The position numbers were made by a program, and so were the translations under genes. From NCBI RefSeq assembly GCF_047948215.1, contig NC_134457.1:85887398-85951397 (forward strand): a stretch of 64,000 bases of DNA, written 5' to 3'. The notes under the pieces are model-generated. The model made no database searches. It worked only from the letters and a program-made list of their open reading frames with translations, and was not told where the DNA came from. The DNA is from Lycorma delicatula (Eukaryota > Arthropoda > Insecta > Hemiptera > Fulgoridae). Positions within the stretch are counted from its first letter, which is position 1; every line of letters starts with the position of its first letter. Positions 1-64,000 of this stretch are shown in pieces.

Positions 1-110
1 AATGGTCGGTCTGAGTTTGTTCAAGACTACACATTTACCGGTACAGTTACATTACACTGATAAGACGCTAATGACTTTAATTGTTGATGCGACAATAAAT
101 AAAAAAGTAT
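1..110 (+). repeat. SINE-like dispersed repeat, 3' part (truncated by window edge)
   Basis: This stretch, from AATGGTCGGTCTGAG to GACTTTAATTGTTGATG, matches the sequence at about 34,092-34,180 almost base for base over its two ends. The 34-kb copy is preceded by a B-box-like GGTTCAAATCC, so both look like members of one tRNA-derived SINE family. Only the 3' portion is inside the window here. Confidence 0.5.
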
Positions 111-548
111 TTTAAAAACAAGTAGATTAAATTTTTATTTACATATAATTAACATTTTTTGTTATTCGCTTTCGAACAATCACGCCAGATACGTATTAAA
201 AATTTTTGCTTTTGATAAATAACTTTTACTTTTTTCTTATGTATTGTTTTCATGAAAATCGGTGCATTCTTTCTGGAGTTTGACGAGCAAAAATAAATCA
301 CTCAACGAATTATCCTTTTTCAATATCTAGGAAACAAAAATAATTTATTTGAACTTACACGAATTTTAAAACGATTATAAAAAAGAAAGATGTTGGTTTT
401 TAAATATCAAATATACGAGTACATACAGAGATGCGATGTTATTATTATAATTTCATATTAATTTACATAAAAATAATACGAACATAAATTAATCAACTAG
501 AGTAATTAAGTTTACGTGCAATGAATATAATTTTTTATTATAATTTAC

Positions 549-654
549 CTGCGGTAAACTGCAGATTATTGAGCCGATCCACGCACCAGATAGCAATACT
601 TTTCCTCTTCTGTCAACGTCACATATATTCATAGGTTTCAAAACAGCGAAGTAC
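549..654 (-). CDS. AKHR: AKH/GnRH-like receptor (class-A GPCR), exon: DRY to end of TM4
   Basis: Reading the minus strand, a polypyrimidine-rich acceptor ending TTTCAG (to 655) precedes the exon, and a GTAAAT donor (from 548) follows it. With the two bases AG from the upstream exon the first codon becomes Arg, and the exon reads RYFAVLKPMN, then a basic DRRGK stretch, then VLLSGAWIGSIICSLPQ. This is the conserved end of TM3 (DRY), intracellular loop 2 and TM4 with its invariant Trp. The exon is 106 bases, has no stop, and ends in phase 0. The 'YFAVLKP' and 'AW..S..CS.PQ' patterns are typical of insect adipokinetic hormone receptors, G-protein-coupled plasma-membrane receptors that mobilise fat-body reserves. 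The related AKH/corazonin-related peptide receptor is the main alternative; a corazonin receptor fits less well. Later exons lie outside the window. Confidence 0.86.
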
Positions 655-873
655 CTGAAAATTATTTATAGAAAATTATATTTATTACTCCATAAAATAA
701 TAATATAATTAAATAACAAAACTGTAAAATTTTAGGTTCATTACTAGAAGTTCACTGCGTTGATTACATTAAATTCAGAAAGATTTTCATAACCTTTTGC
801 CAAAAATTTTTAAAAACAAGCTAATTTTGTTTTTGCGAAATTCTCAATCCGTATTCCTAAATAATTCACTGAT

Positions 874-1034
874 TTTTTTTTTCAACCTCTGAGAGCACTG
901 TTAGGTATTGCTTCAGAGGATGAGATGAATGACAAGTAGCATGTGAAAATGCCATGTCTGACGGAGATTCGAACCAGGGACCTCCGGATGAAAGACCGAG
1001 ACGCCACAACTCGCGCCACGGGGACCGGAAATTA
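874..1034 (-). repeat. tRNA-derived SINE (family 1), near complete
   Basis: Read on the minus strand it starts GGTCCCCGTGGCGCGAGTTG (A-box-like), carries a B-box-like GGTTCGAATC near 975, then a shared body GTCAGACATGGCATTTTCAC, and ends in an A-rich tail (T run at 873-881 on the plus strand). The heptamer CACTGAT occurs at both flanks (867-873 and 1035-1041) and may be the target-site duplication. Head and body recur at 39.1, 52.4, 54.9 and 56.0 kb. It is not a functional tRNA gene because the sequence 3' of the B box does not close an acceptor stem. Confidence 0.75.
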
Positions 1035-1099
1035 CACTGATCTATACATACAAAATTGTATCATCATATCAGAAAAGAAATTTTTGTGATTTCTTGACT

Positions 1100-2390
1100 A
1101 GATGATAATTTCACATATTTTATTTGTTCGACAAAACGATGTTATGAGTCGGTCGACTTTACGGGATTTCTCTCGTGTAAAATTTAAAAGGAATTTAAAA
1201 AGACAATGAGAACAAAAAATCTTATTGACTGAACTAACCATAATCTATTTTTTCTATCGATTTTTATGATTTTATTATTAGTATTTTGATTTGATATATA
1301 TGATTGATATGAACGATAATTAAATTTTATAAAACTTTCGATGACTATTTAACCTTATGAAAATAAGAAAATTAGTACAGGATTACGTTCCCAGCTGACG
1401 TACTGTAAGTGACACAGGATTATGCAGAATAAGAGATTGTTCTGGATGAGGCTTATTTTCGACATAGGTGCAAAATGCCTCAATAATTTTTTTTTTAAAC
1501 TGATAAATTAACTTTTTCATTTATCATTCACAGTTAAATTATTACAATAATAAAAAAGAAAAAAATCATGTATTTTTTACAAACTATTCTGGAAATGTTA
1601 AATTCAAACATTTACTTACTTGATAGAGATAATAAAACAATTCTAATTTTCACCGACTCCTTAGCACGTATAATGATGTTTTAAGGATAAACGGTGGATA
1701 AATGATTTTATCCATCGTTTAAACAATTTAAACAATAAAGTTTAAGTATTAAGCTATATATAAATTTCGGGAAAGAATTCATCATCTCGTTAAAAGAATT
1801 TCTAAAATAAAATAACCATATAAGTAACCTCAGTGAATATAATAATTATCTCTTTAAAATATGTTTAAATAAAGTTTGATTTTTTTTTTTTTTTAAATAC
1901 CAAAGTAAACGATATGGACCACTGTAAATTTATGATTAACTCGAGGTAGATATTTGAGTTATGCACACAAGTACTGCGGAAATTATATTGAGTTAATAGG
2001 AACGATGCTTGGCTGCATTCCTAACGTAATTAAATTATGTCGACATTAATTTCGTCTGTATATTTTAGAGTTTTTAACTTAAAAAAATAAAAATTATTAA
2101 TTAAACAAATAAACAACATTTCACAAAGTATTAATATGTGTAAAAAAAAATTATGTTATTTTAATAAACTTTTGAATTAAAGATAAATAGAAGTAAATAG
2201 AGAGATTGAATATCTTGAAGAAAGAGACGGATCTGAACCACACTTTCCTGGATAGAATTAAAGAGTATTCAAAAAGTGATGCGACCTTATGAAAGAATGT
2301 TTCCTTCTTTTTTTGCAAGTTTAATTGAAGAAAATTGAATAAAAATGGGTAACACAATGCAGCAGAGAATATTCATTGTCTCCCAATCTC
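1100..2390. other. AT-rich intronic DNA without recognisable content
   Basis: I see homopolymer runs and short A/T-rich motifs but no open frame longer than about 70 codons, no protein similarity and no clear repeat structure. The minus-strand frame at 2151-2357 is low-complexity and judged to be chance. Confidence 0.6.
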
Positions 2391-2399
2391 TCAATACAT

Positions 2400-3440
2400 T
2401 AGATGTACCAGTTATACCCAGACCCAGAATGCCTTTACAGAAAGTATAGTGTGGATACACCAAATGAGTCCTCCATCAAGCATCTGTACGACAAGTTCCA
2501 AGAGACAGGGAATGTGGCAGATGCAGCCAAAAGTTGTCGATCAAAAGTGCTAACACCAGAAAATTTGATATTATGTTATTCCCAAAAAGTCTGTGCGACG
2601 CCTACCTAGCCAGTCTGGTTTCTCCGTTGGTAGTGCACACACGGCATTGGGCTAGTGCTTAAAAAGCATCTACACAGAATTCCACACATGAATGTTGTTC
2701 ACTAGTTGCTACCTGCAGACACTGGAAAACGTGTAGCTTTCTGTCAGTGGTTTACATCATCTGTAACGCAAATGTGGAAAAACTCGATCGTTGGTTTTGG
2801 TCTGACAAGAAATGATTCCTTGATGGATACGTGAATGCACAAAATTCACGCATTGTGCGTGTTTGTGTGCAATTTCAAGTAAGCGAATCTTTATGATATT
2901 CTTTCACGGCTCAATGAACAGTGAGCACTTCATACAGATGGTGTAACAATTTTTAAACACTATTTCTGCAGACCGGCTACAGTGTACGTGGTTTCACTAG
3001 GACAATGCTACGGCTCATACAGCCAATAACACTATGACTTTCTTGGATTAGTGTTTTCATGAACAAGTGATTTCGAAGGGGTTGTGGTCCCCTCGGTCTC
3101 CTAATTTGTCCCCTTCCTGTCTGCTTCTTGTGCGGACATGTTAAGGATGCTGCTTACAAAACTCATCCTTACACCATTCCCGAATTGCGGAGCGAAATTT
3201 ATGTGTAGCTGTAATTCCTCAAAAAACGTTACAACATGTTTAAGAGCATGTAACGTCGTATTCAATTATGTGATTCGCTCCGAAATTTATGTGTAGCTGT
3301 AATTCCTCAAAAAACGTTACAACGTGTTTAAGAGCATGTAACGTCGTATTCAATTATGTGATTCGCTTAATGGAGGCCACTTTCAACAACTATTGTAATT
3401 TATTCATTTTCACAAATGTTGTGTCACTTTTTGAACAGCT
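2400..3440 (+). pseudogene. Tc1/mariner (IS630) transposase relic of the DUF4817 type
   Basis: The DNA-binding end reads YSVDTPNESSIKHLYDKFQE followed by TGNVADAAKSCRSKVLTPEN (2439-2570), the helix-turn-helix region of DUF4817-containing mariner-like transposases. In shifting frames follow SPKKSVRR with SGFSVGSAHTAL (2580-2655), GYVNAQNSRI (2825-2850), a DNATAHTANN-like catalytic-Asp segment (3000-3030) and LWSPRSPNLSP (3085-3115), matching the family order up to the final Asp region. Several frameshifts and stops break the gene, so no active protein can be made. The enzyme would have cut and pasted its own element via a DDE/D catalytic triad. An 88-bp tandem duplication near the C-terminus is listed separately. 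Terminal inverted repeats were not identified. Confidence 0.85.
3192..3367 (+). repeat. 88-bp tandem duplication inside the transposase relic
   Basis: Two adjacent copies, about 3192-3279 and 3280-3367, share the run from GCGAAATTTATG (CCGAAATTTATG in the second copy) to GTGATTCGCT. Apart from that first-base difference I see one other difference (ACAACATG versus ACAACGTG). The near identity, compared with the decay of the surrounding relic, says the duplication is younger than the insertion. Confidence 0.9.
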
Positions 3441-3609
3441 GCATGAAAAAATTATAAAGCAGTAAATATCAAGATGTGATTACTTTAAACATAAAAGAAA
3501 GTGCCAAATGATAATGAATTGGAGAAATTATACTACTTTCAAAAAGCTCTTACCTCTGCATCGGTGTGAAAAAAATTATATAATTTTAAAACTGAATGAA
3601 AAAAAAATG

Positions 3610-4235
3610 TTGAGAAAAACTTAAGCGAAAAACAATATTGTTTCCGCTCCGGAAGAAGCATAATTGATAAAATTCTCTGTGATAGGAAACTAACCTAAAA
3701 ACCTAACTAACCTATTTATTAAAGATTGATAGGTGTCAGACAAGAATATTTTTTTTTACCTGTTATAAATGAGGTAAGAAAAATATTTATAATGATAAAT
3801 ACGATTATGAAATGTGGATAATATATGAAAGAGAGTGGAATAAGTTGCAGCCAGTTATAAAATGAAGTTTTTAAAAATGTAGAAATGATAAGAACCAACA
3901 AAATAAAAATACAGAGATCGGCAAAAATTTAGTAGTAAGTAATTTAAGAGATAGAAGGAAATATATCGAGATGGCTAGGGTATGTAAACAGAATGTTAAA
4001 ATTCTAAAAATTACATAAAAAAAATTCAATGAAAAAGGAAAGCGATCAATAGGAAAGCCATGTAGAAAATGGATAGAAGGTAAAAAATTAGATTTGTAAA
4101 AAGTGATATTCGTGAGACAGAGTAGGAGCAGTGGTTGGAGAATGAGAGGACGAACAGGTGTCGTTGGTTAATACCTAAAACCATATTAAAGTAAAAGAGG
4201 AGCACTCAATACAAGTATTACGTACGTTAAAAAAA
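3610..4235 (+). pseudogene. LINE reverse-transcriptase relic
   Basis: At 3625-3690 the plus strand reads LSEKQYCFRSGRSIIDKIL, the RT motif usually written Q.GFR.GRSt.D.I. Further on, 3960-4180 holds WLGYVNRM, then KGKRSIGKPCRKWIEGKK, the C-terminal GRP(R)..W tail seen in many insect LINEs. The segment between is too decayed to read. The element is probably 5'-truncated and internally deleted; the clade cannot be fixed. Confidence 0.6.
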
Positions 4236-4259
4236 GGTAAGTTAAAAAAAAGGGATGAA

Positions 4260-5700
4260 ATTACAAGATGACATGTGAAATATGGGGACCGGAAAAATAT
4301 TCAATAGTGTTGACTCTCACACGAATAAAAATATACTGATATATTGTATGTATTTTTGGTTTAGTATGAAACTAAAAATTCGTAATTTATACTTAAAGAT
4401 ACTTCTTAATCATTTCTGTACGTTTCCTGAAAGATAGTGTGGCGTGACATGTCTAAATCGCCTATGAGATGATTATCATTTTTCGGAAATTGTTTTTCTG
4501 AAGGGCTGTGATGGTGGAGAAAGGTGTTGACGTAAAGAATTCAATTTTAGTCTTTGTGAAGAATTTCGTAAAATACAAACCAAAGAATGTCAGCTATCAT
4601 TCGCAAAGATTTTAATTTAAAATAATTAGCTATTACTGAAGGTTTGTTAAAGAAAAAAAGTAAGAACTCATAGATCCAGAGAAGGATTATCAAAAATTAA
4701 TTATTAATGTGCTAATATATGTATGTTCATTTTTTATGTATTTTTTTAAAGAGGAATTTGCAGGCAAATAGTATGATTTATGCAAAAAACTGTTTTTAAG
4801 TAACTTCTTGTATTAAAAAAATAAAAAATAATAATAGAAATTTGATTACAGAAACATTTGAAGGTATACAAAATCCCGTTATCTAGTGACCATGATTTTT
4901 TATGATTTTACATTACTGTATTTTGAAAAGTTAAATAATTTAAACTTCAGAGCATTTTATAGTACAAAAAAGTTCAGTATAAGGAGAACATGTGACGCTC
5001 AATATCGGTTCACTCAAGTAATTAAAACTTTCTAACACCGATTTAGAAGACCTTGCCACTTATATTCTTATCGTCAAATTGGAAAAATTATTTTACAGGA
5101 AATAGTTTAAACGACTTACTACAATTCATTTACAGCACGTATATAGAAATAAACTATGATGGAAAACGATTTTAATTTACAACTTTGACGTATTTCGAAT
5201 ATTAATCAGAAGATGTGTAATGAAATATCTTTATCACTTTAATTTTAACTCCTCAAAAAAAAAGTCATATTTATTAATAATGTAATATTTTATAAAATAT
5301 GAAAACTTTACTAAGGAAATTTCAGTATTAACAATCACAATTAAAACGGATTATTGGGGTCAATTTTAAATGAAATTTGATTAAAGATCCCTAATAATAT
5401 TTTAGTGAATAAATTAAATTAAAAATTTTACTAGGAAAAATTAAATGCATAATACGACATTCTATAAGATTACAGTTTAGGAAGCGTACAAATAAAAAAT
5501 GAAAGTAAAAAATGAAGCGTACAAATTAGAGTTGTAATTTATGACTGATTTAATTTCACTCTGGTAAGTTTCTTCCTTTCTTGGACAAATGATCACCTAA
5601 TAATTGATGATTTCAGTTATTTATAACCGCTCAAATATATTTATTATTGTATTTTAATATGTGTTTATTTATTAGGGTGAGTATGTATGTTTGTTTGTGC
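4260..5700. other. AT-rich intronic DNA, nothing recognised
   Basis: No open frame, repeat pair or protein motif could be supported in this stretch. It contains only short A- and T-runs. Confidence 0.6.
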
Positions 5701-5720
5701 GTGTTTCAGAGTGATACACG

Positions 5721-6185
5721 AAGAATTTAACAAACTTTCAGGACATGTTCTGCAGATAGAAAACGTTTATATAAACACAGGTTTGGAAACGCTTGGTTAG
5801 CGAAAGATTACTCCCTATTTCTACACCTTCGGTAAAATTAAGCATACGGTAATTATTAGTACCCCAATTAAGGGATAAATTTAGTGGTTTTATTGGACTT
5901 TATTAATATCATTTTATTCAGATTGTAATTCGGTGTAAATTTTTTTTGAAACATTTATGTGTTTATTACCAATTTAATAAAGTTATTTTACGTCTAACAT
6001 AAAACAGTGTGTTTTTCGAAAAAAACATATGTTCTGGCTTAATTTTATTGAAGGCGCAGAAACCAGAGCCAAATCTTTTGTCAGCCGACACTCGTTAACG
6101 AAGGGTTTCTGAACCTATATTTATGTGAACGTTTTTCTTTATTTCATTAGTAGAACATTTATACTGAAAGTTTGTTAAATTATTT
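5721..6185. mobile_element. Fold-back / MITE-like element with long imperfect inverted arms
   Basis: The left arm (5721-5846) contains AATTTAACAAACTTTCAG, ATGTTCT, AACGTTTATATAAACACAGG, GGTTAGCGA and GTAAAATTAAGC. The reverse complement of the right arm (6036-6185) gives the same blocks in the same order (AATTTAACAAACTTTCAG, ATGTTCT, AACGTTCACATAAATATAGG, CGTTAACGA, ATAAAATTAAGC). Between the arms lie about 190 bp of AT-rich sequence with no coding capacity. This is the architecture of a non-autonomous fold-back element; the parent family is unknown to me. Confidence 0.65.
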
Positions 6186-7010
6186 GTGAATAATTTTGTA
6201 TATCGGCCATCCCAAATGAAACTGTGCACCAAGTTTACTAAAATTTAATTTATTACATTCAAATATAACGATAGAAACCAGGAATAATACTACGATGAAA
6301 TTCTATCTAAATGAGATGATCAACATGTTCATCATTTACTTCTAGGCAAGCCTGAATATGTTCCAACATATTCAAAAAAAAATTCCAATTTTTTCGTCAT
6401 GTAATGATTGTTATACGATCTCATGTAGATTATTCATAGACCACAGTCAACTATTCTGGCTGCTGACATGACCGGTAAATGAAACCTCATTCATCTGCAA
6501 CATTGAGGATTTCTTCTCTTTTTCTTTTATAAAATCCAAAGATCACTATCAATATTCATCATGTTTAGGAAAATCAGTATTGTGTAACTGATGCATTGCA
6601 GTTATTTTGTACGGGTGTAATTTTAAATGTTTAATTAATGATCTGTTCGTACTACTCTGATATTTCTGCTTTATTGTACCAATTTTCCAATAAATGTTTT
6701 TAGATTTTGAGCTATGCGATCAGATACATCATCCAACTTTTTCTTTGTCAGGATAGATGGTCTTTCAAACGCGGGTGCGTCTTTGACAAACCTAGTTTTT
6801 CAGGACTTGATGTTGAAGTTTTACACAGCATTGCTTTGTGAAACTTTGATATCTGGAAAACTTTACGAAACATTTCCTTCACGTATTATGTGTACTTACC
6901 TTTGCAACGAAACACATTTTTAAACGAAAAATGATAGCTTCACGTATTAAAACCTTTGCCACCCACGAAAAAAAAAGCTTCAGTGGGTGTAGAAATAGAA
7001 TATTTTGTTA

Positions 7011-7068
7011 GGGGGTCCAGGGTGCAGAGCTCTCTGGCTAAATGGGAAGGGTGGGCGAAACTAGCAAA
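7011..7068 (+). repeat. GC-rich GGGGTCCAGGG module, copy 1
   Basis: GGGGGTCCAGGGTGCAGAGC followed by TCTCTGGCTA and a GGGCGAAAC-like tail. It has an internal CCAGGG/CTCTGG near-inverted repeat and stands out by GC content. A second copy lies at 7192-7246 in the same orientation. Modules of this look occur scattered in many genomes; I cannot name a function. Confidence 0.7.
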
Positions 7069-7191
7069 CTGCAAACTGATCAAACCCTTGCTCTGAAGAA
7101 ATTACAGTACACTGATAGTTTTCATAAATTGAACAGGCTTTAATTTTTATTTATCATTATTATTCTCACAAGTATGCGTTAAATTAACACA

Positions 7192-7246
7192 GGGGTCCAG
7201 GGAGCAGAGACCCCTGGCTAGGAGAGAAGGGCGAACGAAGCGAGCT
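7192..7246 (+). repeat. GGGGTCCAGGG module, copy 2
   Basis: AGGGGTCCAGGGAGCAGAGA followed by CCCCTGGCTAGGAGAGAAGG and GCGAACGAAGCGAGC. The arms CCAGGG and CCCTGG could pair. This copy is better preserved than copy 1, including the GCGAACGAAGCGAGC tail. Confidence 0.7.
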
Positions 7247-7334
7247 CAGATCAGCTACTTAAATATAAGTCATTAATGATTATAATCGTTTATTCATTAT
7301 TGTAATTTTTAATAGTGAAAATAGTTTTTTTTTT

Positions 7335-8890
7335 ACAGATGAATCAATGCATTAAATGCAAGATCAGCAGCTGGTCTTGTTGGCATCCCTGTATTTATTG
7401 CACGAGGCATTGCTGAACTAATAGCGCCAGTCTTGAATTGGCTATTTAATTTTAGTTTGCGATCTGAAACTTTTCCTGAGTACTGGAAGAAAGCTCTTGT
7501 ATTGCCGACTCCAGAAAAGGACAACTTGCATGAAATATGTAGTTATTGACCTGTTTCTGAATTAAATACAATTTCTAAGGTTTTTCAGACATTAGGCTGC
7601 ACGAATTTTTACGCTAATGTAGCGAAATGTGTAAATTTTCGGCAACATGGCTTTATAAAGAGAAGATCCACAGCCACCTATTTATACGATATGCCGTCTC
7701 ACGTGGCGCCAGAAGTAGAGAATCAGGGGCAAGTTAACCCAATACACTCTGGTTTTCATAAGGTCTTCAACTCTGTTCCTAATGACTTACTAATTCGTAA
7801 GTTAAAACTATATGGTTTTCAAGGAGAAATGTTGTAGTAAATAAAGTCTTACCAGACAAATAGAATTTTTCAAGACAAAGTATCAGGTAAAGTTTCAAGT
7901 GAACATATTGCAAGGTCTGGTATTCCACGGAGATCTATTCTCAGTCCTCTGTTATTAATACTGTATATTAATGATATCGAAAAAGTTAGAGTCAAATATT
8001 TTAATGTTTGCCGACGATATCAAATTATATTCTAAAATTAATGGTTATGAGGCATTTTTAGCCCTTCAAAAGGATATTGATACAATTTCTGTCTGGTCCA
8101 AACGTAAGGAAATGATTTTGACAAACAGTTAAAATCAAAAAAAGTTACCAGAAACTTGATAATTTTGACAAAACAGTCGTGGATAACCTACTCCAGGAAG
8201 ACATTAATGGAGAAGTACCAGTATTTAATTAATGATACGATAATTCATCGTGTGGAGAAAGTTTGGGAATAATTTTGGATACCAAGCTGCTGCTGAATAG
8301 TCATGTAGAGAAGATTACATCTAAAACCAGACGGAATCTTGGATTTCTTTTTTGAGTGAGCCGGCTTTTTCAGCGAATTGATTGCATCTTGAAGCTGTAC
8401 TAGATCATGGTTAAACCGGTTTTAGAATATTGTTCAGTGGTCTGGAATTATAATAAAGCTAATACCATCAAACAGGTATAAAGAGTTCAAAGAAAATTTC
8501 TATTCAACTTGCGCTGCGTAGTTTATGTAACAGGGTCAAGCATATGAAGAACAATGCGAATTGCTTGGTTTAAAGATTCTTAGTTAGAGGAGATGCCAGC
8601 ATGATGTAATGTTTATTTTTCAAGGAACTGTATGGATTTATGGATATCAATGTTTTCTGTAGTGAAATTAAGAGTGCCTATGTAAATAGTCGGAGGCATT
8701 AGTTATTTGCAAGTGAAAGAAGAAATACATTGTGGATTGTAAGATGTGTAGTGAGTTTAAAAAAGGTCAACCAAAGCATGGATGTAGATGTTTTTGACCA
8801 AATGCTATGCATTTTTAAAAATAGCCTTAAAGCCATGAAGTTATGTGGGAATTAAAATTGAATATGTTTATACCGATTGGTTTTTATTTT
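7335..8890 (+). pseudogene. Non-LTR reverse transcriptase relic (Jockey/CR1-like)
   Basis: Beginning mid-gene, the plus strand reads GIPVFIARGIAELIAPVLNW and FNFSLRSETFPEYWKKALV (7385-7505, the palm/fingers entry), FRQHGFIKRRSTATYLYDM (7635-7695), FHKVFNSVPNDLLIRKLKLY (7755-7815), SGIPRRSILSPLLLILYIND (7915-7980), and after a frameshift LMFADDIKLYSKI (about 8000-8040), the catalytic FADD motif. After another break come GIILDTKLL, TRRNLGF, VKPVLEYCSVVWNY and RVQRKFLFNL (8265-8510), the thumb region of this LINE group. Stops and frameshifts are frequent. The endonuclease half is missing, as expected for a 5'-truncated copy. The clade assignment is from motif pattern only. Confidence 0.8.
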
Positions 8891-9057
8891 TTGACGAACG
8901 AAAGGATATTTTAAAAATAATATATGACATAAATCAATTATGTTTAAAAAGAAATAATGAAAGAAATGATAGAATAAATAAAGTTTTTATATGAAGCACT
9001 TGGTGTTGGATTAGTTTAGAATATAATTCAATAATGCTTTAAGGTAGATTGTTTTAG

Positions 9058-9170
9058 ATCAACGGTTCTCAGCCTTTCAGGCTCTGTTCCTCCCTTTGAA
9101 CACTGATGTAAGGTCACGCCTGCTAGCTACACCACCACCACCACCACCACCATCACCATCACAACCACTA
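9058..9170 (+). repeat. hAT-terminus-like sequence with (ACC)n microsatellite
   Basis: CAACGGTTCTCAGCCTTTCA at 9059-9078 resembles the CAGYGGTTCTCAACCTTT terminus of some hAT elements. A CACCACCACC microsatellite with CAT interruptions follows at about 9130-9169. I found no matching second terminus, so this may be a single orphaned end. Confidence 0.35.
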
Positions 9171-9179
9171 TATGTGGTC

Positions 9180-11820
9180 AATCGGAATATGAAACTGACG
9201 CTGAATTATTATTGATGTATCCTGTTATTTTATATTATTTGAATTAATAACATAAATTTTAAAAATAATCGATGAAAAAACATATCTACATTAAAATGTA
9301 CCAATTCGTGACATTTAAAAATTAAAAATACCACCCACGTAACTTACTATATGATAGGTTTTAAGAACACTAAATGCTTTACAAATATATCTCGTATAAT
9401 ATAGATATTGAAAAACTTACTCTTAATGTCGAGCAGTAATAAAATTAATCCACATGCAAATTTTATTGATCCTCTGATGAAATGCAGAAAAAAATAGACA
9501 GATTGGTCTTCGATTTACAAATGCTTAAAATATTCATGAATTTAACATATATTTTAACCGATATCACCTTTTCGTTTGATTAACCCTTTTTTTTTTAAAT
9601 TCATATTAAAGTTCATTTTATTATTATAAAATATATATATATATATTTCAGCGAATAAAAAAGATATTTGCTTGACCTATATGTTGATCAGTTTATGTGT
9701 ATACATGTATATTTGTGAAACATACGAGCGGTAAATAAAATTCTGTTGCAATTTTCTTAAAAAAATACAATTCTTTCTCTGAAAAACGTTTTAGTCAATT
9801 ATATTAAGTTAATCAGACGGATGAACAATTATTGATAATACTAACAAAGTATTGTAAACTAGATCACTATTTTAATTCAGGATTGAGGATTTTTAATACA
9901 AATTTTTTCCTACTACTACTATGCTAGTGGAGGATTATGTGTCTTTTATAAGTGATGTGTTTTGTGTGTCCATGTAAAACCTGAACCGATTTTCGTAAAA
10001 TAATTGTTAAAACGGTTTATCTCACAAAAATAGTCCTGAGTGTATACAATTAGAAAAAAATTCGAGCTGTGTACACGATTTTTCAAAATTACAAGAAATA
10101 TATTTTTAAACTAAAAAAATTGGTTAATTATATGAAAGTAGTTGAAAAGAGGATTAAAATATAAATATACGAATTGTAGGATCCAATAATTAACTAGACA
10201 GGAAGTCATTAGAACCTGATGATTTAAAAAAAAATTGGCATCCTGACCTGTGGGCAGGAATCAAAATGGCTGTGACCTTCCATACCAGATACCATTTCAG
10301 TAGCAATTTAGCAGTGAACTGATGTACACAGTTTGTATAATATTGACTCACTTTGTAAAATATAGAACCACAAGCTATACAACAGAAACATAGCAGCATC
10401 ACACAAAACACAAGCGCATTAATACTTTTTACGTCTCAAAGTTTAATATTTATTACTTATATAAACAGTTCTTCCTAATATAATTGGAAAAACTTTGGGA
10501 ACAAATTCTTCAAATCAAAAATAATTTCTATTAGCAGACATCTATATATGTAATAAAAGTAATTTTGTTTATAACTACATTGAATATGAATTAACAATAG
10601 TTGTTCGAATTGTTTCCCGTTTGAGGGAATGAATGTCTGCTCGAAGACAGGAACCAATAACTCTGTTATAACATTTTGCAATTTTATATATATCCCCGAT
10701 TGATTTTGAATAATTTCATAGGTATAAAAATAGCTTAGCGTTTTTCGTTACTAACTGATCTTGAGTATATTAATGTTTTCATGGGATCCTAAAATAAAGA
10801 TCAATGAAATCAACTAATATGTAATTATTATTATTTATTAAAATTATTATTTTTAAAATTAAGTAAATTATTGTTTTTATTCAGTAAATTATTATTTTTA
10901 ATATAAATTTAAACAAAGTTAAATAATTAAATTTTGATTTTTTCCTGTAATATTCGATGTTTGTAAGTTTTTCTTTACTAATGTTATTTTTTCTTAGAGT
11001 TAATGAAAACTGGCTCATAATTCAGATGATAAATTCGGTTGTTTTCAATACTGTTTAAATAAATATAATTTTTCCATAATGAAATACTTAAAATTTTTTC
11101 TAATAAAAGTAAATTAATAAAAAATACCTAAGTTACGTAAATATAATTAATTTAAAAAATAAAAATTTGTTAATAAATTAAAAATTTTCTAGCAAAATAT
11201 TCTCATATTAAATTTTTTTTCTTTGTTAATATCTGTTTGAACGTATATACAGAATTTTATTCATATTTCACAATATGACTTTGAAATATGGATTTACATT
11301 GAAAATTTAGGAAAAGGATTATAAAAATAATCTGTTAAGCTCTTTTGCTTTCAGAAATTGAAGGAATCCTGCATTCGGGTGGAAATAAGAGAAGGGGTTC
11401 TGAGAAACGATGTCAAAACCAAAACCTTTGGTCTTTGGAGTGGAGCAATACATTATTTTTATTATTATTTTTTCTTACATAGGCCAAAAACATTCTGAAT
11501 ATCAATATCGGGCTATAAATCATTACGCTACAACAATCTTAATACTACGCAATAAAGTCCAATCGATATACCTAAGAAACAAATATCACTGTTCATTTTT
11601 CTTCTGTAGGATCATTAGAAACTATTAAAAAGGATGGTGTTGCTGGATGTAATAATGGTGATAGTTCTAATTTAAATAATGCTAGAAATATTTGTACTGA
11701 TGAAATAAAACTGAAAGCCGACATTCAAAATGAATGTTGACTTCTGTAATTGAATGTCACGATGTGGATGAGACATAGGTTAATTTTCATAATGATTTGG
11801 AAAATTATATTTAGCGTTTT
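9180..11820. other. AT-rich intronic DNA, nothing recognised
   Basis: Six short open frames occur here (for example minus 10190-10411 and plus 11410-11628). None shows a protein motif, splice context or consistent codon use. A short (TA)n run lies at 9630-9650. No repeat or gene could be supported. Confidence 0.55.
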
Positions 11821-11824
11821 TTAT

Positions 11825-11965
11825 TAAACCTATAACCTCTTCTTCTTCTTCTTTTGATACCTACCATTTGGATTGGATCGACTCCTACGCCCATACGCTT
11901 TGTGGTTGTCTGATTTCACTAACAAGACGCTTCCATGCATGGCGATCCATCGGCGTTGTCCTGTC
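11825..11965 (-). repeat. LINE 3' end fragment with (GAA)n tail
   Basis: On the minus strand, GACAGGACAACGCCGATGGA leads into RHAWKRLVSEIRQPQSVW, resembling the last codons of LINE ORF2 proteins (DR..W..LV), and ends in a GAAGAAGAAGAAGAGG tail. A comparable GAA-repeat tail closes the LINE fragment at 63.7 kb, suggesting a family with microsatellite 3' ends. Confidence 0.45.
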
Positions 11966-11969
11966 TCTT

Positions 11970-14900
11970 AAAAATTAATTTCTTCATAAGTAAAAAAATG
12001 AAGGAAGAAGATTCAAATCGCACATATATAATTTCTCCAAAACGTTTCCTTTTTCTTAGATCCGTCACGAGGGAGGGAGTAAAAATATATAAAAACTGAA
12101 AAAAAATCATAACTGGATTTTTAACGTTATAATAAAACGTAAGAAAATCAAGAGATAAAGCTTTTATAAGCTTTAAAATGATTTTATATTTTGCTAAAAT
12201 TAATAGTTTTTTACGTTTGTTAAAAGCTCAATTTTATCTCCTTTCAACCATCTTATAGTTAGTTGTAGACTAAATATACGATTTTCTAGAACTGGAATAA
12301 ATTATAACTGAATAAATTTAAATACATAAAAAAAATATATTTATTTTTTTAATTAAATGATTTCATTATTGTATCTTTTAACAACAATTTTTTCATATAG
12401 GTGACTTTTTTTATAATGCTTTAAACAAAAATACATTTAGAACGTATAAAATAAACAAAAAAATAAAATAAATAAAAAATTAAATGTTAGAATTAAAAAG
12501 AATTAAAAAAAAAATTGTTCTTGAAATCAGCTTCAAATCAAGACAGTAAGTTGTATATTCTTGTTTTCAGTTTGTTGTGGATTTTTAAATGTAGAAATTT
12601 AAAGAATTCAGCGATGTATATGTATAAAAAAAAAATCAGCTTTGCTTTTATTATTTATTTTTTAATGATTTGTTTATTACTGATTGGCTAAACGTTTATG
12701 AATAGTCAACCTAAATTACAATATGTAGTATTTATGTATATTATATTTATTGTGGGTTGGGATTAAGCAAGATTATTTTTTTAGAACATTTTTTTTATGG
12801 TACTACTTTCATGTAAAAAATTTAACGTAGGTATTAACAATCTTTTATCCTCTTAAAAGAGTATCAAAGTAATACGCTTAAGAACCAGGATATAAAGAAA
12901 ATGATCTAATATTTCTCGATTTTTTTTTATAGAGGAAAATTGAATATTAAACTGGGACACTTTTGTCATTATAGTTATACAGTAACCAATTTCAATATAG
13001 TATGGAATATCCTTCAAAATTAATTTTTAAGTATTCTAATAATACTTACTTATTCAGTTTTGAATTTAAATTAACTGAGTTGATGATAATTTAAAAATAT
13101 TATTTTTACATATCGTTTCATTACATTGTAAAAAAATAATTAGAGTAGAAATATAATTAGAGAAGTTGTTCCCAAACCGTTATTTCAAACTTTTCTGAAA
13201 ATCACTCGCTTACTTTTCCATAAACTTTTCACTGTTAATAACTAGATTAAAAATGAATAAGCTAAAGCAAAGTTGATGTTTAGTCGGGTTAATACGATTT
13301 CCAGCCTTATCTACATAATAATATCATGTCTTTTTTCAAAAACTTTGCTTTGATTGCTCAGACTATCGTTTTTGAAACTTTAAGGTACTTTTCATCCCTA
13401 AACATTTCGTTGTATCATCCGATTATATTTATCGGTCGATTTATTTGGGAATTCGACTGAATTGTTGTTCCTTTATTCTTAAAGACAGAAGAATTTCGTA
13501 TTTCATAACAAGGAAAATTCAAGGAATATCGAAAAAAAGATTTCATTCGATTAGAGAAAAAACAAAAAAGGCCATCAAAAACTTTATATAGAAAATAACG
13601 GCATAAGAAAATTGTTTTATATCGTAACAAGAAAATGATGCCTAAATTTAATTACTTTTCTACTTTTCAAATGGATAAGAAATTAATTTCAGAATTGTAG
13701 TAGAAAACTTCTAAATGAAAGTCAGAGCAATTCTGTAAGGAAAGGTAGCAAAGACATCCTAATTAAGAAAATGCAGTTTATTTATTAATCAGTTCTTACT
13801 GGTTTGTACTCTACTCTGAGCAGTATGTAAATAAATAGATGTAGATCATGTCATTAAGATAAATGTATAAAATAAATAAATAAAAGTATATATATATATA
13901 TATATATACACGAGTATATATTAAGATAAATATAATAAATAAGTTACAAGAAAAAAAGGTGTGATTTAAATCCATAATATTTATTTAAATATAAAATCAT
14001 GAAATAATGTTAAGGTACATTCAGTATAAACATGTTAAAACAAAATTCACACTTTAGAAAGCGGCTAATGAAAATTATTTTGAGCACGTATTTATGTACA
14101 CATTAAAAGGCATGAAAAAAACATTATTTTATGGTTTGGTAAGGAGTTTTGTTATTTTTAAAGACTAAGTGATTACTCTTTTTACCAAAGAATGCGCATT
14201 TGTAAATATAGACACATGAATAAATAAAAATTTAAAAGTTTCTAAATATAAGTCTATATGATTCGTACTTACTGGAGTCAAACAATGATTTAACAGCCTG
14301 ATATTGAATCTAGAAACTCGTTCTGATTTTTTGAGGAAGCCCCAACAGATGACATTATATTTTAGCCCGGAGTATGCGTAAGTATAGTAAATATTTAATA
14401 ATAATGACAAGTGTTAGTTTTTAATTTAAAAAAGTCTTCGTAAACAGTTTTTGAACCTTCTGTTGTTTTCCTGTCTATGGATTATTTATTATTTTTGTGT
14501 CTGGGTATTGGTTGATTATTTTGTTTACGCGCCTGCGTGTGTGTTTTGTTTTAAATTTATATATATGTTGCAAATATGTTGGAGGATTTTAAGTCTCACT
14601 TATGCTTTAACCTACACTAAAGATATTTATGGACCTGGTACATAAGAGAATTAATTCTATTAAAAGATTTTTTGGATGTAATTGAAGGGAGTTGAACTTC
14701 ATAAAAAATTACTCACGTTTGTTTCTTTACTTATCAAAATATTTAAAATTAATACAATCAGTATCATAGCAAGAAAATAGTATTAATAATACAATTTAAA
14801 GAATAAAAATTTCTTATAAAATTAACATTTTTTTTAATAAAATTTCCCATTCTTAAAAATTTACTATTTATAATTACTTCTGTCTTTCAATGTATTGATT

Positions 14901-16240
14901 TTTTATTTTTTCTTAAATTTTGTGTTATTACGTTTGGAAACATTTTTTAGTTTTAAGAAGAAGAAGATTATTACAACTTTAAAAAAATGAGAGTTCTATT
15001 ATCTGGTTTGTTGATATACTTAAAACCAGATAAGGCTTTTAAGTTTTAAATTTCAAACGCACCCACTTGAAATTTTTTTAAGATAATTTTTTCTTTTTTT
15101 CAAGAACTGTATTTATTAGTTCGGGAACAGTCTTAAAATTCAGATCATAAAATGATTTACCATTTTAAAAATGATTTTTTTTTTAATATAATTTTTCTAT
15201 AAGTTGAATTTTTAAAAGCGTTTCATTTTAAATTATAAAACAATTTATTATTATTTTCCATGAAATCAATAATTGAATTTAAATAAGTAATTAATTTAGG
15301 TCGTAAGAGTAGGCCTAATAATAACTATCAACATAATTAATGATGGAAGAATTAAATGCTAATTCTTATGCTCTATGCTAATGCCAGAAAAGTTTAAAGT
15401 TATTAATTAATTTATTTTTAAAAGTATATCGTTACATACTTAAAAAACTGCTTAAATTTCTTTTTATTCTTTCTTGAAACTTCGATGACGTCAGATTTTA
15501 ATATATTTAATTCATCAATTGTGTTAATATAGAACCACTTGACTGCAGTGGTTTTTTCCCTTGGATTTTTCAATAGATAAAACACCGTTTTTTTTAATTT
15601 TTATCAATTGTACGTTAAATTTTCATCAAGGATTTCATTAATCATTGTTTAAGAATAATTAATTCGCTTTGTAATTAAAGAAAGAAAGTACTGGAGTCGA
15701 GCCACTAAAAAAACAAAAACAACAAACAAAACAAAAGGATAAATTCACGTTGTATTTAATGAAAATAACTAACGAGATACTTTATAAAAGAAGGAATTAA
15801 TTCAATTGATAAGTAACCGCAAAACAATGAAAAGATGTCAGAAAACTATGAGCGCATGCGTTCACTCGTTCGTTGAAACTGTTTGCTTCATTCTGCTTTT
15901 TCATCTTTGGACTCAATCGGTTTTTATTTCAATACACTTCTTTCTTTCAAATTAAATAATTCTAAAAAATTACATGGAATCCAGCTCCCCCGTTCAAGAT
16001 GTAATATCTACCACCTTATTAAAAACAAAAAACAATTAATAGTAAATTCCCTTAAAACGAAAATAACTAAATTAAATTTTATGGATGTCAATTACACAAT
16101 TCTCGAGATATAAAGCCAAATACAAATTTATAACGTACAAATTTTTTCGTACAAATTTTTAACTAAGAAATTTTAAACTTAGGAATTTTTAAACTTAGTT
16201 AAATTTTAGTAATTTTTAAGTTAGGGGGTTTTAAGTTTAT
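11970..16240. other. AT-rich intronic DNA with (TA)n
   Basis: No supported gene. A TATATA run lies at 13,886-13,908 and a short GAAGAAGAAG at about 14,956. The open frames at 13,415-13,630, 14,165-14,410, 14,451-14,645 and 15,883-16,113 lack protein features and are probably chance. Confidence 0.55.
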
Positions 16241-16244
16241 GATA

Positions 16245-16770
16245 AATAGAAAAAATCTATGGAGGATGTCATTTTTCTTTCCCGTCTATAGATTTTTTTG
16301 ATTCCAAAAGAAGTATTAGCATAACTACAAAGGGATTATAGCAACTGACCAGACCTTTGGGTGTAGGGATTTTTAAAAATGTCGATATTTCAACCCATTT
16401 AGTTCAAAAAACAAAAAGAAAAATTATAGAATTTGAAGGAACATGTATATACCATGTATGTTTGTGTGTTGGGTCTGTATTTTAATTGATACTGCATTGA
16501 CATTAAGTTTTAGACAAAATTAACAAAGTGGAAGGGAGAGTTTTTGTTATTTATAATTTGTAACTTTTTGTGTAGTAATCGTAAAAAATTGAGCTTTGGT
16601 ACAATGAAAACAGGCTAAGTCAATTGGATTTAGGATTGGGATGATATTTAATGTTATTTATAAATAGTTTTTCCCTCATATCTCAAAAAATTGTTGACCA
16701 AAACTGTTGAAATTTAGAACACATATTTAGATTTATAAATAAATATATATATATATATATATCCAAGTGT
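16245..16770 (+). repeat. Degenerate dispersed repeat (CCCGTCTA family)
   Basis: The opening TTTCCCGTCTATAG and the following AAAAGAAGTATTAG resemble TTTCCCGTCTAGCG and AGAGAAGTATTGTAATTCG at 40,977-41,030. A GAAGTATTGTAATTCGG block also occurs on the minus strand near 33,795. The body contains phrases such as CTCAAAAAATTGTTGACCAA typical of non-coding dispersed repeats. No coding capacity is seen. Confidence 0.35.
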
Positions 16771-17224
16771 TGGCCTAATTTTTGACCCCCCCATCAAACA
16801 AGAAAAGTAATTACAGTAATGCACTAAATTATAGTTAGTAATCTTTAATTTTTTTAGACTTGTTAAATAACATTCCAGCAAATTAGACTAACTTATTGAA
16901 GTAAATAATTATTCAAATAAATGTTTAAGCCATCCAAATAAAAAACAAAAAAATTACAAGAGCTGAATAATAAGTAAAATACCAATTTTTGTTAAAAATT
17001 AACTTTCAATAATGAAAACCCAACTGTAATTAGTATTAATGTAGATGAAACGTGACATTTTTTAAAAGAAATGGTTTCCTTAGGACTAGACTTAATATGA
17101 AAATTAAATAATTTTTAATAATTCAAAGATTTATAAAAATCTCATGATTTTGATACTTTATTTTTCAAGATGTGATTGTTATTAAAAATAACAATGACAT
17201 TGTGCGGTAGCTGTCGAGCAAGCG

Positions 17225-17560
17225 GGTTAAGGTCAAATTGGGCCCAAATATTTTTTCAAATATTTTATTTTATTTATCTAATATTTCTTTTTAGCAATTA
17301 TACTCTAGGTAAAGTATAATTTTGATGATAAAACCATAATTTGGTCTAGGAGTCAACTGCGGCCAAAAATGTTTTTACTAAGAACTAAGATTTTTTTTTT
17401 TAATTATACTTTTTATACTGCATAATTTTAGTGTAAAAACGTCACTCGATTAGGGAAGTTAAATTAGTCCCAAATTGTTTTACTCAAGTAAGTTTATATT
17501 TTTCGCAATTATGCTTTAAATATTGCCTAAATAAGTCAAATAATAGTAATATATGAAAAC
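17225..17560 (+). repeat. Degenerate ~115-bp tandem repeat, about three units
   Basis: Three successive blocks begin GGTCAAATTGGGCCCAAATA (17231), AGTCAACTGCGGCCAAAAAT (17350) and GTTAAATTAGTCCCAAATTG (17459). Each is followed by a T-rich stretch and an AATTATRCT motif at a similar offset. Similarity is low, so this is a tentative call. Confidence 0.35.
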
Positions 17561-17569
17561 GCTATGACG

Positions 17570-19878
17570 AATTTAAAAAAAAATCTTCCAGGCCGGGAAA
17601 TTTAGCAACGATTTGCCGGCTTTTTTCATTGGCACAATAATCTTGCTCAAGATTTTTTGCTCTTACAGCTGCTATCTTAGATCGCCTGCTTCACTACTCT
17701 ACTATACTCAACATTAAAGGTTATAATATAATACACAACCAGGAAATGTAATTTATTATTTATTTGAGATTCCTGATATTTAAAAATTGAAAAATTATTT
17801 TTTGACTAACTTAAAGTATTAAAGTATAAAGGTGGAAAAAATTGCTTATGCAATAAGAGTTAACAAGAAATATGAATGACGTAATAAATATTTTTGTAAT
17901 TGAATTCTTTTATATTAAAATTCTCTTTTAAGATTAAATCAATGTAATACAAGATAAATTGCATTTTTAAGGAACTACTGCAATGTCTACAATCTTACTA
18001 CTGCAATCTTCTACAAAACTAAATAATACAGTACTGAGTCTTTTATTCTTTTAAAGAGAAATGACAATCCCATTCATTTCCGACAAACTTTCTTAAAAAC
18101 TTTTTTTGATGTTCGTATTTAGATATGAACGGAAAAAACATACATCCATATTTAAACGTTGAACTGAGGTAAAAATAAAGGAAAAAAATAAAAAAAATAA
18201 ATTAACTTAAAAGCTATCCAAATCTGAATTTTTTATTTAATTATAAAATGTAGATTATAATTTAAAAAAAATTATATTATTATTAAAAATCTAAAATATA
18301 ACCTATTTATTATTATATAATATTTAATTAGTGATTTAAAAACATTATCATTATATAAAATTTCTAAAAAAATTAAAGGTACTGTTCCTATTTCATCTTA
18401 AAATCAAAATCCTAAACAGTAGGTGATTTTATTTTGATTTATAATTATTAGTATGTATACAATTTTAAAATAAATCTTCAAAAATAAGCATTATTTATCT
18501 AATTTAAGATTAAATAACATTTTTACCATATTAAGCAAGTTTGAGATTAATTACTTTTAGTGCTTTAATAGTATGTTTATTTACACTACTCTAAATCAAA
18601 CAATTACACTAAATCAAACGATTTAATTAATTATTATCAAGTGGTAATGATATATTACGATGTAAATGTGTGTATATATATACATATACTATTTATAGTA
18701 TATATATATATATATATATATTTAACTGATAATATATATATCAGTTATTGTAAATAATGATGAAAACATCGACAAAAGTAACTAAAATTAATAAAAATTA
18801 AACGATTAATTAAAATTTTTCTTCCAAAGTCCTTTTGGAGCAACTAGTAGTTTCTTCTTTAATAGATTATTAACCAGAACTATTTTTAATTGCCCTCTAT
18901 TTAAAAAAAATATGATTAAACACGTTAAATATACAACCGAATAGTATATTTAATCTATGTCTTTTTTGTTCGTTTAGTATGCTACGTATTTATGTCGAAT
19001 TATGTGGTTCCAAAAATATGTTTCCGAAATTCTTGTTCTGAAGATTTCCACAAAAACTTTTTTTCTGCGTAAACCAAACTAACCAGCTCGTTGGTGTACG
19101 GACAAACAGTCAAATGAAGTCAATTTTAATGTGTTGGCCCACAGTATAGTTAATATTTATTACAAAATAGAAGAATTGAAAAAGTAGCAGGATGTTAAGG
19201 ATTTGGTCATTTTATTTTCGTTTAATTTAAAGTTTAATAAGCATATTAGTGCGATAGAGAATAAGCTAATAAAACTTTGAATTTCATAATTCATAAATTA
19301 ATTTTATTTAATCGATGTTAAACATTTTATATATTTTTACTTTTTGCCGTAAAGATACTATTTAATAATTCTGCAGTCCGGAATTCTTTAGTAAAATGTT
19401 ATATTTATAAAATTTAAATAGTTCATATAAAGGTTCATAAATAGGTTCATATAAAAAAAAAAACATTTAAAATCTTTACATTTTAATTGTTTTGTTATTT
19501 TCTATTTGGAATTGTTTCTATTTGGAATTTTCTTAGTTATAAGAAACCCATTAATTTACGTAAGAAAGTAGATAAGGAGGTTCAAATTAGTTCATTAGAA
19601 AAAATGAGAACCGTCTCTGTTTTATATTTATTCATAAATATATAAAGGGAGGGGTAGTGCGACTATAGATTTCATATGAGCGATTAAAAATTTTTATTTA
19701 TTTTCTAGTTACCGACGTTAAACTGGACTGATTTTCTTTATTTTTAGTTCTCTTCTATTATTTATCTCTTTTTTCAATTACTTTTCTCTTCTTTCCTTTG
19801 TAATGGAAATATCTTCTTCGTCTTAACGACCTCTAGATGAATAATAGAGACAACAAATAAATGAGCACTGTAAAACTC

Positions 19879-19921
<43 letters not shown>

Positions 19922-20820
19922 CTAAGAAAACAATGAAGATCTTAATTAAAATTGTATTAACTGATTCTAATCTTAGATTATTATCAACTTTATTCAGTTT
20001 TATAATAAAATCAAAACATGTAATTAAATTATAAAAACGACCAAAAACTATACGACGGTTAAAGTTAAATACTACTAATTCATGTAATTCATTATTTTAC
20101 AATAATTTCTGCTTGTTTACTCTACCCCACTCTATGGTTATTAAATACTAAAGATCTAAACAAAAACTGAAACTGCAAATACTTACTTAAAAAATGAAAA
20201 TAACATTACAATAATAACAACAACAATAATAATCTTAAATAAATTGTTAATAAAAACTGTTATATGTGATAAAATTATACAACATAATCAATCATAAACT
20301 ATTTCAAAAAGATTCGCTTAACCAGAACACGTAATATATCCAATCTAATTAACATTGCTTTTCAAATTAACAGATCCGTGTAACTAATTACAATCACAAC
20401 ATTTTCAATTGACAAAAGCACGGTCAACTAGCCGATATTTACCGGTCAATGTTAAGCGTCTATGTGAACCGAACAATGTAAATGTTATGTGCTTTACAAG
20501 CAATGTTTACTAGATAACTAATTAAATATCTCCTGATTTCATTGTACATATTTCATTGTGCATAGTCATGTAATGTACTGAGATTGCAGTAGGGAAAAAT
20601 TTTTTACGATCAAAATATATTTGAATTACTTATTTACAAGATCATTGAGACACTAATCTAAAGCACATCTAATTTTATTAAAAGAAATAATTCTTCTCTG
20701 TTAAATGTCATGAAAGTGAAATTAATAAATTTTCTAAATCGTATTATATTATTAAAATCCTTATTACTAAATAAAATTATAAATAATTAGATTAATTAAT
20801 TATTATTAGTAAATTAATTT
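17570..20820. other. AT-rich intronic DNA with (TA)n tracts
   Basis: No gene or named element is supported. TA-rich runs lie at 18,670-18,745, including a small inverted repeat AACTGATA/TATCAGTT at 18,723-18,745. The (AC)n microsatellite is listed separately. Confidence 0.55.
19882..19920 (+). repeat. (AC)n microsatellite
   Basis: About 19 uninterrupted AC dinucleotides. It is the longest perfect dinucleotide array of this type in the window and would be expected to be polymorphic. Confidence 0.97.
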
Positions 20821-20829
20821 GTCATTTTT

Positions 20830-21330
20830 ACTGCGTAGGCTAGCAGCCAGTTATGTATCTTGAGAGTCTGTTCAAACAAATCATGATGTTCGGATCGCTG
20901 GCCTGACATAAACTCCACCCTAGACTGGAGCCACACTTCACTTTGTTTTGTTGCTTGGCCACCTCCACATGCTGTCAATTGATTGCGTATGAGCTACTAG
21001 AGGTCCACAAACTTATGCGCATGGTTGACAGTCTGGTGAATGTACTGTTCATGAATATCTTGAATACCCCTACAGGCAGCCATTTATCAGAAATTATAAT
21101 GAATCCTGGTATTATTCTTTGCTCAGTAAAAAAAAACAATGTTTTCACTCCTATTTGGTACTCTTACAAGGAAAATTAATTTTCCTTGCAATATAATAGC
21201 TGAAAACTATCCCTTTGTAGGACTCTACCATTTCGATTTTTTTAAACAAGAAAACATACTTGCTTACTCGATTTCCACAGTTGAAGCAGGTCCGCCGATC
21301 GTCATCTGACTGTCAGCACACATTTCTTGC
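20830..21330 (-). pseudogene. Merlin/IS1016-like (ISXO2) transposase relic
   Basis: Reading the minus strand from 21,320 down, a frame gives SDDRRTCFNCGNRVS, matching the N-terminal zinc-binding region of IS1016/ISXO2-type transposases. Around 21,100 it reads IIPGFIIISDKWLPVG (the Asp-containing SD.W motif), then HEQYIHQTVNHAHKFVDL near 21,025, and after a frameshift AHTQSIDSMWRW near 20,975. The order TVNH..FVDP, then AHTQSIE..W is the signature of this superfamily. Frameshifts and two stops after FVDL disable it. The assignment rests on these motifs only; terminal repeats were not found. A 22-bp perfect palindrome sits inside the relic. Confidence 0.6.
21167..21188. repeat. 22-bp perfect palindrome
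   Basis: CAAGGAAAATTAATTTTCCT plus TG reads identically on both strands with no spacer. It lies inside the Merlin-like relic and may be a snap-back duplication. Confidence 0.9.
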
Positions 21331-21339
21331 ATGTACTTA

Positions 21340-22370
21340 AATCAGTCACACTAGTTCAATGACTTATTTTCAGTTCTTGTTCACGGAATTTGTCTTGACG
21401 ATAGGCGAATCTCCCAGCAGCAAATAAAGAATATATTTTTAAGAAACAGTAATCTTGAACCCGAAAGGAAAATAATGTCTTCATCAACCGGCTTATATTT
21501 CCGATAACCCTTTTTGGTACACATCCAATGATACCGTTTTATCTAAACGCAAAACCATATCACTTGAGCATATACTCGCGAGTTATACAAAATTAGATAC
21601 TCTTGCAGAAATATGACTGTATCTTTTCGTCTTTTACGCGGTCAACTATTCGTATAAAATTCTTTTCGACACAGTTCTACGAAAATGAAACGAAAGTGAA
21701 ACAAGTCTGAAAACCGGCAAGTCAATCTAGTTTAATAACTTATCACTTAGTAACTTATATTACATACTGTCCGTATCGTATGATGATCTCATTCTGTTAT
21801 ATTTCATTTATTGTTGTCGTAAGATTACATCATAGCATAATCAAATAGTACAATGCATAACAATTTAGAAAATATAATAATTTAACTTTTTTTGATATTT
21901 AACAAAAAACCCAAAGACACTCAGATAAAAATTGGAATTCAAAATGTTAATTTTTAATTAAAAATAAAATGTTAATAAAATTAAAAATTCTAAAATTTCT
22001 CAAAGCAATAGAAGCCTTTCTAACATTATCGTGCAAAAGGAGGGCAACATTTAGGATTACATCCTAAATCCTCCAATAATAATGTCTCTCATACCATATA
22101 TTTTCCATATTAATCAAACGGTAATTTTTCCTTAAAAAAAAAAAAACGCTCAGTTTAACTTGTCTTTATGAGTATTATAGAAAATTACTGGGACTAATCT
22201 ATCATAAAGAATTCTTGAACATCTATTTGATGGCATTTTAAATATTTCTTTGGGTATAAGTGATTTTTGAAAAATTAATTGTTCAATCTATTTACAAATT
22301 AAATAGGACTTGTAATTTTAGTTTTATTTAAAAGTAAAACCTTTTTATGAAATAAAGCTACGTATTTTCA
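21340..22370. other. AT-rich intronic DNA, nothing recognised
   Basis: Only a small inverted repeat (TTTAGGAT / ATCCTAAA around 22,050-22,070) and poly-A runs are visible. Confidence 0.55.
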
Positions 22371-22384
22371 ATTAATTCCTCGTC

Positions 22385-22545
22385 ATCCATGCACCAGATC
22401 ACAGCATTGTATAACATTGTCGGTATGACAGCTGGCTGGAATATCTTCATATTGCCGTCAAATTCTTCAAAATTATGCTCCATTTCATGTTTATTAACAA
22501 CTTTTATGATTTTCAACTGAATGGTCCTGTTATCCATCGAACAAG
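22385..22545 (-). pseudogene. Short LINE RT C-terminal relic
   Basis: A minus-strand frame reads FDGNMKIFQPAVIPTMLYNA followed by VIWCMDDEELIENT. The AVIPTMLYNA.IW block is the A.(V/I)P.LLYN.E.W motif of LINE thumb regions. It is too short to classify and may be coincidental in part. Confidence 0.4.
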
Positions 22546-22667
22546 ATTATTAAGTGGAATTACCCTGCTATCATAATACTTATTTTAGATGACCGCATTA
22601 AAACCTCACCATACTCAGTTTTTTATCATCAAATCAAACAAACGTAAGTTTTACTTTTTTATCATTC

Positions 22668-22722
22668 AAAACGTAGAATTTTTAAGGAAATATAATTTAG
22701 TTCCTTAAAAATTGTACGTTTT
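22668..22722. repeat. Near-perfect inverted duplication, 22-bp arms
   Basis: The arm at 22,668-22,689 and the reverse complement of 22,701-22,722 differ at one base (AAAACGTAG versus AAAACGTAC). The spacer is 11 nt. Confidence 0.85.
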
Positions 22723-22729
22723 TATTTAC

Positions 22730-25700
22730 TAATATTGGTAAGCAGTCAGAAAACAAAATGGATTCCATAATCCATTCGTTTACAAACGGATTCGAAAAAA
22801 TTACACATTAATCTGTACAAATTCTATTGTACTCAATCTATTTTTACATAAAAAGTTGAACTGATTAGAAGTATCGTTTTCTATTTTACCTTTAATTAAA
22901 TAAATTGTGTTGTCTCCTACTATTGTCTACTACTTTATTGCAGGGAAGATTCTCTCACGTAATAAATGAGGGTAACGAATAATTGATTTTTCTCCGGCTG
23001 ATTTAAATCGGCTGCTCTAGAATTAAAATCGCTAGTGATCATTAAAGAAAATGAGTTTATTAATAATATATTCATTTCAAAAAACTTACCTAAATAAATC
23101 CACTTATCCAGTAGTATTAATAAATAAATCCAGTGGTATTTTTAGTATATTAAAATATACTAAATCTACCACCGCTGTCTATTCCTTCATCTATTTTTAT
23201 TTATATTAAAAAATAATTTCTTGAACGATCCTGCATCTTGCTTCTTTTCTAATCATCATCAATAGCTACCACCCCTTCTAGCTCTTCTATGTAGTTTAGA
23301 TTTAACTACTTTCTTTCTAGCAAATTACACTTTTCAAAACGGAGGGCTTATCTTGTTTCATCACATTTACGAATTACACACATACGCGCGCGCGCGTATC
23401 CAAACACACGATACTATCTTCGTTAAACAATTCTTTATTGATTTTTTATCTAAATTTTGCAAATTAGAAAGACAATTGGAATTTCATGAAAAGAATAGTG
23501 ACAAGTTACGTACTGTAATTCGTTGCATTGTGCTGATCTTATCAGTCGACATTACAGTTACAGATACCCCCCTCGCCATCAATTATCTACATACGCAGTA
23601 TATAATACTAAAAGTTTCCAGAGAAAATCCCTGTTGCAAGTCAGTTGTCTACGCCGGAATTACTACGTCTTAAGCATAGTGAACGATCTTTCAGAACCTG
23701 GAACGATCTTACACTATCTAGATTTATCACGATCAATGACAATTCATCCAAGGTCGGATGAATTATTCTCCTGCCATTGTATTTATCGGAGTTATTGAAC
23801 TCCAAATATTCCTTTAACTCCTCCAAAGAGAAATGTTTCGAAATGAACAAAAATATAATCTTTGTTCATAAAAGCTTCAGATATACTCTCAAATCCTTTA
23901 ACTTTCTTACCATCTCAATATGTCTTTTTTTAATCCAAAAATACAACCACAATTGGTCTGTTGAATCTCCCAGTCTTTCCTTATCCTACGCGTTCTCAAG
24001 GCCTTATCGTAGATCCCAAGATTGTAAACCAGTTCTAATAATCTTACCTAAAATCATACATTACACTTTTAATCGTGTTTAATAATTTAATATTAAATTA
24101 TTTTACATTTAAAAATATGTATTTCACTTGATCCACCATTGAAAATTTTAGTTTGTAATGTATAAAAATATATTTTTATAATTTGAAGTCAAGTGATGAT
24201 TTTATCTTTTCTGTCTATCGTTTGAGAGTTTGATTACTTTTATTTCAGCACACTGTTATCACATTGAGAAACTTTACAAACTTAGAGTAGAAAAGGCTAA
24301 ATTTTGAAGAAAATGCATCACTGATATCTTTATTAGTCTAAAAATAACAAAAAGACTAAAAAAACTGAATTTAAAAAAATATTTAAGTAATCGTTTTGTT
24401 AGATATACTTTTACGGTTTTAAAATTATACTTTTTGTTCAAACAGAATATGATTTTATTATGCAATGACTATAATGCTTTTTTCTTTTTACATTTCTTGA
24501 AAAATATTCAAAAAAGACAATTTTATAATAAACAAAAGTATTAAAACAGATTAGCAATCTGTGCAACACAGATAATATATAAAGCATTCAATAACCACGA
24601 ACTTAGAATTTAAGAACAGTAAATGGTAAATAGGATTTTATGCCGCTTTAAAATATTTCACGATATTTTTATACCATATATCCATTTATTCTGGAACAAA
24701 GCACAATGTACGCTGTATGTGTGTGTTAGGTACCGTAAACACCAGGGTTGCAGACTACTTGAGGTTAAAGTAAGTCAGCTCTGAAAAAGGCATAACCATT
24801 CTCTAAAATAATAAACGTCGCGTGTCAGGTTAGAGAAATAACGCGATGAGCTTCTCATTCCTCTCTACTCTGACTCGAATTTACTATTCAAGTCAGCATG
24901 CTAATCCGGCCAAAATACAGATTGGGTATTAAGACCTACAAGTGACACCCTCAATCTGTTTGCTACAATGACTGGTTATATAGTAAAACATATTACTCTC
25001 AGAAGAGAAAAACACACCGATTAACAATTCTTGAATTTTAAACGTTTTATATAAAAAAAATCTTTTTATATAAATTTTCTTCAATCAGTAGAATAAATGT
25101 TAGTATATATCACGAATTATTTCGGTAAATGTATTAAAACCTGAGTTACGGAACACTGCTGTTATACTGCTGCATTTATTTATTTTATATTTTATATTAC
25201 TTTTATGTGATGGATAATCCCCTTTTCTGTTTCATAAAAATCTTTAATGATATCTTCCAATAAACGGAAACTCTTATTTTTGAAATTGTTTCAGTATGTT
25301 ACGTAATTGTATTTTTTAAATTAAATTCGTAGAAAATAGGGTTAAACGTAATGTAATTATGTATTAATAATACTAACACAATATTGAAGTATAAACGCAA
25401 TATTGAAATATAAATTCCGGCAAAAAGTTACATAACTTACCCGCATCCACCCGAAACTCTGGCTACACCGTTGGCAGTCAATATCTTGCATGAAAATTAT
25501 TAAATAAGCTCTTAGCATTAATAACTTCATGGATTCCCTTCGCCATTCTTTCAGGTAATTTTATTAATATCTTTGTTCATGGAATACAAAAATTATTATT
25601 ATACCCTGATCTAATTATGAATCTCAGTAACGGTTGGTCATACTCGACTGAAATTTTGTTCAGTTAATAAAAATATGAATTTTAACTCTCATAAAATTGT

Positions 25701-27080
25701 TTAGTTACACAACAAAAGAGTGGGAAATTTATATCCAGGTCTAATTATGTAATCTCAATTCCAGTTAGTCAAACAAATTAAAAAAATTATATGGTTATGA
25801 GATATCTAAAAAATTGACTATCCCTAAAAAAATATGAAAATATTTTTATGAGTATGAAAATTCGCATTACCTGCACAAAATGTAAAATTTGTCTGATAAA
25901 CTATTATTGAGCTATGCAAATTTTCTGAATATATATACACATCCTTTTTTTATTCAAAAACTTTACAACGGTTATTTTTTTTGACAGCCGATTCAATATA
26001 CGAATTATCAAAATTATATGACAAACAGTTATCGAATTATTTAAATAGTCTATAGCATAGATTACACTACCATACTTAACCGATTGATTTTAAAATAGAA
26101 TCGCAAAAATTTACGCTTATCCTTCTTCCAACCTTGAATGAAATTGTCAAAATACATAACTAAAGTGAAATCCAAAAAATAAAATAAAAAAATAAAGTAA
26201 TCTAATCATCTACTTAGTAAAAGAATATATCTCTGGATGAAAAGATTCCAAAAAGAAAAACATTTTTGTCCTCACCTCTTTATGGGGGTTCTTATACTTA
26301 GTGAAGCTGGAACAGCTTACTTAAAAGTAAAGTACTTGTGATTCTGTCAGGTCAATTCGATTCTTCCTAGAACTAATATATTATATAAGGTTCTTGAATT
26401 AGAAATTTATTATTCTCAAAATCTGTCAAATTTCAGATTTTTTGATCATTATGATATTGATATTTTTAGTAACGGATTTCATAAAACAACCCCTTTGGAA
26501 GAAATGGGTAAGAAAAACGGAATCAGACAAACAACTAATGGTATCTGAAGCTGTTTAAGAATACTCTGAAAATAATGGAGCAATAGACAATGCTGATGTG
26601 CATAGAACATCAAGAAAAACAATCAATTGATAGAAAAAAAGCTGTTTCAGCAATTTTTAGCCATAATAAATGTGATTTTATTAGAAGTTAAAAACTGAAA
26701 TGAAAATAATTCAGTTTCTTTCTTTATTCTTTTTATTTTTTTTAATCTTTTATTTTTTAACTAAAATTTGGTTTGATAAGTGAATTAAATAAGGAAGGCT
26801 AATGGATTTATTTTTATTTACTATCCCCAAGGAAAAATTATATTTTGTATTAACTTTTCTTTTTTTTTTTAATTTTATGACACTTTAATACATATTACTT
26901 CTTTTTATTTGTATTTGGTATACTTTTTAATATAATTATGATTTATGAAATTTATATTAGTAAGCATAAAGTAAGTGGATCTATTTCATTGTTTATCAAT
27001 AAAAAAATAAATAAAATTATTTGAATTATAAAGTAAGGATCAGTAAAATGAAGAAGCTTATGCCTTGACAAAGAGTGGGT
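22730..27080. other. Intronic DNA, mostly AT-rich, with some unexplained GC-richer patches
   Basis: A (CG)n palindrome ATACGCGCGCGCGCGTAT lies at 23,382-23,399. The stretches 23,500-23,850 and 24,690-24,980 are less AT-rich than their surroundings. Overlapping open frames on both strands at 23,353-24,082 show no protein motif. A plus-strand stretch at 26,465-26,690 reads WKKWVRKTESDKQLM and, after a stop, EYSENNGAIDNADVHRTSRK with stops nearby; it looks like a decayed coding remnant that I do not recognise. Nothing else is supported. Confidence 0.45.
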
Positions 27081-27089
27081 ACAACAAAA

Positions 27090-27655
27090 AACATATTTAG
27101 GAAGGATAAGATTACAGACTACACCAAAATATTCAGACTCGAAGTGTTGTATGGTAACTAAATCAGAGAGAAGTAGACAAAATAGAAATTAGCGAGAGAA
27201 GGTTACTAAAACAATATATTCAGACCAAGGAAAACGGATGAAGGTTGGAAAGTATGGGAGAACAATGAAATTAACCTTAAACAGACATATTCACTGACGC
27301 CATATGATGACGTAGACTAGCCTTTTACGGAAATTTAAAATGAATGAATCCTAATAGGTTAACTAAGGATTACTGACAAATGTAATGGAGAAAACTAACG
27401 TCAGATCGTTCAAACAAATCAAAGAAAATCTCAGAATTGGAGGTATAACACATACATACATAGAGAACAGATACATATTTAGAAAAAAGGTACTAGACTG
27501 ACTACTGAAGGATCCAGAAAGGAAACAAACAGCCAGTAATAAGAAATGATCAGAAGAGAGAAAGAAACAACACAGAACAGAGTTTGAAAATGAAGAAGAG
27601 ATGGAAGAGTAGAAGGCCGACCAGAAATCAACTATTAAACATTAACTGGTCAATT
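27090..27655 (+). pseudogene. LINE 3'-terminal ORF2 relic
   Basis: Plus-strand blocks in shifting frames read LEVLYG-like and KIEISERRLLKQYIQTKEN (27,130-27,240), RRLAFYGNL..MNPNRLTK (27,310-27,370) and a terminal K-rich/GRP region (27,590-27,640). This is the thumb/C-terminal pattern 'AERRLLRK.LGP.....DTIRKRRL.FYGHL.RM...RLTK' of one insect LINE group. There are many stops. A related but distinct relic lies at 58.8 kb. Confidence 0.6.
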
Positions 27656-27916
27656 GATATTGACCAGTGACGATTCAAAAATAAACCTATCCTTTGAGTT
27701 ACAGAAACCATAATTTTGTAACTCTCTGTCCAACTGGACCGATTGTGATAAAAATTAAATGACATCAACGTTCCACATGCAGAAACAATTTTCCAAATTT
27801 AATACAAATCTGCCAGTCCGGTCTGAAGATATCAATAAAAACAAACAGGCCAACGTATATATATATATCCACGTACGTACATATATTTTTTTTTGTCTTC
27901 AGTCATTTGACTGGTT

Positions 27917-29515
27917 TTATGCAGCTCTCCAAGATTCCCTATCTAGTGCTAGTCGTTTCATTTCAGTATACCCTCTACATCCTACATCCCCAACAATTTG
28001 TTTTACATACTCCAAACGTGGCCTGCCTACACAATTTTTCCCTTCTACCTGTCCTTCCAATATTAAAGCGACTATTCCAGAATGCCTTAGTATGTGGCCT
28101 ATAAGTCTGTCTCTTCTTTTAACTATATTTTTCCAAATGCTTCTTTCTTTATCTATTTGCCGCAATACCTCTTCATTTGTCACTTTATCCACCCATCTGA
28201 TTTTTAACATTCTCCTATAGCACCACATTTCAAAAGCTTCTAATCTTTTCTTCTCAGATACTCCGATTGTCCAATTTTCACTTCCATATAAAGCGACACT
28301 CCAAACATACACTTTCAAAAATCTTTTCCTTACATTTAAATTAATTTTTGATGTAAACAAAATATATTTCTTACTGAAGGCTCGTTTAGCTTGTGCTATT
28401 CGGCATTTTATATCGCTACTGCTTCGTCCATCTTTAGTAATTTTACTTCCCAAATAACAAAATTCTTCTACCTCCATGATCTTTTCTCCTCCTATTTTCA
28501 CATTCAGCGGTCCATCTTTGTTATTTCTACTACATTTCATTACTTTTGTTTTGTTCTTGTTTATTTTCATGCGATAGTTCTTGCGTAGGACTTCATCTAT
28601 GCTGTTCATTGTTTCTTCTAAATCCTTTTTACTCTCGGCTAGAATTACTATATCGTCAGCAAATCGTAGCATCTTTATCTTTTCACCTTGTACTGTTACT
28701 CAGAATCTAAATTGTTCTTTAACATCATTAACTGCTAGTTCCATGTAAAGATTAAAAAGTAACGGAGATAGGGAACATCCTTGTCGGACTCCCTTTCTTA
28801 TTAGGGCTTCTTTCTTATGTTCTTCAATTGTTATTGTTGCTGTTTGGTTCCTGTACATGTTAGCAATTGTTCTTCTATCTCTGTATTTGAACCCTAATTT
28901 TTTTAAAATACTGAACATTTTATTCCAGTCTACGTTATCGAAAGCCTTTTCTAGGTCTATAAATGCCAAGTATGTTGGTTTGTTTTTCTTTAATCTTCCT
29001 TCTACTATTAATCTGAGGCCTAAAATTGCTTCCCTTGTCCCTATACTTTTCCTGAAACCAAATTGGTCTTCTCCTAACACTTCTTCCACTCTCCTCTCAA
29101 TTCTTCTGTATAAAATTCTAGTTAAGATTTTTGATGCATGACTAGTTAAACTAATTGTTCTGTATTCTTCACATTTATCTGCCCCTGCTTTCTTTGATAT
29201 CATGACTATAACACTTTTTTTGAAGTCTGACGGAAATTCCACTTTTTCATAAATATTACACACCAGTTTGTATAATCTATCAATCGCTTCCTTACCTGCA
29301 CTGCGCAGTAATTATACAGGTATTCCGTCTATTCCAGGAGCCTTTCTGCCATTTAAATCTTTTAATGCTCTCTTAAATTCAGATCTCAGTATTGTTTCTC
29401 CCATTTCATCCTCCTCAACTTCCTCTTCTTCCTCTATAACACCATTTTCTAATTCATTTCCTCCGTATAACTCTTCAATATATTCCACCCATCTATCGAC
29501 TTTACCTTTCTTATT
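27917..29515 (-). pseudogene. RTE reverse transcriptase domain, interrupted
   Basis: Starting at DRWVEYIEELYGG (29,490) the frame continues through LNGRKAPGIDGIPV, a TAA near 29,312, then EYRTISLTSHASKIL, LGEDQFGFRKSIGTREAI, FIDLEKAFDNVDW (first catalytic Asp), GVRQGCSLSPLLFNLYME, a TGA at 28,700-28,702, and in the same frame LRFADDIVILAESKKDL (catalytic Asp pair). The C-terminus has EEFCYLGSKIT, LEAFEMWCYRRMLKIRWVDK, IGHILRH, GRPRLEYV and DRESWRAA. Apart from the two stops and the frameshift to the endonuclease part, the frame is well kept. It would copy the element RNA by target-primed reverse transcription. Confidence 0.9.
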
Positions 29516-29532
29516 ATTTTACTCCGTCTATT

Positions 29533-30918
29533 TTACCAATGTTCATTTCTCTTTCCACTTCTGAACACTTTTCTTTCTTTAATCCACTCTTCTTTCACCA
29601 GTTTGCACTTCCTGTTTATAGCATTTCTTAATTTCCGATAGTTCCTTTTACTTTCTTCATCACTAGCATTCTTATATTTTCTACGTTCATCCATCAGCTG
29701 CAATATATCGTCTGAAACCCAAGGTTTTCTACCGGTTCTCTTTATTCCGCCTAAGTTTGCTTCTGCTGATTTAAGAATTTCCTTTTTAACATTCTCCCAT
29801 TCTTCTTCTACATTTTCTACCTTATCTTTTTTACTCAGACCTCTTGCGATGTCCTCCTCAAAAATCTTCTTTACCTCCTCTTCCTCAAGCTTCTCTAAAT
29901 TCCACCGATTCATCTGACACCTTTTCTTCAGGTTTTTAAACCCCAATCTACATTTCATTATCACCAAATTATGGTCGCTATCAATGTCTGCTCCAGAGTA
30001 AGTTTTGCAGTCAACGAGTTGATTTCTAAATCTTTGCTTAACCATGATATAATCTATCTGATACCTTGCAGTATCGCCTGACTTTTTGCAAGTGTATATT
30101 CTTCTATTATGATTTTTAAATTGGGTGTTGGCAATTACTACATTATACTTCGTGCAAAATTCTATAAGTCGGTCCCCTCTTTCATTCCTTTTGCCCAGCC
30201 CGTATTCACCCACTATATTTCCTTCCTTGCCTTTTCCAATGCTTGCATTCCAATCTCCAACTATTATTAAATTTTCATCTCCTTTTACGTGTTTAATTGC
30301 TTCATCAATCTCTTCGCATACACACTCTACCTCATCATCATCATGGGCGCTTGTAGGCATATAGACGTTAACAATCGTTGTCGGTTTAGGTTTTGATTTT
30401 ATCCTTATTACAATGATTCTATCGCTATGCGTTTTGAAATACTCCACTCTCCTCCCTATCTTCTTGTTCATCACGAAACCTACTCCTGCCTGCCCATTAT
30501 TTGACGCTGAGTTAATTACTCTAAAATCACCTGACCGAAAGTCGCCTTCCTCTTCCCACCGAACCTCACTAATTCCTACTATATCCACATTTGTCCTACC
30601 CATTTCCCTTTTTAAATTTTCTAGCCTACCAACCTTTTTCAAGCTTCTAACATTCCACGCTCCGACTCGTAGAATGTTATTTTTTAATTTTCTGGTGACC
30701 CCTTCTTTAGTAGTCCCCACCCGGAGATCCGAACGGGGGACTATTTTACCTCCGGAATATTTTACCAAGGAAGGCGCCTCCATTATTGCTATGTAAAAAT
30801 GCAGAGAGCCACATTTTCTTGGAAAAAAAAGCAGCTGTAGTTTTCCATTGCTTTCAGCTGCGCAGTACTCAGAGGACTGAGTGTTGTTGATACGGCCGTT
30901 TAAGTCGTCCTGACTCAC
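29533..30918 (-). pseudogene. RTE endonuclease-bearing N-terminal ORF
   Basis: This 461-codon frame carries an endonuclease/exonuclease/phosphatase domain: LRVGAWNVRSL (about residues 84-94), GISEVRWEE (116-124), VGDWNAS with the catalytic Asn (about 222-228), YQIDYIMV (about 289-296) and SDHNLVIM (about 316-323). The enzyme would nick target DNA to prime reverse transcription. The real start is uncertain; an inner Met beginning MEAPSLVKYSGG fits better as the element's start than the upstream MSQDD. The frame ends early at NEHW, where a frameshift separates it from the RT part; in intact relatives the two domains are one polypeptide. Confidence 0.88.
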
Positions 30919-31100
30919 GCCCCTAACAACTACTGAAAGAGCTGCTGCCCTCTTTCAGGAATCATTCCTTAGTCTGGCTCTCAACAGATACCTCTCCGAT
31001 ATGGTTGCACCTTCGGTCCAGCTACTCTGTATCCCTGAGCACTCAAGCCCCCTCACCAACGGCAAGGTCTCATGATTCATAGAGGAGGACGTACATATAT

Positions 31101-33305
31101 ATTCTTCCGAAATCTTTCAATGCTAAAATTATGTTTTTGATTAAAGGACGTCATGAAACGTCAAGATCTGTAAAAACCTGACATGCAAAATTTGATCCAA
31201 TTAGTATACTCTTCCTTATGTAGTATCCTGGTATAACAAGGTATAACTGCAAAACCAGAAAGTAATAATGATGAGTAAAATAAAGTGGCAAGATATACTT
31301 TTTTGATATTAAAGGATCATTTATAGTTTCAGTTATTTAAAATTTTATTCAGAAGTTTGCTGATAAATTAGGAACGGATTAATGTGAGTCGACAGGAGGG
31401 GTTTAAAGATTGATTATTTTATTGGATTCTGTGACCATTTTAACAATACGAGTATTTCTATGGGACGATTTTATAAACCAAAACATTTATTTAAAAAAAA
31501 AGATATTACTTTCGTTAAAGAGTAACGTATTTAAGTCAAATTTATTTTGTTTAATGAATATCTTTAAAGAATGTTTTTTTATTTGAGAGAAATTTTGAAA
31601 ATATCATTTTTTTAAATTATTACTTTTAATGAAAGATGGACTACTCCTATTTTCTTCAAAAGAAAGAAAATCACAAAAAATTGAGAAAGTAAAAGAATAG
31701 GTCGTTTCAAATGAAGACTGAATAAGTTTTTTGATACAGGAAAGAATTTACTCTTTTAAATTTTTAAAATGAAATCTGATTCACTGAAAATAAAACTAAA
31801 TAAAGACAAAGAAAGGAGTTATTTATAACAAAAGGAAAATAAATTTTAACTGCTACTGCTAGTTTGTAATCATTACGAAATAATTCTTTTTGTCCATTCT
31901 TTTCTATAAATAATTTACTGATTTTCTTATTAATCACTGGATTACTTTGTTGTATAAGAAATGTATGTTTTCTTTACTGTTCTGGGCATGTGAGTTGACT
32001 TCTTTCTTACGAATAATTCAATGTCGTAGTTTGGATTTTAAGAGGATTTGTTTCTATTAAAGTTTCTTAAAACTTACGTAGTAAGGGATAATCTTAAGAT
32101 AATCTTACGAAGACCTACATGATAATCGAGGAATCTTACAAATATTTTACTAATGCCCCTCTTTTAGTTTATTAAAAAAAAAATTCACCAAAACGTTCTA
32201 AAATTTTCTTTCTCAAAAAAATTGAATTTTAAAAAAAAATTTTTAATTTATAATTTTTTCAACTTATCAGTTACTAAACCGATATCCGGATAGAAAATTT
32301 GATATTCTTCTTAGTAATATATATGTATTTTAAATTAATAGAATAACCATAAATGGACGAGAGTTTGTAATTACTGATCAGAGAATAAACTAATATTTTT
32401 TAAAATGAAGTTTGATTAGAAATATATATATATATATATATGTATATATATCTCCATTTAATGTTTTAAAAATTGTTTTTTATTTTTAAAATTTTCCAAA
32501 ATATTGTCAATTATGTTTTTTTAACTATATTTAACGAAAATATAAAACACATCATGACATAAGAATGAATTGTTTTAATTTTAAAACGTTTCAAAAGTGT
32601 AATAATAATAATCTTAGAATTAGAGTTTTTTAGATAAGAAAGTCAGTGTGTTGTAAGTGTAATAACAATATTTTACAGATAAATTATTTTAAAAGTTTAG
32701 TTTTTTGAAAGTTGAAATTTTAGCTTTGTTCAAATTCTGGGAAATTTCTGGTAATAAATAATTTAAAAAAAAATTATAGATTTTTCAGTTGAAAAAGATT
32801 GATGTGGATGCCACATGATTTCCTTTTACGCCTAATAAAGTACATATACACATTTTATTAAAATGAAAAGTATATAAAATTTTATTTCGTTAATAACTTC
32901 TGATAATTTTTCATATTTTTATTATTACTAACTATTTATACAATTATTAATTCAACAATCTTACCTGAAATATTAGGACAGAGTAAAAGTTCCTTTATTT
33001 CACTTTAAATAAATTTTATATCTATCTAATACTATGTTTTTTAAATTATTATGATGTAACCATCAACAAAATGAAAACAAAAACGAATAATCAGATGTTT
33101 CACCAAATCTGATGTGGACACCACACGACTTACTTGTACGTCTATTAAATTGCATACACACATTTTAAAAAAATGAAAAGTACATAAAATTCTATTTCAT
33201 TAATAACTACTGATATATTTTCATACTTGTTTTTATTGTTATCATTAAATTATTATTTATCGTAAAGATATTTTTATGGAGGTTAATTAATAAATCAATA
33301 TATAT
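31101..33305. other. AT-rich intronic DNA with (TA)n
   Basis: No coding potential. A TATATA tract with one TG interruption lies at 32,421-32,451. Two related 70-bp blocks, near 32,800-32,870 and 33,110-33,180, share GATGTGGA.(G)CCACA, TACG.CTA.TAAA and CACATTTTA..AAAATGAAAA. This is a degenerate duplication about 305 bp apart. Confidence 0.5.
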
Positions 33306-33329
33306 AAATTAAAAAAAAAAAGTTAAAAA

Positions 33330-33830
33330 AAGGAGATAAGTCTGATTCGAACCGATATGTCTTCCCATTATAAGATCCAAATAATTCATTAATTAAAATT
33401 TCATTTGGCTATAACTCTGGAACCAATGAAAATAAGTAACACTTATGATACATCGTTTAAAAGCTTTCAATGCGGGCTTATTACTGCAGTTCCAAATTTC
33501 AATAAAACACATTTAATCCAATAAAATCCAATTTTTTTTTTTTTTGAATTTTGGGATTTTTGGACACTTTTGGTTCAGTCGATTGCAATCAAAAGAGAAG
33601 GTGCAAACTAGATATTACAACAGTCCTAAATCCAAAATTTCAACGGCTAATCGTTTTTGAGTTATGCGAGATACATACGTAAATACCTACGTAAAGACGT
33701 CACTCCGAAACTAATCAAAATGGATTTAGGGATGGTCAAAATGGATATTTCCTTTGAAATCTAAAACCGAATTACAATACTTCATTTAGTTCGTACAAGG
33801 TAGTAAAAACAACAGGAAATATGCTTTTTA
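33330..33830 (-). repeat. ~500-bp dispersed non-coding repeat
   Basis: On the minus strand it runs from GTACGAACTAAATGAAGTAT through ATTTCCATTTTGACCATCC-like and GTATCTCGCATAACTCAAAA blocks to TAATGGGAAGACATATCGGT TCGAATC, which contains a B-box-like motif. I recognise this text as a family abundant in hemipteran genomes, from memory and without a search. Related GAAGTATTGTAATTCG text is at 41.0 kb. No open frame. Confidence 0.5.
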
Positions 33831-33944
33831 ATAACAAATTTATACAGATTCTATTCGTATTTTTATGAAGTGATTTTTATTTTTAAAAGCAAAAAAAAAT
33901 TATAAATAAAAAAGAAATAATCAGCTAATTAAACAAGTACATAG

Positions 33945-34195
33945 TAAGTAAAGTTAGTAATAAGTAGATAAGTCGAGAGTTGTAAGGTTCAAATCCTAAT
34001 AAAAGTAGTTGATTTTATTCGGATTTGAATATTTTATAGTGGATACCAATGTTCTTTGATGGTTGCGTTTCAATAATCACACGCCTGAGGAATGGTCAGC
34101 CTGAGTCTGTTTAAGACTATACATTCACACAGATATTGGTGGAATGGCTGACTTTAATTGTTGATGAGTTATAGACAAAATATAATAAGAATGAA
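33945..34195 (+). repeat. tRNA-derived SINE (family 2)
   Basis: A B-box-like GGTTCAAATCC at 33,988-33,998 follows a region that could be an A box (AGTAGATAAGTCGAGAG). The body runs through GATTTGAATATTTTATAGTG and GAATGGTCAGCCTGAGTCTG to GACTTTAATTGTTGATGAG. Its 3' part matches window positions 1-110. The tail is A-rich. Confidence 0.55.
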
Positions 34196-35104
34196 AGAGT
34201 TATAAAAAGAATGAAAAATGAAATAAAAATAAAAAATAAAAATTTCCTTTTAACGTCTAACAAGTTGAGTAATTAAACTAGACGTAATACTACTTCAGTT
34301 AAGCTATTCAAAATATTACTCACCACTTTACAATACGTACATTAGATACTCTCTATAGATACCGTTTTTCTTGGTTTTTTCATATTAAAAAAATTCTTTA
34401 TCGTCTTATGAACATCATAAGACGTACATTAGCATGCAAAACTATTTTAAACATACTTTTAATTAAAATTATTCATACATTTAATTAAACCTGAACTACA
34501 GTTACACTAGTTATGGAATAACCTGCCGATGAGTTTGAAGATTAGTAAATGAGCTTCATAACGATTATAAAAAAATTGTTTTTTCTTTGTAAAATATAAC
34601 CTTACTTTATCTCCAATAATTTTTATTAATCTATATAATTTCATTTCTCTACTGAAATATAGCTTAAAAAAACTAAAGAATTGTTTTGCTGTAAATACAA
34701 TTAAGCATAGCCGCCTCTAGGGTCGGGCAACCGGGACAACCGCTCCGGTTCCCGTGCATATTAATGCAGCATAATAATGTTTTATAATTAAAATTTAACA
34801 ACTTGTATTTCTATGTAAAACTTAATTTAAAAATATAATTGTAAGATACACTGGAAAAATCTCATGAATCTTGATTGCTTGATACAACTTTGCTACTAAT
34901 TTATTTTATGATCTATAAAAAGAATAACTGTTTAATGTATAAATTCAAATACTTTTATTTTTATTGGTATCGTATTAGTACTTTTTTTATATAAAAGAAT
35001 AACCTTAAAAATAATCATAAAGAAAAAAATAGTTTTTATAATAAGTTGACAGTATGTAACCTACCAACAAAACAAGTGTAGTTAGCTTAAGATAGGACAT
35101 TATA

Positions 35105-35719
35105 GAATTATACATTTTAATAGAATACAAGAGGAATTACAAAAAAATGGCTAGTACATATAGAAGGATGCTAATAGGCGTGGTCTTGGCGTACAGAACG
35201 GTGTCGTACGAGGCGTTATGCGTGCTCTCCGGTACACCTCCAATTGACCTGATGGCCAAATATAGAGTAGACAGAAATAACGGACTATCAGAGCAAGATG
35301 CCAGAAGCAGACTTTTGAATAGTTGGAAAGACAGATGGAGTCAGGATGGACCGGCAAGCAGAACTAAAGAGCTGATACCAGATCTACAAGCATGGCTTAG
35401 CAGGAGACACGGGGATATGGGTTATCACATGACGCAGTATTATACAGGCCATGGCAATTTTAACAATTACCTATACAGGAGAGGCAGACGGCAGGAGCCG
35501 GCCTGTATGTACTGCGGACGCGATGATGATGCAGAACACACGTTCACAGATTGTAATAGATGGGACCAATACAGAACGGATTCTGGTTTTGTTGAAAAAA
35601 GCACTGGAGGGATAACCACGTACATGTTACAAAGCATTGATAAATGGAATGAATTAACAGGCTATATCAAAAGAATCTTAAAGACTAAGGATGAAGATGA
35701 AAGACTACAGGGCTATTAG
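35105..35719 (+). CDS. R1-clade ORF2 C-terminal fragment (thumb/zinc-binding tail)
   Basis: The frame is open from the first base of the insertion (ELYILIEYKRNYKK) through Met at 35,147 to TAG at 35,717. It reads VVLAYRTVSYEALCVLSGTP PI, LNSWKDRWSQDG, RTKELIPDLQAWLSRRHGDM, YTGHGNFNNYLYR and a C-x2-C...H...C motif in CMYCGRDDDAEHTFTDCNRW. These are the order and spacing of the C-terminal region of R1/TRAS-type LINE proteins, whose Cys/His tail is thought to bind nucleic acid. No lesion is visible, so the insertion is comparatively young. With RT and endonuclease missing the fragment has no transposition activity. It is not a host gene despite its clean frame. Confidence 0.9.
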   Translation, partial: ELYILIEYKRNYKKMASTYRRMLIGVVLAYRTVSYEALCVLSGTPPIDLMAKYRVDRNNGLSEQDARSRLLNSWKDRWSQDGPASRTKELIPDLQAWLSRRHGDMGYHMTQYYTGHGNFNNYLYRRGRRQEPACMYCGRDDDAEHTFTDCNRWDQYRTDSGFVEKSTGGITTYMLQSIDKWNELTGYIKRILKTKDEDERLQGY

Positions 35720-35746
35720 TGTAGAACCCTATTCTACACTAATAGC
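35712..35746 (+). repeat. Perfect hairpin 1 overlapping the R1 ORF stop codon
   Basis: Fifteen bases starting GCTATTAGTGTAGAA pair perfectly with TTCTACACTAATAGC around a 5-nt CCCTA loop. The TAG stop (35,717-35,719) is in the 5' arm. Hairpin 2 begins at the next base. Confidence 0.92.
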
Positions 35747-35785
35747 TGGGGCTGTCCACCCTTCCCTAAGGGTGGACAGCCCCAG
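35746..35785 (+). repeat. Perfect hairpin 2, 18-bp arms, CCCT loop
   Basis: The arm CTGGGGCTGTCCACCCTT pairs with AAGGGTGGACAGCCCCAG with no mismatch around CCCT. It directly abuts hairpin 1. GC-rich, so it would be very stable in RNA. Confidence 0.95.
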
Positions 35786-36497
35786 AGGTGAGAGTCGGCA
35801 TGCTGAGGTGTGCCGATTTCAATGATCCGCTGGGAACTCCAAGGGAGCGTAGGTAAAAATAAAAAAAAAATAAATGCTATGACACACGTTGCGATAGATC
35901 AAGGTATGACGTGAGGTCATCAATTTCAGTAAATAATCTCAAAAGAGCCGACCGGCGGGCCGACCTGCCATGCCGGATATTAAGTCGGTAGGCGGGGAGG
36001 CCCGTTAGAGTATAACGGACACTCCTCTGGGTTGTGAAATACCAATCAGTCGATCTGACCCAGGGGAGGAGGGGGAAAAAAAAAGAAAAAGGACATTATA
36101 CAACTACTAGCGAGAAGAGATACCTCCTATAGGATTCTAGTGTTTTTGATATTTTGTGCAAAGTATTTTTGAGTTTTTGTGTTTATTTTGAGTGCTGATG
36201 ATGTATTTTTTTATGCTTGATGATATGGTCAGATAAGCTTGAAGCTGTGCGTTATAAGTGCTTTAGAGACGTGTGAGTTCGGAACGAGAAATACATAGTG
36301 AAAAAATAATTGTAGTGCTTTTTATAAAACAGTGCAACGGACGTGTGGTGAGCCACATTAAATATTCTTAAAAACAATTAATTAAGTTAGTAAATAAATT
36401 TATTTAGAAATATAGTGATAAGAGAAGGGTTAATATAGTGTTATAATATGTATTAAAAATATATTTTTTATTTTTTCTAAGATTTGGAACATAAGCA

Positions 36498-38830
36498 ATG
36501 AGTACGAGTAGAGATCATGATAAAGATAGAAATTATTTAAGTGGTAACCAGAAATGAAAACGTGCCGAAAATAAAAAAGATATAGAAAGTCGTCAAAAAG
36601 ATAGTATTTTAAAATATTTTAAAACTGATAACGAAGAAAACAATCTGGCTATAGCTAGCATTAGCGTGCAAAATAAAGAAGAGTTACAAATTACATTAAA
36701 GAATTACCTTCATTACTGAATGAAGATGGAGCTATAAATGATAAAGATGATCAAGAAGATTTTTTTTCTTAGCGCAAACGGGGAAACTAAAGAATTATCA
36801 ACCATATTGGAAGACGATCCTAGAACATGGCCATCACATCCTTCTGAGAAAATCAGATTATTATTAATTAATAAAAACATTGTTCAAGTAACAAATTACG
36901 ATTTTCCCATAGATGAACTGGGTAGGAAAATATAATGTATCTTATTATACAGAAGTACAATTAAATAGAGAAAAAAATTTCAGAAACTGGTTTCTCTAAA
37001 AAAGATAAGGTATTAAAAAAGATAAGGTATTTTGTTTTTATTGCCATTTTTATGTTCTAACCAATTATCAAGATCATCTTTAGCATTAGTGCAGGAAGCA
37101 CCTTGGAACTCGCTTAAATCACTTAAACATTATATGGAGCTAAAAGACAATTGAGGATTTTCATTAAATACAATTAAATTCAGATGCAGAACATTGGCGT
37201 GAAGTTCTTAGAAGGATTATATTTTGTATACAATATTTAGATAAAAACAACGATGCACTTTAGGAACGAATCAGACAATTTTTACAAAAAATAATAATGA
37301 ATTTTTAGGTTTAATTGAATTAATTTCAAATTTCGATGGAAGAATGACAGAACATATAAGACGTATCAGAGATGAAGAAACAAACGGTCATTATTTAGGT
37401 TGGAAAATTCAAAAAGAGATAATTAATCTGTGGGTAAACAAAGATAAAAATGAAAATAAAAAAAATTAACTATTACACAGTACAGTTAGACTGTACTACC
37501 GATAAAAGTCGTATGGAACAATTGACTCTCATCGTTCGAATTGTAGAAATGCCTGACGAACAAGAACGAAATTAATAATTATTTTATTGGTTTTTCTCCT
37601 ATGGCGAAAAGTACAGGGTTTGATTTATCAAAGGAATTATGAAAACAACTTAAAACTTTAAATATTTCTTTTCTTTTTTTAACGATTGCCGTGGACAAGC
37701 TTATGAGAATGGGGCTAAAATGGTAGGCAAGATAAAAGACGTGCAAGCAAGGATTTTGAAAAAAATCCGACAGCATTTTTTATGTCATGTTCTGCGCACA
37801 ATTTAAATTTATTAATAGGTGATATGGCTTCCTCGGTTCCTATGGCTATGACATTTTTTGGAACACTTTCAAGACTGTATACACTATTTTCCAAGTCTAC
37901 TCACAGTTGGGCTATTTTAATGAAACATTTGACAAATTCAACTCTTAAATCCATTTTTATATACAAGATGGGAATGCCGAATAAATTCTGTGAAAACAGT
38001 TAGATTTGATTTAGACAAAATTATAACAACATTAGAAGAATTATATGACGTGATAGAGGACTCTAGTGTGAAAAGTGAAACATATTCCTTACTTGAGCGT
38101 GCAATTAATTTTGAATTTGTTTTATCTACAGTTATTTGGTATGAATTATTATTTGTAGTCAATACAATAAGTAAAACTGTACAAAAACCTAATTGTAACT
38201 TAAGTTTAGTAACTGAGCTATTAAAAGGTTTGATGGATTTTTTAAAAGAATTTAGAGAGAATGGTTTTTTAAAATCAAAAAGGGAAGAAAATAATTTGAA
38301 AAAACTAATATCTCAAACAAATTAAAAACCGTAAGAATAAAAAAAAAGGAAACGTTTATTTGGTTATGAAGGAGCAGGAGCAGATGAATGTGTAAATGAT
38401 CCAGAAAGAAACTTCTACAGAAATTATTTCTTAGCAATATAAAATCAAGCTATATCTTCATTACAAGAAAGATTTGAACAAATTGAAAATCATATTAATA
38501 TTTTCGGTTTTCTTTACAATATTTCACTATTACGAACAATGGAAGACGACCAACTTAAAACGTTTTGCTTGGATTTAGATTTAAAATTAAGGCAAGATGA
38601 TAATCGTGATATAAATGGAACCGATTTATGCGAAGAAATTAACTTTTTTTTCTATCTGTACTAATGCTGAAAATGCAACACCAGTACAGTGCTTGAATAT
38701 GCTGAGAAATACGCACGACTCTTTTCCAAATCTGGCCATTAGTTTCAGAATATTATTAATTCCGATTTCAACAGGATCAGCAGAACGAAGTTTTTCTAAA
38801 TTAAAACTAATTAAAAATTATTTACAGATA
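36498..38830 (+). pseudogene. hAT transposase (ZMYM1-like, DUF4371 / dimerisation domain), broken
   Basis: An ATG at 36,498 opens MSTSRDHDKDRNYLSGNQK followed by a stop, then SRQKDSILKYFK. Later come DDPRTWPSHPSEKIR and a TTF-type start (36,800-37,050), GLIELISNFDGRMTEHIRRI (about 37,310-37,370), GQAYENGAKMVGKIKDVQAR (37,690-37,755), FMSCSAHNLNLLIGDMASS (37,780-37,835) and FFGTLSRLYTLFSKSTHSW (37,855-37,910). The C-terminal hAT dimerisation motif ISTGSAERSFSKLKLIKNYL ends at 38,822. The set and order match zinc finger MYM-type protein 1-like hAT transposases. Several stops and frameshifts make it non-functional. A 17-bp direct repeat (AAAAAAGATAAGGTATT) lies near 36,997-37,030. Confidence 0.88.
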
Positions 38831-39058
38831 ATAATGTCATATACCAACCCCATAAAAGTTATGCCACATTCCAACCCCTACGGGATTGTTTTTAGAAAGG
38901 GCCCCGCAATTTCAGATTTGCCCCGAGCCTCGCAAAAGCTAGGGGCGGCCCTGCAATTAAGTATATACTATCTGTTCTCTAGGAACATTGGATATGTACG
39001 AGCTGAATATAATCGGCTTATAGAAGATAAAGCCCATTACCCATTAATTTAGTTTCGT

Positions 39059-39186
39059 TTTTTTTTTTTTTAGATGGGTCAATAGTAATGAAATTAACTT
39101 TTTTTAGTAGCGTGTGGAAAAATGCCATGTCTGACCGGGACTTGAATCCGGTGAAACCGCTGCAACTCCGCCACAGAGATCAGCTA
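39059..39186 (-). repeat. tRNA-derived SINE (family 1), diverged
   Basis: On the minus strand: GATCTCTGTGGCGGAGTTGC head, a B-box-like GGATTCAAGTCCC, GTCAGACATGGCATTTTTCC body, and an A-rich end (T run at 39,058-39,072). It is diverged from the copy at 0.9 kb. Confidence 0.65.
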
Positions 39187-39189
39187 AAA

Positions 39190-40930
39190 TCAATTTAATA
39201 TTTTACAACCAATTCTGAATTTACTCTCGTGTGAAACGATCAGTAGATACTATAAATCTATTATTTTTTAAATAACTAATCTTTTCTCGTTTTCCTTGTT
39301 CCTAGTATTTTTTGTTTTAATCAGCTTAAAAAAACGTAATAATTTTTTTAACTTATTAAGAAGTTAACATTTTAATAATTATTAAAATTATTCTCTTTTA
39401 ATAACCTGAATAAGAAAAAGTATGGATGAGTTAAATAAATAAAGTAAAATAATAAGACAAAAAAAAAAACAAGGTTCATTTTTAATGAAAATACGAATTA
39501 AATATTTCATCCCAGTGAAAGGAATGTATGTATAGTAACTCTTAGAAAATAATTACTTAGCAGCACATTGTATTATCAGTATCCTAACTATATCCATTGT
39601 AAAATGATTGGTAACTGGAAAACCGATAATCTAAAAGCACCCAACCGGGTTAGAATAATGAGAAAAGATGGGTTTTTATACAGTTAATAAAAAAAAAAAA
39701 AAATTTGAAGTTTCATACGGACGTAAATTCATGTTAGGAAGAAGTAGCCAATAAAGGATTTTCAGATTTAAAAAAAAAAATATCCACAATGATATTAAAC
39801 TGCAAAATTAAATAAAAAAACTAATACAGTATATAAATTAACAGTACCCACTATTTGTTATTTAATTTTGTCGGTTATACTTAAAACTCATCGACAAAGA
39901 TATTCTTCTAAGTTCAGTTTAAAAAATATAAAACAGAATAGATAAAATGCTATTATTAATCATATATGAACTGTCATTAAATTGAATAGTTCAAGAAGTT
40001 GTATGATAGAGATTTATTTTATGTGAACTAGTACATAGTAAAAAGTTACTTCCCTATGAAATGAATAATTACTGTTAAGTTACATATGTTATAGATACTA
40101 TTCAATTTAAAATTAATTCTATTTTCAGCTTCGTTAAACAATGCATTTAATTCATTTCGTAGACAGATTTAGATTAAGTTGAAATTGAATAAATTTAGAG
40201 CAACATGACTTCAAACAATTTATTAATAAATCTTCTTTATACTTGGCAGTTTTCAATAAAAACTTTTTCCTTCTACTTTAATTGAAAAATGATTTACTAA
40301 AGAAAATAAATCATTCAAACTTATTTTATAACATTTAATGAATATTTTTTTAAATGTTCAATCTATTTAAAAAAAATCCCTATTATGATTTTACTGTAGG
40401 TGTAAAGTTTTTAAGTAAATTCGAAGTAAATTCTTTATTCCATCGATATGTATTTGCTTTCCCATTATAAACGTTTTCAGGATAACTATACAAATAAATA
40501 TTTTATTCTATATCTATACATATTTTATATATATCACGTCAAAAATGGATATGTGTACTATTCCACTGATAAAAAAAAGAACTGCTACAACATTTTCCTG
40601 AAAGGATTAAGGGAAATCATGGTGAAACCTTGATTAGAGTAGCATCACAAAATAGAAAACTCAGTTATAAGATAAAAAATAGGTGTGATTAAAGTCCATA
40701 TTAATTTTCTAAATTATAAACACTTGAAATAATATAAAGAAATTATAAACACTTGAAAAATTATAAAATACATGAAGATAATAAATTTAAAATACAATCC
40801 ATAAATCAGAAGGCATAAAAATTATTTGAGCGAAAATTATATACATCGTTGAACTTGAAAATTCAAATTTTCAATCATTTTTATTTAGTATTATGTTTAA
40901 AATTTATGGAGAGTGTAATGTTTATTTAAA
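39190..40930. other. AT-rich intronic DNA, nothing recognised
   Basis: Contains poly-A runs and, near 40,710-40,760, a short direct duplication of AAATTATAAACACTTGAAA. No gene is supported; the frame at 40,448-40,633 is low complexity. Confidence 0.55.
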
Positions 40931-40964
40931 GGAAATTTTTTAATTATAATATAAATAAATTGGC

Positions 40965-41520
40965 GGGAAGATTTTATTTTCCCGTCTAGCGCTATAGCTT
41001 TAGAAGAGAAGTATTGTAATTCGTCCAATTTGGGCATATGCGGTTTTCACCGGATCTTGACGTTTTGACATCTAAGGAATCCAAAAATCGGGATAGAAAT
41101 TTTCCAGATGTTTGTATGTACAAACATACATGTTTGTTCGGTGTTGCACTCCATATATCTTAAGAACTACTGGACCGATTTTGACCAAACTTTGTAAGAT
41201 TACTTTTGAACATGGGGAATTGATTTCATTAAATTTTCAACTTAAAAAGTCAAGGGGGTGAGGCTGTACAGCAAGGTTACCCTCAGTATCTCCAGATTTC
41301 CCCTAATTAAGGCCTTATTTTTATTTTTCTTAGGCACATTTGTTAATTAAAAAATAATAATATTTGCAAAAAAAATTTTGCAAAATCGCACCCCCACCCC
41401 AAAAAATGATTTAAATAAATTAGAGTCCATCTCACCACAAGGAGCGCTAGTATAGCACTGACGTACAGTTGCTGTAGTCGTCTGTAGGTTATGACGTCAC
41501 AGGTGAGCGATATAATTAAG
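40965..41520 (+). repeat. Dispersed non-coding repeat (CCCGTCTA family)
   Basis: TTTTCCCGTCTAGCGCTATA, AGAGAAGTATTGTAATTCG and CTTAAGAACTACTGGACCGA are present. The first two are shared with the repeats at 16.2 kb and, in part, 33.8 kb. It includes a near-palindrome at ATGTTTGTATGTACAAACAT (41,119-41,138) and ends in GGTTATGACGTCACAGGTGA. No coding capacity. Confidence 0.45.
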
Positions 41521-41529
41521 CAAATGAAT

Positions 41530-42600
41530 AATTTTTAAGTGTAAAAAAGTATTTAAAGTAGCAGCTAGTATCTCCACATCTGCGCGAATGAAATACGGCA
41601 TGCGCGACGTTTTAGAATCATTGAATTAAATAAACAAAACATATTATATTTAAATAAAGTGATAAGTATTTTAAATTAAGTTGTGTGTGCAAGCTGTTCA
41701 TCAGAAAAAAACCGCGTCACAGAAAGTCCTACAACTGTGTTGTCAGATTTTTTTTGATTTTTCGGTAATTTATTAAAAATGACAAAAAAAGCATAATAAG
41801 GCTCTTTCTCGTAAGGCGATTTACTTTATGAGTTATGATTTAGTTGAAAAAAAGTTCTGTTGTCTGCTTTGATAGAGATTGATATTGTTATTTTAAAAGA
41901 ATAAGTAACTATTCTTTGTTATGTTAACATTTCGCATTTTCTAAATATCGGTCTGAATATATTAATAGCCGCCTAAAAATAATCTGATAATAATAATAAT
42001 TCTCAGTTTATAAGACATTAATAAAAATTATTTGAGCACAAATTTACTTACAAAATTAAATAGAGAAGCAAAAGTTTAAAATTAAAAAAAAAATCGTACA
42101 GTATTATTTAAAAATTCATTGGTAAGAATAATACTTTTTCTATAAAATAAAATCCTTTTACTTTTAAATTAATTGATAGAAATATCTTATGGTTCAGTAA
42201 ATTATTAAACATATAAAATTAAAATTAAATATTTTTAAAAGAAAAAATAAATTGTCTACGTGCATAATTTAACCCTATATTGCACGAATAATGTAATATT
42301 AAACAAAAAACTTTTCACTTATAAGGAAATCATATATCATGGAAAAATATTTTAATTTATTTTAATATTGTTTACAGATAATATTTTTCTTTTTAAGAAT
42401 AGTTTTTCCATTATAAATACATGCATTTTAACGTTAACAGTATACTGTTCCTTTATAAACCTTATTATAAATTAATATTTCTTTTAAATTATTTTTCTTT
42501 AGATTTAAAATGTCTATAATAAATAATTATTATTGTTTCATTATATAATAATTATAATTTTTTAATATTTAGTCTTTTATAAAAATTAATAGTTGATAAA
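41530..42600. other. AT-rich intronic DNA, nothing recognised
   Basis: No open frames, motifs or repeats supported. Confidence 0.6.
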
Positions 42601-42611
42601 ATTAAAATTTA

Positions 42612-42790
42612 TTATTTATTATAATAGATTTTTGTTCATCCAAAGTCAAACATACACCAGATGTATAAACACGATCAAACATATCATCACCAGGCAAGTA
42701 AAACTGAACATCTCCATACTTAATATTAAAATACTTAATTAAAAAATGTGTTTGATTTGAAATTCTTTTACTTTATGTAATACTTTTTTG
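42612..42790 (-). pseudogene. Unrecognised coding-like remnant
   Basis: A minus-strand frame reads HFLIKYFNIKYGDVQFYLPG, then DDMFDRVYTSGVCLTLDEQK and SIIINNKF before a stop. A frameshift near 42,745 would add LHKVKEFQIKHIF. The residue mix looks protein-like, unlike the surrounding DNA, but I do not recognise the family. There is no canonical acceptor or donor in frame, so a host exon is unlikely; a decayed mobile or viral remnant is possible. Confidence 0.3.
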
Positions 42791-43513
42791 TAATGATTTC
42801 CTTATTTATTTATTATTTAATAAAATTGTTCAATAACTTAAAATTGTTAAAATTTACAAAAAACGTTTTTCTTGTCTCATGAAAAACTTGCTATGATGGA
42901 TATGTTTGTTTTTGCTTAAATGTTTCTTATTGGCATAATGTCTAGAAACAATAAATACAAATGTTTATGAAGTTGTAAGTATTTTTTCCCCTCCCTCCAG
43001 GAACCAGATCCTCAATTAAGCATGAACACGGTTCCGGGAGGTGCCTTTGCCTCTAGTCGCCAGACGAGGGAAATGTCAGGCCCGGCTATGCCGTTCCCGG
43101 CCAACATCACTCAGCAACCGGGTCCTTTCTGCTTCGCCTCTAACGGGGACACCCCCGAAGGGACGGCCCCGCTGGGACTCAGTCTATTAGCTCAGGGGCT
43201 CGAGAGTCCCCGCACTTCATCATCGTCGTCCATCCGTGCAAGCACGGGCGAACGGCAGCTCCGTACGGAGCTGTCCCTCACCTCCATCCATCGCGATATT
43301 TCAGTTGCAGTATTCCCGACACAAACCCTGTTACATTATCGAAGTCCACCGAACTTCGTAACATCGTTCCAACGACGGTCCCCACTTCGAGATGCCCAGT
43401 TACAGCAGTACAGTCTCAGCGTTCCTCGTCCCACCGCGGGCACTGCAATATCACGTGTTTTCCGGCGTGTCTTACTTCCGTCAGTAGGAGCAGAAGAGGT
43501 CTTCAGCTCTTCT

Positions 43514-43860
43514 TCATCCACACAGGTATGAACGAAAGACCCCATGGCCGGTCAAGAATTTTGTCAGCCAGAATCCCAGTTTGCCAAACTTCCTCTCGGC
43601 CCACGGCTCAATGTGCGCGATCAAACGATGCGTCCACGAAAAGAAGGTGGACGCATCCCACCTGGCTTGCCAATCCCTGTAGACAGTTCTGTTGACATCG
43701 ATCTTAGACACACCCTGATAAATTTGCGCACTAGCCGCCACCAGCTACTGAAGTGGCGCCATCCCAGTCAACACCAGTACCGCCTCAGTCGAAACAGAAG
43801 CGTATGCCGACGCCACCTTAAGAGCCATACGGCGTTTTATTAATAAGGCAGATGTGCCTG
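43514..43860 (-). pseudogene. R1-like C-terminal segment
   Basis: The frame at 43,514-43,741 reads DWQARWDAS, WTHRLIAHIEPWAERKFGKL, FWLTKFLTGHGVFRSYL, the same W..RW, RLI..I..W, LT.(F/Y)LTGHG.F..YL pattern as the nested R1 copy at 35.3 kb (there PDLQAWLSRRHGDM and YTGHGNFNNYL). The Cys/His tail is decayed. The long plus-strand frame at 43,022-43,531 is only antisense of this element. Confidence 0.8.
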
Positions 43861-43903
43861 TACGAAGTGGGCGCCTCCACCATGCCAGGTTTCTTTACCA
43901 AGA

Positions 43904-44463
43904 CTAACCTCGACCACTTCCAATCTTCCGGAAAGAAACCACGCGCAGCATGGTATTAAATACTCGGCAGACCTCCGCCGGTGTCTCCCCCACTAAGATG
44001 CGGACTACTTCGACTGGTATGCCATCCGGGCCAGGACTCTTGTGCAGTCTCATCCGTCTACTGGCCCGGATTAGCTCCTCGATCCGAAAGGGCGGAATGT
44101 CATCAACCACTATCTCTTCCCGTAGGAGGTCTTCACCATTAGAGAACAGCGCTCTCACGCTCCCGCACCTGCTCCTCTGTCAGAACCGGCAGCGATTTGC
44201 CAAACCTTCCAGCCGCAACCCAGTATCCCAGCTCCGCGGTTCTCCAACAATACTGTCGCACAGTACCCTCCAACACTCAGGCGAAGAGGACAGTACCCTC
44301 CATTAAACAGGCGAAGAGGAGTCTTCGCCTGTTTAATGGCATATCTGAGAGCCATTAGATACTCTCGTCGTAAATGCTCGGAGCGTACAGGGTCCCGTCC
44401 TCTACTACGCTTGTAGGCCTTCCTCCTGGTCCATGATCGCTTGTGCAACCTGTTAATTTCCAC
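43904..44463 (-). pseudogene. R1-like linker and start of RT domain
   Basis: MEINRLHKRSWTRRKAYKRS begins the linker; from 44,158 a second frame reads PPFRIEELIRASRRMRLHKS then PGPDGIPVEVVRIL, the KSPGPDGIP entry motif of LINE reverse transcriptases. The RT ends here; catalytic motifs are deleted. A 30-bp tandem repeat and an 18-bp-arm hairpin are inserted at 44,261-44,339. Confidence 0.78.
44261..44339. repeat. 30-bp tandem duplication followed by 18-bp-arm hairpin
   Basis: CAGTACCCTCCAACACTCAG GCGAAGAGGA (44,261-44,290) is repeated with changes at 44,291-44,320. The arm 44,300-44,317 then pairs perfectly with 44,322-44,339 (CCATTAAACAGGCGAAGA with TCTTCGCCTGTTTAATGG) around GGAG. Together it looks like a compound template-switch scar inside the retrotransposon. 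Confidence 0.9.
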
Positions 44464-44639
44464 ACTCCATCAATAAACGTGCCGTCGCCTCGGTTGGGTG
44501 TAAGTCACCCGAGAAAATAGTAAATAGTAGAAAGTAGTAGTCTACACTCGTCCGCTACTGTCTCTGTAAACTCCTAAGGAAACTCATCTTTGATCTCCCG
44601 AGTTTTCAATTTTCCGGGAGAACTCGATGCAGCCTACTT

Positions 44640-45400
44640 TGGAGCTGATTATTCTCGCCGGAGTGTCAATTCTGTGCCTTTCAGGTAATCAAACATTATT
44701 AGCCTATGATCTGATAGACATTCCTTCTCCAGCAGCTTCCAGTTACAATAGTCGCCAACACGATCCTTCGTAACTAATGCCAAGTCTATGGCCGATCTCG
44801 ATTCCGCCCCGTTGGAACGTGTCGCCGTCTCCTTTAATGCAGCTGAGACCCAGCAGACTCACCCGCTTACTCAGGTAAAGGCCCCTAATCGACGCTATTC
44901 GACCAGCAAATTGGGAGGACTTGGCGTTAAAGTACCCCACCATCAGTACACTCCTGCTCTTATTCCTGCTGACTTTTTCACTAAGATCGTCCAAAAATGT
45001 AAGGAAATTCTCTATGTCGGTGTTGGGCGAGTGGTAGCAGCTTTGAACCACCAAGCCAGCCCATACAAAGCCTCTCTATGATCCCCAGCCGACTACTGGC
45101 ACACTAGCCGATGGGAGGCCAATAGCCGCCCCGGAAGTCCGACCCACCATCCAGAGAGGTTCCCCCACCATCGCCTTGTTCGGCTCAGATACCAGGATCA
45201 CGTCTACCGCCTCTCGCTGAGCCACCTCCCAGCACAGATCCATGGCCTGTCTACACCTGTTTGCACTGAATTGGAGGAACCTCATTTCGTTGTCGGACAT
45301 CCTCTGGCTTGGTGGCCCTCCATACCACACAGCGCACAACATGCCACCTCCGTGCATCGCTCCTGCCAGTGACCCGGTTTCCCACACGTGAAGCATAAAT
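44640..45400 (-). pseudogene. R1-like endonuclease domain, frameshifted
   Basis: From 45,290: LQFSANRCRQAMDLCWEVAQ, then VDVILVSEPNKAMVGEPLW (catalytic Glu in SEPN) and SVPVVGWGS. In a second frame from 45,054: VVQSCYHSPNTDIENFLTFL, RSVLMVGYFNAKSSQFAG (catalytic Asn in GYFNA; normally GDFNA, so Asp is Tyr here). Then GGIEIDLALVT-like and LSDHRLIMF near 44,700. The motif order matches R1 endonucleases that nick target DNA. Confidence 0.78.
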
Positions 45401-45590
45401 CAGTACTATCCGGGCCCGAGCAACGAGACGTGACATGCTCCACCTCCCAGTATGGAAAACAACTGTCTTCCACCTCCCTAATGTAGGCACGACAGGGACC
45501 CAGCCAATCTTGTTGCGTTCATCAGTCAGCTTCTTAGCCACAAGTTGGCTAGTAATGACCGTGGTGTTTTTTGTGTGTCCGTATGCCAAT
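45251..45590 (-). pseudogene. Gag-like C-terminus with CCHC zinc knuckles
   Basis: One frame gives TSQLVAKKLTDERNKIGWVP, then a frameshift leads into the frame 45,282-45,473 with CFPYWEVEHVTSRC, CFTCGKPGHWQERC and CALCGMEGHQARGC. The last two are intact C-x2-C-x4-H-x4-C knuckles; in the first the second Cys is Tyr. Three such knuckles at the end of ORF1 are usual for R1-clade elements, where they bind element RNA. Confidence 0.8.
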
Positions 45591-47235
45591 CAGTATTTGT
45601 GTTGCAACTCTGTGCTTAATACCAGTACATTCACAATATTATCACTGCACACTATAATTACTGTCATTAATGAAAGAAAAAAACAAAAATTGAAAATATG
45701 TTTCCCATCTTTCCCACAATTAGGATACAATCTTCTTTGCAGAGTGATAATGTTTTTGTCATCCAGTAGGTTCTAAATTCTACAACTACACAATTTGTTA
45801 AGCTAGTAAATACTTATAAGAATTTAAAAATTCAACTCAATGTCAAGACACTGTGCTCTGAAGTGTTTTAAATGCTACTTAAAAACAACTCAAATGATAA
45901 TATTCTGAACTATTCGAATAAAGAAAAGTTTCTTTTAATATTAAATTTTTAGCTCTCTGTGCCTAAAATAAATTCTGAAATTTTTTTCATTCTTACATAT
46001 CCTTATATAAAAAAAAGTTTTTTGTGATGAAAAAGTAAAAATTTAGAAACACTAAAAAAAGCTGATTTTTTACTTGTGAAGGTATATTAATAAGTAAATT
46101 TCTGAGATCCACCACCACCAAACATTCTGCATTTGAACCTAAGCATGTAGATTTATCTTTTTTAATGTCAAATTTATCTATTCTAATTAAAACTGATTAG
46201 AAAATCAGTGATGAATTAGAAAAAAAAAATAAAAAAAATTCAAATTAATCGAATAAAAGTTTTAAAGGTTAGTGCTACTTTTTAAACTATTACTTTTAGT
46301 ATTGTACAGGATATCTCCACCTCTTATGATATGGTTTGAAAATATTTCCAACTTGACAAAGCCTTATTAAAAAAATAAAAATTAATTTCATAGATTTCAA
46401 AACCAGGAAACTTAAAAAAAACAGCAGATTTTTAGCGATACTAGTGGCTTTTAAATTAAACAAAAAGTATGATTTCTTGAATTATAATATTATGATTTTT
46501 ACAATTTTTATAATAAATATGTTTCAAATTTTCATGAAGTTCAACCTTGTTTGAGTTACAGCACATCTCAGTGTCAACCCAAATACTTCAACTGATCTTT
46601 AAAAACAATTTATAATCAAGTTACATAATATATAAGCTACCACAACAAATTTCATGATTTTAAGGTACATCATTTGTGAGATACAAAGAAAAATAGATGA
46701 TAACAAACATATATACATATACTGTATATTAACAGATTTTGTAATATTAATTTTCATATTTCTGTATTCAGACAATTAAAATCTTTGAGAAACACAAGAT
46801 TTCAGATGGAGTTCATATTTTTATATCAATAGACTTTTCCTGTGCAATACTTATAATCTCTGAGCCGGGGTAATGTTATTTTGAGATAAAACTGTCAACC
46901 TTATCCTAATTTATACATGGTAAAAATATTGATAGTCTATTTTATTTATTTATTATTATTTTTAAAGATTAATTTTTCCAATTAAGGTAGTTTATTGGAA
47001 TTTTACATTAACCTAATTGCAATTACCATGTTGTTCTATATCTATAAGGATTGAATAGTTCATAAATAGAACACTGGATCCTAAAGAAACGTTCTAAGTA
47101 AGTCAATCTTACAACTTAATTGCTTAGAATTAATAACCTAATGGATGGTTCACTTTCTACCTCACTAAACGCAAACGATTATTTTATCAATGAAGAGGAA
47201 ATAACTTGTATTATGCACTTCTAATGAAGAGCTCT

Positions 47236-47273
47236 GTCATCACTATTTATTAATAGTAATAAATAGTGATGAC
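47236..47273. repeat. Perfect hairpin, 17-bp arms, 4-nt loop
   Basis: GTCATCACTATTTATTA pairs with TAATAAATAGTGATGAC around ATAG; the arms extend four more bases outward with one mismatch (CTCT / TGAG side). Confidence 0.92.
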
Positions 47274-48409
47274 TGAGAACTGAGAGATAATCACAATATT
47301 AACACAGGCTCATAAATAGAATTTTAAAAGTAGAATTAAGTTAAAGTTTGGATGAAATTAAAACCCAAAATAATATTAAAATTCAGTGGAAGATCTTTAA
47401 TTATTCAGTGATTACAACAGAAATTAACAACTAATTTTTATTAATTAATGGGTTATGTTATCAACAATTCAACTTAATATTATGAAATTATAAATGTTAT
47501 TAGTTGTGAAAACTCCTAGTAAAACATTTAAATGGTAAATTAAGGTAATATTTAAAATAATGTAACCAGACACCACACAAGTAATTTTACTAACTTCTGT
47601 TCACTGCCACCATGACCTGAAGAGAAAAATTTATTAATCGTATCAGGTTAATAAAAACAACTTATATGACAAATCCGAAATAAAAAAAAAATATTAGAAT
47701 TTAGAAATTCCTCTAATTATTATCAATTAAATATGCTTACTACAATCTGTTCAACAAAGATGATGCCCGAAATCACAAAGCTCATTAGTGGATGTTAAAA
47801 AGAATCTGATGTATGATGTAATTTAAACCATGTTCATTTTATAAGTTTATGGTAAACATGTTTTAAATGTTATTAGGACCATCAGAATGAAACCTGATGG
47901 TTCTGCAACATCTGGAGTAACAACCTGGTAATTCAAGAGTGTAAAGTTAAAGTAAAATGCAAGTGATCATTTAATCGATCTCTACTTTGAATCAGAATTA
48001 CCAAAGTTAAGAATGCAGTACAGTTTACTGTATAACATCTTACAGATTTGCATAATCATAATGGTGTATCTAATTTAAATAAACAGTAAATAAATATAAG
48101 GAGAACAGTAATGCATATTAATCCATTTTTCAAGTAAGTTTATTTGTAACAATGTATGTCTAGCAAAGTAAAAATAAAAATAAAAAAATTACTTATTTGG
48201 TGATATTTTTCAATATATATTGTTAAAATGTAGTACAAAACTTTGGTCTTTTTCAAACACTTTAGAGCAAAAAAAAAGTTTAACTACTGTCATTAAGTTT
48301 CATTAAGGTAATAAAATAAAAACAAAATATATAGAACAGAAGTGTTAAGAGCATGTGGAGAATCTTCTGTAGCTGAATATATTAGAAAATCCAGCTTCAC
48401 CGAGCTACA

Positions 48410-48453
48410 TAAATACAAAGGGTGTAGAAAGATTTCTACACCCTTTGTATTTA
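48410..48453. repeat. Perfect hairpin, 21-bp arms, 2-nt loop
   Basis: The arm at 48,410-48,430 (core ACAAAGGGTGTAGAAA) is mirrored without mismatch at 48,433-48,453, separated only by GA. Confidence 0.95.
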
Positions 48454-49605
48454 AAGGTAACCTTTACAAGGATCAATGGGCAAGGTGCCAAAATTGCCAG
48501 ATTAACACATAGAGTAAAGACTCAAGAAAAAGCGTAAAAGGTGATAGTAAAAAAGGGATATATCAATACAGACACTGTGAAACAAAGTAAAAACAAAAAC
48601 CCTTATTTTTTAGTTCATTTAATATAGCCTAAACTTGATTTACAGTCATAAAGTTGTTCTTGATACTTTAATTACTTAACTTACTTATTAATTACTTTAA
48701 TTACTTTAATTACTTACGTTGGATCTGATTTAAGTTAGATTGTCTATCTTTAAGCAGGTATTTTCATTTCATGAACACTCCCACATCCAGACAGCTTTAC
48801 ACGGATAATACTAACAATATTTGTTCATACACGTATCTGCATAAGGTTCTTTATGTAAGTGTATGTGTGTTTTAAAGTGCATTAAAGTAAATAAATTATA
48901 GAAAAGTACAAGCTTTAAATCAACCATTCAAAAATATTTATTGATTTGCACTGATCTAGCTACAGGGTTCTAAAATTAGGTAAAATGTGTTGTACGATGG
49001 ATATATTATACTTATATCAGTATACCATATATACATATAAGTTATGATTACTACAGTGTTCTCTTTCTCAAAAAAGGAACATTTATTTATTTCAATTAAT
49101 ATTTTACAAATAATATGCATTTACTTCATTAATAATAATTTGACAATTATTCACTATTCGGCGTACATGCTAATAATGAAATAACTTAAAATAGTATGTT
49201 AATAATTTAATGAACGAGTACAATAAAAAATATATCCATACATGGAGAGATGGATGGATTAATACTGAGAGATTATTCAGAGTAATAATGAATAATTATT
49301 ATTACAATTAAAATAAAGAGACAAAGACTACAGCTGCATTACATTCTTTCACACGGTGGGTTTAGCGATAGGCAACACACGTGGCTTATGGAAAGTAGTG
49401 CATCATTTACTCTCAGGCTACTCTCAGTAATATAACCTACATATCTATGAATTTTTTTTTAATGAATTGATTAAAACATTTACGTAACTTCACAAGTGTT
49501 TATAAAAATTATTTCGTATTACATGTATAAAAAATAAATTTTATTAAAATAGTAGCAGTAATATATGCAAACATAACTTCCTTGTATTATAAGTTATATA
49601 CGTAC

Positions 49606-49754
49606 CTATCTATGCTGATACAGACAAGAACAAAGCTGGATTGAAAAAGTCCAAATGTTCGAAAAAATGCCATGATCTTACAAGCTGCATCTCCAGCCCA
49701 CCACGATACAGTAGCTGACCAAATAATTTCAAACGGCATTAATAGGAATGTTAC
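49606..49754 (-). CDS. AKHR: AKH/GnRH-like receptor (class-A GPCR), exon: TM2 end, ECL1, TM3
   Basis: On the minus strand a T-rich acceptor ending TTTTCAG (to 49755) is followed by a 149-base open exon and a GTACG donor (from 49605). The 49 complete codons read VTFLLMPFEIIW, SATVSWWAGDAACK, IMAFFRTFGLFQSS and FVLVCISID, then AG, the first two bases of the DRY Arg codon. This gives the end of TM2, an extracellular loop with the Trp-x-x-Gly pattern, the TM3 Cys that forms the conserved disulfide, and TM3. It joins in frame to the exon at 549-654 to give CISIDRYFAVLKP. The 'MAFFRTFGL..SSFVLVCISIDRY' pattern is the hallmark of AKH-type receptors of the GnRH receptor superfamily. The exon starts in phase 0. 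Upstream exons (N-terminus, TM1, start of TM2) were not found up to 64000. Confidence 0.88.
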
Positions 49755-50400
49755 CTGAAAAAAAAAATTAAAAAATTAGTCATTTTTAATACATACTCTC
49801 TTGAAATGTGTTTTATATGGTATATGAATGCGTGTTTGTATGAATATCGTATTTTATTTAGATAATATATTTATTTTATTTATATCAAGTAAATATTTAA
49901 ATTGTAAATTTACAAATTAAATTCCCATTCACATTGTTCAAATTTATGGCATCATATTAATTGTAACGGGAGGTCATAGTGAAAGGTATATTTATTATGA
50001 TTGATGCCTTATACCTTTTTTTTGGATTTGAAACTTAATAACTCCTTCGTAATAAAGATAAGAAATCATGACTGATCTCAGTTTACTCCCCAAAAAATTT
50101 TGGGGAGTACTTTTAATTAGTGCGATTTTATTTACGAAAGATATTTTCTCTAAAACAGTAATCATTCATGACTGATAGAAATTTTTCTTGAAAAATTGTT
50201 GCTAATTGGAAAAATTTTGTTCCAAAAAACCAGATTGAGTGCCAACAATAAAAAAGTATTAATTGTTAAACAGTTAATACAGGGCATCTTTTTAGAGTTT
50301 TTCTTGATACTTTATAGGAGGATGCAAATTACATCAAAAAGGGTACGTTTTTAAAGAAAATTCTCAGTTATAATATTAAATCATTTAGTTTATGAAATAA
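49755..50400. other. Next upstream intron of the AKHR-like gene, 3' end; small palindrome
   Basis: A T-rich tract just upstream of the acceptor on the minus strand (49,756-49,780) includes a possible branch sequence CTAAT. A TACTCCCCAAAA / TTTTGGGGAGTA inverted repeat with a 2-nt spacer lies at 50,084-50,109. Nothing else recognised. Confidence 0.6.
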
Positions 50401-50408
50401 TTTATAAA

Positions 50409-51000
50409 AAATAAAAATAAAAACAGACTTCAACAAATAATGGTACTAAAAAGTTACAAATAATTATATTTTTATTTATTAACTAAGTAAAAGTATTTAC
50501 AACAAATAACTATTTTTGAAGTCGGTGACAGCCAACACAAATTAAATGTAAAGTTACGTAAAATTAGTACTTCAACCAACTGCTAGGCGCCTAAACGGGA
50601 TTCCCACGTGTAAAAAAAGATATCGAGAGCATATAAGAGAGAGCGTGTTACGATGATACCTATCTTAAGTTCACTAAGGCAAATATATTTTGTGATAATA
50701 TACCTAAGCACCTATAAAGTATTCTTGTGTCATATTTTTGTGTCGCATTTTATTTATGTATTATATTTTTGTAAATCTCATTTTATTGTAGGGAAATTCC
50801 TATTGATAATTTTGCATTGTTTGAAGTAGGATTTGTGTTGCATATATCATAGATTTTTTTTTAACGTGTTGGTTGGCACCGACTTCAAAAACAGTTATTT
50901 GTTGTTAATATTTTTACTTTAGTTAATAAATAAAAATGTAATTATTTGTAACTTTTTAGTACCATTATTTATTGAAGTCAGTTTTTATTTTTATTTTTTT
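50409..51000. repeat. Long inverted repeat, ~128-bp arms
   Basis: The arm at 50,409-50,536 matches the reverse complement of 50,872-51,000 with roughly eight substitutions and two small indels. Shared blocks include AATGGTACTAAAAAGTTACA and TTTTTGAAGTCGGTG. The ~335-bp interior is non-coding. It directly precedes the Helitron fragment. Another GAAGTCGGTT lies at 52,537, so this text belongs to a wider family. Confidence 0.8.
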
Positions 51001-51127
51001 TAAATTATTTTATTTCACAGTTTTTAGTGGTATCTAGTACCTACACATACGCCTGTGTATATATTGTATTATATTTAATATATTATATTATAACTATGAT
51101 ACATTATATTTTATATATAATTAAAAT

Positions 51128-51690
51128 ATGGGTAGGCCTACTAAACGCGATGCTCAAATAAGTCAGCGACGTTTGATGGAAAATTGGCCAGAAAGGAATG
51201 ATCGTTTAAGAAAAAATAAAGAAAGAAATGCCATGAATATTTCCGCAGAGTCTCCTCCACAACGATAATGTAGACTCTCACAAATGAGAACGTACAAAAG
51301 TTGATTCTTACTGAATGAAAGTCTGCAGAGTCATGGTCATCGTGTCAGTTTAATACAGAAACGTTTCTCAAACGAAAAGGAAGAACTACGTTCTCACCCC
51401 CTCGGCTTGATATACTAGGAAGGAAAGTTACCGGAAAATTTGAAGAAGAAACTATTGGTCTTAGAATGAAAGATGTTGATGGTTGCGTAACCATTTCAGC
51501 AGTTTGTACAACATTCCAAGTGATAAAAGAATACGGAGATCTCGAGCACAGAATGCTACCTATAATATTAAGCTGGGTTGTAACTGTCCTGCACAAACTG
51601 CAGGATACAACTCTTCACAGGGTAGTGGTAGACCTCGAAAAAAAAAAATTTGCCAAGGGACAGATTTATGTCGTTCTTAGTTGAGTTATT
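51128..51690 (+). pseudogene. Helitron Rep/helicase fragment (N-terminus joined to C-terminus)
   Basis: ATG at 51,128 opens MGRPTKRDAQISQRRLMENW with a basic Arg/Lys/Asn-rich run like Helitron protein N-termini, ending at 51,268. From about 51,455 a second frame reads LGLRMKDVDGCVTIS, ILSWVVTVLHKLQDTTLHRV, VVDLEKKKFAKGQIYVVLS, the last helicase motifs of Helitron proteins (usually W..T.HK.QG.TL..VVVDLG...FA.GQ.YVALSR). The whole HUH nuclease and most of the helicase are missing, so this is a deletion derivative. A second copy of the piece GAAAGAAATG.(C)ATGAATATT follows at 52,102. Confidence 0.8.
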
Positions 51691-52096
51691 AATTAGACCA
51701 CATGATGAGAAAGCAGTAACAGAAAAGATGAGGTTGCGTAATCTATCCAATTTATTTGTTTCATTATTGCGAGTAGACATTTGGGCAAAGGTTTGCGAAT
51801 ACCCGGTTAAAAAAAGTGTTTATAATAACTATAGAATATTATTTATTACAAAATTATAATATTTAACACGCTTCAGAGTGATTAACACACTTCGTTTGAG
51901 TGATGTTGGTTGGCAGCTTGTTGTATGACTATTTATTTAATATTGCAAAATTAGAATTTATTATTGCTTAATATAAATATTTATAAGTTTGCAATTAGGG
52001 ATAATATACACTTTTTAACCATTTTATACAAACATAAATTGTAGGTTTAATGTTTATGTGGAGTTTAGAGGAAATTAGCTAAAAAAAAAGAATGAT

Positions 52097-52155
52097 TCTT
52101 AAGAAAGAAATGCAATGAATATTTTCACGGAGACTAAACAACGATAATATCGACT
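52097..52155 (+). repeat. Second copy of Helitron N-terminal coding piece
   Basis: TTAAGAAAGAAATGCAATGA and ACAACGATAATATCGAC correspond to 51,218-51,275 (AAAGAAATGCCATGAATATT, ACAACGATAATGTAGAC). It is diverged, so the duplication is old. Confidence 0.6.
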
Positions 52156-52369
52156 GTTATTAATATCCTAGTAATACACGGAACAGAGCAAAACGGTACT
52201 GATCAGCGGTTAAGGATGTTCAGCTGTTCGGTTTTTGATATTTTTTCTAAGATTATCATCGGATTTGGTTAAAATTTATATGGGACAATTCCGGAAGTAT
52301 ACTTTTTCGTTTAAAAAAATGATCAAAATCAGTTTACTAACATCGGAGATATTGCTATCATATTTTAAA

Positions 52370-52478
52370 TTTTTTTTTTAACTTCCAGAACCATCGTTCT
52401 GAGATGAATGACAATTTTTGTAGCTTGAGAAAATGCCATGCCTGATCGGGATTCGAACCCGGGACCTCCGGATGAAAG
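52370..52478 (-). repeat. tRNA-derived SINE (family 1), 5'-truncated
   Basis: On the minus strand: CTTTCATCCGGAGGTCCCGG GTTCGAATCCCGATCAGGCA (B box), GGCATTTTCTCAAGCTAC, ATTCATCTCAGAACGATGGT and an A-rich tail. The A-box half is missing. Confidence 0.75.
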
Positions 52479-52539
52479 TAACATACATTAAACAACAACA
52501 AAAAAATAGTCGGAATTGATAACTTCCACCTTTTTGAAG

Positions 52540-53700
52540 TCGGTTAAAAAGAAGAGAGTTCGGAAAGTAAATGAGGACCCTTCTCAATTTTTTATCTTTT
52601 TATGAAGCAAATTAAAGATAAAGTAATTTTATAAAGATAAAATAATGATTAAATTTATTTCCGGATCGTAAATAATGATATTGTTATATTTTTTCAGGAT
52701 TAGTATTTTTATTTTCTTCAACTTGTGTTAATTAAATTTTATTTCAGTTTTGAACGCCCAAAGGTTTTTTTTTTAGTATTATTTAATTATATATATATAT
52801 ATCTATTTATTTAATTATTTGATGATTTATAGAAGTTCAAATGAAATACAAAATAAATAAATAAATGTAAGTTGAGAAAGCAAACATTTAATTAACGAAT
52901 TAATCACTCAATGATGATGATAAGTTGGCGAAAGGATAAAGAGTGGCATGTTGTAGAGTGGGTGAAAAGTTGCTCGTTATAAAATGACCGTACTAAAAAA
53001 AGTGTGGGATGTATTACGATGGAATTAATTGCCTATAAGATTGGCATAGCTTACTTGTTATCAATGCCGTATTTTCGATTACACATTATTCTTGAGTCGC
53101 TGCTTTTTATCGAGTTCTGTTGTAATTAGTCGCTAATTAATCTTTTATTTTGAGCATTTGGGTTATTTCTCTAAGAAAATATCGATGAATAAGAATATAT
53201 ACTGCTATATCCGCGCCAGTTCTTGAGCCCTGTCGCCTGTTGAATTGCCGAAAGAGATTAAAAATATGTTGATTCGTGGTTTTGGTAATGGTTTAGCGTA
53301 GCGATTCAAACATTTTTTTAACACCGCTCATTTGAATTACTGATCAGTTGCGCATCATTTAAATATGTCATTAGGATACAGATAGAGCTATCTCGGAATA
53401 ATAAAGAATAAAAAATTACAGTCTCTTTTCAAAGTGTTTATTTTATATTAAAAAAAATCGTCTTAAAATATTTTTTATTTATCACAGATTTTTTAATCAT
53501 TTTTTTACAAAAATTATTTATTTGCTTTAAAAACAAATATTGCAGAGTACGTTTATTTAAATTACCAATTTCAATTCTCCTTTTAAGATTAAAATTTCAG
53601 TAAGAAGAATGATGAGCATGCTTGAAACAAGTAAGGAAATATCTAGTTCAGTTGAACTTATTTTTAAGCGAAGATTTAGGTTAAGGTTCAGTTTATTACG
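52540..53700. other. AT-rich intronic DNA, nothing recognised
   Basis: Includes a short TATATATATA run at 52,788 and no supportable feature. Part of 53,200-53,700 may belong to the decayed 3' half of the hAT relic that follows. Confidence 0.5.
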
Positions 53701-53739
53701 AAATTTTTTTTTTTTACTATCAGCATAGCAGAAATCAAG

Positions 53740-54320
53740 TTTTACATACGAAAATATCTGGTAGAAAATATCCGCTATAGTTTGACAGTGATATCGTATC
53801 TAGCTGTTTAGCTGACGATTCACTCGGCATACAAGTAACTATATTTTTCATAGCAGAAAAAAAACAGCTCCACCAATTATATGAGCTTATTCACATTTTG
53901 CTATTTTTAAGCTCATTAAGAAGGATGCCGCAACTGCTTTTTGAGTACTGCCTGTAAAAGGCTAATATTTTTCTTTGCGCGTTTTATCTCTGACAATTTT
54001 CAAACAAAATAATCCTTAGGTTTGCTTTCTAACATTGAATGTTCGGTACTAAGGTGCCGTTTCAGTAATGAGGGATTCGTGATTTGATTTGAGAGAATTT
54101 TAAAGCAAATTATATATTGAGATCATGGGTCATTGTTTACATCTTTAATAGGAAATCCAGTCTTGAAGTACTCAGGAGCATATTTTGTTACAACTTTTCG
54201 TATTTTAGTAGGATAAAAATGTTGACTCACTGCAAATTCCGATTGTGAAATAGAGCTTGATGGTACAGGGTTTAAACTGATAATATTTTCTGTCGTTGCT
54301 CTATTAAGCCACTTAGCCAT
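53740..54320 (-). pseudogene. hAT transposase relic of the ZBED5/GTF2IRD2 type, N-terminal part
   Basis: On the minus strand MAKWLNRATTENIISLNPVP opens the frame (54,320). After a Ser-rich stretch it reads KYAPEYFKTGFPIKDVN, a stop, SQYIICFKILSNQ (Cys of a BED-type finger; the second Cys is not seen), NPSLLKRHLSTEHSMLESKP and KDYFV. After frameshifts come ASFLMSLKIAKCE, AHIIGGAV and LDTISLSNYSGYF. This is the order Y..FGF....PQC..C..VL.N..M.PSKLKRHL.T.H...KP..FF, followed by ASY..S..IAK..K.HTIGE, of domesticated-looking ZBED5-like hAT transposases. Multiple stops. Confidence 0.72.
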
Positions 54321-54866
54321 GGCGATTTCTATTTTATGCCAACTAAACTAAAGCAAATTAATTCAAGCGAAGTACACAGATAAATGTGTGTATATAAGAA
54401 AGTCTTTTTTGGAATACATTTGCTAGTGCAAACAATTTAAATTTTATCAGCACTTCAATTTTATCCAAAGAAAAACTAACATACAAGATTTTCAAATCAG
54501 AATATTATACAGGTAAAACTCCGGAAGCAACTGTATCCATCTGATAACCACGACCGACCCTCTTAAATCTGGAAAATAGTACAGCAATTCTTTTATAGTG
54601 GGCATTGAGAAATTTGTTCTTATACGTGCAACACAGTGCATGCATGGGATTAACAAGTCGGTTCATGTGCGCTGTGACATGTAAGAACTAGTCGGCGTTG
54701 CGTGTTCGTTCTTGCTAACCGAATAACTGTTATTCTTATTATTGTTATACACAAATAATTTCCTTAAATTAAGGGAGAAGGAAATGAATAAATAAAATAC
54801 TTTTGTATTATAACATATCAAAAAACGTCTGAGAATTACTGTTTCTCTGAGATAATAATAATAAAC

Positions 54867-55036
54867 AAATACTGGCCTCCGGGGCGTAAGCGGTAGCATC
54901 TCAGCCTTTCACCCGGAGGTCCTGGGTTCGAAGAATCCGGTCAGGCATGGTATTTTTCATACTCTACAAATTTCCATTCGGGCTAAGTGATCACAACAGT
55001 CGATGCCCGCACATCTCATTAAAAAAAAAAAAAATT
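54867..55036 (+). repeat. tRNA-derived SINE (family 1), complete head
   Basis: TGGCCTCCGGGGCGTAAGCG GTAGCATCTCAGC supplies an A-box-like start; GGGTTCGAAGAATCC is the B box with a small insertion; GTCAGGCATGGTATTTTTCA is the shared body. The 3' end (CACAACAGTCGATGCCCGCA) differs from the copy at 0.9 kb and ends in a 16-base A-run. Confidence 0.78.
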
Positions 55037-55049
55037 ACTAATAAATATC

Positions 55050-55950
55050 TGTTGCACTAATAAGTCTGTATTATAATAATTATAACACTATTTTTTTTTG
55101 AAATTACATTAATTAGTCTGTAAATTAATTGACAACGGACTGCTTCTAGCGAGAGAGAGTCGGCGTGTAAAACGGATAATATAAAATAAAAATATGAGCA
55201 CATACAACAAATAAACCCACCACCATATTTTTTTTTTTGGAAAAGAAAGATTGTTATTGTTACTATTTTTATTATTTATTTTGTTTATATGTCTTTAGGT
55301 TAATAAATTATATTTTTAAGTAATTTTCATGTTTGTTATTCTCTCAATAGTCTGGTCGAACCGAGAACACGCGACAATATTATAGGAATTAATAATGAAA
55401 TATTATATATATATATTGTAAAATTATTGTACTAGAGCAATACATCAAATGTAGTATTATAGCATATTATACTACTACATAAAAATCAACTGGACATAAT
55501 TAATTACCACGGGGTAATGAGAAGAAGATAAATTTATTTGGAAATTTTCAGAGAAACGCAAACAAATTGTGATCTAGGACCACAATTGTGTTCCAGATCA
55601 ATTAATTTACATTTCTAAGTTAAACAAATAATGATGGAAGGTGATAATTTATTCACGGAACAATATTTTACAACATTCAATCAAGTTAACAGTCTAGAAT
55701 TCCTGTTTTTGTTTTAAATGGTGTACATTTTATTTTATTTTTATAGAATGTGTATTGGAAAAGAATTTTATATAACCCGTAACAATAGAAGTTCAAGTAA
55801 TACCGTTTAATTTTAACTACTTTCATTTAATTATAGAGGTTTTATAGAGATCTCTTTCAAAATCTGAATTTTTAATTTTGTTTTGTTTTTCCGTTTAATA
55901 TTATTATTTTTTTATAAACTTTAAAGAGTTACTTTGCTAACTAAGGCACA
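55050..55950. other. AT-rich intronic DNA, nothing recognised
   Basis: Simple A/T runs and a short (TA)n at 55,404-55,416. No gene or named repeat. Confidence 0.55.
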
Positions 55951-55959
55951 ATTAGGTAC

Positions 55960-56018
55960 TTCGGAGGTCCTGGATTCGAATCCAGGTCAGGCATGGCATA
56001 TTCACACGCTACAAATCA
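55960..56018 (+). repeat. SINE family 1 fragment (B box and body)
   Basis: TTCGGAGGTCCTGGATTCGA ATCCAGGTCAGGCATGGCAT followed by TTCACACGCTACAAA. Only the middle of the element remains. Confidence 0.7.
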
Positions 56019-56277
56019 AAATAATATTTTTAAAAGTGTAACAGAAAGAGGAAATTAGTTTTGAGATGGGGAAGAGAAAATCAATTATATATTTAATTTT
56101 TTAAAAAATTTCCAATTAAACAGTTTTTAATAATTTTTTATGATGGTTATTAATGTCGAGTACTGAAATTTGTAAAAAAATATAAACAAAAATAAAATAT
56201 AAGAAGTTTCTACTAACTTTTTTGAAAATTTCTTTTGAAATTTTCTTGTAGTGGTAGTTCTTATACTAAAAAAGTAA

Positions 56278-57090
56278 TAGATTTCGCATCGATCTTGTGC
56301 ACCATACGATTATTTGCTCTGAGGTAGCTCTGGTCCCTTATATCACGTCCACCTCCATTCTCTTTTCTTCCAGTTAAATTTTTGAATTCTTAATAGATCG
56401 CATTTCCTTTTAAACGTCTGTAAATTTTGTAATTTTCAACCTCTTTTTTGCGTATTTTACTGATCCGTTTAGCAATGTTATAAAAAATTCTTCTCCTCTC
56501 ATCGAACGTTCCGGTCCATTACCCTTCTGTTCTGAATTTCTCTCATTAAGCTTCTAGTCACGTTCACATTCTTCATTACTTCTTTGTTCTTCACTTTGTA
56601 TCCATTTAATTTTCTCCTATCTCCTCTTTGCCTACATTTCAAATACCTCGAAATCTTTATTTCCCCTTTTTTATAGTATCCGTATTTCACATAAGTACAG
56701 AAGGACCCCTCAAATGTAACGTTTTACAAGACATTTTCACAAGTTTCACTCCATCATAAGACATAATCTGTTAATTGCTTTCTTAGGTATTGTTATTCTT
56801 GTTTTTATTTGCTTTTCACATTTACAATTTTCTGTTATGTTAGCTAAATATGTGTACTGTTTTACTTCTTTAATTGTTATTTCTTTTATAGCGACAAACA
56901 TTGCCTTATTGTTTCCTATCGTTATTACTATTGTTTTCCTAACATTTATTTTCATTTCATATTCTGTTACAGTGACTTCTATTGGATAGAAAGTATTATT
57001 TATGTAAATGATAAAAATATCCTTGTATTTTTCCTTGAACCAACGTTCAAAGTAGTTGTTTAACAAGGAGTAACAACTGTTTTTCAAATT
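56278..57090 (-). pseudogene. LINE (RTE-like) RT thumb and 3' end relic
   Basis: From 57,087: YEMKINVRKTIVI, IKEVKQYTYLANITENCKCE, KQIKTRI..KKAINR, then in broken frames GVLLY.CE, FEVFEM.AKRR, EEFF and RMEVDV. This follows the pattern Y.MKIN..KTK, V..F.YLGS.ITE.G.C..EIK.RI..AK.AF.R, VLLYG.ETWT, LEAFEMW of RTE-like elements. The FADD core is absent. The last ~150 bp are duplicated at 57,228-57,385. Confidence 0.65.
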
Positions 57091-57227
57091 TCCAGTATAA
57101 TTTTTTATTTATTTTTGTGCGGACATGAGTAGCTTGTTGTCTAATATAGTCATTTTTTTTGTTTCTTTAACGATTATTTTTATTCCACATTCTACCATAA
57201 CTTTTAATTTTGAAATCATAGAACCGA

Positions 57228-57385
57228 TGCGAAATAATTTTCGTATCGGTCTTGTACAATATATGATTATTTGCTCTTGGGTAGCTCTGGGCCCTTACAC
57301 CACGTCTCCCTTCATTCTATTTTACTTCCAATTAACTTTTTAAGTTCTTAATAGATCGGATTTCCTTTTAAAAATCTATGAATTG
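57228..57385 (-). repeat. Second copy of the LINE 3' tail
   Basis: ATGATTATTTGCTCTTGGGT AGCTCTGGGCCCTTA and TTCTTAATAGATCGGATTTC correspond to 56,305-56,340 and 56,389-56,408. This tail lacks the coding part and is probably a separate 5'-truncated insertion or a duplication. Confidence 0.7.
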
Positions 57386-57892
57386 ATCCTGTATTTCACC
57401 TTCTGAAAAGACCACCATTTTCAAAAGGATAAGTATATTAAAAACAAATTATTACAAACACGTCGTTCTGCTTGGAAGCAAGAATCCTGACTGCAAAATT
57501 TTATTTCAGAAAATGCTTTTAACTGATATTAATTAAAAAAAAGAGATAATAATTAAAAATAATAAACATTAATTTAACAAATTGTAACGAATATATCTTT
57601 CTGCTTGGTAACAAGAATTATTGCAAAATTTTATAAAAATCGGAGAACGCATTTAACTGCAACTACGTCACAGACACAAGACGACTGGTTGTCTCAAAAG
57701 GTAGAATTAAAACTGGAGCTCATCTAAATCAATCAATAATTTGGAAAAAAAAGTTATCACTTCTTTTGAAATTTATAAATTTTCCCAAATTATTTGCCTT
57801 ACTTTAATATATTTTGACAATGTAACACTACGCTATTCACAATTGAAAACTTATGTTCTTGTTTATTTCGGTATTAATTTTTAAGAAGGGTC

Positions 57893-58746
57893 GTTCAATA
57901 ATTAAACAAATGGTAACAGTGGAAAAGCTATTTAATTAATAAACTGAAAGTGACGTTCAAGTCGACATCCCTGACAGAAAATGTCGCCAGTTTGAAAAGA
58001 ATTTCCGTTATTATAACCTCTTTTATTTATTTAAAAATGCCGGCTCCTCTTGAAAGAAAAGAGTGTTCTGATAATATCTTTATTTTCTAAAGGGGTAAAA
58101 CCTGCCGAAATTCACTCGTGGATGTGAAAAACATTATGGTAATAAAACTTATTAACAGTGTAAATTTTATAAGTGCATTGAAAAGTTTAAACAGAGTGAA
58201 ACAAGTGTCATCGATTTTCATCGTAACATCCGATTTCGCATGTCCAGAAAAAATTGAAAATCTACGCGTCAACCGGTAATGTATTAAGTGTTATAATCTA
58301 TTAAAAATTTATAATTAAGAGCGAGTACTATTGTAATATGCTAAAAAATAAAATGATACCAGCAAGAAGGAGGAAATGTTTTGGTTCTCTATCAAAGAAT
58401 CTAATTCTTCTGAAAAATAAATCCGCTCTAATATTTCTCAAAAGATATGGGAAGCAAATCAAAAGTAGAGTTGACAGGTGTTCTCCCCCATAAGAATGTT
58501 TTTTTTTGCCCTCTCAGCCGGTGTTTTATGTGGGACCAAGTTGGTCAACAATGAGCAGGTCAATAATAAGATTCAGGAATGGCTCAGATGCCAAGGTAGA
58601 CAATTCTTTACTAGTGTAATAAGAAGACTTGCTGAAAGTTGGAGGCTGTTTGCCTAAATTAGCTAAGGTTTGTGTTGAAAGTTGCGAATGAATAAATAAT
58701 AATTTTTCAATAGTTGTTTGTCTTTTTAATTACTGAGCGATTCTTG
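57893..58746 (+). mobile_element. Internally deleted mariner element
   Basis: Imperfect terminal inverted repeats share TCGTTCAATAATTAAA (57,901-57,916) with the reverse complement of 58,725-58,742 (TCGCTCAGTAATTAAA). Inside, after the left end, a frame reads MPAPLERKE-like and KGVKPAEIHSW (58,090-58,130), the N-terminal HTH of mariner transposases. Near the right end NNKIQEWLRCQGRQFFTSVI RRLAESWRLF (58,563-58,655) is the transposase C-terminus. The catalytic DDE/D core is gone. At about 0.85 kb it is shorter than a full mariner (about 1.3 kb). Confidence 0.75.
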
Positions 58747-58799
58747 AACATAAATAATGGTTCTTAAATATTTAACATTTCTGAGATTACAAAAAAATC

Positions 58800-59140
58800 T
58801 CACTAAGCAGCTTTGGGAAAATGATCTAATTCAGAATCGAAACAGCAAATCTGATTGGCCTAAAAAATTCCCTCAAAATTGAAAGAAAAATCTTAAAGAG
58901 AATCTTCGGGCTCAGAATCACAGAAAAACGGTGCAGATTAAATTCAAATAAAAATTTTACAAAACCCAAGAAAATTTGGAAACTGCAATTAGATAAAGAA
59001 GATTAAAATTCCTCGGACACATGATCCAAATGAATCTAAAAAGACAAACTAATAAAAATCTTCTAAAAACGTTGGAAACTAAAATGCCTAACAGGATACA
59101 TAAAGCGGATGAAACGGGAGGAATTTAAAAACTAAGAATA
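58800..59140 (+). pseudogene. LINE 3'-terminal ORF2 relic
   Basis: NLIGLKNSLKIERKILKRIF GLRITEKRCRL (58,850-58,940) and, after a frameshift, RRLKFLGHMIQMNLKRQTNK with NLLKTLETKMPN (58,995-59,090). The same C-terminal pattern as the relic at 27.1-27.6 kb (ERRLLKQ, RRLAFYGNL). Confidence 0.6.
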
Positions 59141-59285
59141 ATTGAGTATGACTGTATGAAATGAAGTTTAGAGAAATAATTTATAATGAAAAGATTCTTG
59201 TGAATGAAAAAGGGAGAGAAATAGATAAACTAGATTGTAAAAAGAGAAATATTTTATCAATTTCAATCGGATAAGATGTAATGAT

Positions 59286-59457
59286 AGAGTTATTGAGGAC
59301 CTTCCAACCTTGGAAGGTTGTATCGCCGCCACATTTTCCGATGGTACTGCTATCCTTGTCGTTAACGAAAACCCTGAACTACAACCCCGGGAGCTGCAAA
59401 TGGCATTGAACTTTGTCTGGCAGAAAAAATGAAGGATTAAAGTTTGCAAGTTGTATT
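59286..59457 (+). pseudogene. Jockey-clade reverse transcriptase fragment
   Basis: Reads RVIEDLPTLEGCIAATFSDG TAILVVNENPELQPRELQMA LNFVWQKK, stop, RIKV. It aligns with the Jockey RT core ATFADDTAIL..., with the catalytic FADD changed to FSDG. It is bounded on both sides by unrelated sequence. Confidence 0.75.
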
Positions 59458-59469
59458 TTTTTTTTGTTC

Positions 59470-61050
59470 TCACGAGCTATCGCTTGATTAGTTCTCAGTT
59501 TTTCATTGACTATTTATTTGTTTATTGGTTTTTATTTGTTGTTTGTTTTTATGGGTTAAGAAGTGTTGGCAGATATATTCTTTAGTAATGGAATTTAAGA
59601 TTATTGCTTACTGATATTATGGGAGCTCCTTAAGAACCCCCCCTTATCATGTGCTTATTATCAAACGATTTACTTATGGTTCTACTTAAGGAACCGATTA
59701 TATATATATATATATATATATATTAGTTGTGGAAAAAAAAAATATATATATATTTTATGTTGCTTTATTAATTTGGTATCACATTTATCATTATGTCGCA
59801 ATTTTCATTTATATATTTCGATATAAAATTTCAATTTGATAATTTTAAATCCTAATCCTAATAAATCCTAAATTAATAAATGGTAATTATCATGTTATTT
59901 ATGCATAAACTATTTTATTTCCTTTTTATGATAGATTTAATTAACCTAATTTTTATACAATTATAGTTTTAACATTCTGTAATGTCAGCAAAATCAACAA
60001 ACATAGATGATTTTAAATGTATTTCCCTCAATATTTTTCTTATTTTAATCAGCTATACGAACAAATTTTATATCGATAATAATAGGTTCAAGCAAAAAAC
60101 AACAAATATATTTATTCAATATCGTAGGAAAATTGAGTCATATACGGATTTATTCATCATATAATACCATTATTATTAATTCGGTAATCGAATGAAATAC
60201 TGTTTTTATTCAATCAAAATATACCAAGTACGTGTTGATAATAAAGCAAGTTCATCCGATTAATCCTTCTACAATATTTATTCATACATTTAAATGTGAC
60301 GATATTTATTTATAGAATTTGAAGTGTGCTAAATAAAGATAAATTTATAAAAAAAAAATTTTAATTTAAAATTTATAAATTTAATTTTTTGTTAAAATTT
60401 TTTAAACTATGTTGTATTCTTAAAATTGCAATCGATATTCTAAATTGTAAAATAAAAGAATAGGTTATGCATGCTACTCTGATGAAATTTTTATTATGGT
60501 TTCCTTTAATTCTTCCAGGCAAATGTCAGCGAGGTTTCTTTATTCTTTCATCCGTGGAAACATATATACCTATTCCTAATGTGATTAACATAATTTATTA
60601 TATTGTACCGATCACATTAAAAATATTATTTTCTTAGCCTCGTTATATATTTGTCAACGAGTTTGAAATTTAATAAATCGATTTCCAGCTTATGATAAAA
60701 TTCCCCTTCCGATTAATTTAGTTTCTAATACTTCATTTCATTTCTTTTCACAAATTCATTTTTAATTAACTGAAAAAAATCTATCGAAAAGCATTCTTTT
60801 AGATTACATTTTAACCTCTTTCCAATTTAAATCCGTTAGAATGCGAAACTAAAATATTTGCCTCATAAACTTTCTAAAAAAAAATCATTATTCCTCATAA
60901 TACGAGAAAAATGGGATGTTAGTTTTCTCCAGCGGTTTTTCTGTAATCTAAATATTTAAATTAATTATTACTTCGTAGGAAAAAACTAGTAGTAAGTTCG
61001 TTTTTGTAAGCTAACTAAACCAAAATTAATAAAGACTGAGAAGATTAAAT
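59470..61050. other. AT-rich intronic DNA with (TA)n
   Basis: A TATATA run lies at 59,698-59,724 and a second near 59,742-59,752. No gene is supported. Confidence 0.6.
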
Positions 61051-61059
61051 AATAATAAT

Positions 61060-61300
61060 ACGATTGGCTGGTGTACATATATAACTTGGTTGACGCGGGG
61101 GATAAGGGTGGCGGATATCTGAGAAGGGATGGACGCTTAAACCAACTCGCATTCACGTCTTTCTGGGGAGTAGCCTCATCTTGGAATAAGAGATTTATCT
61201 TTGGTTGCGCAACTACTTCTAGTGAAAGTTTCTTACGAATGAAGTTACAAACCCTCCAACATTTGCTAGACTGCACGTGTAATTTGGGAATATGATGTCA
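61060..61300. other. Unrecognised GC-richer segment with overlapping open frames
   Basis: Both strands are open here (plus 61,071-61,295; minus 60,986-61,276). The minus frame reads VAQPKINLLFQDEATPQKDV then NASWFKRPSLLRYPPPLSP. I do not recognise either product. It adjoins the mariner relic and may be part of another repeat. Confidence 0.35.
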
Positions 61301-61389
61301 TACAATCAAGGCTAGGACTTTGTCAGTTTAAAGGAAGGCGTGAAGCTGTAGAAAATAAGAGTTACTATAAGTGATCAAGGAAAAGTGTG

Positions 61390-62170
61390 ATAGATGACAA
61401 CTTTCGATAAATCTGAGACCTCATTGAAGACAAACATCTTACAGTTGATCACAACGATCCAAAGTGAGCATCATCCACAGAAGCGTTCATTTCGTCATCC
61501 CAAAGCAATTTAGGTTCAGCAAAATCTGAGTGGTTCAAATTCCAGGACTTTTAACCCAAAATCAGAAAGAGGCACGGCAAAACGATTTAAGAATCGATTT
61601 CCACCAGAAGGAAATAATTTTTTGTATTGTATAGTCACATATGATGAGAAATGGATCCATTTTTTAATTTTGAAATCGGCGAATACGAATTGGTGTAGGA
61701 GTGGAAATCCTTGCCCTATAAAGGCGAAAACGGATCCGTTGGTTGGAAAAATCCTCGCAACCGTTTTTTTAGGACCGAAAAGGCGTATTACTCATCAATT
61801 TTCTTCATGAACGTCGCACTGGGCTGCATACTAGCGCTTAGATAAAGTGAAAGCCGCCTATAGGAACAAAAAGCCCCGTTAGCCAATCAGAGATGTGATT
61901 TCCTTTTATGACAACGCCAGGCCTCACACAGCGGTTGGAACTTGGGTATAAACCAGACGAAATTTACTGGAAAACCTTGGAGTATCCTCTGTATAATTTA
62001 CAATTATCTCCCTGAGATTTATTTTTGTTTGGGGTCATTGAATAAGGCAATGGGATGACTACGATTCCAGAACGCAAGTAGCGGAATTCATGCGAAATTG
62101 AATTGTAACAAATCCTCAACGTTTATGAAGGTATCAAAACACTCCATGCGTTTTTCGAAAAAATTATAAA
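61390..62170 (+). pseudogene. Mariner transposase relic
   Basis: VIDDNFR, LIEDKHLTVDHND (61,390-61,450), LGSAKSEWF, then TYDEKWIHF (61,636-61,662, catalytic Asp), NWCRSGNPCPIKAKTDPLVG KILATVFLG and, after stops, FYDNARPHTAVGTW (61,905-61,945, second Asp) and SP.DLFLFGVIE (61,990-62,035, third Asp region). Frames and spacing follow a mariner transposase. Stops and frameshifts throughout; terminal repeats were not resolved. Confidence 0.82.
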
Positions 62171-62179
62171 ACTAAATTA

Positions 62180-63050
62180 TAAAATTATAAATATAAATAT
62201 AATTTTATATTTTTATTCTGTATTAATAAATGTTGAAAACAAAAGTCCAGTTTATATAAATAAATATATATATATATATGTATAATTATATATACATACA
62301 TAAATATATTTTATAATGTATATATAAAATGTGATTTTCAATATTTCGCAATAGTGCAGGCAATATACAACTATAGTTTCACCAAAAAATTATTAGCTTG
62401 TATAATTATTGTTTTATTAACTGCTGTCCATAATAATCCCCTATGTAGTTTAAGATATTAGATGATCATTACAGATTTTATTTCTCTACAACATTTATAA
62501 TATAGCCATATTTTAAAAGGTATAATATAATTAATTAAAAGGTATAATATTTTCTTCTTTTTCAGCTAATCAAAACGAACAGATGAGTATTTTAATTTTA
62601 AAAAAGAAATATACTTCGTTTAAATTGCTACAACTAACAATGTGTCCTGTCATTAATAACGACTAGTCCAGAATACGATGCAATCAGTCATGGAAAATGA
62701 ATAAATATTAACTATTAGTCAATAGAGCATAATTTAGAATTATTTTTAAATTTGATTTAAAATTAAATTAGATTATAAAGTATAAAAAAGGTTAGTCCTT
62801 AAAAATTTAAGCAAAAGAAAATTTTCAATAACGAAGTAAAATTGAATGGATGATAGAACAATTAGGGGAATAAATTAAGACCATGTACCGTAGATCATTT
62901 AATGCTGCTATAAAACCAGTTGTTAATTTCAAAGTTAATGGCAGATGAAACAGGATAAGTATAGACTTCTACTAAGAAAACTGAGAAATGTGCTATTAAA
63001 TGAATAGACAGCAGTTGAAGACATAAAGATGGAATGGATGGTAATATTAA
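62180..63050. other. AT-rich intronic DNA with TA-rich tracts
   Basis: TA-rich at 62,260-62,345; a short direct duplication AAAAGGTATAATAT at 62,515-62,550. Nothing else recognised. Confidence 0.55.
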
Positions 63051-63059
63051 ATTTTCCGA

Positions 63060-63715
63060 CTTTTTCATAAGCTTAAAATTAAAAAAATATAAGCTTTAAA
63101 GAGCAGCATACAAACTATAACATGAAAATTTCTGCATGGAAGACCAAACGATGTTGATCAGGATATTGATCATAAACTGGAAAAATTCCAATCAGTATGT
63201 GAAACAATCCGGCAAACATTAACGAAGAAGACTAGGAAAGAGAACAGACTAAAATTTTATAAAACAATGGTCGTACCGGTTTTATTATGGTTTAGGAACG
63301 TGGGTGCCTGGTACAACGCGTAAGAGCAGAATTCAAGCATCAGAAATGCGGATTTTAGATTTGTGAAAGATTGTAAGAGACTGGAAAAGTTCTATAATGG
63401 TAATATCTGGAAGGAGTTAAATATATTCGTATTATGATAGAAGATAGAATTTAGAAGATATGTTAAGATAGAAGATAGAATATTAGAGAATAAACAAAGA
63501 TGGTTAGCCCACCAGAGAGAATGCACAAGAGAGGATGCCGGATGAAAGGTTACCCAGGAAGGTATCTCCATACCTTCCTGGGTAACCTTTCATACACACC
63601 CGTAGGTCGAAGAGAGGTGGGAAGACCAAGGAAGATTTGACACCTTGAGGGATTCTTCTGAAATTGGAACAGGCGATTCGCCTGTAATTGAAGGACAAAG
63701 AAGAAGAAGAAGAAG
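63060..63715 (+). pseudogene. LINE 3'-terminal ORF2 relic with (GAA)n tail and internal hairpin
   Basis: QDIDHKLEKFQSVCETIRQT, TRKENRLKFYKTMVVPVLL, TTRKSRIQASEMRILDL, WKELNIFVL and RMPDERLPRKV followed after the hairpin by TPVGRREVGRPRKI are the thumb and C-terminal motifs of an insect LINE. It ends GGACAAAGAAGAAGAAGAAG. The hairpin at 63,542-63,593 interrupts the coding order between RLPRKV and the YTP..GRRxVGRPRK motif. Confidence 0.75.
63542..63593. repeat. Perfect hairpin, 24-bp arms, CTCC loop
   Basis: The arm 63,542-63,565 (ATGAAAGGTTACCCAGGAAG then GTAT) is mirrored without mismatch at 63,570-63,593. The inverted copy is inserted in otherwise continuous LINE coding order, so it arose by inverted duplication of its left neighbour. 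Confidence 0.95.
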
Positions 63716-63719
63716 ATAA

Positions 63720-64000
63720 TATTTAAATCCTAATTATATAGATGTATCTTCCACTAAATATATATAATTCTCTTTTCTCTTAGAGTCAATAATCGATATA
63801 ATTTCAAGAAACTGATAAAATTTAATATCACTATAGAATGAGATAATAAATTTGAGAAAACTGGCAATCAAATAACAGTATATAAAATGGTTTAGGATTT
63901 TCTACAATTAAAAAAAATCACTTTGGTTTTTTTATTTCTTAATAAACAGAAACATTAAATTAAATGATCAATTTAATTTCCTGGAGGATATACGAGTAGT
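63720..64000. other. AT-rich DNA to the window edge
   Basis: No feature recognised. Confidence 0.6.

Follow-up and report, generated by a model that had tools for sequence, protein, structure and literature searches.

A probable adipokinetic hormone receptor gene of Lycorma delicatula is split at its DRY motif by an intron of about 49 kb

Insect adipokinetic hormone (AKH) receptor genes are described as having 4-6 introns, some of which are common to an oyster gene (PMC5024129). In Drosophila the four introns of the AKH receptor total only ~1 kb, as reported in PMC1762030. Among planthoppers the receptor has been studied in Nilaparvata lugens, which belongs to a family other than that of Lycorma delicatula. 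According to PMC6338042, haemolymph trehalose and egg number fall when the Nilaparvata receptor is knocked down, and PMC6281999 connects the same receptor with lipid mobilisation. The AKH of the lanternfly itself is listed as Corpu-AKH, pELNFSPSWa (PMC10926376). Introns that split the DRY motif are described outside the insects as well; phase-2 DRY introns are listed for 24 vertebrate GPCRs, and it is debated whether they are ancient or result from repeated insertion (PMC3151243). In the literature searched we found no statement on an intron of the lanternfly receptor gene.

The DNA analyzed here is a window of 64,000 nucleotides from L. delicatula, in which two short exons were located on the minus strand. 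Exon A (49606..49754, 149 nt) encodes the end of TM2, ECL1 and TM3 as far as the second base of the Arg codon in DRY. Exon B (549..654, 106 nt) supplies the last base of this codon, followed by ICL2 and TM4, and its last residues are ...CSLPQ. Each exon is preceded by AG and followed by GT. In the minus-strand reading, exon A begins in phase 0 after ...TTTTTTTTTTCAG and its last bases, GAT AG, are followed by GTACGT; exon B lies between ...AATTTTCAG and GTAAAT, and its 3' end falls on a full codon. Joined, the exons give 255 nt, or 85 codons, in frame and with 0 stops. The translation is VTFLLMPFEIIWSATVSWWAGDAACKIMAFFRTFGLFQSSFVLVCISIDRYFAVLKPMNICDVDRRGKVLLSGAWIGSIICSLPQ, and the residues around the junction are ...CISIDRYFAVLKP....

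These data bear out the first-pass annotation of the window, which had proposed two minus-strand exons joining in frame: the reading frame is open, the exons are bounded by AG and GT, and the phases fit. Its further statement that consensus splice sites are present on all sides holds for the AG and GT dinucleotides of both exons but less well for the acceptor at 654, where the pyrimidine tract is weak (8/14, compared with 12/14 at the 49754 acceptor). The hexamer AGGTAC is present at the exon A and exon B junctions alike; hence the split is fixed to the base by the GT-AG rule only.

Next we consider the identity of the encoded protein. A protein search with the joined exons, padded with X, returned 66 proteins from 83 candidates. 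The first of these was a L. delicatula protein of 372 aa in NCBI (P0003) encoded on a 227-Mb contig, and the joined exons are identical to its residues 97-181 in 85/85 positions. By tblastn and alignment, exon A corresponds to residues 97-146 at 100% identity and exon B to residues 146-181. The window therefore encodes part of the same or a near-identical gene, with no encoded difference. A translated search with both exons had been suggested as a check, and it finds them adjacent in one database protein; the idea that they derive from two different receptor genes was rejected on this ground, since both lie side by side in P0003 at 100% identity. A second protein of 372 aa (P0004), which is 85% identical to P0003, comes from a contig with a length of just 1,314 bases. 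This contig has room for spliced sequence only, and so P0004 carries the join between exon A and exon B.

The gene belongs to the GnRH/AKH receptor superfamily of rhodopsin-type GPCRs. The DRY motif at the end of TM3 is encoded in the window, and NPLVY, the NPxxY motif of TM7, is found in the database protein only, outside the window. A search with full-length P0003 resulted in 519 proteins, and names were read from the best 120 of 519. The names among the matches listed were AKH receptor, GnRH or GnRH II receptor, receptor variant I of the AKH/corazonin-related peptide (ACP), or nothing specific; no corazonin receptor was named among the matches listed from the joined-exon search or among the best 120 of 519 for P0003. 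We then compared whole proteins in an alignment of 15 chosen sequences. The AKH receptor-named matches listed include those of N. lugens (66% identical to P0003 in this alignment), Apis (58%), Locusta (58%), Bombus (57%), Pseudoregma (56%), Pyrrhocoris (55%), Hylobius (54%) and Sarcophaga (48%). The values for the others were 70% for P0005, 65, 68 and 70% for three leafhoppers and 50% for Daphnia. The N. lugens AKH receptor (W6EAI5, P0006) is of the same type as the lanternfly protein, and over the two exons its identity rises to 83%.

The NCBI name of P0003, 'adipokinetic hormone/corazonin-related peptide receptor variant I-like isoform X2', would make the gene a receptor of ACP and not of AKH. 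The two groups are close; ACP receptors are described as forming a clade sister to the AKH receptors, and DRY is also present in the ACP receptors of Rhodnius and Tribolium (PMC5794978), so that the motif is undecisive between AKH and ACP. According to PMC4971055, Rhodnius has a corazonin receptor with DRF in place of DRY. However, the 48-66% identity of P0003 to eight AKH receptor-named records has to be seen against the ACP receptors of Aedes and Rhodnius, which themselves share just 42.4% as given in PMC5794978. Furthermore, the ACP label occurs on listed matches from several insect orders, which suggests an automatic series of names. We consider it unlikely that this is an ACP receptor gene, and the NCBI name is probably wrong as to the ligand. 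An AKH receptor, as the first-pass annotation had called it, is the likelier assignment from these comparisons; it is likely and not proven. Overall, we are confident that the window contains the middle of the L. delicatula AKH receptor gene, split by an intron at DRY.

This intron (655..49605, minus strand) begins with GTACGT and ends with TTTTCAG. It interrupts the gene in phase 2, after the second base of the DRY Arg codon (GAT AG/G TAC, Asp-Arg-Tyr), and it measures 48,951 bp, a length that rests on the assembly of the window. It occupies 76.5% of the window. Both the single intron filling most of the window and the split Arg codon, within GT-AG bounds, had been predicted in the first-pass annotation and are confirmed here.

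Transposon remains are scattered through the intron. A broken non-LTR element lies on the minus strand at 27.9-31.0 kb, with RVT_1 and Exo_endo_phos above the Pfam cut-off; two LINE-like pieces, at 35.1-35.7 kb (E 0.016) and 44.7-45.1 kb (E 2.6e-5), are below the cut-off, and the end of a hAT transposase was found with Pfam at 38.6-39.0 kb. The window also carries a SINE-like unit at 900-1030 together with four partial copies of it at other places, and one of these copies is inside the intron. When all 64 window ORFs of 75 aa or longer were compared with Pfam, 6 families were matched at E ≤0.01; four are of transposon type, one is a zinc knuckle and one is of unknown function (E 0.0022). When five ORFs were searched again, neither of the last two matches was placed.

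The length of the interval raises the question of whether it is a single intron at all. It could hide cassette exons or a nested gene, or a misassembly could have joined distant pieces. Aedes ACP receptor transcripts are reported to skip exons (PMC5794978), and P0003 is labelled isoform X2. However, P0003 has no residues between those encoded by exons A and B, and the window ORFs gave few Pfam families, mostly those of transposons. There were also 0 Rfam matches at the gathering score and 0 tRNA genes in the window, and no nested host gene was recognised by Pfam on the 64 ORFs, Rfam or the tRNA gene search. Together, these results make it very unlikely that the interval is anything other than one intron.

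The statement that the rest of the window is intron content applies to 655..49605, where the transposon remains lie; for the flanks it can be said that they seem to be intron. No above-chance match to residues 1-96 or 182-372 of P0003 was obtained in the window, either with six-frame helix motif patterns or with tblastn, and no further receptor exon was recognised among the matches listed from tblastn with P0003, P0006 and P0069. Because these residues are unmatched, both flanks, 49755..64000 upstream of exon A (14,246 bp, minus strand) and 1..548 downstream of exon B (548 bp, minus strand), are probably intron too, the latter being the start of the next one. Untranslated exons or exons of other isoforms may be present elsewhere in the window. 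One plus-strand stretch at 29.04-29.29 kb was matched by P0003, as its third-best hit, and by P0069. It contains stops, its E values are 0.16 with P0003 and 0.77 with P0069, and it sits opposite a reverse transcriptase frame; it was taken as a chance match.

A more far-reaching view is that the giant DRY intron works as a timer or switch, with splicing tuning the dose of receptor by season or tissue. The unspliced frame runs past exon A as ...DRYVYNL and then reaches a stop. If this view were correct, a transcript retaining the intron would give a protein that ends a few codons past DRY, a three-helix stub. The intron sequence contains no sign of a special function, and we regard such a role as highly improbable. 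The simplest account of a single AKH receptor intron of this size would be passive growth, in which transposons inserted at an old intron site. The spliceosome would then have to excise 48,951 nt, and the two small exons would be recognised by exon definition.

The statistical support for the exons can be judged from several searches. The joined exons match the Pfam profile 7tm_1 with an E value of 4.1e-16, and in a comparison with 267 PDB sequences the top three matches were GnRH receptor chains (E 2.1e-19 to 1.1e-14). In tblastn of P0003 against the window, exon A scored 109 bits (E 1.3e-28) and exon B 79.7 bits (E 1.15e-18), and the third-best match, on the plus strand and with stops, had an E value of 0.16. 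Although the exons are short and the window is AT-rich, we rejected the view that they are two unrelated GPCR-like ORFs or pseudogene pieces as almost certainly wrong, since P0003 reached at most 29.3 bits in 20 random windows generated from the window's own dinucleotide transitions, the identity is perfect (85/85) to a 372-aa receptor that itself matches the full 7tm_1 profile (1-260), and splice sites and phases fit.

Comparison of the intron position with orthologues had also been suggested, and we made it at the protein level. An unpadded query gave 10 short ORF fragments from relatives, all of which were read and none selected. A break between DR and Y is found in 6 of the 10, and the remaining four (P0172, P0174, P0175 and P0177) run straight through. 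In two of the six, P0170 and P0171, DR is separated from Y by an in-frame insert, of 41 residues (123 nt) and 42 residues (126 nt), respectively; both inserts end after a pyrimidine-rich run. Three others (P0176, P0178 and P0179) stop exactly at DR, as AG/GTAA would produce, and P0173 leaves the receptor sequence directly after DRYF. Three more fragments were picked by hand from the joined-exon search: P0067 for its break, and P0037 and P0039 for their shortness. The exon sequence of P0067 resembles a Daphnia protein (P0051), and its DRY insert has 24 residues (72 nt). P0037 and P0039 have no break at DRY, and P0039 is perhaps a cDNA. With the hand-picked fragments included, the break occurs in 7/13.

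The outer boundaries of the two exons can be followed in the same 13 fragments. At the end of exon B, eight of them (P0037, P0067, P0170, P0171, P0172, P0174, P0175 and P0177; P0170 and P0171 less clearly) depart from the receptor after PQ and continue with a V, which is what GT gives; the window does the same. P0039 continues through, and four fragments are too short to reach this point. At the start of exon A, the receptor begins after unrelated residues ending in FQ in three fragments (P0037, P0173 and P0176), while P0039, P0178 and P0179 read through and the other seven begin further on.

These protein readings suggest that the DRY intron position is shared by many relatives yet is not universal. 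In P0067, P0170 and P0171 the insert can be read as an intron that is translated through, in the same codon as in the lanternfly; the inserts have 72, 123 and 126 nt, in contrast to 48,951 nt. The position of the intron seems to be retained among relatives that differ in intron length by two to three orders of magnitude. The vertebrate DRY introns, including those of dopamine D2-D4, tachykinin, endothelin and NPFF receptors, occupy the same codon position with AG before the intron; they usually have A or C before this AG, as tabulated in PMC3151243, whereas the lanternfly intron has T. The DRY split is a recurrent intron position in GPCRs and no oddity.

The length of the intron can be set against the size of the genome. 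The lanternfly genome is given as 2.25 Gb assembled and ~2.75 Gb estimated (PMC6791401). In two locusts, with genomes two to four times as large as that of the lanternfly, the mean intron is reported as 11-12.5 kb, and the introns in Locusta mRNA leaders have upper quartiles of 34.6-46.4 kb (PMC8011201, PMC7607483). For an insect with a large genome, where long introns are usual, these values make 49 kb a long but not extraordinary length.

The gene was already annotated, and its family and intron site are known; the window contributes the intron length. It also demonstrates that two exons as short as 149 and 106 nt, 49 kb apart, can be located and joined correctly from raw sequence. By analogy with the Nilaparvata receptor, the encoded protein would bind the lanternfly AKH and mobilise energy stores of the fat body. 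The lanternfly is an invasive pest in which this receptor probably steers the use of energy, and its correct name, AKH receptor, would be useful to annotators.

Remains of several transposable elements were identified in the window. A broken non-LTR retrotransposon (27920-30954, minus strand) consists of an endonuclease ORF of 473 aa and a reverse transcriptase domain, which is split over two ORFs with a stop between them. A LINE-endonuclease-like ORF occurs at 44743-45075 on the minus strand (Pfam E-value 2.6e-5, under Pfam's cut-off), inside a GC-rich stretch at 44001-46000 (GC content of 0.47 versus 0.295 window-wide). On the plus strand, Pfam recognized a hAT transposase C-terminal dimerisation domain in an ORF at 38615-39049; the adjoining ORFs at 37719-38325 had no Pfam match.

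Upstream of exon B, at a distance of about 250 bp, lies a SINE-like unit (900-1030), and partial copies of it occur at 52400-52478, 54879-54956, 55962-56012 and 39106-39146. The unit contains GGTTCGAAT, which resembles a tRNA B box; neither ARAGORN nor Rfam reported anything. Further repeats are an inverted repeat at 50392-51013, which is MITE-like (arms of 95 nt, 95% complementary, spacing of 432 nt), and a near-perfect tandem duplication of 88 bp at 3193-3367.

The hexamer AGGTAC is present at both ends of the intron that separates exons A and B (49607-49602 and 656-651, both minus strand). Hence, if the sequence is read unspliced, the donor likewise gives DRY and the acceptor RYF. Three predicted database proteins with AKH-receptor-like sequence (P0067, P0170 and P0171) carry a translated insert of 72-126 nt inside DRY. 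Read from the proteins alone, these inserts look like unspliced introns, that is, they appear to be prediction artefacts that preserve the intron position.
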